From NCBI GenBank assembly GCA_001986395.2, contig MQVO02000018.1, forward strand, positions 186,001 through 250,000: a stretch of 64,000 nucleotides of DNA, in the 5' to 3' direction. Source of the DNA: Irpex lacteus (taxonomy: Eukaryota; Basidiomycota; Agaricomycetes; Polyporales; Irpicaceae). The notes beneath the pieces are model-generated. The model saw only the letters and a program-made list of their open reading frames with translations, made no database searches and was not told the DNA's origin. The translations under genes and the position numbers were made by a program. Shown here in pieces: positions 1 to 64,000 of this stretch (the first letter of the stretch is position 1; each line of letters starts with the position of its first letter).

Positions 1-1235
<1,235 letters not shown>

Positions 1236-1386
1236 GCAATCGTTCTTTCTCTTTTGGATTACATGTAGCTGGTTGTATTTGTTGTCTTAAAACTAAATTC
1301 TCTTCAATCCTCAATGCATCTGTGCTCCATGTTATCCTGAGAACAACAAACACAACCGTGTACGAGCAAGTAAGTTTACTGGAAAA

Positions 1387-3479
1387 TCATTTTCGTCTGT
1401 TTCTAGAACATTCATCTCGATGGCGGCCAGAGCACCAGTCCCTACGATATGGAGAATGAGTAATTACCGAAACGTCCTACATGTCGACGTAAAACGTACA
1501 TTTCTTGGCATTCGCGACTGCAATAACGTGCTTGCCAACAACCTTTGCAGATCTTCATTCCATGGTGCGGGGAAAGTGAGCATAGGCAGTCAGGCCAGGA
1601 ACAGCCCACACGTGAGAAGCGTTCGTCTCCCAAGTTCAAGATTTGTTCACTCCAAGGCTCAGGATCCTCAATATCAGGATCAGACAGAGACAGGCCACAA
1701 GCGAACCCGAGTTCATCCCATAAAGCCGCGACGGGGATCCATATCTGGTATCGATCCTTTGGTCTTTCCTCGACGGGTGCTAGGTATTCCCGAACAGGGT
1801 ACCACACAGATTGCATGAAGACTACCACGGTATGTAGAAGGTTAAATGTAGGCTTCGAGATCTGTGATTCAAGTGCAAGTCTTGCAGCGGCCGCTTTACA
1901 TATAGTCATCAGGCGACCGATGATTGCTGTAGACAGTGTAGAGAAAGAATCTGCTTAGCAGGGTGCCTCTTTTGAGACTAAGTGCTTACTGAGGAAATCC
2001 TTGTTTGCACGTTCTTGAGTAATACGAAGGCGAAACAGCGCCTGCATAAGGGGGAGCAATTTCATGCGTACAGCTTCCTTCCAGAATGCTGTAGCCATTG
2101 CTAAAGTCATACGACCAGCTGAAGCAGCTTCGAAGAGTTCATCCCAGGTAAATCTGCACAAAGTGTCAGTTCTGAATAGAGACTGTAAAATAAGCGAGTG
2201 AATTCACGATATCACATAGAACGAAGTTTTGAGAACTTCGTATGTGAATGCCATAATGACATAACTGGCAGAGTTTTCCGAGCAGACCTGCCGCTGAAAT
2301 GCAATCGAGCAGCTAGTGCGTAGTTGGACAAGGGATGTAGGAGGCAACGATTGTAGTATTGCCGGACAGGCAACGACCATCATATGAAAAATGCTGAGAT
2401 ATCCTGCCAAGATATGGTGAAATATGTATCGGCTGCCCAGGAGATACGCCATCTTGGCAACCACTGCGCTTCGTTGGTTTGTTTTTATGACTGACTCCTC
2501 GAGGAATTGTCGCATAACGACATGATTATGATCAGGTCCGCTTCCAATGACAGGCCCCTGTTCTCCGATACCTATCGAGAGTATGCGCCAAGCTGCTTCA
2601 CAGCAGGAGAGATTGCGACTCTGTGTCCACACATACATTGCAACATGGTATGCGCGGCCATAGGTAAGCTGTTGGACCTGTTTACTAAGAGCTTTTGTCA
2701 GTAATCTGTATAGAGACGGTCCGCAAAAATATCGAACCGCTGATAGCAACTCACTAGCAGGCGTGGTGAAGTTTGATGACCGAATATGTCAGCGATAGCA
2801 TGCGTGCACACATGGTAGACCGCATTGGACCGCGACCGAGAGACGTGTCTGTCATAACACTGAGAGTCTGGTCCCTATTTGACCACAACATCATGCAGAG
2901 GCGGTTAGCCCTTTCCAGAAAAGACTTGGTAGCTTTGAGGTATCTGCGCCGAGACTCAGGCCCCTTTGTCACCATGCGGAGATACCCGCAAAGACACCCA
3001 TAAAGAACACTATGAACATTATTAAGGTATGTCTTCGAGAAACAGGTTTGAATGAGTATAGTAATCATATCGAAAAATACCGAATGACTATAACGCACCT
3101 CTTGAACACCACCATCCAAAACGTAAATGCTTTTTTCAGAGGCTATATCCATGACCAGATCTGCAAGCCCTTCGTCGTGCATTACCCACAGGTCAGCATT
3201 TGCGTGCAAGCCCTCCTGGTCCATGCAGTACCGAATGCAATGCCAGAGGGCGACGTCACGTTGTATCTCCTGTATGAGGTCAAACCGGCGCACATGGCCG
3301 CAGGCGTGACACTTCTTGAGCTGTTTGACGAGTTCTTGCAATGAATCGAGTCTATCTTCTCCTATTAGGTGGAATGCCTCCTCCATAAGGTCAGAGTCGT
3401 ATTCGCGATATTCAAGGTCCCCCAGTAACGACATTATATTGTCGTATGGCAGCCTTACTTCCGGCTCTGGTTCGACCAT
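1387..3479 (-). CDS. MYND-type zinc finger protein, paralogue A
   Basis: Intracellular protein of unknown function with a C-terminal MYND finger, a fold that usually binds proline-rich partner peptides. Exons (transcript order): 3479-3099, 3032-2755, 2684-2208, 2153-1990, 1926-1500, 1441-1387; phases 0-2-2-1-2. Starts MVEPEPEVRLPYDNIMSLL, almost the same as paralogues C, D and H. The central region carries the family motifs YHVAMYVW and CSIAFQRQVC. The finger reads CSWPDCLC, then HGMKICKGCW, YCSRECQEM and, in the last 55-nt exon, DWCSGRHRDEC. The donor of intron 3 is the weak GTGAAT. Convergent with the cellobiose dehydrogenase gene, 150 bp away. About 593 residues. Finger assignment is firm; no function can be inferred beyond it. 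Confidence 0.88.
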
Positions 3480-4272
3480 AGTTAAAGCAGGTACCTAGCA
3501 GCCTCTAACTTGATAGAATGGTTATATCAGCCAGATATGATAATTCGATCCTTTGACATACACCTACAGTCTTTAAAAAAACAGTACGCGAAAACTCTGA
3601 AGTTGCCCGTTCAACGTTGTCAACTGGCGGTAGAAGACAAGGTAATGATTGACGTTTGAACTCTGGTAGTTGGCTAAGCGCCTAGTATGAGGTACGAGTG
3701 CGTGGAGACTGGTTCTGAGCCCAGCCTAGATTCATCTGGTGTCGCAAACCGACGCATAGCCTGTCGACAATCCAAGAACATATATCCGATTCCCATCACA
3801 ATCCCAGATAGAAAGGTACACATAAAAGTCGTACAACACCAACGAGTACCGAAAGAGACTACGCAGAACCCAAAGGAAATGCAAAAGCATCACAATTAAC
3901 AACCAAATGCCTGACGAACTTGAAGAGTGACTCGCGGGGAGAGAAGTCAAAACAAGGTGCGCAGTATGATATCTAATACGAGAGCTATACATGACAGCAA
4001 GTGAAAACTGCCCTCCGATTACAATAGCTGTCGGCTACGCACAGAGTTGCGCAATGCTTTCAGAGGAGAATCCCAAGAAGGCCTCCAAGCAAGCCAAGGC
4101 CGAGGTCAGTAATGACAAAGCCAAGGTCACCGAGCAAACCACCAAGGAGAAGGCCGAGACCGGGAAGAAGGAAACCGAGGACAGTGGTCACGGTTGAGAC
4201 AACAGTGCCCAGCAGTTGACTGCGAGGCAGTACTTAGGAGCTGAAACATAGTCGAAGTGATTTGAGGTGTGC
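3480..4272. other. Intergenic, possible small Lys/Glu-rich ORF
   Basis: Upstream region of MYND gene A and downstream region of the secreted-protein gene. Its only coding-like signal is the stretch 4051-4197 on the plus strand, rich in AAG, GAG, GCC and ACC codons, listed separately. Nothing else recognised. Confidence 0.5.
3991..4197 (+). CDS. Possible small Lys/Glu/Ala-rich protein (doubtful)
   Basis: A 68-codon frame whose second half is almost entirely AAG, GAG, GCC, GTC and ACC, the codons favoured by highly expressed fungal genes; the first half looks random. It encodes repeats such as KKASKQAKAE and KEKAETGKKETE, which resemble disordered or stress-type small proteins. No family recognised, no clear upstream exon found. 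It may be a relic, a last exon of an unrecognised gene, or chance. Confidence 0.25.
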   Translation: MTASENCPPITIAVGYAQSCAMLSEENPKKASKQAKAEVSNDKAKVTEQTTKEKAETGKKETEDSGHG

Positions 4273-4888
4273 TTACCCAACTTCGACCAGGAGCGCGTGA
4301 ATTTCAATGGCAGCCGCAATGGGGTGGGCGGTCAGGAGGGAAAGAACGGCGCCCAGCGCGGTCAAAACGAGCTGTGCAGACGACAGTCGTTCAGCAAGGG
4401 ATGTTATGCAGATGTGGCAGCCATGAACTTACGCGAACAACCTGAGCGATGATTGAGGCGACTGCACCGACGGTTACAATGGCATTCGGTGCAACATTGG
4501 CAGTCACTCCGTTGTTGGCGAGAACGACGGAGGATGGTTGACCTTGCAAACCCTTGACGTCGGTGATGATGCCGTTCAAGACCGTCTTGATGTTGTTGAC
4601 AATCGGAGTCACCTTAGCGGTGGTCAGATCATTAGGACCAAGGCCCTCTGAAGATAGTGAATGGTCAGTTAAGGTTTTCTTGTGATGAAAGGCGGAAGCG
4701 CAGTACGTACGGAGCTGCTGAGTGAGCGGGGTCAGGGACTGTGTGGCGCCAGCAAAGATCTGCGGTAAGCTCTGGGGTTGAGCCTTCTTTACGAGAGCAC
4801 CCGCCTCAGCTTCGCCGGTGGGAGCAGCGAAAACGGAGACAGCGCTGAGCGCAAAGGTAGCAAAGGTAGCGATGGACTTGAATAACAT
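4273..4888 (-). CDS. Small secreted protein, 163 residues, unknown family
   Basis: Exons 4888-4711, 4647-4433, 4371-4273; introns of 63 and 61 nt with GTACGT and GTAAGT donors; the frame closes exactly at TAA. The N-terminus is a clear signal peptide (MLFKSIATFATFALSAVSVFA) with cleavage after an Ala-rich end near residue 21. The mature chain is small and amphipathic: a Gln/Thr-rich stretch (AGATQSLTPLTQQL), an Ile/Val-rich central helix-like region and a second hydrophobic run (LVLTALGAVLSLL) in exon 3 that could be a helix packing against the first. No cysteine pattern of a hydrophobin. It resembles small secreted proteins with repeated hydrophobic helices that are common in Agaricomycetes, but I cannot name a family. 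A TATAAAA box lies about 117 bp upstream of the ATG. Confidence 0.8.
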
Positions 4889-5004
4889 GGTGATGATTGT
4901 TGTGGCGGCGTAGGAAGAAACACTGAGAGGAGAGTTGGTATCCTGAGAGAGGCGGAATGCGACTGTATGTCAGGATGAGGATTGGTAGGTAAAATTTGCT
5001 CGTC

Positions 5005-5011
5005 TTTTATA
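5005..5011 (-). promoter_or_regulatory. TATA box of the small secreted protein gene
   Basis: Minus-strand TATAAAA about 117 bp before the ATG at 4888, a plausible distance for a short 5' leader. Single match by eye. Confidence 0.5.
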
Positions 5012-6894
5012 CGTTCAAACAAGACTTCCACTCCTGGCGAAGAGGCTCCGCATGCGAAAGTTGTTGGAGGTTGAGGAGTGGCCCCGCCTGTGCATGTCTT
5101 GAAAAGGCCCGACATACAAGCATTATCGCCGCATGCCGTTTCTCGAGACGCAATCAGCCTCCATGAACGATCAAAATAGAAACAGGTACTCATCAGCTCT
5201 CGCGATACGGCTGGCTGCAAAGTCTAGTTCTACTTACCTGCTCTACATGTCGTCTGGACCTGCAGATGTCGGATAAAGAAAGTGCAGCACACGCAAGTAT
5301 TACCTGCCAATTTGCAATACGAACCGTCCGAACATGGTGCTGCCATACATTATCTCCTTCCGAAGTTCGTATACCACGCTTTTGCGGCGACGACAGGCGC
5401 AGCATGCTGTAACAAAGCGCTCAGAAGTGTGTTGACGCTGTGATTGGTTACTGTGAGGAGTCTACGCGTACCCAATGGAGAAGCACAACACACCAGCGTC
5501 CACTCCTCTAAACCGCACCCGGTGGGTTCAGTAAGGGCACGAGGGGCGCGGATTAGGAGGGTTTAACGGCCATTCTTGACAAGTATGTGAACATATCAGC
5601 GAAACAAAATACAAATCGGGGTGAGGGCTCACCACAGACATTAAAATGCGAAGAACTTCTATCTGATTCGCTCCCACTCCTTAACACCTGCAGAGATTTT
5701 GGGGAAATGTTTCAATTCCTTGCCATACTGCGGTCTGGTCTGGTCTCGCCCAATGAGAGGTCGCTATACGTGATTGTGGGCCACCAATAAATTATTCAGC
5801 GACTTGATAGGTCCCGAGGCGAATCCGAGAGCCCCAGCATGCCCCATGATTCGCTCGTCAGGATATACGCAGATCCAGGAAGTGGCTTCACAGCCGCCTT
5901 CGCATCTGGTCCTTGTCAAAGTCCAGAACGGTAAACGTGCTAGGCTGTGAAAGATGTTGGAGGCTCACTTCCAGCTGCTGCGGTAGGTCTAGACGTGTGC
6001 CGTACATTATACCATGAACGGGGCCTGTAGAGACTTTCACTACAAAGTGAGGCTTCGTCGCTTCCGAACATTGTTCCTAACGCACCTAAAGCTACTTTGA
6101 CCGTTCCGGCACCTTGGCAGCGTGCGGATCGAAGCCTGAGTGTTTCCGACCGGCGAAGCTGCATGATATGATAGCAGGTCGAGAGTTGCGATAGACTGCA
6201 TCGAGAACATTGCTGGGACCCGACTCCTTGCTCGCGTTCACACCTGGAAAGACGATGGATAGTTCTGTGGGTATACAGTGGAGGCGGAGAATCAATGAAT
6301 CCCATGATTTGGTTTGGTTTGGTTTGGTTAGCATACTCTCTGAGGCCTGAGGCCTGAAGGTCTGATGGGCCACTTAAAATACTAAGGGTGGATCACGTAA
6401 ACCAGAGTTGTTCAAAAGATATATTCATGCCACATTATTAGAATTGGATGCCCTGAAAGAGGTAAAATACTTCCAACATCAGATGTGCCCACACAGCATA
6501 CTTCTTTGTTTGCTCACCAGTCTACGCCGAAGAGTATGGGATGATAACGCATCCACTTTGAAGTTCAATCCTGGGTTACATGTATATGTACTTACTCTTC
6601 TGAGTCAGGACCACTATATGTCAGTTCTAAGGGCAATGATATATGAAATGAAGCCACGCAAATCGATTCGGTGGTGGTGGCTGAGCTCAGTGAGCTGGTA
6701 GCACGAGTTCAAGAGCAAGTAGGTAAACGTCAAGGCCGTGACAAATTTCCTCCGCTGTACGTGTGACGAATGTTGTGACATGTGTCACCCATTATGTGAC
6801 GCAAGCAAGTCACCGGGCGCCTTCACAAATTTCGGACTGGAATTCATCTTGGCTTCACCTCCTTACCGTCTTGTTAAGTCAAGCCCGCTTCGAA
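5012..6894. other. Long intergenic stretch without a supported gene
   Basis: About 1.9 kb between the divergent secreted-protein and MTR4 genes. Several ORFs of 60-140 codons exist on both strands, but none has a recognisable domain, codon bias or joinable exons. Short tandem repeats lie at 6308-6360. I see no transposon ends or RNA gene. Confidence 0.6.
6308..6360. repeat. Short tandem repeats: TTTGG x4 followed by TGAGGCC x2
   Basis: TTTGG is repeated four times without error at 6308-6327, then TGAGGCC twice at 6341-6354. Simple microsatellite-like DNA about 550 bp upstream of MTR4. Confidence 0.9.
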
Positions 6895-9800
6895 ATGGAT
6901 TCCAACGACCTTTTCTCATTTCTAGACCAAGAACCCGAAGACGTGGACAACAATGATGACTCTATGGATGCCGACGCGCATGTTGAAGTGCCGAAGAAGC
7001 GTAAAGTGAATGTTGAAACCAAGAGCTCTCCAGTGAATACCGCCCAGCAAAATGGTGATGGCGAAGCAGGGCCCTCTGTTTCTAAGAAGGCTCGCATAGA
7101 GCCTCCCTCTGAACCTCTGGTCGTCGATGACGTCGAGATTGAAGCAAAACGAGAGGTAGCTGCAAGCGCAGGTTTGCAAGGCGGGGTTGAAGCTGGTGCC
7201 AAATTGGAGTTGAGGCATCAGGTAAGTCTTCACTTCTATTATAGTTTGTGTACAATGCTGAAGCTTACCAGGTGCGACACCAAGTTGCGGTTCCATCTGG
7301 TTACCCTTACATTCCCATATCTCAACATGTACCTCCAGCGAAACCAGCACGCGAATATAAGTTCACTTTGGATCCTTTCCAACAAGTTTCAGTCCATGCG
7401 ATACAACGTAACGAGAGCGTGCTTGTCTCTGCGCACACGAGTGCTGGTAAAACCGTCGTAGCCGAGTACGCCATCGCGCAGTGTTTGCAGAATAAGCAGC
7501 GTGCCATCTACACGAGTCCAATCAAGGCCAGTAGTTTAGCATGTATCATTCGTATAGTCAATATATTGAAACCATGTTCTGGATAGGCTCTGAGCAATCA
7601 AAAGTATCGTGAGATGCTCGCAGAATTTGGTGACGTCGGTCTCATGACAGGAGACGTTACAATCAATCCTTCAGCTACGTGCTTGGTCATGACGACGGAG
7701 GTAAGTAGTGCTCTGCTTGAAGCGTTCTCATTTATTTATCTATTGCAGATTCTGAGGTCTATGCTATACCGCGGCTCCGAGATCATGAGAGAAGTCGCCT
7801 GGGTCATCTTCGACGAGATTCACTACATGCGCGATAAAGAACGTGGAGTTGTCTGGGAAGAGACGATCATCCTTCTACCACATACCGTCCGCTATGTCTT
7901 CCTTTCCGCCACTATCCCCAACGCCATGCAATTCGCCGAATGGATATGCAAGTCTCACGAACAGCCATGTCATGTCGTGTATACCGACTTCCGACCGACG
8001 CCTCTACAACACTACCTCTTCCCTGCTGGTGGTGAGGGTATCTACCTTGTGGTAAACGAGAAGGGAGAGTTTCGGGAAGACAACTTTAGTAAGGCCATGG
8101 GAATGCTGCAAGCGCAGCAGGGCGACGACCCCGCGGATCCGAATAGTGGTAAGGGTCGAAGGGGGAAGTCGAAAAAAGGTGGAGAGAAGAAAGGTACATG
8201 ATTTCATCGTAAAGTCTTGACCACAGTGAATAACCTCCCTTCCCTTAGGCAATTCAGACATACAGAAAATCGTCAAGATGATTATGCTCAAGAACTACAA
8301 CCCTGTTATCGTGTTCGCGTTCAGCAAGCGCGAATGTGAAGGTCTTGCGTTATCCCTGAACAAAATGGAAGTCAACTCGACAGATGAACAGGACCTCGTG
8401 GCGAATATATTCAACAACGCCATCGAGAATCTAGCGGAGGCCGATCGTCAGCTTCCGCAGATAACCAACTTGCTCCCCCTTCTCAAGCGTGGTATCGGCA
8501 TCCATCACGGTGGTCTTTTGCCTATCCTCAAGGAAGTGATCGAGATTCTCTTCCAAGAGGGTCTTATCAAGGTCCTGTTTGCCACGGAGACGTTCTCCAT
8601 CGGTCTCAACATGCCTGCCAAGACCGTTGTCTTCACTGCCGCTCGAAAGTTCGATGGTCGCGATTTCCGTAATCTATCCTCCGGAGAGTACATCCAAATG
8701 TCAGGCCGTGCTGGTCGTCGTGGATTGGATGACCGTGGTGTTGTCATCGTCATGTGCGACGAGAAGCTCGAGCCTACGTCCGCGAAGACTATGATCAAGG
8801 GAGAGGCCGACCGACTCGATTCTGCGTTCCATCTCGGTTATAATATGGTGCTCAACCTCATGAAGGTGGAAGGGATAAGCCCGGAGTTCATGCTTGAGCG
8901 GTGTTTCTTCCAGTTTCAGAGCAGTGCTGGCGTGCCACTACTCGAAGATGGTATGTTCATCGAGCCTTATAGGAAGCCCTATGTCCTCTTACAGTCATTT
9001 TAGAGCTCCGTCGTGAGGAAGAGAAGAAAACGACAATGGTAATAGAGGATGAACCGCTCATCGCTGAGTACTACGAATATCGCCAGCAGCTCGACCAGAT
9101 GGGAGCAGACTTCCGGGAAGTCATCACCCATCCAAACTACAGTGTACCTTTCCTCCAACCTGGTCGATTGGTCAAGATCAAGCACAAAGATCTCGACTTC
9201 GGTTGGGGAGTAATCATCAATTATCAGAAGCGATTGCCGCCAAAGGTGCGCATTTAGGCTCTGTTCGCCCTTTGGTTTTCATAACATCTATTTCTTAGAA
9301 CCGTCCCATGCCCCTTGCCGAGGAACTTCCACCTCATGAGCAATACGTCGTCGATATACTGCTGAATTGTGCATCTGGGTCTAGTTTACCCAAGGACCGC
9401 TCCAACCCTGCGCCGACACCGTTTGGCATTCAACCCTGTCGTGCAGGCGAAAAAGGGGAGCCCCTAGTCGTGCCAGTGCTCTTGTCTACAGTTGAACAGC
9501 TATCGCATTTGCGAATATACCTGCCGAAGGACATTCGGCCGCTGAACGCCAGAGAGATAGTATGGAAAAGTGTGCTCGAGACACAACGACGATTCCCAGA
9601 CGGCATACCACTACTGGACCCAGTACAGAATATGCATATCACGGACGACAAGTTCAAGGCACTCGTCGAGGTAATTCTTCGTCGTTCCGGGCTGGTTGCA
9701 AATCTCATTTAAACTGACGTATGACATTAGAAAATCAAAGCCATGGAAAAGAAGATCCAAGCCAGCCCGCTCAATAAGGATCCTCGCCTATCCACTCTCT

Positions 9801-10591
9801 ACACACAGTACAAGCAGAAGCAAGATACCCTGCAGCGCATTCGTGAACTCAAGAAACAGATCCAAGCCACCCACGACGTTTTGCAAATGGAGGAGCTCAA
9901 GGCGCGCAAGCGTGTTCTGAGGCGATTGGCGTTTACGACACAAGAGGATATCGTCGACATGAAGGGGCGTGTGGCGTGCGAGATCAGCACAGGCGATGAA
10001 TTGTTGCTGACGGAGTTGATCTTCAACGGCGTATTCAACCCCCTATCACCCGAACAATGTGCCGGCTTGTTGAGCTGTTTCGTGTTCACAGAGAAGGTAA
10101 ATACGTCGCACTGGCATGGATTATAGCATGCTGACGTATCTATAGAGCGAACAAGTTACGAAACTCAAGGAGGAGTTGGCTGCGCCATTGCGGGTTATGC
10201 AAGACATGGCAAGGCGGATAGCCAAGGTCTCGCAAGAGTCAAAACTCCCCGTTGTTGAAGACGAGTACGTTCAATCGTTCAAGGTCGAGCTCATGGATGC
10301 AGTCGTACAGTGGTGTCGTGGAGCGTCGTTCACCGAGATATGCAAGGTCAGTGTGCTCCTATGGCTAGTGTTCAGATGGGTTCACGAACTGACGTTATGC
10401 GGGTGTAGCTCACGGACCAGTTCGAAGGAAGTATCATTCGAGTGTTCCGACGTCTCCAGGAACTTATCAGACAAATGAGCCAAGCAGCGAAAGTCATTGG
10501 GAACGCCGAGCTGCAGGAGAAGTTCGACAAGGCATCTGAGATGCTTGAACGACCGAACTCTGTCATCTTCTGCTCGTCGCTGTACCTATGA
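6895..10591 (+). CDS. MTR4: MTR4-type SKI2-like RNA helicase of the nuclear exosome
   Basis: ATP-dependent 3'-5' RNA helicase that feeds RNA to the nuclear exosome, alone or in the TRAMP complex. Exons 6895-7221, 7272-7526, 7587-7700, 7749-8193, 8249-8950, 9004-9245, 9299-9670, 9731-10096, 10146-10346, 10409-10591 give 1068 residues, the usual length. Residues 1-110 are acidic and disordered with a basic KKRK nuclear-import-like patch. Helicase motifs follow: AHTSAGKT (Walker A, about 165), FDEIH (Walker B), LSATIPN, and [10 protein letters not shown] (motif VI, about 535). The arch/KOW region is seen as [20 protein letters not shown], and the helical C-terminus ends FCSSLYL. Intron 2 appears to use a GC donor (AAG|GCCAGT, 7527-7586); every GT alternative breaks the frame. 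The start is the first ATG in frame with the acidic N-terminus. Confidence 0.95.
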
Positions 10592-10932
10592 TTCCATCCT
10601 GTATTGCAGATACACCATACCTCACTTCATCATTCGATAATACTAGATTCTTGTCCGTTCGCGGGACGCGTCCTTCATAGCGGGTTTCTGCAGCACACGG
10701 CGGCAGTGAATTATCAGGGCACTGAATGTTCCGACCATCACATTTCGTGAACGAAGAAGAAACTACTACGGTATCTCAAAATAAAAGTAAAAAAGCTCGT
10801 CAAAAGAAGGTAAGGGTGTCTACTCAGCAATCCAGTGCCGCTACAACTCTTGAATTCGTACTCTCATTATGTCGTTCTTATGTTGCCTCGTGAACACCCC
10901 GTCCCGCCTACGAGCCCTGACGCCAGTACCTA

Positions 10933-11852
10933 TCAGCGTCCACCGACCTGTGCTGTGTTGGGCTGATTGAACGCGTAGGGCGACTTGGCCGAGGCCCATC
11001 CGTTCGTGCTGTTGTCGTACGGCTGTGCATCGTACGTGGTGCGCATCTGTGGCTGAGGCGCGGCGGGGGCGGTGATAACAAAGTTGGGGTTGGGCGCGGA
11101 TTTGGCTCTCTCGGAGTCCTCGAGCTCTTCCTCCTCCATGAGTTGACCTCGGTAGTCAAACACGATGAAGATTCCAACTGTATCAAGGACAGGTAGGGTC
11201 AGAACTGATTCCTGAACATACGCAAATAGGTACAGCTACTGACCAATTTGGAAGATCCAGATGATTACGAAGAGGATGACGATGACAATGCGGATGACAT
11301 CGAAACCCTTCGTGCAGACCCACTTGTGGAGGCCCTTGAGCTCGCTGTCATCGTTGTTGAGACATTTGTTGATGCTCTTGTCTTCCTTGTCACCGTGGAA
11401 GAGTGTCCAGACGAAGAAGATTCCGGTGGCAATGATAAGGATAGTGTTGAAGGTGACTGTGTAGGCGTAGAAGCTGATGCTGCCGAAGCCTTTGCTCAAG
11501 GAGCCCCAGAGACTGGAAATTACGAGAAAAGCATAAGCACTAGAAAACCGACAGTTACCTGAATTAACTCACCCAACAAGTGAGACGAGGCCGAACCAGC
11601 CGAATGCGAGGGACATAATCCAGAGACTAGCTTTCTGGTTACCGCTCAAATCCAACTGACCGGTCACTGCGGTGAGAGTTGGTGATTGCCAACATGCATA
11701 AACGGTGATATGAACGTACTGTATTGGTGAACGTTGATAAATCCTCCAATACTGAACAGTAGACCTCCTGCGAGCCCAAGAAGGGCCATGCAGAAGACAC
11801 CGAACCTGACAGGCAGGCAGCAGCAGAACTTGCGAGAGCGAACGTATCCCAT
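10933..11852 (-). CDS. Four-transmembrane protein of unknown function, 246 residues
   Basis: Exons 11852-11720, 11666-11573, 11512-11244, 11177-10933; four exons, introns 53-66 nt, frame closed. Begins MGYVRSRKFCCCLPVRFG, with a CCC cluster at the cytoplasmic end that may be palmitoylated. Four hydrophobic segments: residues about 18-40, 55-76, 84-110 and 140-165. A Lys/Asp/Cys-containing loop (NKCLNNDDSELKGLHKWVC) sits between TM3 and TM4. The C-terminal 75 residues are hydrophilic, Pro/Asn/Gln-rich and acidic at the start (EEEELEDSE). The layout recalls tetraspan or MARVEL-like fungal membrane proteins, but there is no CCG tetraspanin signature in a large loop and I do not assign it. Tail-to-tail with MTR4. 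Confidence 0.82.
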
Positions 11853-12983
11853 CGCGTCAATTATTGATCAGCGAGTTGTTCTGGGGATATACGAGTTGCG
11901 AATTGACGTGAGTTTATGGTCGTCGAGAGCGTCGTGGGTTGCTCGATTACGAGTAGACGGGGCGAAAGAGAAATTCGGCACAAATGCGCGCAAAAATTCG
12001 AAAAGTGAAGGTCGAAACAGGGGCCAGCCTGGGGAAAGCATCGCTGGCGAGCGTCGAGGTTTATATATCGCGCGGGAGGAGAGCGATCAAAACACCTCCG
12101 TCGTGATGTTTCAGTTTCACAGAGTAATACCAAGTGATGGCATTGATGGCATTGATGGCGAGATGCTGGGCAGTGCACGACGCTGCCACACCCTCTCCAA
12201 ATTATTACATACCATTCTCCGTGGTAGTTCTCAAGACTTGTAGTCGAACGCTATGAGGCTCCACCGACACAGATGTAGGGTGCGCCTTGGTTCGGGGGTC
12301 CTTTACCAGCAACCGCCCACCAAAAATGTACCAGTTGAGTGTCGTGCAGCACTTTGAAGCACCGCAAGCCTGTCAAACTTTGGGACCGTTACTACCCGAT
12401 ACGTGGTCTAGTAAATCAATGAACTCATCGCAAAATACCCGCATCACCGCCTCGAGCTCGCGAGACCGGTCGACGATGTTGCGGAGAACTTGAACTTGAC
12501 AGATCACGTAAGTAAATCCATCCAAGTCATAGCGACCACGTACGTAGGCGGATAGATTGCGCTGTACTCAACAGATGGTCTGGGAAGGACGCATCCGTTG
12601 AGCAAAAGCCTACTTTGCAAGGTTGGTGTAAATATAGCTCGCGAAATGTGGGCGGCGTACAGATGATGGAACAAAGTCCAGCGCCTATGTGTGTACCTAT
12701 GAAAATCTCAGCACAGCTTTTGATGTAACATGGCTTGGCCCGCACTCGGCGAATGCGAGGAATTATTACTGTCGCACTCAGAGACTCAGACCACACATAG
12801 AGAGCAAACACATCTCAAGGTCATTCGCTCGAGCAGCCCATTCGAAACAACATAGCGATAGTAGATGTATAAAGATACATGTGGGGGTATTCTAGGTATA
12901 TATTCTTCCGATGACGGTGGTAACGATTCTCATTTTGGCAGGGTAGGGGTTGTATGTGCCGATCGAAAGAGACGCGAATAGAT
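11853..12983. other. Intergenic, no supported gene
   Basis: About 1.1 kb upstream of the four-TM gene and downstream of the amylase gene. ORFs here are under 170 codons and featureless. A GGCATTGAT direct repeat at about 12138-12158 is the only local structure. Confidence 0.6.
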
Positions 12984-14767
12984 TTATGAGAGCTTGGCGT
13001 TGATATGAATGGCGACAGCATTGCGAGAAGATAAGTTGTAGGGGATTTGACCACCGTTCTTGACAGTGACAGTGCCACCGGAGCACGAACCACTCGAGAA
13101 GACGCCGGAGATGACGTTGCAGTACACACCGTCGGGCAAGCCAGTCTTCCAGGTGGCATCCCACTGCGAGTCGGCGTTGTTGATAGCAACGAACCCAGCG
13201 GTACCCCGGTCGAAGGCGATCTGCGAGTTCTGGCCCGTCTGCCAATTGGCGATGGCGGCACTGCCAACGGTATTCCTGAAGGCGGTCATACCCTGGAAAG
13301 CAATCCATCGATGCTGGCAGAACCAGCCGTTGGAGCCGCCGGTGCCAGAGCAAGTACCGGTGCCACCGTTGGGTGCGCCTGCATCAGAGTTGGTGTCGAA
13401 GCCGGAATAGGACGAGAGGACGGTGACAGTGCCGTAGGGGTGGGCGAGGGAGAATATAGTGGCGAGAACATAAGTATTGGAGGGTGAGGAGTTCGTGAGG
13501 GCAGCGCCATTGCGCTCTGTGTCGTGATTGGTAACGAAGACATTAGCCTTGTCACCCGACACCCAGCCAAGGTTGTCGAAGCTTTGTAGGCCGTTGATAG
13601 CTCCGTTCAAGAAAGCGTTCTTGAGAGCGGTTGTGTAACGGAACCTATCATGCAAGTTAATATTCATATGTGATGGAGAGTAGAAACAGGTGTGCTCACT
13701 CTTGAACATCACCAATGCCGACGTATTGGTTGGGGGTGATAGGCTCACCCTCACCATAGATGACCTCCTGAGTGAGGTAAGGAGAGCCATTCAAGCGAGA
13801 GGTGATATTGGTAAGGTCAGTCACGGCGATGTCTAGGAATAGAGCACTCATCAGAATACGTGACATACGAAAGAAGGGAATAATACATACGCTTAGAAGC
13901 ATCCAACCTGAGTCCGTCGACTCCTAGGGAAAGCAGATCGTTCCCATACTGAGCGAGTCTACTGCGAACGTACTCCGTATCGGTAGCCAAACTGCGCACA
14001 AACGCAAACAAATGTCATCAGGTCAGTCTCATTCATTCTCCATCCGAAAATTAAGCGATCCTCGGAATAGATGAGTGAACTTACTCTGCAAGTCCTTCCA
14101 ACTGGCACGTCTGGACTTCCACAGCATTGTCGTAATTGACAATATCGTCGTTGGGCTCCAAACCACAATGATGGAAGTCCTGATTTTGGTAGATACCAGG
14201 GTAGTTGTAGTGGGTGTACGACGAGCCGGCAACACCAGTGCCCGAGTCAGAGCCAGTCATATGGTTGAAGATAGTGTCTATGCAACAGCAAGTCCAAATA
14301 TTGATATGTTAATGTTGTGATGGACATAGGATAGATAATGACAGCATACCTGCGATTATCTTGACGCCCGCCTTGTGGCAAGTGGAGATCATGTTAGCAA
14401 ACTGTGATCGGTTGCCGCGCTTCGAGGTGAGCGTGTAAGAGACGGGCTGGTAATCAGTCCACCACTGGTCGCCAGTGACGTGCTCCTGAGGAGGGCTCGC
14501 TAAATTACGAGAAATCATCCCATCAGCGCTCAAATCATGAGGTTGGAAGAGATGTGACGCACTCTGAACATAACCATACCCGGCGGGCCCGAGGAAGTTG
14601 GTGCACTCGGACGCGATACTGTCCCAAGTCCACTCGAACATCTGAACGATGACGGCCTTGGACTGGCCAGTAGAGCGGGTTTCGAGAGCACTATTCTCGG
14701 GGATGACAATGCCCGCCGCCATGGAGCTGACGGCGGCGAGAACGAAGGGGAGTGTCAACTTGACCAT
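12984..14767 (-). CDS. Secreted alpha-amylase, GH13
   Basis: Endo-acting starch hydrolase secreted outside the cell. Exons 14767-14563, 14499-14350, 14277-14085, 13991-13891, 13832-13700, 13644-12984 give 480 residues. Signal peptide at residues 1-18 ([19 protein letters not shown]). The four GH13 regions are visible: I as IIADTIFNHM, II as [10 protein letters not shown] with the nucleophile Asp, III around [10 protein letters not shown] with the acid/base Glu, and IV as [10 protein letters not shown] with the third acidic residue. The opening AVIVQMFEW and GYVQTSPPQEH resemble the animal/Streptomyces-type amylases rather than Aspergillus Taka-amylase. The C-terminal beta domain ends at [12 protein letters not shown]; there is no starch-binding module. 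Introns fall inside conserved motifs with good phase agreement. Confidence 0.95.
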
Positions 14768-14820
14768 ACTGAACGGAGGTGTAGGATGAGAATGAACGAC
14801 CGAAGAGTACAGTGGAGGGA

Positions 14821-14826
14821 TTTATA
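14821..14826 (-). promoter_or_regulatory. TATA box of the alpha-amylase gene
   Basis: Minus-strand TATAAA, 54 bp before the ATG, followed by a pyrimidine-rich leader. Fits a strong inducible promoter. Confidence 0.6.
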
Positions 14827-16491
14827 GCACAGGGACGGAGGCGAGCTCTGTACTATAGAGTTAAAGTTGAACCTCAAACAATCCGGGATGACGACTGAAC
14901 CGAGGAAAGGCTGACGTTCAGCACAGACATAACCGGTGGGTTTTATAGTCCGTCCGAGGAGGTTCGGTGTTCAGAGCGGCAACGCACATCGCTGCCCATA
15001 TCTATCAAGTCCATGCAAGAAATGTGGAGCCATGTCTGTATCGAGACATGATTCCGTTTGTTCGGCCACTGCGAACTCGGAGGAGGCACGAGGTTATCTG
15101 AGGAGGGAACGCCAGTAACCATGTGAACATTCACGGAACGATTGGCGCTGAGCGGTAGGAATGACGAAAGCTGCTGTCGAACAAGCAGGGCGACAAGAAC
15201 CGTCGTCAGCAGGCCACAGGTATGTGAAACTCGCCAGGACTTGCTGAGCGTAGAAGCCAACGGGTGTACCGCCGTCCGATCCGGATCTCGGACATTGTGA
15301 TGGGGCACACATGGACCTCTGAGTGCAGAGCACACTAGAGTGGATCTTCCTGAACAACCGTCAGAGTGAATATGAGAAGAGTGTGAACAGCATACAGCGG
15401 TAGCCATCGTAAAAATAGGTACTTCTAGCTGATCCAAGCGAAACAATAGTTAGCGACATTCAAACATCCTAAATACGAATGAATGACGCACACGTGCAGA
15501 CCACCGTTCATACTCACAGATTCATAGTGAGAAGCTCAAACAGTGCATACTTGCGGCCTACTCCTATCTACGAAGATCGTTCTTCGTACTTGTCCCTCGG
15601 CGGCCGTCTGAACGTCGAAGTACGCCGAGCTCGCGCCCCTCTGGCAACCTTTCAGTTACGCTCTCTCATCCCATGACTGCTCGATTCTACCAATGAGCAT
15701 TCGCAACGCTCTATTCTCGCACTCCGCAGATCAACGTAGACTGCACTGGACAGCGGGAAATAGGTTCACAGTCTGTCGTCCCTGTACGTGCACCTGCGTA
15801 ATCCCTGAAATTTGGGCTCAGCAGACCTAGAAAGAGGAAAGTATAGCCTGAGGGCGCATGACCATCAGAATAGTGCTTTGAAAATAATCAGTTCTCGGTG
15901 ATGAGTGACGTCTGCGCTCTCACCTCAAGCCCCAGGCATTCGGGAGCGACATTGAGGCCGGAGTAGGGAGGGCATATGACGGTGCACATTTGGCATTGAA
16001 ACGGGTATATCGGCCGCGCACGTCAATCACATTGGTCCTCGGTACCTCGATCGATGTAGGTGAACGAGGCTAAAAGGAAATGGAACGCTGCTGGGATGCA
16101 GATTTCGTTTGTTGTGGTTGTACGAGAAGAAAAGTCTGAAGAAACACAAGAACGCTCAAGGCGACGTATCCGGAGTTGATGCGCCCGAGTCGCCTTATTA
16201 GGCAGGTCACCTGGTACGACGTTTTGTGCGACATCTCGCCCAATCGTGATGGAAATTCTTGGTAGGGACTATTATGGCATGAGCGGGGTCTGTTGAAAAA
16301 GGGTTTTCATTGCTGTCTTGAGTGGTGGTAATGTGACTACGTATACATGAATGTGTTGTCCCTAGGTATTGTGCGTGAGCGGGGGTATTTTGTAACGAGA
16401 ACAGAGAGAGCAGTGAGAAAACGAGGATAGCATGCCAAATCTAGAAAGTCTGCAAAAGATTTTCTCAAGCAGCAGAAGCCCTGCACATGCT
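14827..16491. other. Intergenic, amylase upstream region and unassigned DNA
   Basis: About 1.7 kb. A 167-codon minus-strand frame at 14943-15446 lacks any recognisable domain or codon bias. Nothing else supported. Confidence 0.6.
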
Positions 16492-18107
16492 TTACGCAGT
16501 AGGCGGCACGAAAGGCACATCAGGCCTGGGACCACCCTCTACCTTAGAACTCCTATAGCCTCCATGGTCGAAGCCCAAGCCGGAACTCGAGATGGCATCG
16601 TCGCGATCGTGAGCTAGCACCGCCCGCTCTTTCCCCACCTCCCCAGCAACCTTCACATTGGAACCGGCGGTATCCTTCCTCGCCCCCCTCTTCCAACTTT
16701 CCCAATTATCCACCCCATACGCATCCTTCCCCAGCTGCGCTGTTGTCTGCGCATCTCCAAAGAAATACGTCGCGTTCCCATGCCCATGTGCGATCGCCCG
16801 TAACTGCTCGAGTCTCTTCAGCTCCAAAAACGCTTCGAGGGCCTTCAGCTTGTGCTCAGACGAGGGTTTTCCGGGCTCAGCCAGCATGCGAGCGAGGACG
16901 TCGATTTGCGCGGCGAGCGCCTGACCTTGGTTCTTGGATGCTTCTAGGGTCCCCTGAGACTCGAGGATGAGTTTCTGCTTCGCACCGGCGGCATTGTTCA
17001 GTTGAGATTGGAGGGCTGAACATCGTCGTGACCCGGTATCAATCGGTACCGGGACGTTCGAGGAAATCGGATGCCACATGTCATGAAATAAGCAAAGACA
17101 AAATCAGCGATCGTGCAGGGTCGGACGCAGTCAACGATGAGGAACCAGAAAAACAGCGACAGTAAGGGCCAAGCTCGAATACCCCCGAGTATTGACAGAT
17201 GGCGGGTAACAGGACTATAGGTGTCGAAATCGATGGTGAAGATACGTGGCAGAAACTGGACTTACCTCCTTCAGATTCGAGTATAACTCTTTGCTTGTGC
17301 CCCTCGGCGACATTGATCATCGCCTGGGTATCCAGGATCTTCTTTCGACGCTCTCGCTCCGCGGCCATTTGGAGCTCCAGTTGTTTTTCAACATCCCGGT
17401 TAGAGGGTTGGAAGTGTTGGATCTCAAATCGCGTGCAATCGACGCCCCATTTCTATGGGTAATATTATATTGTAAATAGAGGGAAACATAATGGAAATGA
17501 TTCAGCGCACCTGGATGCTATGCCCAATAACGTCGTGAAGTTTCCTGTTTATTGCGTTTCTGTCTCCTATGACTTCGTCGTACTGATCAAACACTTTAGT
17601 ACCCCTTTACGTTTCGAGGGAGAACTAGACGTACGGTGAAATTGCCAACAACACTCCGCATTGCAGACGTTCCGATGAACGCTACATTCTGGCCAAAGTT
17701 GTCCACCGCAAAGCACGCGTCGTACGAGTTGCGTACTCTGTAGAAGAGCGAGCCAGAGACAGAGACAGGCACGTTGTCAGAGGTGAATCCCGTCAGTTCT
17801 CTGATGTCGACCTATGACCGACGCAGTTTCGATAGTAAGCGAACAGAAGCTTGCAATGTATAGAAAATCAGAGGAGACTCACAGACTGCTCCCTCATGTC
17901 GACCTGGATTACCGTGTGATATAATGGTATCTTCAGCCTGAGTCCAGGATCAAGCTTGACGGGGTTTCGACCTAGACTGAGTCGCCATCCTTCAGTACCC
18001 TGTTGGATGACGGTGGCGATACTTCGTGTGGCGACCCTTGTATTCGTAGCAGTCCGACGAGCTAAGCATCGGGGCGTGTGACGAAGAACGTTTTGTGTAA
18101 GCATCAT
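16492..18107 (-). CDS. Mitochondrial stomatin-like protein (SPFH domain), SLP-2 type
   Basis: Inner-membrane scaffold that organises cardiolipin-rich microdomains and respiratory proteins. Exons 18107-17883, 17811-17635, 17582-17511, 17452-17266, 17015-16492; 394 residues. The first 30 residues are rich in Arg and lack acids, as in a mitochondrial targeting signal. SPFH hallmarks follow: GTEGWRLSLGRNPVKLDPGL, IPLYHTVIQVDMREQSV, FAVDNFGQNVAFIGTSAMRS and KWGVDCTRFEIQHFQPS, then a coiled-coil segment with AERERRKKILDTQAMINVAEG. After that the protein departs from usual SLP-2: residues about 221-394 are a Gln/Ala-rich helix and a Gly/Ser tail ending PDVPFVPPTA instead of the common alanine-rich oligomerisation region. 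The preceding 250-nt intron is four times longer than any other here, so an exon may be missed. Confidence 0.85.
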
Positions 18108-19234
18108 GTAGTACAGATGCTAACGAGGAGGGATGACGCTGCGCAGTGGTGATACTTAAGTAGGATGCGGCTGATGGATACTGTGTGCTGCACTTACCAG
18201 GCATTATGTACTCTCCAGTTTATCATTCCACACGTCTAGTGCTGGCCGGGTGGGTGACGATGCGCGACGGCATCTGGATTCTCAACTTCAAAGGTGAATG
18301 AACCGTCTGCCGAAGGGGTGTGTACACATCCCTGCCGGGTCGGACCTGGTAATGAAATGATTGAAAGCCTGCGTTTGAAACTGACGACAGCGGCCACAAT
18401 GCACGCCTTTCCGAACCAATTACATGGCGTGCGAGATTGCAAGCTTCAAGCTTTGGTTAAGTCTGCGTTTTTGAGCCTTTAAATTTGAGACGAACTGTTC
18501 TGTGCTCCGAGCCCTGCCGGCGCGCATGGAGTATGGAGGAGGCATCCATCTCAGAACAAGAAGATGTCTTGATCTCTCAGCCATTCGACGTGTATTCGAC
18601 GCTTCAAGACGTGGACAAGGATTCAGTTACTTATATGACGGTGCTGGACTAAAGGACACGGCGGCGGATACCCGGGGAGGCCTTTATCAGCGCTTGCATT
18701 TTGATCCGCCTCGAGAGAGTTAATTCTCATCAGGCGCCCACACTGCGCCCACCTCACCATCGCCACACACGACGGCCGACGTCAATATCTCGTATAGAAC
18801 CTCCGAGTTGTTATAGAGACAATGTATGGAAGATAACGTTCCAAATATACAACGAAAGGGACAAGCGATTCAAATACAAGGCAGTGAACACCCCGATGTG
18901 GAATGTGCTCAAACTCGATATGAACAGCGCGGATCGCAACTTTGGCCTCTGCATCCATCTCCTCTGCCCAGCCTCATCTCACACCTAGTCATTGCCTCCA
19001 AGATAGGCAATATATACGTGAGTCTCGTGCTGTGCTACAAGTCATGCCTGTTTTTGAACTCGGGAGCAGTGTGGCGCATAAATACAGACAACCTCCCAGT
19101 GCAAACGCTGGACTGAGATAAACATTCTTGTACAAGTGTTGGTCACCGTTTGAGGTGCGTACTCTTCCTATACATGATATCGCCATGTAATCCTTGCTCA
19201 ACACAATGTACCTCTTCCGCTAGTGTACAACGCG
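18108..19234. other. Intergenic, no supported gene
   Basis: About 1.1 kb between the divergent stomatin-like and MYND B genes. Short ORFs only; nothing recognised. Confidence 0.6.
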
Positions 19235-21433
19235 ATGGCCGATTCTCAATATCCGGGTTATAAAATGGCCAATCAAACCGGCAGGTAAGTCACCGCCAAG
19301 ATCGACATCTTCACATCTCTTACCAACAATGTGATACCGTAGATTTCAGATCGTCCCGTATTCCGACTTCCTGTTGTTCTCGCCAGAGAGGATAGCACCC
19401 ACCCTACGTAAATTCCAATACGACAACGACCCAGAACGTCAAGTGATCGTTGAAGCTGTGTTGGACGTGGTGCAAAGTGAAGAAGCAGAGAAAGACCAAT
19501 GGGAAGGTCATTGGACAACGTTTATGGAGACCGGACTGCATAGGGTAGTCGTCGATATACTATGCGAGGACAAGACATATGCGGCAGGAGTTTCCGAGGT
19601 ATATTTTAGATCCACTTCGTGTTCGCCCCATCTAACTCGCTCGGTCAAACCCCCTTGGTTCCATAGGGCTACCCGGCGTGGACCTTCGTTCTGCTCCGCC
19701 GTTTTGGTGTCTGGCTTTCTCATAAGATGAAAACTGACCGTCATGACACCACCACTGTCGCACAAGTCGACGAAGTGCTCGGGCTATTGCCCCGTCTATG
19801 GAAGTACACTTGGACGAAGGAGATAATCAAGCACAAAGCTCCGTTCAGGATGTGGCGGTACAAGAACGAGGATGAAGACCTGGCGATATCGTTCATACAT
19901 ACTGTAGACGTTATGTTCAACCTCTACGTCATGCGACAGTGAGTGTCCGTTCTTATATTTTTCTGCCTTCTACGAGATCTTGTGCAGTGGCTTAACGCGT
20001 AATTTTCCGTTGCAGCCGTGAAGCACCTCCGGTAACGAACCATCTTGGACACCTGGCACTCTATATTTGGACGTTCTCTTGCGACTTTCGGTTCGATGAC
20101 CTCATGCTCCGCGCCCTCATCCTTGTCATCGATACCGCCGAACGTGAACAGCTCAAACCGTTCTTCAAAGAAGCTATCCTCGACAAGGACATTGTTCTCC
20201 CCTTACACGAACGATTCTGCTCGGAACTGCTCGATCAATATAACGTCAATATCCCTCTAAGAGGCGTGACATCGTTCCTTAGTGCAATTTCGGTGCATTG
20301 CCCTCCTGTACTGCACATAAAGTCAAGACCAACGACCCAAGAGATGTTCAACGAACAGGTGGCTAGGAAGGCCAGAGGGGAAGAGGAGGACGAGACGACG
20401 TTGATGCACTGTATCAGGATCGCGTGTCAGAGGCAGATATGTCAAGCTGAAAGCGACTCAATCACAAACAGCGTGCTAGGTGCAAGTCTGAGCGTGATCA
20501 AGTGAGTACAACTGGTTTCTTCTGTGGCGGTCACTCTGCATGTATGCATATATGTTGATTTCTGGCGCTGATGGTGGTTTGCGACAGAGATATCATGCAG
20601 GATAGCTTGGAACCCGGAAGTCAGAGACACTTGCCCGCCTTTTTTGAGGTAATTGACACGGCAAAGATTATACCTATGGTGGCACGCATAACTATACACG
20701 CCATTGACCAGAACGATCCCAGCCTCTTCCGTACGTGATTTCAACGCTTCCCTACGCGCATATACATGACTCTCTCATTCTTTGCTCTCGGCCTTCTTTG
20801 CAGACTGTCTTCAATTCATCTTAGAAATGTACGGTGTCTCTGGAGAAACCTGCAGACGCACTGCCACCCCGAACGTCATGTCCAAAATCTTTGCAATCTC
20901 ACGCGAGCTGTGGTATCCGACCGTCCAAGAGATCCGAAACCATCCCATCCCATTGGACAACGACCAAATGGCGAAGATGCGAGATTGGGCGCTGCAGGTG
21001 TGGTTGACGTTCGGGAAAAAGCTAGGGTTCAATGAGCGAGTGGAGGAAAGGAGGGTCAGGGCGATGTCGACTAGCCAGGATCATTCGCAAGGGTTGAGGG
21101 ATGCAGCTCGACGAGGCAGCGTCGATGCGACGAATGAACTACGCAGGGCGCAGGGCGCTGATAACGGTTGGCGGGGGATACTGAGTCCGTTCGTAGTGAA
21201 CTCGAGAATGTGTCATTGGAAGGACTGCTTGTGTTCGTGGGACGAGAAGCCGCCACATCGGATGAAGGTGTGTAAAGGGTGTTGGAGGGTATGGTACTGT
21301 GGGATGACGTGTCAGGCGCGGTGAGTCGACAGTATATTACCTACCCCGTATACACGGCTCATAAAATGTTGTGGATTTCAGGGACTGGCAGGATCACAGA
21401 GACTACTGTCTACGGCATCGTGAAAGAACTTAG
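19235..21433 (+). CDS. MYND-type zinc finger protein, paralogue B (most divergent)
   Basis: Exons 19235-19284, 19343-19598, 19667-19938, 20016-20501, 20588-20730, 20804-21320, 21382-21433. After an extra short first exon the phase series 0-2-2-1-2 matches the other eight genes. The N-terminus does not carry the EVRLPY block. The central motifs are still visible as HLALYIWTF and IACQRQIC, and MHC precedes the latter with one residue extra. An insertion with an acidic Lys/Arg patch (ARKARGEEEDE) lies just before that motif. The finger reads CHWKDCLC, HRMKVCKGCW, YCGMTCQAR, DWQDHRDYC. About 591 residues. The region before the finger (ERRVRAMSTSQDH...) is longer and more polar than in its relatives. 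Function unknown. Confidence 0.88.
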
Positions 21434-21965
21434 GTAGGAGGGCTAGTCTCTCATTCACCGCATCTCATGCTCATTGTGTCCACGATGTCACCTTCAGCTT
21501 GAACCGACTAGGATGTGTCGCAATTGTAAACTATAAAACAAATGCCTTACGGTCAACGTAATGGCGATTTGCGTTGTGCGATGAACAACAAACATCAAAT
21601 TTGCACCTGGCCTCTACGGAAATTACGTGATAACTTGAAGTATCCCACGCGCACTTTCTCTATCTGAGCTCGTGCTCGGGGTATATAAAATCTACGACTC
21701 TATGGCGATCACTGGAACGTTTGCATTTCGAGAGAGCATAAATGGTCTTGCCAGATTTAGAAATGCAATGTACAGCTGCGGGACTGCATCATTGCTGTGG
21801 CGCTAAAGACCTGGACCGAATCTTTCACCACCATTCGACAAGCAGCTAGCAAACCAGAACCTGTGTACTGTTTCGAAACTGTGGGTGCTTGCAACTATGG
21901 CTTGATCTCGGTATAGCTGACTAACGCATATTGAGGTTGCTAAGTGCTGCCTAATAGCCAGAATC
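21434..21965. other. Upstream region of MYND gene C, duplicated upstream of D
   Basis: TATAAAACAAATGCC at about 21532 and the following GCGATTTGCGTTGTGCGATGA-like text recur, diverged, at about 24292 upstream of paralogue D, at the same offset as the two start codons. A TATATAAA box sits at 21682-21689. Confidence 0.65.
21682..21689 (+). promoter_or_regulatory. TATA-like box upstream of MYND gene C
   Basis: TATATAAA 277 bp before the ATG at 21966; if used, the leader would be over 200 nt. Confidence 0.35.
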
Positions 21966-24048
21966 ATGGTCGAACCAGAGCCTGAAATTAGGCTCCCGTA
22001 CGACAACATAATGTCGTTACTGCTGGACCCTGAATATCGCGAGGTCGATCCTGACATGTCCAGGGACGCATCTCGCCGGATACAAGAAAACAGGTTCGGA
22101 TTGCAACAGCGCGTTATGCAACTCAAAAAGTGCCACGAAGATGGCAATGCGCGCCGGTTTGACCTCATGCAGGAAGTTCAACGTGACCTCGCATTCTGGC
22201 ATTACATTAGAGGCTGCATGGACCGGGAGAACATTCCCGACGAGGCAGACGATATCTGGGTAATGCATGAGGATGGAGTGGCAGACCTCGTAATGGATAT
22301 AGCGTCCGAGAAAAGCATTTACGTTCTGGATGGCGGTGTTCAGGAGGTACGTTTCAGTCATCCTATCTTGTTGATACGCCGAAAATTCATCGCTTAAATC
22401 CATCATAACCTGTTTCTCGAAAGACATACCTTCACCATGTTCATAGCTCCCTTTACGCATGTCTTTGCGGGTATCTCCACATACTCATCAAGCCAGCGTA
22501 TCGGCGTAGATACCTTAAAGCTGCCAAGTCATATCTGGAGCGGGCTAACCGTCTCTGCATGATGTTGTGGTCAAACAGGGACCAGACCCTCGGCATTATG
22601 ACCGACATACCTCATGCATATAGCGACGACCGAATGCGGTTTGCTATGATTGGGCGCATGTTATCACGACGTATTCTATCATCAAACTATACCACGTTTG
22701 CTAGTAAGTTCCTACCACCCGCTGCGATACTCGACAGTTCGTGTTTACGGTTATTGACGGAGGAACATAGTAAACAGGTTCAGCAGCTTACATACGGCCG
22801 CGTATATCATGTCGCAATGTACATGTGGGCGCACACTCGCAACCTCCACTACAGTGACATAGCTTGGGACATAGTCTCGATAGGCATCGGAGAACAAGGA
22901 CCTGTCGTTGGAAGCGGACCTGAGCATAACGTTGTGGTGCGACAATTTCTCGAAGAAGCAGTCATGCAAGCCGATCGGCAAAACGAAGTAGCTGCGAGAA
23001 TGTCGCAAATCCTGAGCAACCGATGCGTATTCGACCGCCTCCTCGCAACCTATCTTAGTGTTTTTCATATGATGATCACTGCCTTGCCCGCTATCCTACG
23101 TTCATTATCTCCCACAACTCTCCTGCAGTTGCGCAAGAGTTGCTCAATCGCATTTCAGCGGCAGATGTGTTCGGGATGCACTGACGATGGCATGGCGCGC
23201 ACATACGAAGTTTTGAAGACATCGATGTACGTTATATCGTGAGTGTGCTCGTTTATTTGTAGACGTTTGCACACTAACACATTCTGTAGATTTACCTGGG
23301 AAGAACCCTTCGGACTCGCTTCAGCCGGCCCCATGACCTTGCCTATGGCGCTAGTGTTCTGGAAGGAAGCCGTGCGCATTAAGTTGCTACCCCTCATGTT
23401 GGCGCTCTTTCGCCTTCGTGTGACTCAAGAACGTGCAAACAGAGACTTCCTCAGTAAGTGCTACGTCGTGGAAGGAGGATCGCCACTGAGCAGATTGTCT
23501 TTTCTCAGCAATGCTTTGTCGTCTATTGACTATATGCAGAGTGGCCGCAGCTACGATTCGATTGAATGAATCGCGGCTCTCAAACGTTGGGCGTGACCTT
23601 CTACATACCGTATTAGTGTTCATGCGCTCTATGTGGTACCCTGTCCAGGAATACCTGGAGCCCATGGAGCGACAGCCGAACGACCGATACGAGATGTGGA
23701 TGCCCCTTATAGCGTTATGGGAAGACCTCGGTCTCGCCTGCGGCTTGTCTGAGTCCGATACCAATATCGAGAGCCCTGAGTCTTGGAGTGAACAGGTTTT
23801 GCGCTCTAGGAGTAACGGTTTCACACGCGCGGGCTGCTCTTGGCCTCAGTGCCTGTGCTCACTTACGCCTCATCATGGGATGAAAATCTGCAAGGGTTGT
23901 TGGCAAACACGCTACTGCAGTCGTCAATGTCAAGTAATGTACGCCTTGCGTCAAAGCATAATGTCTTTTGTCGATTGCTCATTTCCCATACTGTACTAGG
24001 GACTGGCCTCGCCATCAAGCAGTATGTTCTGAAAACACACGACAGTAA
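21966..24048 (+). pseudogene. MYND-type zinc finger protein, paralogue C, with a one-base frameshift
   Basis: Exons by comparison with D: 21966-22346, 22424-22703, 22771-23238, 23290-23453, 23509-23938, 24000-24048. Begins MVEPEPEIRLPYDNIMSLL; motifs YHVAMYMW and CSIAFQRQMC; finger CSWPQCLC, HGMKICKGCW, YCSRQCQVM, DWPRHQAVC. Exon 2 is 280 nt against 281 in D and 278 in A. The lost base is near 22667, where ATGTTATCAC is followed directly by GACG; A and D have CTGACG there. Normal splicing of intron 22704-22770 then leads to a stop soon after. The intron is 67 nt and stop-free in the shifted frame, so its retention would restore the downstream frame. All other sites look intact, so the lesion is recent, or a sequence error. 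Confidence 0.8.
22704..22770 (+). other. Intron whose retention would repair the frame of paralogue C
   Basis: GTAAGT donor and TAG acceptor are intact. Length 67 nt (remainder 1) offsets the one-base loss in the exon before it, and the frame is open across it. Confidence 0.7.
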
Positions 24049-24721
24049 GTAGTTTCAAGTTCAAGTTCGTGGTTCGGCATGCTTAATTAAAATACTCGAA
24101 AGCCGTACATATAGTACGTAACACAACATAATCGACCAGAGACCAGGTTGTCGGGGTTCCGGCGGTCAGTCGATGTAACGATACTACTAGTGCAAATACT
24201 GACGCTGATCGTTCAGTTGGCGGACCTACTGGCGGGGCCAGTAGGAAGTTAGAAGGAGAGGTATGGGAGCATTCTTATGTTGTGTTGTGGACTATAAAGC
24301 GAATGCCTCATGCTGGCAGTCAATGTATCGTTTAGTAACGGTGATTTACGTCGTGCGATGACAGACGAGCTTCATACATGTCAGGCTGCTCTAAAGGGCA
24401 GTTACTCAACGCTTTGATGAACGTGCCTATGCCATCGCATGTCCGAGTCTGAGTGGGAGTAAGTATACTTGGTGGTGCTTGGTCCCGGTCAAGTGCGACG
24501 GGGTAGTAGATCTGGACGCAATGGCGCTAAGGATCTCGATCTTCAAATTATCTTCCGCCCTCGTCCGACAAGTAGCCCACTACCGGTGGCCAGTCTATAG
24601 GAACTTCAGAATTCGTGGGGTCAATGTTCTAGGCTGTAGGTTCGTGCCAAACTATCACTTTTGGTATCGGTAGCTGACTATCGCACGCGTACAGCCTGAG
24701 GTTGCTCAGTAAAATCAAACC
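24049..24721. other. Upstream region of MYND gene D
   Basis: Contains TATAAAGCGAATGCC at about 24292 (copy of the C upstream text) and TATCGTTTAGTAA at 24326-24338, a motif also seen upstream of paralogue E and, with one or two changes, G. No gene. Confidence 0.55.
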
Positions 24722-26835
24722 ATGGTCGAACCCGAGCCCGAAGTAAGGCTGCCATACGATGACATAATGTCTTTATTGGGCAGCCCCGAATATCATGAAT
24801 GGGACCCTGCTGTGGCCAAGAGCACATCTCACCGGATATGCAAAGAACGATTTGAGTTTGTAGAGCGCGTCGAGCAGCTGAAGAAGTGCCATGAGCACGG
24901 CCATGCGCGTCGGTTCGACCTTATGCAGGAAATACAACGTGATCTCGCCTTCTGGCATCGTCTTAGATACCAAATGGACCAGAGGGGCTTCCCCGTGGAT
25001 GCTGACTTTTGGATAATGCACGAAGACGGGCTGGCAGCCCTGATCATGGATATCGCCTTTGATAAAACCATCTACGTTCTCGACGGTGGGACTCAAGAGG
25101 TATGTGGTAGCTTCCATGATATGCCTATCGTTCATTCGTACGCATGCTGATTTAAATTTATTTCCAAAAAGACATACCTTCATCACATCCATAGCTCTGT
25201 TTACGCATGCCTTTGTGGATATCTCCGAATGGTCACCAAGCCCGAGTATCGGCGCAGATACCTCAAAGCTGCCAAGTCGTATCTGGAGCGGGCCAACCGT
25301 CTTTGCATTATGCTATGGTCAAACAGAGATCAGATCCTCAGCATCATGACCGACACACCTCACGCATATGGTGGCGGCGAAATGCAATTCACCATGATTC
25401 GGCGCATGTTAGAACTGACGTATGCGATCATCAAACTACATCACGTTTGTTAGTAAGTTGCCAGCTTTGCGACATAATGTAGGCCTTTTTCAGTTACTGA
25501 CAGAGAACCACAGTAAGCAGGTTCAGCAGCTCACATACGGCCGTGTGTATCATATTGCGCTGTACGTGTGGACGAAAACTCGCAACCTTCACTATAGTGA
25601 AATGGTCTGGCACGTACTTTCGATAGGAATCGGAGAACAGGGACCTGTAACTGCAAGCGGGCCTGATGCTAACGTCATTGTGCGACAATTTCTCGAGGAG
25701 TCGGTCATGCAAGCAAAGCGACAAAAGGCGGTAGCGACTACAATATCGTACCTTCTCAGCAACCGAGGCGTATTTGACCGTGCCCTGGCAAACTATCTCA
25801 GTGTGTACCATATGATGATCACTGCATGCCCTTCTATCATACGTTCCTTGCCCACCACCCTCCTCGAGCAGCTACGCGATAGTTGCTCAATCGCATTTCA
25901 GAGGCAGATGTGTTCTGGGGGCACTGACGGTAACATGGTGTTCACATATGAAGTTATCAAGACCTCGATGTACGTGATATCGTGAGTGCGCTCGTTCATT
26001 TTAATATATAGTTGTATAGCTAACGACGCTTTGTGCATAAGATATACCTGGGAGGATCTCTTCAAAATCACTTCAGCCGGCGGCCGTATGACTTTAGCAA
26101 TGGCTACAACGTTCTGGGAGGAAGCCACAAGCATCAAATTGCTCCCCCTCATGCAGGCGCTGTTCGTCCTCCATATCACTCAAGAACGTGCAAACAAAGA
26201 CTTCCTCAGTAAATAATTTTTCCCAAGAGACGGACCGCTGCTGAACATATTCTCTTTACAGCAATGCTTTGTAGCCTGCTAGCCATATGCAGACAGGCCG
26301 TAGCTAAACTTCGAAATGAGCCGCGGCTCTCGACTGATGCGCAGGGCCTACTACATACCGTATTGGTTTTCATGCATTCTTTGTGGTACCCTGTTCGGGA
26401 ATGCCTGGAGCCCATAGAGGAACGGCCAAAAGATCGACACCAGATATGGTTACCCCTGGCGGAGTCATGGGAAGAGCTCGGGCTAGCTTGCGGCTTATCT
26501 GCTGCTTATCCAAAAATTGAGAGCCCTAAGCCTTGGAGCGAACAGATTACGCACTTTGGGGTCATTGCCTTCTCGCGCGAGGGCTGCTCTTGGCCTCAGT
26601 GTCTGTGCGCACTTGATCCACATCACGGAATGAAGATCTGCAAAGGTTGTTGGCCAACCCGTCAAGTACGTTACTGCAGCCATCAGTGTCAACAAATGTA
26701 TGTTTCGCGTTCACCGTGACATAGTTTTATCGATTACTCATGTCCTACCGTGACTACAGGGACTGGCGTCGCCATCAAGCTGAATGTCACAGATATACAA
26801 GTAGTAACTCCCACTCGAAGCTAGCGTTGGTCTAA
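24722..26835 (+). CDS. MYND-type zinc finger protein, paralogue D
   Basis: Exons 24722-25099, 25172-25452, 25514-25981, 26042-26208, 26262-26697, 26760-26835, phases 0-2-2-1-2; about 601 residues. Intact tandem partner of C: starts MVEPEPEVRLPYDDIMSLL, motifs YHIALYVW and CSIAFQRQMC. The finger has a nine-base insertion: CKGCW is followed by PTRQVRYC where relatives have QTRYC, so the spacing between two zinc ligand pairs is three residues longer. That may weaken or change metal binding. The last exon runs DWRRHQAEC and then a 16-residue tail. Followed 155 bp later by a tRNA gene on the same strand. Confidence 0.88.
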
Positions 26836-26989
26836 CGCGTCCCGTGCACGTAGTACACTCGTGACTGGATTTCTAGCAATATTAACTGTGACATTTTCGA
26901 TGTACTAGCAATGCTGTAATGCAGGTTCGATTGCTAACGACGACATAGCTAGTGCCACAACGTATAATTCTGATTCGGCAGCCAGACAA

Positions 26990-27061
26990 TCCGATATGGT
27001 GTAACGGCTAACATTATCGCCTTTCACGCGATAGCTCGGGGTTCGATTCCCCGTATCGGAG
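26990..27061 (+). tRNA. tRNA-Glu (anticodon UUC)
   Basis: Cloverleaf of 72 nt without intron. Acceptor arms TCCGATA (26990-26996) and TATCGGA (27054-27060) pair fully, with G as discriminator. Anticodon stem ATCGC/GCGAT encloses CTTTCAC, so the anticodon is TTC. T arm is CGGGG-TTCGATT-CCCCG. The D loop carries the usual GG. A run of five T at 27063-27067 is the Pol III terminator. Confidence 0.96.
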
Positions 27062-27062
27062 C

Positions 27063-27067
27063 TTTTT
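27063..27067 (+). terminator. Pol III terminator of tRNA-Glu
   Basis: TTTTT two bases after the mature 3' end. Confidence 0.85.
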
Positions 27068-27293
27068 GCTATAAAATTAGACTCGTGGCGAAACTGTGTA
27101 CAATATCTCTGTGTATAATTATAATTATGCCAGACAAACAACAGACAATGCGCCTGGGGCCATTACCATGATGTTTTGGAAGAGTGAGCGGGATTTATCC
27201 AAATTCGGACTGATGTCGGGAGCAAGATTTATGGGCGCTTCTGTACTACATGGATGTTTGCAGACTACCGTTCTTCCTTGACTTACTCTCGCC

Positions 27294-30200
27294 ATGTCGA
27301 AAACTCTCGGTAAACGAAAGGAGAGGGAAGGAGACGGGTCTGCAGAACATACACACGGGTAGGATCTGACGATAGTATTTGCTCGTTTGTTGTGCTGACA
27401 GCTTTTCTTCATAGCTCTACGATCTTCGTCTCCAATTTGCCGTACTCAGCAACATCGACGGACTTGAAGACATTGTTTTCTGACATTGGTCCTGTGCGGT
27501 CTGCATTTGTTGTGCTCGAGCAGGGAACCGGAACATCCAAAGGTGTTGGCTATGTCTCGTTCGCCATCCGAGAAGATGCGCAATTAGCATTAAATAAAGC
27601 AAACGAGGGTAGTGAAGAGCTTGTGTTGGACGGTCGCGCTTTGCGCGCCCAATGGGCTGATAGCAAGGTGCGTCAACCTGTTCTATGTTTATCTGTGAAG
27701 ACATTCATCGTGTATTGGTATAAGCCTCACAAGGACCGTCACGAAAAGAGCACACACGAGCCTGCGCCTAAGCAAGAAGTCTCGAAACCTCAGCCACCCA
27801 AACCTACACACCCCGCTGCTCCTAAAGACCCTCTCGCCATCCGCACAATTGTAATTTCCGGCTTGCCACCCAGTATAGACTCCAAGAGTCTGTGGAAGAA
27901 GATTCGTAAATACGAAGGAGCGGAGAAGGTCGAGTGGCCGGCAAAGATAAACGACACTGAAGATCCAAGCAGCGGTGAGCCCTGCGTATACTATAATCTT
28001 GGTTATATCTGATATGATGTCGCTGGTGGATCTATGCAGCCCATGCCTTATTTGCATCACCGAGTGCTGCTCAAGAAGCCGTCAATAAGCTGCACGCTCA
28101 CGTCTTCAAGGGCTCGCTTCTTTCAGTAACTCTCAAAAAACGTCTCGATGGCCTTGCTAAACCGATGAAGACGAAAGCAAACAAGGCCTCTGCTCAAGGC
28201 GGTAAAGACACTCCAGCACCGAGTCGTGCCAACCGTCTCATTGTGCGAAATCTCCCTTGGGATATTACGGAGCAGGACTTGAGAGCAGTCTTCTTACCGT
28301 ATGGCCCTATACATTCGATACACATCCCCGTGAAAGAACCGGAGCCGAAAGAAGAGGGGGCAGAGGGGTCGAGCAGCCAGGCAAAACCTCGAGCGAAAGG
28401 TTATGCATTCGTATGGATGCTGAGCAAGAAGGATGCGGAAAAGGCTCTGGAGGGTGCAAATGGCACGAAGGTCCGGGCGGGCTTGGCAGAGGGTTTGGTC
28501 AGGCATAAGCAGCTGAAGAAGAAGTTACGAAGGGAGGAGGCGAAGATGAAGCAGAAGGAGAGGGAGAGAAAGGCGAGGGAGAAGGGAAAGGGGGCGAAGA
28601 AAGATGGGGATGACGAGGAAGAGGGAGATGATGATGAAGGTGAGGAGGAGGAAGCCAGTGAGGAAGACGAGGTCGAGGATTCGAACGAGCGAATAATCGC
28701 TGTTGATTGGGCCCTCAGCAAAGACAAGTGGGAGGAGGCGAAGGCGAAGCTGGATGATGAAGGTGCAGCGGGTGATGACGCAGCGGTCGAGAGCGAGGAA
28801 GGTGGAAGCGATAGTGAGGATTCGGACAGCGATGATGAAGGCAGTCACATTGGGGTACATGATGACTCTGATGGCTCTAGCGACTCCGACAATGACGAAG
28901 AGGACGATTCAATGGATGTCGACGGGGAGGAAGTTGACTCTAAAAAGCCTCAACTGCCTCAGACAGACACAGGTACAACCCTCTTCGTCCGTAACGTCCC
29001 ATTCGAAGCTACCGAGGATGATCTTAGAACGATGTTAGTGTTCTCATTCGAGTAATTCCCGTCTCACCGTCTGACCATACCTTGCTGTCGCAGGTTCCGC
29101 GCTTTCGGTCCACTACGTTATGCGCGCATCACTATAGATCATGACACTGGCCGCTCCCGTGGGACTGGTTTCGTTTGCTTCTGGAATAGAGAAGATGCTG
29201 ATAAGGCCATTGAGCAAAGCGACATCCTTCGCCGAGAGACCACTGGTAGTGAGCCTGCCCAGGTATAGTAACTGGCATTTACGCTAAAAACAATGGTTGG
29301 ACTCACGTCGTCATCTGTAGCCAAAGAAAAACCCATTCAAGCTCCCGTCTCTCTTGACCCCGGATCCTTCAGCTTCTGTAGCCAAGAACCTAGTCCTTCA
29401 TGGGCGCACTTTGGACGTTATCCGCGCTGTCACCCGAGACGAAGCTGGCAAGCTGAAGGAGGCAGGAGAGCGACAAAGGGAGAAGGCCGATAAGCGTAAC
29501 CTGTATTTGCTGAGAGAAGGCAGTACGTCCATCCCACTCCTGCTTCTCTTATCATACCTGACAAAACTCCAGTTATTCTGCCAAATACACCGGCGGCAGA
29601 GAACCTTCCACCCGCTGAAGTAGAGAAGCGGACAACATCGTTTAATGCTCGTCGCGCATTGCTGCGCACAAACCCGTCACTCTACGTCTCGAGAACCCGA
29701 CTCAGCATCCGACAGCTTCCTCTACACGTTACGGAGCGCATGCTGAAGCGTTTGGCCATACATGCTGTTAGGACCTTCGAAGCTGAAGTCAAGGCTGGAA
29801 CACGGACGGCGCTCTCTGAGGACGAGCTTACTGAGCCTGCCCCTGATCCCGATGACCCTGAAGTCGATGTGCGTCGCAATACCGAAAAGAAGTCAGGACA
29901 CAAACAGGGTCGAAACACTGGTGTCAAACAGACAAAGATTGTCCGTCAGCAGGATCGTATTGACCCAGTGACTGGCAAAGGCCGGAGCAAGGGCTATGGA
30001 TTCCTCGAGATGGAGAAACACGCGGATGCTCTCCGTGTCCTCCGATGGGCCAACAACAACTTGGAAGTCGGCAAGCTTTTCGCCACGTGGTGGAAGGAGG
30101 AGCTCGAGGACTTGGTGAAGATCGAGAAAAAGAAGGAGAAGAAAGAGGAGGGTAGGCTGGAACGATTGAAGCAGGAGATCGAGAATGGACCGGACAAGAA

Positions 30201-30527
30201 GGCTCGAGGCACGCTCATTGTCGAGTTCTCCATCGAAAACATCCAAGTCGTCAAACGGCGCGTGGCCCACCAGCAAGAGCAGAACACGGTGAGTATTCTG
30301 TCCTCAGTCTCTTTCCTCAAATACTGAACGCATTGTAGCACGACGACGGCAAGCCCAGTCGTCACAAAAAGTCAGCTGCTGTCAAGAAAGAGGAAGAGGA
30401 TCAGCCTAAACGCAAGAAACCTCGTCAATCTAACGAGGGTGCACTCAAGGCCGAGACACCAACTAACAAAGTCGGATCGTTGATCGGTAGGAAGAGGAAA
30501 GAAAGAAAAGCCAAAAGGAAAGCATAA
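27294..30527 (+). CDS. NOP4: NOP4/RBM28-like nucleolar protein with multiple RRMs
   Basis: Nucleolar RNA-binding factor needed for large-subunit rRNA processing. Exons 27294-27358, 27415-27667, 27725-27974, 28040-29033, 29094-29262, 29321-29522, 29573-30288, 30339-30527; 945 residues. RRM1 begins STIFVSNLPYSATSTDLKTLF (about residue 22), RRM2 at RTIVISGLPPS, RRM3 at NRLIVRNLPWDITEQDLRAVF, RRM4 at TTLFVRNVPFEATEDDLRTMF; a degenerate fifth begins TRLSIRQLPLHVTERML. A long acidic Glu/Asp/Ser tract (about residues 345-500) separates RRM3 and RRM4, and the C-terminus is Lys/Arg-rich with nucleolar-type signals (GRKRKERKAKRKA). Length and RRM order match the family. The ATG chosen precedes SKTLGKRKERE, a basic start typical for it. 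Confidence 0.92.
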
Positions 30528-30857
30528 GCTACCGTTCCGTTTACCTTCGTTTTCTCGTTCGGTATATGTAGTTGTACGATGATGATATATACCAGATCTA
30601 CTACGCAGTGTCATGCTAAGGTATGAGGTAGCGAGCGGTAAAGCTAAAGATGCGACGAAGCTTCCAACAAATCATGAGAGTACAGGGTATATCAGAAAAA
30701 GCAAGGGTAACAGCAATGGTATGTAGCGGAGCCAAACAACAATGAGGACGAAAGACTAATGTACCAGATAAACAAGATTGCGTAGGAAGCGACAAACAGT
30801 CCGGATAGTGTGATAATGAGTCCATAATAATAGCACCTTCCCCACGAGGGCGAGGCT

Positions 30858-33800
30858 CTACGCTTCTTCTTCCTCTTCCTCCTCTTCGGTGATAGCAAGA
30901 CGGAAAGCGTTTCCTGCCCGGCTGTTAGGAAGCTGTCGCCTCCCGCCTCTGGGTTCAGGGGGCACGTCGAAGGATTCACTTGGCAGAGGGGAAGTCCGTC
31001 CAGCGGAAGAGCGAGGGTTGGTCTTACTTCTTCCAGTCCTACCTGAGGGAGCAGAACTCGACCCTCCACTATTTCGCCTTGACACCGGTGCCGGGCGTGT
31101 CGGATGTCCACGAAGAGGTGGTGAGACCAAAGGCAGCTCCGTTATGGGGGAGAAGCTTGAAGATGTTGACGAAGGTAAACTGGACAGCTGACCGAGACCA
31201 CCAACGTATCCGGCTGCGTCGTCGTCTTCATCTACCCAGTCCGATTCATCACCCATGCTGAGTGACTGGCGGCCCGTGAAGACATCGCGAATACCCGCAG
31301 AGCCAGTAGCTGGTGAGATGGCGAGAACCTCGATTGTTGGTGCTTGGGCGGTGCGCGTTTGCCACCCTGGAGGCTCCATCCCCCAAGATTTCTTCCAGCT
31401 AGAGCGCCCGAGTGAGTGCAGATAGCTACTAGTGTTCCCGTGGGGATTGCTGAAGGGAGTCTGCCGCTTCTGAGCAACAAAGGTGGCCGGTCCGTTCCTC
31501 CTTGGTGTGTCATCCAGAGGACTACGAGGGTAATACCTGGTCGGAGTACCGACTCTGAGGCCCTCGGACTCGGAGAGCTCGTACAGAGAGCCTTGCCGCG
31601 AGGACGCCAGTGAATGGACAGAAGAGGTGGAATTTGATCGCAAGTGAGACTGTTTGTACGGAGTACCTTGTGAAGACGTCCGTACGACTTTAGTGGAAGA
31701 CCCAGATCCCGCACGGCGGTGGTTCTTAGGTAGAGGTGAAGATGTCCGTCCATGGTACCACGACCCCGCCGAGCTCGTAGACGGCGACTTCCGATGACGG
31801 CCGTGCATGTTAAAGCTATGCACCGACGAAGGACGAGACTCCGAGTTCGGTGTCTGAGCACCGAACGACCGTCGACTTGGATCGCTCCTCTGGCGCGTAA
31901 CGGGAGGCATAGGATCCTGAAACGCATGTGGATCGAACAACCCAAGTTGAGTGGAGTTCATCGACGATCTCTTCGAGTTCACGCTGCTGGACCGTCGCGA
32001 AGACATAGATCCCCGTTTCGCTCGGTTCGCAGCTTTCCTCCCAACAGTGACTTTCGGCCTCCCTATCGACCGCTGCTTCACCGTACCTCTCCCGCGCCCA
32101 TGAACAGGGCTCGTTCCAGGACTGCCCGGGCCTTGGGAGTGGAACACCAGACTTTGCGGTGCAAGAGGCGGAGGCGGCTCTTTCCGCTTGCCCTTCATGT
32201 CTTCCTTGAACCACGCGCGGAACGTCGTCAAAAGACTCGCTCTGTTACGGTTTCCAGGGATTTTGCCGCTACTGTTTTCCTTGATCGTAGGTAGACCACC
32301 GACTGATCCAGGAGGCGAGTTGGCCGGAGTAGGGGGCGGAGAGCCTTTGGCACTAGTGAGCAACCACGGAGAACCTACGTGTGCAGCAACGGGCTGCACG
32401 TCGATGCTACTCGGTGGGGTGTGTGGTTCGACTGGTTTGAGCGGAGGAGATTTGGTCAGCTTGCTAGAGCTGGCATGAGACGAGCGAGCTTCCTCGCCCG
32501 AATCCGTGCGCTTGCTGCTGTTCTTGTCGTCCCGCACGGTCTCGGCAGACTTCTTCTTGACCAAACCTGCCGCTTCGAGCGCAGTCGTCGCTCGCTGCAT
32601 GATGCTAACACTGCCTGAGCGCCCCTTCCTCCCCTTCGATCCCTCTTTATCCTTCTCCTTCACGCTTCCGCTAGGCGTAGACGGATGCGACTTCGCACCA
32701 GAATCAAGCGTGCTAGTGGAAGTAGGGGAAAGCAAGGGATTGGTGAGCGACAGAGCGTGTGGAGGAGTCGAAGGGCGTTTCCCGGACACAGTTGGGGTGG
32801 CAGGGATCAGATGGAGTTCCGGTGCTGACTGTGCCGACACCAAGACAGGCGGAATGGGGCCGCGAGGAGACCTGTCTTCACGAGAGCCATGGCCTAGCGA
32901 ACGACTCTTCGACTCCTTATCATGGTGTTTATCTTTATCGTGACCCTTCCTAGACGACTCAGGCTCTGCGGTATTTGAAGAGCGAGATTCCGTCACTGTC
33001 ACCCTCGGCACGCCATCCTCCAGGACTCGTTGTTCGGCTCTACGTTTGAGCATCCACCACAGAGCTCCTGTAGCATCACAGGCATCGGTCAATACCGAGT
33101 GAACTATTTGGCCGGTATCGAATCCTAGACCGCTGAGGTTGTTCAGGAGGTCTCTCTCCAGCGGAGTAGAGAAGATGAGAGGAGCAGGAGTACTGAGTAG
33201 AGAGGAGAAGTCTTGAGGATGTGTATGGGCAATCTCTTTCTCTACCGCTGGTGAGGATGGGTCGGATAGGGTAGACGAGACGGAACGACGCTTCGTTCGA
33301 ACGGGCGTCCTGGTAGGCAAAGCTGGTGGATCCTTCGCAGAATAGTGGGAGTGCGTCGTCTCGCGAGATAATGAAGGACGTATGGGGGTCGTTTCCACGT
33401 AGGGCGGCTCATGCACGACGTCCTCCTGCAGCTTGCCCATAGTCTGCGCGTGCTTCTCCAGATTGAGCGTTGCAACCTTCAAGGTGCTGTCACTAGCTAC
33501 CCGGCTCAAGGCTGCATGTTCATCTTTTTGCACGACACTGATGTGCGCTTCATCAGGGGGCGTTGATGGCGTGGACGGGGTGAAGTCTGATGACGCTGAG
33601 TGATACGTCGCGTCCGAGACGTCAGATGAGGTAGAGACGGGTTGTGCAGCTAACACCGCAGGAGCAGCTACCAGAGCGGGCGACGCAGATCTTGACTCGG
33701 CCGGCGTCTCGAGCTTGGAGACATGTGCGTTCCTCGGTGCGGTAAACCAAGGATGAGCCAGGATCTGCGCTATAGTGAGTCTCTTGGACGCCTCGGACTG

Positions 33801-34781
33801 TAGTATGTTCTTGAGCAAGTCTCGTGCATCTATCATTTGATGTCATGGTCAGTTGTTGGAATCAGATCGTTTCTTTCTAGAGTGCCTTACCATCTGACAG
33901 CCATTCTGGGTCCTCGAACTCTCCTTTGATTACCTTGGCGCGCATTAGAATTTCGTCGTCATCGTCAAATGGGAGTGTGCCCGTCAAAAGGGTATACAAA
34001 ATGACTCCCAACGACCATACATCGACCTCTGTTGCGAAAGTGAGTGACAGTTATGAAATACTTCTGGCGAGCGCACCTGGACCGAGATATTTCTGCGACA
34101 TCAGCATTTCTGGAGATGCATAGCCCGTCGTGCCGCAGAAGGTCTCCAGAAACACCCCTCGTTCGAATTCTCGCGTGAAGCCGAAGTCTCCGAGCTTTAC
34201 GCGACACCGCTCGTCCAACAGCACGTTCTCCAGCTTCAGGTCCCTATGGACGATCCCCTTCTCGTGCACGTACGCGACAGCAAGGCAGAGCTGTCCGAAG
34301 AATACTCGCGTCTCCTCTTCCGTTAATCGCCCCTTCTCTGCAAGATAGTCGAAAAGCTCGCCACCAGAACATAATTCGGTGACCAACCAGATGTTATTTT
34401 CGGTCGCGATGACCTCGAATAGTTGTGTGACATGTGGATGGTGCAGTTGTCGATGATGATGGATTTCGCGGGTTAGAGTCGCAGACATTGCCTTGGGTAT
34501 TTGCTTAATAGCAACTCGAGTACCGGTTAGCCGGTGGGTACCCAACCGTACTTTGCCGTACGTCCCTATAACGATCATACAACGCAGAAGTCAAGTTCAT
34601 AAATCCAAAGGCACAGAGAGGGATATGTACCTTCTCCGATTACTTTTCCGAGCGTGTAGTTACCAACCACCCTGATCTTCTGGGACGAGAGCTCCTTGCC
34701 GAGTTCATTATACGCATTGGCCAGCTGGGCCTTGTGATTCTGCGAGACGGACCCAGACTGCCTATGGCCGGAGGTAGACAT
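30858..34781 (-). CDS. CAMK-like serine/threonine kinase with very long disordered tail (Kin4-type)
   Basis: Exons 34781-34631, 34565-34077, 34028-33891, 33829-30858; 1249 residues. The kinase domain spans about residues 40-300: GEGTYGKVRLG (P loop), AIKQIPK (catalytic Lys), HRDLKLENVLL (catalytic loop), DFGFTREFERG, CGTTGYASPEML (activation segment), DVWSLGVILYTLL, ending HPWFTAP. This is the CAMKL layout of the cell-cycle and polarity kinases; the closest fit I recall is the basidiomycete Kin4 group, but Hsl1/Gin4 relatives cannot be excluded. The single 3-kb last exon encodes about 950 residues of Ser/Pro/Arg-rich, mostly disordered sequence with many possible phosphorylation sites and ends in a run of Glu. 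Convergent with NOP4, 330 bp apart. Confidence 0.88.
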
Positions 34782-35331
34782 TGTAACATTTAAAACAAAA
34801 AGAAAAGAAAGGAGCGGGATGGGTATGGAGCAAGAAAGTCGTAGTCGCAGTCCAAGATTGACGAGGCACGAGGCGCACATAGACAGGAACACATATCGAA
34901 AATGTCCCGCGTCGATTGATTGCTGATGGCGATAACAAACACAGCTTCAATCGTTTCTTACGTCAGTAACAAATGGATCCTAATCTCGTTAGAAACCGAG
35001 CTTACCCGTGGGGTTAATGTGACGCAAGTGGCAGATGGATTCCCAGCACGTGTATAGAACGCGAACGCGTCTCTCCTCATTAGTTGTGTCATCCATTCCC
35101 CAACTCGAAGGCGAAGTCAATAGCATTTGTGTCTACATGTGCCATGAAAGTAGACTTCTTGACTATTTAGAATATTCATACGTTAATTCTTTCACCATGG
35201 CACAGTCACGGCAGGAAACCATCCGTGATGTACACAAATACTGTTTGTTTGGGCATTGACGCGGTTACTAAAGTATCGACTGCACTCGTGGCACCTCTCT
35301 CTTCAACCAACCACCTATCCCAGCGGCCACC
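34782..35331. other. Intergenic between divergent kinase and small zinc-protein genes
   Basis: Promoter region; nothing recognised. Confidence 0.55.
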
Positions 35332-35822
35332 ATGTCTCCCCAAGAATTCTCCTCAAAAGGTACGTCCTCCAATCTCATTTTACATGCCTATTGTACAAAC
35401 CAAACGCGTTAGACGCGTCTTCAGTATTCCAAGAATGCCCAGAAGACAGCCAACTCGTCAAGTGCACCATTTGCGCTGCATTCGAATCCAACAACGACCG
35501 TGCACAACAGCAACACCCGAGTCACTCCTGGGTACCACGCAACGAAACCGCATCTCACCTAACCTCACCAACACACAGAAGATGCGTCGCCGTCCAGCAA
35601 TGGTCCATCGCCCGAACACGTCGAACTCGGCAGGCCACCCATCACGCTCACGACGACTGGCACGACAACTCCAACTGCAAACCGCAAGTCGCTATATCAG
35701 AACGCGTCAATGATGATTACATGGTGCCTGCACTCGTCAAGTTTGCAATCAGCCGCAGTCGGACCCACAGGCGAGATGATCTGCTGGAAGCGTACGGTCA
35801 TGACAACAGCCTGAGGCTATAG
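35332..35822 (+). CDS. Small hypothetical protein with a C2H2/BED-like zinc pattern
   Basis: Exons 35332-35359 and 35413-35822, joined by a 53-nt GT-AG intron with phase 1. The start ATG sits in a good context (CCACCATGT). About 145 residues. Residues about 27-70 read KCTICAAF, then HSWVPRNETASHL, then SPTHRRC: two Cys, an aromatic, then two His, the pattern of BED or CHHC fingers found at the N-terminus of many transposase-derived and Agaricomycete-specific proteins. The rest is polar and His/Arg-rich with no fold I can see. It may be the surviving N-terminal part of a larger gene. Gene status is uncertain. Confidence 0.45.
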
Positions 35823-36196
35823 CTGTACCACTCTAGTTGAGGTGCCCACCAGAACTCTTTCTGCGTGAGCGTAGACGCGTACCGGTGTTAGGCCACACGA
35901 GCTTAGAATAAACACGAGCAACCGACGTCAGTTGACTATAGATAAGAGTCGTGCAGCGAGAACATATAAATAATAATCGAAAGTATACACTTTGGTTTGG
36001 GATACAAGGGGGAAAATAACACAGAGCGTGCTTGGAGGAACAAGCGACGAAGGTCGAAAGATGGAAGTCGAAAGTCGAAAGCGTGAATGTGCGGTGAAGG
36101 GTACGAGCACTTTCTGGTACGCGGTGCAATCAATTGCAACAACAGGAAGTCGAGAACGAACACAAGGGAGAGGGGTGCGGGATGAGGCCACAGGCT
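35823..36196. other. Intergenic, no supported gene
   Basis: Convergent 3' ends of the small zinc-protein gene and the AGC kinase; nothing recognised. Confidence 0.55.
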
Positions 36197-38446
<2,250 letters not shown>

Positions 38447-39227
38447 GGTGGTATTGCCTGTGGGGTGTCTGCTGGGGCCTGCTTGGGTGTACTGCCTGGT
38501 GTGTGGAACTATATACTGTGAGAGTGACCACAGTCAGCACTAGCAAGTGATTTATAATTGTCCTGATCTTATCGGAATGTCGGGGTTGAACCCATTCATC
38601 GCGCAAGAAGCAGACGTGAGACACGCACCCAAATTTAACAGAGTTATGGTGGCGTCCGACTGAGGGCGACCAGCGACGAACAAGGTCGTTGGGAGAGATG
38701 TGGGTGTGGTTGCGACGTGATGCGGAGGGGTAGTAGCCTTCTTGACGGCGTCTCGGTGCGTAAGCTGATCTTTAACGGGCGCAACAATCTCTTTGCTGAT
38801 CTATCATTGACCTCGCAGCAGTTTCGCGCGATCAACAGCCTGCAATAACGCTGGAAGTCGCCTCGAGGTCGTCGGTCGTCGTCGTGGTAAAAAGACAAGA
38901 ATTGAGCTCGCTGTTTCTCGGATTCGCAAGCGTCGGACAACGGCAGCGATGATGCGCGTAGACGCCGAATCGGCCAGGACGATCACATGACCCTTGTCGT
39001 GCCGAAGCGCTAGCTGGGTGCCGTGGGCGTGCCAGCCACCGCCGCCCACAGCGGCGAAGGCGAAAACAACAGCGAGCTCACCTTTCTCTGCAACGACCAC
39101 GACCATGCGTTTTAGTGCACCACGATCCGTTTCTCCTTCGCCGGAACGAAGGTAAATTTATCTAATTTTTGCTCAACAATGCGCATTTGTTCACACCGAA
39201 CCAATTAGGCACAGGCGACCGACTCCT
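38447..39227. other. Intergenic between divergent YPK1 and GLE1 genes
   Basis: Short ORFs on both strands without recognisable content. Likely the two promoters. Confidence 0.55.
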
Positions 39228-41218
39228 ATGCGAAGACCAGGAGGCTTTGGTGTACCTTCAGACTCTTCGGAGGAAGGGTCGTCAGAGACAGAGTCTATGG
39301 AGTCGACTTCGTCTTCTTCGGGCCCCTACACTTCTGAAACAGAGTCAGAAGGGTCGAGCAGCTCAAGCTCTTTACCGTTGAGTAGTGAACTCATGGCACT
39401 TCACTTATAGGTCTTAACTTTATTCTATTAGTACTCGGCGCGTTCGTCGACAAGACAAGAATGTCTCTGATCTGCACAACATTGAAGACATGCTTGCGTC
39501 CATACGGCTACGGGTTGCGCACCACGATGTATATGAAGAATGGGAGCAACAGACACGCAAAGACGCATTTGTGAGTGTGGCCATGCTAATCCGTATGAAA
39601 GTCCCATACTTAAACGAGATAGATTTCCGCGCGGCATGAGCAGGCTGCTCTAAGAGAGACCCGGAAAGATAGCGTCGCAACGTCGGAAGCACGGACGGCG
39701 AACCACCAAGCAGCCATACATCAGCGTCAACTGCAAGACGTCCAGTCGAAACTCTCGAAATGGAAGGGAATACAGCAGCAGCAGGAGCAGGAGCTTCGGA
39801 ACACGAAGATTGAGAGGAACGGGCAACTGTGGCAGAGGATCGAGAACGTCATAAAGTTAGAAGAGGGTAAGGTCAAGGCGAAGCAGGAAGAAGAGCAAAA
39901 GAGGCGGGAAGAAGAGGAGAGTAAACGACAGGTGGAAGAGCGTCAACGACAGGAGGCCGAGCAGAGGCAGAAAGCTGAGCAAGAGAGGAAGTTGAAGGAG
40001 GAGCTTCAGAAGAGGAAGGAGGCGGAGGAGCAGGGCAAGCAGCAGGAGCAGCAGAAGGCGAAGGAGGAAGAGGAGCAGCGGAGAAAGAAAGAGGAAGAAG
40101 CTAGGAAGGCTGCTCAGGAGCAGGCTGTTAATGAGGCTGTCAAGGATATAGGCGCAACTACTGCTGCTGAGGATTGGAAGAAAGGGCGTGAGCTGCTCAA
40201 GGTGAGTCGTCCACACCCTCTTCTGTGCGCGGTTCTAGACCATGTTCTCTACAGAAATTGAAGAACGGGCCTATGAAGACCGTCAAGGCTGATAAGCAGC
40301 TGAAGTCTGTTTGGAGTGCTGGGAGACGGCAGATAACACCCAAGATCGGGCAACTCACCAACGACCCAGACTCAATAAAACGCATCGTGAGTCTCCATTC
40401 ACCCACACACTATAACATCTAGCGCCTAACACATTCTTTATAGACCCAACAACTCTTCGAAATCGTCAAACCACCCACCCCCCACCCCAAGTCCATCTAC
40501 TTCGCCCTCCTCTCCTCACTCTCCAAAGCCATCCTCCTCCAAGCCGAAACCGAAGTGACCGCCGAAAAGCGCAGCGCCATCCCCCTCGCCCAAGTCACCG
40601 CCAATCTCCTCGGCTCCGTCGACCGCTTCTCCGACATCTTCTGGGCCAAACTCTGCCAACGAGCAGGCGGGTGGCCCGTGCCGTACGTCATACCCGCGAA
40701 CGACACCGACGGCACGCTCTTTGATGCGGATGGGAGGAGGAAGGCACTGGGGTATAGGGAGAATGAGGGCGCGGCGGAGTATATGACGAGGGTTGCGGGG
40801 CTGATGAGGGTGTATTTCCATACGATGCTTGCGCCTGTGGAGAACCCTATCGATAATAGGTTCAGGCTGCCGAGGTATTGGACGTTCTTTGCCAGGATCC
40901 TGCAACAGCCGCAGTTGCTCGAGGCGCCTGTGGGACCTGAAGTGATATTCTGTGAGTGTACCATGGCACCCTCGATTGTATATTCCTTCTCTGACAAAAT
41001 ATACTTGCGCTGTTGCAGCTGCTTTGGACGTCGCTGGTGCGGCCGCACGCGAGATCTGGGGTGTCCAGTGGGTCAAGTTGCTCAACGTCCTTTATGAGGG
41101 TGCTACCACAGGTCTTTTCGGAGAGCAAGGTCGTCTCATAGGTGGGAAGTCGGCCGAGGGTATAGCTGCTCGCGTGCGAGTGCAGCTAGAGATTGAGAGA
41201 ATCATGGGTGCGCTATGA
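39228..41218 (+). CDS. GLE1: GLE1-type nuclear pore mRNA export factor
   Basis: Activator, with inositol hexaphosphate, of the DEAD-box ATPase Dbp5 at the cytoplasmic face of the pore. Firm exons: about 39432-39570, 39623-40201, 40255-40386, 40444-40951, 41019-41218. The N-terminal half is Ser/Glu-rich and then a long coiled coil of Glu/Lys/Gln/Arg (39800-40130). The C-terminal GLE1 domain is recognisable from TQQLFEIVKPPTPHPKSIYF through FDADGRRKALGYRENEG, MRVYFHTMLAPVENP, FRLPRYWTFFARI, to SALDVAGAAAREIWGVQWVK. The first exon is uncertain: an ATG at 39228 opens a Ser-rich frame, but its donor phase does not fit the strong acceptor at 39430-39431; it would fit an internal acceptor at 39453-39454. 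The true start may differ. Confidence 0.87.
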
Positions 41219-41474
41219 GACATGATCAGTCGTACGGTGCCCTCTGCTTGTGGTTTCTTAGCACTTTTCTTTCATGCATTATCTTGTATTACTTTTGCCG
41301 TATCTGTTTTTCTGCCATGTCATGCGTTTGCTGCTATCTGAATGCATTTATTCTCTATACAAACAATCCCAGCTGCTACGACTGACATTGCTACTTGTTT
41401 GAGGCGTTTTACAACACTAACACTACTGTACATCCAGCAGACGTGCGCAGCCAATATCACTAGTAACTACCAGT
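41219..41474. other. Convergent 3' region of GLE1 and the aldo-keto reductase
   Basis: Pyrimidine-rich transcribed tails; no gene seen. Confidence 0.5.
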
Positions 41475-42855
41475 TCAGAGAACATCGATGCCCAGGTAGC
41501 TAGCGACGGCAAATCCTACGACGCTAAGAGCAGCTGTCACCGCAACCCTCTTCAGAATCTTACGGAGACGCAAACCTTTGGGGCCAAGCAGCCCAGCGGC
41601 ATCGATCGCAGCGATATCCGCTGTGGACAGCTCTATATATCCGAGAACGCCAACAATCAGCCATGTTCTGAGGTTGTGCAAGCGTGAAAGTCACTTACCA
41701 AGGTCACCTGCCTTGAGGTAGCCTTCGAGACGCTCCTTCTTAGAGCTCGAGCTATACAATACGAGTTAGTGTAAAATTCATGATTTACGGTCAGGACGAA
41801 ACATACGTGACAACGACCGTCCCCTTCGCTCTCGCCCAAGCGAGCAAGACTTGCTCCGGGGCAACCCCATGGCGAGCTGAAATCTCCTTCAGCGGCGTGT
41901 CGAGTGGTCCGCCGGGCTGAGAAGTCAACGGACTGTGGAAAAAGGTTACAAATCGTTCGTGGGGCGTAAATATGGATGACGACTTACTAAAGGGGGCTGT
42001 AGGCCTCAGTGACGATGCCATGGGCGTTACCAAGCTCAAGGATGGGAGTTTGCTTCGCGAGGACATACGGGTGGAAGAGAATCTGAAAGGAAGTCCGCGT
42101 GAACTCCTGTTATACATGATGCTGAAATCACGAACCTGGTTCGCAGCTGGCTTGACCTTTGCCGAGGCCAACAGTGTTTCAAGTTCAACAACACCGAAGT
42201 TGCTCACTCCAATACTCCTAGAATGAGCATGAGTCATGCAGCCGAATAGAAAGACAATTCAAGGCTTACTTGGCAAGTCCGTCGGCTTTGATCTTCTCCA
42301 GTTTTGCCCATGCAGTTGCGATATCTGGCTGAGCAAGTCGAGGGGAGTGAATAAGGTACAAATCGACGTAGTCGACTCCAAGCTATCATAGCAAAGCGCA
42401 TTAACAGTTTTGCAAAGCCCATACAAGGACTGCAACGCACATTCTTCAAACTGTCCTTAATCGACGTCTCAATTTCTGCTCCATCTGTACCAGAGAACTT
42501 GGTGGTGATGTACACATCCTTCCGTGCTAAACCGCTGTCACGAAGCGCTTTGCCAGCTTCAGTTTCATTCCTGTAAGCCTGAGCAGTATCTGTTTCCTCC
42601 GTGAGCAACAGGCGATGCCAGTTATTCCGATACTTGAACGTACCAATGTGGTCGAAACCTGCTGAGATCGCCTGATCAACTTTGTCAATGGTCGGCTGCC
42701 CATTTCCGAGCTTCCACGTCCCAAACGCGATAGACGGGATTGAGTGACCTTTGAGAGTCAGACGCGCCAGCGCAGTCAAAAGCATGAGTGACGAAATCGA
42801 CTTGATAGGAATGTCAGCGCGTACCGTCGTTGAGCTTGATGGTCGTCCAGGGCAT
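41475..42855 (-). CDS. Aldo-keto reductase with C-terminal membrane segment
   Basis: NADPH-dependent carbonyl reductase. Nine exons: 42855-42825, 42748-42644, 42589-42441, 42382-42270, 42217-42136, 42082-41988, 41932-41807, 41751-41699, 41632-41475; 303 residues. Begins MPWTTIKLNDG then HSIPSIAFGTWKLGNG. AKR signatures: GFDHIDTAQAYRNE with the catalytic Asp and Tyr, YITTKFSG with the Lys, LGVDYVDLYLIHSP with the His, SIGVSNFGVVELE, and TEAYSPLYPLTSQPGG. The nucleotide-binding tail TSSSKKERLEGYL follows, then ELSTADIAAIDAAG. After residue about 277 comes a basic stretch (RKILKR) and a hydrophobic run of about 18 residues (VAVTAALSVVGFAVASYL), unusual for a soluble AKR and consistent with a tail anchor. 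The substrate is unknown. Confidence 0.92.
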
Positions 42856-43383
42856 GGCTGATATCTGCAATGAGTGAGGTGGTGGGAGGGAACAAACCTT
42901 CGGGGCCGCTAAACGTTAGTGCAGGTCATATTATACCTTCATGGCGACGACCGCTCATTCACACGCTAGCATTGTGACCATACTTGACCTCATCGTCGCA
43001 CGTCATGGCCGTCCCACATGCCGCAACGCGTGCATGTGGATGAACGGATGCCGTTACTAGCCTTGGAGGCGTGGGAGAATCGGCGGGCCTGGAGACGCCA
43101 CGAGATAAGTGTGTCCAAAGATAGGATCCAAGTACCATCGCCAGCAAAGACAAGCAACGAAGGTGCATTCCGTGTTGTGTGCACTTAGCTACGTTAAAAA
43201 CAGTCTCTACGAATGGGCGAGGCCCATGAGACAGACATTATCGAGTTGCACGACGAGTCCTTTCTTCACTCGTCTTCACCGTTGCCGATGACTGAGACTG
43301 AAGAACGACCTCGTAACGCAAGCTCACATTCCCAAAGCCAGAAATATTTGCGAGACCAGTTGTGGCAAGACGAATCCGGAGTT
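42856..43383. other. Intergenic, no supported gene
   Basis: Upstream of the aldo-keto reductase and downstream of the Ser/Arg-rich gene. Nothing recognised. Confidence 0.55.
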
Positions 43384-45289
43384 TTATTCTTCCTCCTTGT
43401 TGAGCGCATCTCCTGTGAGTTGTGCAATCTTCTCGAAAGCATCCATCATCGCAGGGAACACCATTGGTGCACTAGTTTCCCGACGTGTATCATCCAGGAT
43501 ATCTTCTGCCAACTTGCGTCTCTTCCGCTCAGTCTCGCAAGCCTCCTCTACGAGACGCCTGCGCTCTTTCTCGCGTTCCAAGCGTTCTCGCAGGGCTACA
43601 CATCGCGCAAAGGCCTCGGGGTCAGAACTCAAACAAGGCCATCATAGCAATAAGCTAATCAAACTCGACGACGCACAGTTCATTTCGAGCTCCATTCCCT
43701 TCAAACGTTCTTCTGTTGTCAGACCATTCGTTCCAGCCGCTGCCACAGGATCTGCAGGTACTGGAACACGGAGATCCTTCAATTCCCGAGCAATATTCTC
43801 TTCGCGAGCCTTCAAAGCAGTGAGCTGTCTTCGCACATCCCATAAATCTCGGTTCAATGTATTGACGCGTTCTTGACGAGAAGGAGGTGGCCCGTCCCGG
43901 GTCTCCTCTGTGACTGCAAGAGTACTCGACTCTGGACCTTTTGAATCAGACGGCTGGAAAGGCGCAGGACGAGAATTCGGGAGCCAAGATTTACTGGTAG
44001 CAGGGCTGGCAGATCTGCGAGCGATCGCATCAGGGTTGTATGGTCTCTTGTGAAAAGTAGATCGACGGGCTGCAGCTGCTTCAGCTGCGACGGGAGATAT
44101 AGGATGATGCTTCTTCACGTAAGGAGTAAGCGGAGGATCGTGTCTGGCAGAACTAGGACTCAGAGGCCGCTTGGTAGCAGTCGTCCAAGAGGATTCAGTC
44201 ATGGCTGGTCTGTCGCCATTAGTGAACGCGTGGCGCTTGAAGCCATTGTCATTCGATTCGAATTTTTGCGCGCGAACGTAGGCAGTTTCCTTCCATCGAT
44301 TGCGGTCAATCGTGGGTCTCTTGACCAAGCTTTCGCCGCCAGCATCAAGTGAAAGTCTTCGAGACACAGGGCTCGCCGAACGACGTCGCGGAGGAAATTG
44401 CTGAGAGTCACCCACGGATGGACCACGAGAATCATTGCGATCATAACGGTTGTAACGTTGATATGATCCATCGTCTCTCGGGACCCATTTCTGAGAAGAC
44501 GAGCGATCCAAACTTTCTTGAAAGGAGACTGGCCTTGGAACAGATCTGTCCAGGTTGGACAACGTCCTTGGAGGGAATGCCGTTTCAGCACTAGGACGCG
44601 CAGGTGTTGGGCTTGGCTGTCTCCCACGAGGCTCAGACGGAGGTCGCGCTGGGAAGGAAACAGGAGATAGCACTTCTTGCTTTACCGCTGGTGGCGAACG
44701 CTGGATGACGGATTCTTCAGATAATTCAGAGGTGATATAGAAACGAAAACGTACATCATCGTTTCCCGAGCTTTTCCCCAACAACGCCAGCAACGTTTGG
44801 GATCTTGCGAGTTGCTGCAGAGTGTCCTCGGTCGCAGGGGCAGCGTCAGCAGGTCTAGATTGTGCAGAATCCTGTGCAACGTAAGAGCGCTCCGTATATG
44901 GCGTGGTATTCGCACCACCGTTTATAGACGATCTGCGAGAGCTAAACCCGTTGTATCTGTCTGAAGCAGGTATGACCGGTACGGTAGATGTCCTCGAAAG
45001 CAGAGAATCAGTAGATGCAGAAGGTTCCATCTCCGTATTGCGTGGCCCGTATTTGTGATTGCTGTTATATGACTTATATCCGGTGAATCTCTTACGCTCC
45101 TGAATGGGAAAGTGTTCCACCACCGTATCTGAAGAGCTCTCAGCATTCAGTGACGAGTTTGAGTTGTTGCGGCCTTTGTTGTAGTTAAGCCATATAGGCT
45201 TGCTGCTGCGAAATTCAGATGCGTAAGCTCAAAATTGACAAGACAGGCAAAAACGAAGCACTCACTTCTCAAACAAATGAATGAAGCTT
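43384..45289 (-). CDS. Ser/Arg/Pro-rich protein with C-terminal coiled coil, unknown (5' end incomplete)
   Basis: Exon 45205 to about 43670, and 43627-43384. The second donor is ambiguous (43673 or 43670; neither is consensus), but the frame closes either way. A 24-nt candidate exon at 45289-45266 joins in phase and gives SFIHLFENSKPIWLNYNKGRN; the start codon lies further upstream and was not found. Residues up to about 430 are low-complexity and disordered, with many RRxS and SP sites (RRRSASPVSRRLSL, KRPLSPSSARHDPP). Two helical, coiled-coil stretches close the protein: RQERVNTLNRDLWDVRRQLTAL region and LRERLEREKERRRLVEEACE region. No catalytic domain. It could be a splicing-, cytoskeleton- or chromatin-associated scaffold; I do not assign it. 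Confidence 0.65.
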
Positions 45290-45309
45290 CTGCACGGGTG
45301 TTCAGTATA

Positions 45310-45770
45310 TTATGTGCCGTTGAGGTCGATGGTCCCAAGACCTACATGGATAGATTCTCCAGAGTTCCTTTGCACGCTATGCTCTGGGCCCGAGTAGCCC
45401 CACGGAAGATAGTGTCGAAAAGAGACTGCGAAATTCGTAAGAACACTTGGGACGGTCACATTCGCAAGGACTCCGCGCATATAGCAATGTTGTGGAAATG
45501 ACTCACACTTTCGCGAGTGATGTTCCAGTTGCACAAAATAAACCCGCTCTTCCAAATAGCGCGATGGTGATGCGGTGGTGGAATGGAGAAATGGCTGAGG
45601 GCCCTTTCCATTTCCCCGACATACCGCGGAGGGTCGACCGGGGCCTCATTACCCTCTTCCGCGGCCAGTTTCCTGGCCGCATCTCCCTTGTACTGTATGC
45701 GTACAGTTATCGTCATACACCTCAAGCGGATCCAATGAGATGCACTGACATCGCAAAAAAGTATGTAAGC
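45310..45770 (-). other. Candidate 5' exons or separate small gene
   Basis: Two stretches look coding and splice in phase: one ending WKSGFILCNWNITRE before a GTGAGT donor at about 45509, the other FRHYLPWGYSGPEHSVQRN (about 45429-45357) after a CAG acceptor. They may be the missing N-terminus of the Ser/Arg-rich gene, but I could not join the second to the exon at 45289 without breaking phase. Confidence 0.3.
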
Positions 45771-46536
45771 AAATTATAGTTGGGATGTTTGAATTTAAGT
45801 CACCAACCAGTTACGCTGAGGTCACTCTAAATAAGCGAGAAGTCGGTACCTCCTTGCTCGTCTTCGGCAATGGTGGGTCAATGCCAACGTGAATGTTGAC
45901 TACGCGCGCAGTGCACACAGCGTCGGCGTTTCTCTCACGTTGCGCTAACGTGCTGGTGGAAGAGTAGAGAGAAGTAAATCGGACGCGCCGAGATCAATGC
46001 GGGCGGGGCTGGGACAGGCGCTTAGCTAGATCAGGCGTCGGGCACACATCACGTGGCCGAGATAAGATTGAGCGCCTCTAAGTCACGGTGTGGCCAGCAA
46101 CTTAGGTCGAGCATTCCTCGGTCTCCCGCTTAACCGCAGCAAGCGCAACGCAGTTTAAGCAGACATTCTAATTTACATAAGGAGTAGATATCTCACAGCA
46201 TCAACATGGAGAGGCGGCTCTCTTCTATATCAGTGGAGGTAAGTAGCAAGTAAGATCAGAGCGCTGATCACCAGCTTTGACAGTGTATTCAGCTTGTGGA
46301 TAGCAATCAGGAGAGAAGCGAGTGTCGTAAGCCAGAAGTGTCGGATAAGGACGCAATTCGATCGCTATATCGCGCGCAACTGTTCAGCAAGATATGCCAC
46401 AACAGGGACGTAGATCGTCCAATCACGGGTGCTGGGGCTTGAGATAGAACTACCAATCCAATTTGCGCGTTATAGTTGTATTGAATATTGTACACCTTCA
46501 CTGTTCATGTTAGCCTCCATCCTTCCACACCGGCAC
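45771..46536. other. Intergenic, no supported gene
   Basis: About 770 bp; short ORFs only. Confidence 0.5.
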
Positions 46537-47098
46537 CTAGTATCCGACACTGATGAGGTAGTCGGCAAGAGCTTCGACGACTGTCGTCGACTCAGTTTGT
46601 TGGATGGGTGCTTCATAGACCGTAACAAGGATAGCCTGCGTCGTCTTTACGATCACAGCGCCGTTCGCCTGATCACAGACACATCGCGTAATCAATACCC
46701 TCCTCAGTCAAGTAGGCAAACAGCAAAGGTGACATACCTGCTTCTTGCCGTAGATACTGCGCTCGTTGGCCTGTAGGGTGAAGTATTTATCACCAGCAAG
46801 ACGGAAGCCATTTGCCTGAGCTAAGTCCGGTTTCGAATGCAGGCCGATGATGGCATTTTGCTCCTCTTGAGAGAGCTGTAATCGCGCACGCATCAGTAAA
46901 GGACATTCGACAAAGCAAAGCATAACACACGTTAAAGCCCTTCGAGCTTGCCCAAATGCCACCCTTCTGACCGAGAATAGCTGCGTGCGTGACCTTGCCA
47001 CTTCCGAGAAGGTTAGTGTCAACGTATGCTGGAATGTGAGAGTCAATACATAGACCTGCATTTCGTCGATAGGCAAAAAGCTTACCTTGCCACGACAT
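46537..47098 (-). CDS. Profilin
   Basis: Small cytosolic protein that binds actin monomers, polyproline and phosphoinositides. Exons 47098-47086, 47028-46931, 46875-46738, 46668-46537; exactly 126 residues, the standard length. The first coding exon is only 13 nt and encodes MSWQ, the conserved profilin start; exon 2 continues AYVDTNLLGSGKVTHAAILG. GGIWASSKGFN, FRLAGDKYFTLQANERSIYGKK and the C-terminal TTQAILVTVYEAPIQ with the closing helix VVEALADYLISVGY are all typical. No anomalies. Confidence 0.97.
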
Positions 47099-47550
47099 TG
47101 GTACGATGAGAAAGTGGGGATAGGAGAAGAGGAGAGGGAGACGAAACTGGTGGTGGTGGAAGAGTTAAGGATTGCAGTACGCGCGCCAAAGGCAAGTACT
47201 CATACCGGCTCGGAGATCGCCACAGATAGTGACGACGGATCACTTCGAGCAGCGGCCTTGAAGGAGCCAATTGGCCACAAACTACTTAGTCGACTCACTC
47301 GAGGAAGCCATTTGAGTACGCTACATGGCGATATACAATTTAACACGTAACAGTTCGACGATATGAACACGGGGAAGACATGAGCTTCCCAGATTACATC
47401 ATTGACATAAAATACAGTCCCTTCAAGCTGACACAGAAAAGTAATGCATACCACGCGAATCCAACCGCGATCGTTTCTTTTGTAAACAACACTTCTACGC
47501 GAGCCATGCACGCTGATTCGTCTTGAGTGCATGAGGCATACTTGAGGGCA
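47099..47550. other. Intergenic, no supported gene
   Basis: Between the profilin start and the 3' end of MYND gene E. Nothing recognised. Confidence 0.5.
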
Positions 47551-49715
47551 CTATCGAGCTCCGCGCTCGGGACGACGACACACGGAGCGATGTTCTTTCC
47601 AGTCTTGACTATGATAACAAAGACGGTTTGTAAGTTATAATGTCAAAGAGCCCGTGTATTGGTTACGTACTGCGCTTGACACCTTGTGCTGCAATAAAGC
47701 ACCCTCCAGCAACGCTTGCACACCTTCAGCCTATGAGTGGGACCAGCTGCACACGGGCATTTCCTCCAGAAGCAGCCCCTCCTCGGTTCGCCATACCAGG
47801 GATAGAAAGTCGAATACAAGTGCGGCAGACATCCCCAGGGTTTCGGATCCAGTACCTCGCGATCGGAGTCGACGTCAGCGTCAGAACCAACAGAAGATAG
47901 ACCACAAGCTCGACCCAGTTCTTCCCAAGCAGATAAGAGAGAGATCCACGTTGATTGCGCAGGGCTTGACAAGCCTCCGAGTGTCTCCAGGAGCAGCAGA
48001 GTTGGATACCATACCGAGCGAACTGAGTCTATTGCATTTTTAACCAGTGTAGAGTTCGCTTGAAATCCATCTTCGGCAGAAGTTTGCTCGCGGTATGTGT
48101 CGACAGCCTCCTGATACAGAATGACGATGCGAAGTATCGAAGCTGAGGAAATACATAAATGTGCACTCTCGGGAATGAGGCATATACCGGGATCGCACCT
48201 ATCAAGTTCGGAGTAGCACGGTCCTTGATGGCGGGTAGATTGATTATACGTTCAAAGAGAGGTAAGATCTTGTAACGAAACGCTTCGGCGAAGAATTCCT
48301 CTATGAGGTCTTTCGTCGCACGTCCTTTCGCAGAGGCGTCGAAGAGATCCACCCATGTCTGTCTGCGAACGGTATCACACGTGAGCGTGGAGCATCCTAG
48401 AGGCCAACACATGCACCTACGACATAAGATCCATCGACAACTCCGTAACTTCGTAGACGAAGGTATCATCCTTCATTCCGCCTGAGCAGAGGGTTCGTTG
48501 ACACGCAATAGAACAAGCGTCTCGAAGTCTCCCACGAGTATAGTTGGAACAAGATTGTAGGATCTGAGGGCAGAGGTCAAGCATAGTATGGCAGATCTTC
48601 AAGAACTCCGCTAGAGCGCCGTCAAGGTATTCGTACATGATGACTGTGCAGTGGAATTGGTCTATGAGATGCTCTTGTCGGTTCGGGCGTATTATGGCTT
48701 GCTCTAGAAATTGCCTAGCGTCTTCTACGTCTGGGTCATCAGAAGATGTCTTCAAATCAGTACCGTTCGCGATTTTCTTCAGCCCAGGAGTAAACAGCTC
48801 CCAAGAGAAGTTGTTGGTGTCTGGTATTAAGGTGGAGGTCCACACATACAGTGCTATATGACAAATGTGGCCATCTGTCAGCTTCGGAGCATGTCCGCTA
48901 TTCGAAGATCCGTCAGCTGGGTTCTGGGCGAGACATGATGAAACGAGCGAGAGGTGGACATACAAGCAAACCCTATGTGCCTCGCGAGCCACAAAAATCA
49001 ATTCAAGTAAACGATCAAAAGGAGACGAGTCCGGATCTGTTTCTCTATAGAAGTTCAATACTTGAGCAAGAAGTGTCTTCTCCTGCGCCCATAGCTTAGA
49101 GAATAACTCGTTGATCTTCTTCAGGTAGCCTGCTGTATCTGAGTAGTTGGGGGCACCGAAACCGTGGGAGAATTGAGCTGCTCGAGGGTATCCGCACAAA
49201 CAGAGGAACGCGGATCGATATACTTCATGGAAGTAAAGCTAAGAGTAGTTTGCCACGATCACGGACCATCAGTACAACACTTATACTGCAGTTATAGGAT
49301 CAACACACACCTCAGCATGAACTTTCTTTAAGTCATAAATTCTCTCGTCCAATGCCAGACTCAGGATGGCGTGTGCTATGCCCGACTCATGAAAACGTGC
49401 CCATTGGGCGGCATGCAGAGCTTTCTCGTCGGTGGGGTTCCTGAGTAAGAAAGCGTTATGCCAATTCTCCAGTTCGCGTCGCACGGTTCGTATGGTAATG
49501 ACGTGTAACCCGTTAGCGTTGTCGGCGTCCTTACACTCCGAAAGCCGACTCGCAAGTTTGGTGAGTTCTGCTAGGCTCCTGGGGGCCATGGGGGTAGATA
49601 ATACACCAGGCTCACGCTGGTAGCAATTATTGTCAGGTTCGAACGGGTCCGGGCCAAGGTCGAGGTTGTCGAAGTCCCTGGAGCCCTCCATACTGAGCAT
49701 GGTGGTCCGCATCAT
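47551..49715 (-). CDS. MYND-type zinc finger protein, paralogue E (one intron lost)
   Basis: Exons 49715-49311, 49238-48421, 48362-48199, 48142-47671, 47608-47551; 638 residues. Phases 0-2-1-2: the phase-2 intron that interrupts the region before the central HxxxxVW motif in the other eight genes is absent, and exons 2 and 3 are fused into one of 818 nt. The N-terminus is divergent (LDLGPDPFEPDN) without EVRLPY. Central motifs: CHIALYVW and CSIACQRTLC. Finger: CFWRKCPC, HRLKVCKRCW, YCSTRCQAH, DWKEHRSVC. A perfect CRE palindrome lies 162 bp before the start. An alternative start is the Met at 49691. Function unknown. Confidence 0.87.
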
Positions 49716-49876
49716 CGTGCTGGCAAAGCGGTCAGTGTCGAGACCTCAATTAATGAGTATAGCTTACTGAAATAGCCTTTAACGCTATGATCCAGTTTCC
49801 TCTTTCTGCAGGACGACGGTCAGGACCAAGAAAGTCTAGAGATGTGACGGAGACGACAAGTAGCTGCTTTTCACCG

Positions 49877-49884
49877 TGACGTCA
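49877..49884. promoter_or_regulatory. CRE-like palindrome TGACGTCA upstream of MYND E
   Basis: Perfect bZIP/CREB-type site. Its flanks (ACCGTGACGTC then CGTT) recur at about 52559-52575 in the shared promoter of paralogues F and G. Confidence 0.45.
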
Positions 49885-49965
49885 CACGTTATCCAAGTCC
49901 CTTGGTGTGACTTGGGCCCAACGTCTACAGCTACTGCCGCACAACATTATCGTTTAGTAACTAGT

Positions 49966-50017
49966 ACGCCTCTCATATTTAAAGGACGTTCACGCCTCTC
50001 ATATTTGAAGGACGTTC
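49966..50017. repeat. 26-bp tandem duplication
   Basis: ACGCCTCTCATATTT plus AAAGGACGTTC at 49966-49991 is followed directly by a copy at 49992-50017 with one A-to-G change. Lies between MYND E and F. Confidence 0.93.
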
Positions 50018-50169
50018 AAGTCACGATAATCCAGATCATTCTATCGGCTGAATACACGGGATAGCGATACATTCTGATGAAGCAACAACCTAGAGATGTC
50101 CGTAATTCGTGCCTCGTTGCATGCCAACATTGCGCTACCACTTGAAACGAGTATTCAGTGTCATTGATG

Positions 50170-52281
50170 CTACGACCTGGAGCACACATCCCGATGACCA
50201 GCGACCCAATCTCTGTTGGTACAATATTTAGTGATCTCGCTCTCCCAGTAGCAGAAACGCCGAGTAGGAACGGACTTACTTCTCCTGGCAAATGGGGCTA
50301 CAATAAAATACCCTCCAACACCCCTTACAAACCTTCATCTTATGCGCCGGGTCCATCAAACACAAACATCCCTCCAACGCACACCCCCTCCTCCCAATCC
50401 TCCCACCATACTCCTGCACAGCAGCAAGATGCCCCTCACTACCCCACGGCGCCGGATCCCTCGTTATACGCTCCGACTCCTTCAAATTACACGCCTGGCC
50501 CACCTGCTCCCACAGATCGACGACGAACGTGAGCATCTGCTCGCGATGATCCCGCTTGGCTTTGAGCTGGCGCAGGCGCGTGAGGATGGGGTACCAGACT
50601 GTGCGGGTTGTCTCGGCTACGTTGCGCACGAGCCCGATTACTCTGGGAGAGTGGGATTGGCCGAGGAGTTTGGTGGTCATTGTGTCTCGTAAGAGGGAGA
50701 TGGGGCGGACGAGGCATGCTGTGGAGAATAGACACGAACGTGAGCGTGGTGTAACCCAGTAATATGTCTGGCCTGACTTACAGATAAAATCTGGGGTGGC
50801 ACGTTCTTCGAGTGCGGGAAGATGGAGTAAACGCAGGAAGAGAGGCATGAACTTGATGCGTATTATTTCTTGGAGGAAGTTTGTGGCTTGGTCTTGTGTC
50901 ATCTGTTGCGCCTTCGCAACTTCAAACAGATCATGCCGGGTGAACCTGAACCAACCAACAAAACCCCATTAGCACCACTTTCTTCGCGCACACATGAGAC
51001 ATTAGACACTCACGAGATCATGTAAAAGGCTACTTTGAATATCTCGTACATAACTCCGTTCGAGATCTCGCCTGCAGAGCAGAGCTGCCGCTGACAAGCG
51101 ATAGAACATCCGTCTCTTAACTTTGATAGGAGCTCGAACGATACAGGATGCAGCACGGGGGGACAAACGATCGCAATCGCGCGCAGGCCACTCATGTATG
51201 CCATGACTTCCTTCTCCATAACGTCCGGATGTAACATGACGAACGTCATCTTGCTTATCAACGCTTCTTCATGGTGGGTGTTTACGATCGCCTCCGTCAG
51301 GAACTGTCGCAGCCCGACGTTATCGTTCGGTCCATTATTCAGGATCGGGCCCTCATTTCCCTGGCCGATGCAGTATAACTTCCATGCACCCTCTGTGCAA
51401 AAGAGGTCGCGGGTCCGCATCCATACGTACATGGCAACGTGGTATGCGCGGCCGTAGTTCAGTGATTGGACTTGAACACTGGGGATATTTGAGAGCGAAT
51501 CAGTTGGTATGCACATGGCCGGGGAGAATACACTACGTACTAGCACTCGTAATGTAGCTTGTTGATAGCGACAGCAACGTGCACAAGACGCAGGAACGTA
51601 GTCGTTTCGCGTCCTTCATAGTATTCACCCCAGAGTGCGTCCGACAAATGATCAAGCGTCTGTTCCCTCTGTCTCCAGAGCGTAAGGTAGAGCTTGTTCG
51701 TCCGTTCCAAGAAATATTTGGCGTTTTTGAGGTGTTTCCGTCGCCAGCGCTGCACAATACGGAAGTACCCGCATAGACACGCATGAAGCGAGCTGTACAC
51801 ATGGTGAAAATAATTCTTTTAATGAGCAACGTTTCTTCGTAGTCAGCGCATCTCGATCCATACATGAATGAATCAACACGTCACGTACTACTTCCTCCTC
51901 GTTTTCCTGCACGTATATCCTCTCGTCTGATGCTACGTCAAGAACGGCATCGGCCAGCCCACTGTCGTGAAAATCCCAGAGATCATCGTCCTCCTCGTCT
52001 CCAGAGATACTCCACTCCAGCAGCTTCTTCCGCGTCCACCATAAGCACAGCTGGTCGCGCACGTCCTTTATAAGTTTGAATCTCTTCATGTCGCGGGCTG
52101 CGTTAGCTGCTTTGAGCTGTTGACCGAGCTCCCTGAGGCCATCCTCGGTCTTCGTTTCTAGGGTCTTGTAGTACTCTCCCCAACCCTTGATGTTGTTGTA
52201 TTCGCGGAATTCGGGATCACCGAGCTGTGCAAAGAGTTCTTCGAAACTTGCTCCCTTTGTGAGGTCGGGCCAGTAAGCCAT
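50170..52281 (-). CDS. MYND-type zinc finger protein, paralogue F
   Basis: Exons 52281-51889, 51815-51541, 51478-51014, 50945-50782, 50718-50280, 50212-50170; phases 0-2-2-1-2; 592 residues. Closest to G, its head-to-head neighbour: both have WPDL, then GDPEFREYNNIK (GDAEFREYNNIK in G) and FHDSGLADAVLDVASDERIY. Central motifs YHVAMYVW and CSIACQRQLC. Finger: CALEGCLC, HKMKVCKGCW, YCSPICQEK, DWVAGHRDVC. The start at 52281 is chosen because it aligns with the start of G; an in-frame ATG five codons upstream (52296) is possible. An Asp/Glu cluster (GDEEDDDLWD) is specific to F. Confidence 0.88.
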
Positions 52282-52785
52282 TGGTAAGTATTCCAAGATA
52301 CGAGGTATATAGAGGGCCTAGAGGCTAGACCCCGAATTTAATCAGTAGTAAATAGGCTGCGTTATACTGCAATGCGTTAGCGGGAGGTAAGTAACTTATA
52401 TTTCAAGTACGTCCAGCTTACCTATTACGTTAGTCGCGAACAATTACTTGACATGCGTAGTATTCCGGGAGTACTTCAAGGGACAGAAAGAGTAGCAGGC
52501 AACGTTTCTTGAACTAGCTGCGGGCAAATAATTCGGCCAATTGAGTGACAATTGGGTGACCGTGACGTCTCGCGTTGGTGCCTGTGACTACCGTGTCTGT
52601 GACCACTATATCCGCGGCTTAGACGCGCGCTGAACGCGAATCTCATCTTAGACCACACAAAATACATGGCAAGTAATTGTTAACAGCTGACTTAAGAGGT
52701 AAGTTGCGCATACTTGCAATATAATTATGCATTTATTTGACCATTGTATCATTTAGTACTACTAGTCGCAAGAACGCATTTACTT
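52282..52785. promoter_or_regulatory. Shared 504-bp promoter of the divergent MYND genes F and G
   Basis: Between the two starts. Contains TGACGTC at about 52563 with flanks resembling the CRE upstream of E, and TATCATTTAGTA at 52747-52758, a variant of the motif upstream of D and E. No ORF of note. Confidence 0.45.
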
Positions 52786-54862
52786 ATGGCATCCCCATGG
52801 CCCGACCTCGCAGATACTTACGCTGAACTCAGCGCAGCTCTCGGTGACGCCGAATTTCGTGAATACAACAACATCAAGGACTGGGGAGAGAAATACAAAA
52901 CCCTTGTCCCGAGGACCGAGGATGGCCTCAGGGAGCTCGCCGCGCAGCTGAAAACAGCTCATGCAGCTGGCGACGTCAAGAGATTTGAACTCATGCGGGC
53001 AGTGCGCGAACAGCTGTGCCTATGGCATACACGGAAGAAACTGCTGGAATGCAGTATCTCTAAGGACGACAACGGCGACTACCTCTGGGAGTTTCATGAC
53101 AGCGGGCTGGCCGACGCCGTTCTCGACGTAGCCTCAGACGAGCGGATATATGCGCATGAAAGCGTAGAAGAAGTGGTACTAGCTGCATCTCTGAAAAGGC
53201 ATTACAATGCGCTAATCGCAGGAATCATAGACTTACCTCCACCACGTGTACAGCTCGCTCCATGCGTGTCTTTGTGGTTATTTCTGTGTCTTACAGCGCA
53301 GACGGTGTAAGCACCTCAAAAGCACTAAATACTACCTGGAACGCACGAATAAACTGTACATTATGCTCTGGAAGCGAAGGAAACAAACACTCGACCATAT
53401 GTCGGACGCGCAATGGGGTGAAACCACTATGCTTCTGCGTGTGGTGTATATTGCTGTTGTTATCGAGAAGCTACATCACGAATGCTAGTACGTAGTCTAT
53501 AGCGGTTATAAGTGAACCGACTCACTCACTCTAAAACGTCACGATTTTGTAGTCTTCAGATGCAACCACTGAACTATGGTCGCGCATATCACATCACAAT
53601 GTACGCATGGATGCGCACCCGTGACCTCCGGTGCACCGAGGGGGCTTGGAATCTGTTCTTCATCGGATTAGGAACACAAGGGCCGATCATCAACAACGGA
53701 CCGAACGACAACGTCCCCCTGCGACAGTTCATGACGGAGGCAATAGTGGGCACCAACCACGAAGAAGCGTTGGTCAATAAGATGGCCTTCGTCATGTTAC
53801 ATCCGGACGTCATGGACAAAACCCTCATGAGATATATGAGTGGCATTCGCGCAATCGCTATCGTCTGCCCGCCTGTTCTACGCCCCGTGTCATTCGAGGT
53901 ACTCTCGAGAATGCGAGACGGGTGCTCTGTTGCTTGTCAGCGGCAACTCTGCTCTGGAGGCGAGATCTCGAACGGAATCATGTACGAGATATTCAAGGTA
54001 GCCTTTTACATGATCTCGTAAGTGTCCAGTGTACTGTTACACACATTCACGATAGAGGTGCTGATGGATTGAATTCTGTTTGTTCAGGTTCACCCGTCAC
54101 GACCTCCTCGAAGTCGCCAATGAGGGAAAGCTCACGCAAGATCAAGCCACGGAGTTCCTCCAGGAAATCGTCCGTATCAAGTTCATGCCTCTCTTCCAGC
54201 GTTTACTGCATCTTCCTGTGCTCGAGGAACGCGCTACTCCAGACTTCGTCTGTAAGTCAAGTCAAGGCAGATTCCGAGTCGTGCCGCATCAACGAGCAAC
54301 ACTCATACTTATATTCTGCCCAGCGTGCCTCGTTCGTCCCCTTTCTCTCTGCAGAGACGCAATGACCACCAAATTTCTCGGTCAGTCTCGCGCACGCGCG
54401 ACAGTCGGCCTCGTGCGCAACGTCATCGAGACCACACGTACAGTATGGTACCCCATCCTCACGCGCCTCCGCCAACTCAAAGCCATGCGGGATCATCGCG
54501 AGCAGATGTGGACGTACGTCGTGGTGCTATGGGAGCAGTTTGGCCAGGCCTGCGGCCTATCTTCGTCTGACCGTCTCACGCGAGAGCCCGTGCCATGGGG
54601 TAGCCATCTCGTCACGCTGCAGAATCCTAGGAGTGTTAGGAGAGGGTGTTCGTTGGACAGCTGTATGTGCGTGATGGCCCCGTCACATAAGCTTAAAGTG
54701 TGCAAAGGCTGTTGGCGGGCGTTTTATTGTAGCGAGAGATGTCAGGCTCAGTAAGTCATGGTCTGCAACTGCGCTCGTTTGTTCCCTTGCTGACACTTGA
54801 ATGTGTTTTTCCTTACTAGAGACTGGCTCGCTGGTCATAGTGACGTTTGCGTCAGGTCGTAG
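52786..54862 (+). CDS. MYND-type zinc finger protein, paralogue G
   Basis: Exons 52786-53175, 53231-53487, 53553-54017, 54088-54251, 54324-54750, 54820-54862; phases 0-2-2-1-2; 581 residues. Divergent sister of F with the same last-exon length (43 nt). Begins MASPWPDLADTYAELSAAL. A six-residue deletion relative to F follows DAQWGE. Central motifs YHITMYAW and CSVACQRQLC. Finger: CSLDSCMC, HKLKVCKGCW, YCSERCQAQ, DWLAGHSDVC. All splice sites are canonical. Convergent with H. Function unknown. Confidence 0.9.
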
Positions 54863-55036
54863 CATCACTTCCGCCGGCAAGTTAATCTCCGTAGTGCTCC
54901 CGTATCTCCTCGGCGAGCTCAGATCACAACAAATAAAGTTACGGCACTACATAGTACTGTGCTGAACGGAGTAATACATATGTGTTGTACTAAGAAGTCC
55001 ATTTTTCTGACCGTAGCGGTAGGTGCAGCCATCGAG

Positions 55037-57124
55037 CTACTGTTGTCTGTTTTTGGAACATACAGCATAGTGGCGACCAGAATACCAGTCACTGTAATCA
55101 AAAGGATCAGCGATTGCAGAACATTAGCAGAGCATGATACTCACATTATTTGACATTGGCTGCCGCAATAACGCACTTGCCAACAACCCTTGCAAACCTT
55201 CATCTTATGATGCGGAGCAAGCGAGCACAAACATTGAATCCAAGAGCATCCGACACGAGATGTGGTTCCAGGTCCCAAATCCGAGATCTGCCCTCTCCAT
55301 GGCATAGGCTGTTTGACGCCATTGGTGGTAGAAGATAGACCGCATACGAGTCCAAGCTCTTCCCACACTTCGCCTACACGTACCCAATGCGGCTGCATAC
55401 TATTGGTCTTTTCCTTCAGCGGTTGCAGGTTCTCCTTCACAGGATACCACATAGAGTGCATGAACACGAACACATTATGCAGCACTTGGTGTATGCTATG
55501 CGACCTTTGGGCTTCGGCTCGTATCCTTGCCGCAGTGTCTCTGCATATAGTCAATAAGCGAACGAGAACCGCTGGGAGTTGATAACTCGAATCGTTAGCA
55601 GTGCACCGAACTTCGAAGATATAATAAGTACTGACAGAGAAAGTCTGCAGATGCACGTATTTGAGTGACACGGAGCTGGATAAGTGACTGAACGAGTGGC
55701 AGCAGCTTGATGCGCAAGGCTTCCTGCCAGAACTCTACAGCCATTGTTATAGTCATGTGACCGGCGGTGGCGGTAGTGAACTCGTAAAAGTCATTGTGCG
55801 TAAACCTTTGCTAGCATTGATATAAGTTATGCGTGGATAGTCTAGTGAGGATACTCACGAGATGAGATAGAACGAGGTCTTAACAACTTCGTACCTAAAG
55901 CCATCTGAATCGGTATCCCCAGAACAGAACTCCCGCTCGAATGCAATTGCACAGCTCGCGCGCAGGTGCTCCACAGACGTTGCTGTCAAGGAATCTACCA
56001 TAGACGGACAGGCGACGACCATCATGTGAAAGATGCTCAGCGTGCGCGCTAAGATGTGGTCCAATATGCCACTGTGTCGTAGTAGATAAGACAACTTTGC
56101 AGCCACTGCTCCCTGTCGGTTTACTTTCACGACGGCTTCTTCAAGGAATTGTCGCACCACGATGTTATCATTAGACCCACTGCCAACGATGGGCCCCTGC
56201 TCCCCGATACCTACGGAGATCAACTGCCAGGCTGTTTCGCTACAAAACAGGTTTCGAGTCCGTGTCCACACATACATTCCGATATGATACGCGCGGCCGT
56301 ACGTGAGCTGCTGGACCTGTTTACTATAACCAGCGCATGTCAACAATCGAGTAGTTAAACCATACAACTAGACGTGGGAAACCGAGAACACTTACTAGCA
56401 AACATGATGTAGTTTGACGACTGAACAAGCGAGTGCAAGCAAGCGTCCGAGCATTGCGAACCGCGTAGGGCCCGGACGCCCATGAGGGGTGTCTGTCATA
56501 ACACGGAGGACCTGATCTTTGTTTGACCAAAGCATCATGCAGAGTCGATTGGCCCGCTCTAAGAACGATTTACTACCTTTGAGGTATCTGCGCCGAAGCC
56601 CTGGGGTGGTCACCATACGGTAGTATCCACAGAAACAGGCAAAAAGAGAGCTATAGACGTCATGCAAATAGGTCTAGCAGATAACGCGGTGAGTATACGT
56701 AGCACATTTTTGAGTCTAGTTAGTGAGAGTCATAGCGTACCTCATGGACACTACCGTCTACAACGTAGATGTTCTTGTCGAACGCTATATCCAGCACGAG
56801 GTCGGCCATCCCTTCATCATGCATCACCCAGTGGTCGCCATCTACGCGCATATTAATATACCCATGGTCAATTGCTTGCCTCACACAGTGCCAGATAGCA
56901 AGGTCGCGTTGTACGTCCTGTATGAGATCGAACCGACGTGCATGGACGCATTCGTGGCATTTCCTGAGTTGCACAACGAGCTCTCGGAGTTCGGACCAGC
57001 TCCGACGCATACGGTCAGATTCGGTCCTGATTATATCTGGATCGTACTCTGAATACTGAAGGGGCCCCAGTAGCGACATTATGTCGCCATAAGGGAGCCT
57101 GACCTCAGGCTCGGCTTCATCCAT
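55037..57124 (-). CDS. MYND-type zinc finger protein, paralogue H
   Basis: Exons 57124-56741, 56673-56396, 56323-55859, 55805-55636, 55571-55145, 55091-55037; phases 0-2-2-1-2; 592 residues. Belongs with A, C and D: starts MDEAEPEVRLPYGDIMSLL. Central motifs YHIGMYVW and CAIAFEREFC, where Glu replaces the usual Gln. Finger: CSWIQCLC, HKMKVCKGCW, YCGSQCQII, DWYSGRHYAVC. The last loop is two residues longer than in C and D but equals that of A. Tail-to-tail with G, about 175 bp apart. Function unknown. Confidence 0.88.
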
Positions 57125-57702
57125 CTTGTGCCAGTGAATAGTTCACAGCCTGTAAGTATACACTCATGCAGTCAGTTATGGAAGACGAGCTTTCGTGAAG
57201 ATACTCACGGTCTTACTTGCAGTGGTATACGCTGTACCTTGGGTATTAAACTCGTTAGTCGTGAGATGGCGGTCGAAGACAAAGTGATCATGAGTCTGGA
57301 CAACAAACGTCAAACACGAACATTGAGCGCTCTCGGCTACGCGATAGCGCCGATACGACTTTGAGACAAGTACTGTTGAGAACATTGGCAAGTACGTAGA
57401 GCGACCTTGACGTCTGTTAGTTATTTGTAACTACACGTGCGTGCGTCGAGTCATATACCTCACTGGAAGGCGGTAGCTGAACGGCTTTTCAATTAATATG
57501 ATGCAACTGGATTATAAACCTTGTATAACCACATACTTAAAGCCTTGAAAAGAAAGATGAATCCGAATGAACACTGAACGAGAACACCGGCTGCGGTCCT
57601 CAATAAGCATGTTGTACACCATGAATCAGCAAAAGAAGCACTTGTTGGAGGTCTCTTACTCAACAATCTCGACTAAGTGAAATAAGCCCGTTCCCCCAGG
57701 CA
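57125..57702. other. Intergenic between MYND H and I
   Basis: Upstream of H and downstream of I. The stretch GCGGTCGAAGACAAAG at about 57268 resembles GCGGTAGAAGACAAGG at about 3625, upstream of A, at a similar distance from the start. No gene. Confidence 0.55.
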
Positions 57703-59787
57703 TCACCTAGCACGTGCACTCTCCCGAGAGCATATATCTCTATGTCCTTCCTTCCAATCCCTACAGAATTAAGCCATCAGCTACAACATCCCGGCCATCC
57801 TTGAAATAGCGCACAAGACTCACTGTTTCTGGCACCTCGAACCACAATATACCGCCTTCCAACACCCTTTACACACCTTCATATGATGCTCCGGCCACTC
57901 CGCACACAAACACTTCTCCCAAGCGCACCCTCTCTTGAACAATATCTTCTTGTCCTCCCTATGAGTCTGAATCCGGATATATCCTTCGAGTGGCTCCTGA
58001 GGGACATTGCACAGCTCTCCAATCCGAGTCCACGCCTGCAACGCCGGCTTCAAGTCGTCTCGTACCGCGCGTCGTTCAGTCGATAGACGACGCAAACCTG
58101 TCCAGATGGTGTGCCATACGGAATGGACTGTGTTCTGCATATCTGCTAAGCCCCTGTGAGCAGCCGCAGCTCCTTCTTCTCGGAATTGAAATGCCAGTGC
58201 GACCCGGCACACCTCAAACAACCAGACTACATCACCTGCGAGAGAATATGAGCACAGCGAATTGGGGGTGATAGTCGTACAGGAGAGTATTTACTTATGA
58301 GGGGCTCGGAACGATTGGCCGCTGCAGCATCAGTAGGAAACTGAACGAAGTGCGCGATGAGTGGGAGTAGCTTAATGCGATTGAAATCATCGATGACTTT
58401 CGCAGCTCGCGAGCGGGGGAGTTCGCTAGGGCGGATGAAGCGCCACATATGTTTCGTCGTAAACCTGAATACCATACATCAACGTGCGAATGAGTATGAC
58501 ATAGCTACTACGATGACAAGCACTAGCACTCACGTGGTCCACCAAAACGACAGCAAGAAGATATCATGCACTACGTCTGGATTCTTCCCCTCTCCTAAGC
58601 ACACCTGGCGTTGGCATGCCTTGGAGCAATTTTCGCGCAGCAAGATGTAACTTCTGTTTTCCACATCATCGAACAGCTCAAAACATGCAACGCGCAGCCT
58701 CCACATCCCGCCGAGTATCGACAGAATCTTGTCATCTGTGCAGGAGGGCGAGAAGAGCAGGAAGCTGAGAGTATCCATGAACTCCTCTTTCATGTTGTTA
58801 CGAATGACGGCTTTGTTGAAGAACTGACGGACCCTGTTGTTGCCTGTGATGGAAGGCTGAATCGGCTCTTCGAGGTCCACAGCACGCATGAACGCGTCCC
58901 AAACTATCATTGCGATGTAGGGATTAGAAGTATTCATCCATACGAACATCGTCACGTGGTGCGTCCACCCAGTCGTGAGCCTTCGTTTATCCCGGCTAGG
59001 TGAGAATCCATGTGTTAAGCGTGCCAGCACTGCTAGAATGAATTCCCACAACGTACTGGCATTGAAAGTATAAACCGTCGGCAGTCTGTGCCAACGAGAT
59101 AAGACGATACTCCATGGGCCAGCCGTGCACCTCGTCCGGGCTCAGATCAAGTAACGCAGGGTCACGCTGTGCCCACAGATTCTCGAACAGTCCTTCCAGA
59201 TGCTCTAAGAAGTCTTTGACCATGTCGAGAAAGCGTGGCGGGGAGTACTTGATAACACGAAGGTACGCACAGGCGCAAGCATAGACAGCGCTGTAGACAT
59301 CGTGGATATATTCCTATTTATGACGTCTCCATGAGCAAACACAACATTCGGGCGATCTCGTCAGTAAGGCTCTCACCTCTTCTTCTAACCCATCTTCTAC
59401 GTCTTCAAATATTCTTTTATCAGAGGCGATGTCAAGGAGACAGTGCGGAAGACGACTGTTATGGATGTCGGCCCAGTTTAGGATGTTCTGGTCATCCTGC
59501 CCTACCCCTTGCAGCACAATACGTCTATGCCAATTCGCAAGCTCGAGTCTAATATCCTCTATAACTCCAAACCTTTCCTCGCCGAGTTCACCAGGCCTGT
59601 GACAAGACCTGAGAGACGAAGCAAATTCCTCTGCTGTACGTCTAGAGAAAGTCGTGGGGCGTGAAAGTAATTCGGGGCTCCAGGTGGGGTCTTTGTCCCC
59701 GAGATCGGTGTCATAGAGCGTGGTCGCAAGGTAAGCGGGTGATCGAGCCATATCTATATTCGCCTGCTTGAGTCGAGGAACACTCAA
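57703..59787 (-). CDS. MYND-type zinc finger protein, paralogue I
   Basis: Exons 59787-59377, 59313-59057, 58995-58534, 58464-58295, 58235-57824, 57760-57703; phases 0-2-2-1-2; 589 residues from 59787, or 577 if the Met at 59751 is the start. Divergent: no EVRLPY block, an LPHCLLDIASDKRIF segment instead of the usual LADxVxDIA. Central motifs HHVTMFVW and CSKACQRQVC. Finger: CAWEKCLC, HHMKVCKGCW, YCGSRCQKQ, DWKEGHRDIC. All sites canonical. Function unknown. Confidence 0.87.
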
Positions 59788-60113
59788 AGCAGCTAATGAA
59801 CGACTTACTTGAGTATCTGCGACAGTCTGTTCCAGACGTTGTGGTCAAAGGTCAAGGTAGGAGGAGACCAGTGGCACATGTACAGGGTCAATTTACGACA
59901 AAGAAATTGTGACCGGCGCGTGCGTGACAACACCCTTGGCGCGTTAGCGCTGGTTCTAGGTATAATCTGAAAAGGCTTCAAAGCTTTAACTTGTATGGGA
60001 CGATTAACATGCTACAGAACAACAAAAATAACTATGCACATGTCTGGATTGTAATATAATAAGCGTAGACGACAACGATAATCAAGAATGCAAACATCAC
60101 CCACAGTCAAATA
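59788..60113. other. Intergenic, no supported gene
   Basis: Promoter region of MYND I and 3' flank of the next gene; nothing recognised. Confidence 0.5.
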
Positions 60114-61239
60114 TCAGATATCCAAGAACGAGAGTACTTCACTACCCGTCTCGTCAACCACGGCCTCTCTGAACAACAATGACTTCAACCGTCGAAGATC
60201 AGACCTCTTCACGCCGCCGTTCACGTTCACGTTGCCGTTCACCTCTTTCTCCACGAGGTCGTTTGTCGCGGTGAAAGTCGTACTGACAGGGCTGGAAGGC
60301 GCGGATCGTTTCTGTCTGAGTATCCTCTCCTTGAACCCACTTCCCGTGCGGAATCTGGAGCGAGAAGATTGGCTAGCCGAAGACGCGTCATATGAGGTTG
60401 GCATGGTATCGAAGTCCACAGGTGTTTGCGGTAACGAGATATCTCGAGGAGAAAGAGGGCTATGAGTCATTGAAGGAATTGTCGGCGTGAGTCTTGTGTT
60501 GGTTACAATTTGGAGGTGCTTGGGGTTTCGCGTAGCAGAGTCACATTGCGTGCTAAGGAGGGGCGAGGGTAATGAAGAGCCAGATGCGTAGCCAGGCTCT
60601 TCATACCAGTGCGAGGATGAACGGATACTTCTGATCGCCATGGTATTCTCATCCTATGATTACATGTCTTCAGATGATTGATCAGGCGAGCAGTATTCGA
60701 CAGCTTACGAGGTCGTATATGTCCTCCCAAGGTGGGTGTCCACCTTCGGGCGAGTCCAACGCGTGACGCCACTCCATCGGCGATAATGACGGCGGGCGCG
60801 GTACAGGCAGTTTACTGACCACTCGAGCGACCTTGCCCAACGCATCTAGAAGATCCAAGACGCGGGCATCATCATCAAACTCTTCGTCTTCTTCATCTCC
60901 GTTTTCATGTTGCTTCGAAGAGGCACTGGAACTGTCCCCGCTATAAGAACCAGGACCTTCACGGCAAGTATCGACGCGTGCAGAGTCCAGAGGAGAGATC
61001 AAGAACAGACTATTAGCAGACGGAGAGACAAGAGCCGGGAATTCTCCAAAGATTTCTTGGACCAGGTTCGCGATACAGCCAGCATATTCAGGAAGATTAG
61101 GGTCCACGGAGCCAGTGTTAACGAAGAGACTTGAACTTGAGGGTAAGTCGGTCTTGATGAGAGCCGAGGGTTTCGCAGAAGAGTCAGCAATACGTGCGTT
61201 GAAGAGAGAATTTCGTCCTGAGGAGCTGTAATTGGACAT
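60114..61239 (-). CDS. Hypothetical Ser-rich protein, 356 residues
   Basis: Exons 61239-60709 and 60653-60114, one 55-nt intron in phase 0 with a GTAAGC donor. The N-terminal half has one ordered-looking piece, PEYAGCIANLVQEIFGEFP, then an acidic Glu/Asp run (NGDEEDEEFDDDAR) leading into a helix, LDLLDALGKVARVVSKLP, and a Pro/Trp-containing segment (MEWRHALDSPEGGHPPWEDI). The C-terminal half is Ser/Thr/Pro-rich, disordered, with many SP and TP sites, and ends in a short helix (RLKSLLFREAVVDE). No catalytic domain or membrane segment. Possibly a regulatory or scaffold protein; not recognised. Confidence 0.75.
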
Positions 61240-61639
61240 GACTTGAAAGTTGTCTGCGGGTATCTCTTGATGACGGTATTGAGCATTCGTTAAATCGTAT
61301 TATTCGTGGCCAGCTTTGCGTATATCTAGAGGAACACGGAAGTGGCTAACATGGCGGAACGCAGGAAGAGACGTCGACGTGAAGCGCTCGAGCTCGAGGA
61401 GTGTGTGACGACGTGTGACAATATGTGACAGAGGCCGTGACATGGCCTCGATCTTTACCAGCAGGGTTAGTACTCTAGATCTCTAAGTCATTCCAGGATC
61501 AACTTGAAGTTCACACATAAAAGCTGCGAAAGGATATCCGAGATTTATTCAACTTTTTATCCTGCATACATTAAATCGTGTCTCATGACGTCCGACACCT
61601 CACCGACTCCCATCGTTTTGCCAGGACCCAGAACAACAC
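61240..61639. other. Intergenic, no supported gene
   Basis: Upstream of the hypothetical gene and 3' flank of the GH28 gene. Nothing recognised. Confidence 0.5.
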
Positions 61640-63378
61640 CTACTTTCCAGCCAAAGCCTTGAGCGGCTGGGTACCGGGGAAGAACGACGGTGGGATAGTT
61701 CTAAAATGCCACAAAATACCATCAGCACACCACATCCAAATAAACCGCAAACCACAACACAAAAGCACTCACGGAATCGGAATCGGCGAGTTCGTCGGGA
61801 AGCCATCCGACAAATCTCCACTCATCGTCGCCGGAGTAGTGAACGCAGGGGGCTTGCTGATCGTCTTCGTCACCTGCGAGTAACTTCCGCCGCTGCCCGA
61901 CTTGAGGCAGGCGCCAGTACCGTACGCACTACGGCACTTGTTGGTGGCTTGGTTGTTGGCGGCCCAGAGGTTAACGTTGTTGATGTTGATGTCCGTGCAG
62001 GGGGCTCCGTCGGCGCAGAGGACTTGAATGGGGGCGCGGCGGGCGCCGTCGGTGATGAAGCCATCCCAGTTCTATTCCGCGATATCAGTTCTCCAAAGCA
62101 GGAAGAAGGACAACGTACGACGATGGACTTACAGAGAAGGTGATATCCTTGAGTTGCACTCCATTACCCGGCGCAGTGCTCTGGCTACTCCAGTACTGAT
62201 CAATATCCAACCCGTACGCCGTGTTCCTCGCGATAAAGTTCTCCAAATTCACGTTCTGCACCGTTCCACTTCCACCATTAGACTTGATCATGAAGATCTG
62301 GTTGCCTCCGTTCGTGTACACATTGCGGTAGAGCACGTTCTGGATGGTAGTGTTGGCACCAAGCGAGCCAATGGCGGAGCCACCGGATTGGTTGCACCAG
62401 ATTTGCTCGACTTGAATGTGGTTCGCGGGGGACTTGACAGTGACGCACTCGTCGCGGTTGGTGACTTCGATGTCGTGGATCCAGTAGTTTGTGCCCCAGA
62501 CGTCGATACCGTCAGAACCGCCGAGGTTTCCTCCGCGAATGACCGTGTTGTACACTTCACCGTTCGAGCCGTCCTGGATGACAAGGTGGAACTCGGGAGC
62601 TAGACATTCGAAATGAAGTTAAACATGCAGTTATTGACGCGAAATATGTCCGAGAGGCGACTTACAGTCAACCATGATGATGTCGTGCAAAGACCAGTTA
62701 GTCGACGTGACCACACGGATGAGACGAGGTCTACATCGTGGGCGGAATAATCAGTACTATATTCTCGCGAGAGATACACCCATGGTTATGCCGCACTCAC
62801 CCAGCATTGCGGCACTGGTAGCCGTTACCCTGGATGGCACCCTTGCCCGTGCTCGAGAAGAACTCGAAGTCGTTAGCGTTCTGGATGACGATCATGTTAC
62901 CTCCAGTGGTGCCTATTTATAGTGACCATAACAAATTGCAGTCAGACAAGCTCGAAGAAACTCCAATCAGTGGTGAAATGAGAAGACGCACTGGTACGGG
63001 TGATGACACCGTCCAACTGGAACGCCCACTTGGTACCGTGGTTCAGTGTCTGCCAAGTCTGCATGTTGTAGTTACCAGGGGGCACGTAGAGCGTAGCACC
63101 GTTGGTGGCCTTGGTGACACAGTCGCTGAACGCTTTACCAATGGCTGGGCCGATGTCCTAAGAATATATTCGTGAGTGAGAAGCGGATGAGACAAAGAAA
63201 GAGATCGCAGACATACACTAGAACCGACAGAGCCACCATAGTTGAGAACGTTACAGATGGTGCCCTGCTTCGACGACAGCGAGGACGTAGGCCCCACAGA
63301 CCCAGACAGCTGAGCGAGTGACCCAGAGAGGCTGCAAAGAGCGAGCAGAGCCGTAAGACGCGAGAATCCGAAAGCCAT
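61640..63378 (-). CDS. Secreted rhamnogalacturonan hydrolase, GH28
   Basis: Cleaves the galacturonate-rhamnose backbone of pectin hairy regions. Exons 63378-63217, 63157-62992, 62912-62801, 62730-62666, 62599-62133, 62071-61773, 61700-61640; 443 residues. Signal peptide at residues 1-22 ([22 protein letters not shown]), then [16 protein letters not shown], the typical mature start. The parallel beta-helix includes [20 protein letters not shown] and [13 protein letters not shown]: Asp-Glu stands where polygalacturonases have Asp-Asp, and the NTD and HG motifs of those enzymes are missing, which marks the rhamnogalacturonan hydrolase subgroup. Cys pairs near LCADGAPC and [12 protein letters not shown] match Aspergillus RhgA. 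Donor of intron 1 is taken as GTATGT, the only phase-consistent choice. Confidence 0.95.
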
Positions 63379-63439
63379 GTTGTCTCCTTTGAAGTGGGTG
63401 GAACTTCGAATCCTCTCCCTGATGGCTGCTCATAGCTTC

Positions 63440-63447
63440 TTATATAT
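63440..63447 (-). promoter_or_regulatory. TATA box of the GH28 gene
   Basis: Minus-strand ATATATAA about 62 bp before the ATG. Confidence 0.5.
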
Positions 63448-64000
63448 CCACCGCACCTCAGCTATAGCTACAATAATCCCGAAGTAAGGAACCTTCGAAG
63501 CAGCTAGAGCCGCATGCTACATGGGTGGAAAAGGGGGCCGGCGGGCGCAAGACGACTGCCTGAGGAATCTTGCGGTTCGGTTTTCTCCGTTACCTTTGCG
63601 TCCTCGCACCCGGTAGTACAGGAAGGGTGTTGCGGTTGCGGCGATGGCTTCGACAACGCCAAAAACGCATAAGAGCATACATTCATATTCTTGTTGCGCT
63701 CTTACGTCGGCACAAATTTGTCTCGAGAAACCGCCGGCAAGGACGAAGGAGGGGCACATGTCCCTCTGTGCGTATCCTGTTTTTCAGGTCTAGCAAAGTT
63801 ACTATAGAGACGGCGGTCCGCGGCTCGTCATCTTGGGTCCCTGGGTACCTATGTATTCGTGTCTGCAGAACGGTTGAGCATGCATCACTTGCGACAAGCA
63901 AAGCAACCTGGTTTGTTGGCGTCCGCATCTACGCACCTGCGTACCTTGTGCCCCCATTTCTTATGAGGCTTCTGCGATAGAGTATGCTTGTTAGACCATC
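63448..64000. other. Right edge; possible C-terminal exon of a membrane transporter on the minus strand
   Basis: A minus-strand frame ending at 63517 contains one hydrophobic helix (MLLCVFGVVEAIAATATPFLYY) followed by a basic, polar tail, as at the C-terminus of many MFS-type transporters. No upstream exon could be joined before the window edge. Otherwise nothing. Confidence 0.25.

What the first reader, a model, noticed from the sequence alone, without database searches (positions are those of the whole stretch)
1387..59787. Nine MYND-finger paralogues in one 58-kb stretch, with one conserved intron-phase series
Genes A (1387-3479), B (19235-21433), C (21966-24048), D (24722-26835), E (47551-49715), F (50170-52281), G (52786-54862), H (55037-57124) and I (57703-59787) share order of motifs, length of about 580-640 residues and intron phases 0-2-2-1-2. 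They lie in three blocks separated by conserved housekeeping genes. Such local expansion suggests birth-and-death evolution under diversifying pressure, as for self-recognition, defence or regulatory families. The functional part is inference.
Basis: partly seen in the sequence, partly recalled or inferred. Interest (0 to 1): 0.8.

Follow-up and report, generated by a model that had tools for sequence, protein, structure and literature searches.

The report
Clustered zinc-finger gene family, wood-rot fungus
Nine related genes for proteins that end in a MYND-type zinc finger sit close together in the genome of a wood-rotting fungus (probably Irpex lacteus); they look like an old, mostly well-preserved gene family rather than a recent burst, although a sister gene nearby comes in two extremely different versions.

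Summary
The nine genes are real. Eight read through; C lacks one base near 22665. They share five intron positions; B has one more 5' intron; I starts at 59751. All nine C-termini pass Pfam's zf-MYND cut-off, with a variant first half (C-x4-C-x-C). The organism is almost certainly Irpex lacteus F17.

The intron series is not special to the window: 32 finger loci (haplotype duplicates included) were read elsewhere, and 20 of 32 gave a model with the series imposed. The nine plus one C308 locus form subfamily I (100/100). The four closest pairs have dS 0.70-0.90 and dN/dS 0.18-0.28; dN<dS in 54 of 54 windows of six pairs. Birth-and-death is supported; a recent burst or diversifying selection in the window is not.

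Outside the window, of seven relatives lying where a second haplotype was recognised, one has a hyperdivergent allele (about 60% identical protein, one flank 93-99% identical), one is interrupted and one missing. A recognition role stays open. Best reading: a lineage-expanded adaptor family; function inferred.

The parts
1387..3479 (-). Gene A, 593 aa, 6 exons, variant MYND finger
   Evidence: exons 3099-3479, 2755-3032, 2208-2684, 1990-2153, 1500-1926, 1387-1441; zf-MYND 27.6 bits
19235..21433 (+). Gene B, 591 aa, 7 exons (extra 5' intron), most divergent of the nine (19-22% identity)
   Evidence: zf-MYND 37.8 bits; I. lacteus match P0022 186/188
21966..24048 (+). Gene C, about 590 aa if the frame is carried over the gap, 6 exons; one base missing in exon 2
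   Evidence: zf-MYND 33.8 bits
22665..22666 (+). Place of the one-base deletion in gene C relative to D
22704..22770 (+). Intron 2 of gene C (67 nt); open in the shifted frame
24722..26835 (+). Gene D, 601 aa, 6 exons
   Evidence: zf-MYND 25.1 bits (21.1 for the whole protein)
47551..49715 (-). Gene E, 616 aa, 6 exons
   Evidence: zf-MYND 27.6 bits
50170..52281 (-). Gene F, 592 aa, 6 exons; head-to-head with G
   Evidence: zf-MYND 38.6 bits
52282..52785 (.). 504-bp region between the divergent genes F and G (73% identical proteins)
52786..54862 (+). Gene G, 581 aa, 6 exons
   Evidence: zf-MYND 36.3 bits; unnamed-sample match P0015 161/165
55037..57124 (-). Gene H, 592 aa, 6 exons
   Evidence: zf-MYND 24.5 bits; unnamed-sample match P0021, 135/142 over exon 5
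57703..59751 (-). Gene I, 577 aa, 6 exons
   Evidence: zf-MYND 30.0 bits

Best explanation
The stretch is an old local array of subfamily I of a large, clustered fungal protein family: roughly 510-550 residues that look mostly helical, then a C-terminal MYND-type zinc finger with a variant first half (C-x4-C-x-C ... C-x2-C ... YC-x3-CQ ... DW ... H-x3-C). Shown: the genes, their common intron skeleton, their kinship with dispersed relatives, purifying selection between six pairs, and gain or loss in some relatives. Inferred: the proteins are adaptors. The finger docks a common partner (MYND domains bind short proline-containing peptides; recalled) and the faster-changing scaffold gives each copy its own client, in lineage-specific regulation such as mycelial or fruiting development. 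Copies arise by unequal exchange and inversion and are kept if they take on a client.
For: Shared intron positions and finger. The finger-to-end part is the most conserved: mean pairwise identity 0.55 over 36 pairs, against 0.28-0.37 for the five other parts. Subfamily I, with the C308 locus, is separated at 100/100. dN/dS 0.15-0.28 in six pairs. Helix-rich models of two pieces. zf-MYND is the only Pfam family matched by 8 of 8 proteins; six weaker families match 1-2 of 8 at E 0.021-0.2. zf-MYND averages 41 in seven Agaricomycetes against 1-26 in the nine other basidiomycetes of the table (PMC4469406, passages). In Ganoderma lucidum 10 of 13 differentially expressed zf-MYND genes peak in primordia or fruiting body (PMC9386254, passages).
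Against: No partner, expression or phenotype is known to me for any of the nine. The models are poor (mean pLDDT 69.6 and 55.3; finger blocks 40-53) and the fold search of the better one gave 0 matches at E<=0.001. RRN3, a transcription factor family, matches 2 of 8 weakly (best E 0.044). The Ganoderma genes were not shown to belong to this family. Pairwise dN/dS cannot see selection on a few sites.
Confidence: 0.55

Rival explanations
1. Self/nonself-recognition or defence family: the variable scaffold detects a foreign or non-matching partner and the constant finger passes on the signal; alleles and copy numbers are kept diverse by balancing selection.
For: A sister gene of subfamily II about 45 kb upstream of the window on the same contig has two alleles about 60% identical in protein, dS 0.88, between flanks 93-99% identical per 500 bp on one side and 84-98% on the other. 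No STE3 or peptidase M3 match lies on C163 or C32, so linkage to a mating-type locus is not indicated (homeodomain genes were not searched). Of seven relatives lying where a second haplotype contig was recognised, 3 of 7 are hyperdivergent, interrupted or missing in one haplotype. One 60-codon window of the duplicates L034/L035, outside the window, has dN 0.11 and dS 0.10. Precedent: Podospora het-Va is a SET-MYND allorecognition gene (PMC9262711, passages).
Against: dN<dS in 54 of 54 windows of the window pairs and in 9 of 9 windows of the hyperdivergent allele pair. The other four relatives have ordinary alleles, 96.2-99.5% identical DNA. The divergent allele belongs to subfamily II, not to the nine. 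No known cell-death domain among the Pfam matches. Retention of different tandem copies in the two haplotypes would give the same pattern.
Confidence: 0.2
2. Developmental transcription co-regulators that work in the nucleus, each tuned to a stage of fruiting-body formation.
For: zf-MYND genes of G. lucidum peak in primordia or fruiting body in 10 of 13 differentially expressed cases (PMC9386254, passages). High zf-MYND counts in Agaricomycetes. A weak RRN3 match in 2 of 8 is at most a hint.
Against: No convincing DNA-binding domain, no expression data here, and calling MYND proteins transcription factors rests on the domain alone.
Confidence: 0.2
3. Decaying paralogues with little remaining function.
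For: The missing base in C; in a relative, an interrupted allele at C187:1202 kb.
Against: Eight of nine window genes are open throughout, dN/dS is 0.15-0.28, C's branch is no longer than D's (0.20 and 0.21), and C's missing base may be a residual long-read error.
Confidence: 0.05

Closest known systems
zf-MYND domain, Pfam PF01753
   Same: 9 of 9 C-terminal stretches pass the curated cut-off; C-x2-C, YC-x3-CQ, DW and H-x3-C parts invariant in 8 of 8 rows
   Different: First half is C-x4-C-x-C, one more invariant Cys than the eight-ligand pattern (recalled); Pfam aligns from profile position 4-6 in 8 of 9 and from 1 only in B
DEAF1 MYND (PDB 2jw6, 4a24)
   Same: The only solved MYND fingers among the nine PDB sequences listed for the exon-5 profile
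   Different: Not significant (E 0.081 and 0.16); match confined to the finger
Expanded zf-MYND genes of Agaricomycetes (PMC4469406, PMC9386254, PMC2644716; passages read)
   Same: Many zf-MYND genes in mushroom-forming fungi
   Different: The passages count or list the domain; they do not describe this subfamily, its introns or its clusters
Podospora anserina het-Va (PMC9262711; passages read)
   Same: Fungal protein with a C-terminal MYND domain; precedent for allorecognition
   Different: Has SET and Rubisco-LSMT domains; neither matched here

Membership tests
zf-MYND proteins | Score over the Pfam PF01753 cut-off | tested here: met
   9 of 9 C-terminal stretches, 24.5-38.6 bits against 22.7; whole-protein D 21.1, just under
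zf-MYND proteins | Canonical eight zinc ligands starting C-x2-C (pattern recalled) | tested here: not met
   C-x4-C-x-C in 8 of 8 rows of A1, 9 of 9 of A3 and 12 of 12 of A4; outside locus L032_3328 lacks the third Cys. Still MYND-like by score
Dispersed MYND family of this genome | Same intron series | tested here: met
   20 of 32 outside loci gave a model with 0-2-2-1-2 imposed (three with a doubtful last part: L042, L043_5111, L046), 12 of 32 none; on retry with six schemes this one was best in 6 of 15, another in 7 of 15, none in 2 of 15
Dispersed MYND family of this genome | Window genes inside the family tree | tested here: met
   Subfamily I (nine plus C308 locus) against 25 others at 100/100; nine alone one group in 6% of 200 bootstrap trees
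Fungal allorecognition (het) genes | Highly divergent alleles kept in a population | tested here: inconclusive
   One of seven relatives with a recognised second haplotype; no second haplotype found for the window parts tested
Fungal allorecognition (het) genes | Incompatibility or cell death when alleles meet | not testable with these tools
   needs crosses or transformation
Fungal allorecognition (het) genes | dN/dS above 1 in the recognition part | tested here: inconclusive
   Not seen in six window pairs or the divergent allele pair; dN 0.11 against dS 0.10 in one window of L034/L035. Site models not run
SET-MYND (SMYD, het-Va) | SET domain | tested here: not met
   not among the seven Pfam families matched at E<=1 by the 8 proteins

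The most novel reading that the evidence does not exclude
The variant-MYND family is a recognition system of basidiomycetes: scaffold alleles and copies are kept extremely different within one individual, the constant finger transmits the signal, and the window is one of its better-preserved arrays. The hyperdivergent island at C163:139.5-141.5 kb would be its first visible locus.
Probability: 0.15. Interest if true: 0.85.

Novelty: new variant of a known kind. Interest (0 to 1): 0.42.

Why it matters
zf-MYND genes are numerous in mushroom-forming fungi (average 41 in seven Agaricomycetes, PMC4469406) and, to my knowledge, few have a known role. This locus gives a defined family (common intron skeleton, variant finger, two subfamilies) with natural copies, a possible frameshifted copy and allele differences that can be tested in a laboratory white-rot fungus. 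If the hyperdivergent allele proves to be held by balancing selection, it would be a handle on somatic incompatibility in basidiomycetes, which the abstract of PMC8229728 (search listing) calls poorly understood.

Tried and rejected
Recent burst: rejected by dS 0.70-0.90 for the four closest pairs. Window-specific intron signature: rejected, dispersed members share it. Further relics of the family in the window: best tblastn hit outside the nine gene spans E 0.053, in four flanking pieces E 0.27. A second haplotype of the window: not found for gene A or for two intergenic stretches of 8.0 and 7.5 kb, the latter with two short hits on C313; C32 ends at C163:179091. C11 as second haplotype of C187:197-200 kb: no DNA match over 150 bp, left out of the haplotype count. 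dN/dS of L023/L024 (1.1) disregarded: the two models are spliced differently although the DNA is 99.5% identical. Structure: two weak models, no fold match at E<=0.001 for the one searched. Full-length search with eight window proteins: no hit at E<=0.001. Linkage of the divergent allele to mating-type genes: STE3 matches lie on C37 and C308, peptidase M3 on C187, C58 and C151; homeodomain genes not searched. Literature: six searches with MYND among the terms. Searches required only two of their terms and listed 25 of 70 and 20 of 249 papers; one search found none. I saw no title or abstract beginning that describes this subfamily. PMC11677564 on I. lacteus holds no MYND in its main text.
Full report
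What was checked. The window is G000:C163:186001-250000 of an assembly of 44,346,346 bases in 317 contigs. The published Irpex lacteus F17 assembly has 317 contigs and 44,362,654 bp (PMC5596461, passages), 16 kb more. The four named proteins among the 26 relatives found are all from I. lacteus; P0003 is 97.4% identical over 155 residues to locus L025 and P0022 matches gene B in 186 of 188.

The genes. All nine lie near the stated coordinates. The final models have 577-616 residues and five intron positions that coincide in the protein alignment to within two columns. B has a sixth, 5' intron; I begins at 59751. The unconstrained gene finder gave the exact series only in H and I; for the rest the series was imposed, and A, C, D and F were corrected by hand. 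Gene C lacks one base in exon 2 at about 22665. Its 67-nt intron 2 has no stop in the shifted frame, so a transcript that keeps it would stay open; the free model found that reading on its own. The assembly is from long reads corrected with short reads, so a residual error is possible.

The proteins. Identities are 65-68% among A, C and D, 55-58% between these and H, 73% for F and G, 34-39% between those two groups, 26-34% for E and I against all but B, and 19-22% for B. The finger-to-end part is the most conserved (mean 0.55 over 36 pairs against 0.28-0.37). Nine of nine C-terminal stretches pass the zf-MYND cut-off. C-x4-C-x-C is invariant in the rows aligned, though one outside locus, L032_3328, has Asn for the third Cys. 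Six other Pfam families match 1-2 of 8 proteins weakly, among them RRN3. AlphaFold models of exons 2-3 of C (with its intron 2) and of exon 5 of H are helix-rich but weak (mean pLDDT 55.3 and 69.6); a search of the second found 0 of 31 matches at E<=0.001. A helical scaffold is likely, not shown.

The family in the genome. Searches with H, G, I, B and E found further loci, mostly through exon 5 with the finger. I fetched 24 stretches around them holding 32 finger matches, six of them on contigs taken as second haplotypes. With 0-2-2-1-2 imposed, 20 of 32 gave a model (three with a doubtful last part) and 12 of 32 none. On retrying 15 with six schemes, this one was best in 6, another in 7, and 2 gave none. 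Among free models, whose printout was cut, L024, L026, L029_6466 and L042 show exactly this series. My bookkeeping gives 41 members with the window, 35 without four haplotype contigs, and 24 of 41 within 15 kb of another; the searches give lower bounds. A tree of 35 rows (the nine and 26 of the 32 outside loci; six left out for poor models or as duplicates) separates subfamily I (the nine plus C308:1471 kb) from 25 others at 100/100. Within it the order is B, the C308 locus, I, E, then F/G and A/C/D/H. The forks at the C308 locus (94/92), E (80/75) and F/G (88/90) are not firm, and B and L023 have long branches, so the order is unsure. The nine alone were one group in 6% of 200 bootstrap trees.

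Age and selection. Nei-Gojobori estimates by own script, six of 36 pairs: F/G dS 0.90, dN/dS 0.18; C/D 0.70, 0.28; A/C 0.75, 0.28; A/D 0.86, 0.26; A/H 1.83, 0.15; D/H 1.59, 0.20. dN was below dS in 54 of 54 60-codon windows (dS saturated in four). Two allele pairs elsewhere have dS 0.02 and 0.07. The duplications are old and the copies constrained. Outside the window one 60-codon window of the recent duplicates L034/L035 has dN 0.11 and dS 0.10, and the near-identical allele pairs have windows with too few changes to judge. Pairwise tests cannot exclude selection on single sites.

Turnover in relatives. Parts of the assembly seem to hold both haplotypes; this is inferred from DNA identity and gene order, and segmental duplication is not excluded. 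C32:1-3096 matches C163:176000-179091 at 96% and ends there, 6.9 kb before the window. Seven relatives lie where a second haplotype contig was recognised. Four are ordinary: C308/C270 99.5%, C163:164 kb/C32:15 kb 96.6%, C187:1176 kb/C188:79 kb 96.3%, C296:1851 kb/C225 96.2%. Three are not. At C163:141 kb/C32:35 kb (gene at C163:139295-141275) the upstream flank is 93.0-98.6% identical per 500 bp, the bulk of the gene (139.5-141.0 kb) aligns in 0-49% of bases at 72-78%, its last part at 84%, 1.4 kb downstream is present on C163 only, and the far flank is 84-98%. The proteins are 60% identical, dS 0.88. At C187:1202 kb the allele carries a 713-bp insertion with 8-bp repeats of the target and 21-bp inverted ends, in exon 3 by the model of its partner on C188. 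At C296:1854 kb the gene is missing from C225, where 3.96 kb is replaced by 0.69 kb. No STE3 or peptidase M3 match lies on C163 or C32; homeodomain genes were not searched.

Occurrence elsewhere. A search with eight full-length window proteins found nothing. Exon-5 alignments found 20 and 6 proteins. B matches 186 of 188 residues; G 161 of 165; H 138 of 160 with some read-through, 135 of 142 over exon 5. B also has 64% and 56% relatives. F's best match (72%) is the protein that matches G. A, C, D, E and I have nothing over 49%. Orthology in distant Agaricomycetes remains untested.

Interpretation. The evidence supports an old, locally duplicated, constrained family with live turnover in some members. 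I infer adaptor proteins with a constant docking finger and a faster-changing scaffold. A developmental role is favoured by zf-MYND expression in Ganoderma (PMC9386254, passages) and by counts in Agaricomycetes (PMC4469406, table passage). The hyperdivergent allele and the Podospora het-Va precedent (PMC9262711, passages) keep a recognition role open. PMC11138114, on narrow footprints of balancing selection, was seen only in a search listing.

Noticed in passing
L039/L041 with L049-L054 (C163:133500-148800 against C32:27600-43500): Hyperdivergent allele pair of a sister MYND gene (60% identical protein) between flanks 93-99% and 84-98% identical per 500 bp; the C32-type exon 5 is 99.3% identical over 149 residues to an unnamed-sample protein (P0008).
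   Followed up: partly
L037 against L035 (C187:1201800-1206000, C188:37500-41800): 713-bp insertion with 8-bp target repeats and 21-bp inverted ends, hAT-like in form (recalled), inside one allele of a MYND gene.
   Followed up: partly
L043 against L046 (C296:1850400-1859500, C225:12000-16000): One of two neighbouring MYND genes is missing from the other haplotype.
   Followed up: partly
window 22424-23238 and 48421-49238: Intron 2 is open in frame in genes C (after its missing base) and E (66 nt), so intron retention would keep a long reading frame.
   Followed up: partly
G000:C18:1228159-1231476 and G000:C308:685854-693742: Local groups of other zf-MYND matches (three and four in the list of 30) that did not appear, or only weakly, with the window proteins; seemingly a different MYND family.
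   Followed up: no
window 52282-52785: The divergent genes F and G are 504 bp apart, a possible shared promoter.
   Followed up: no
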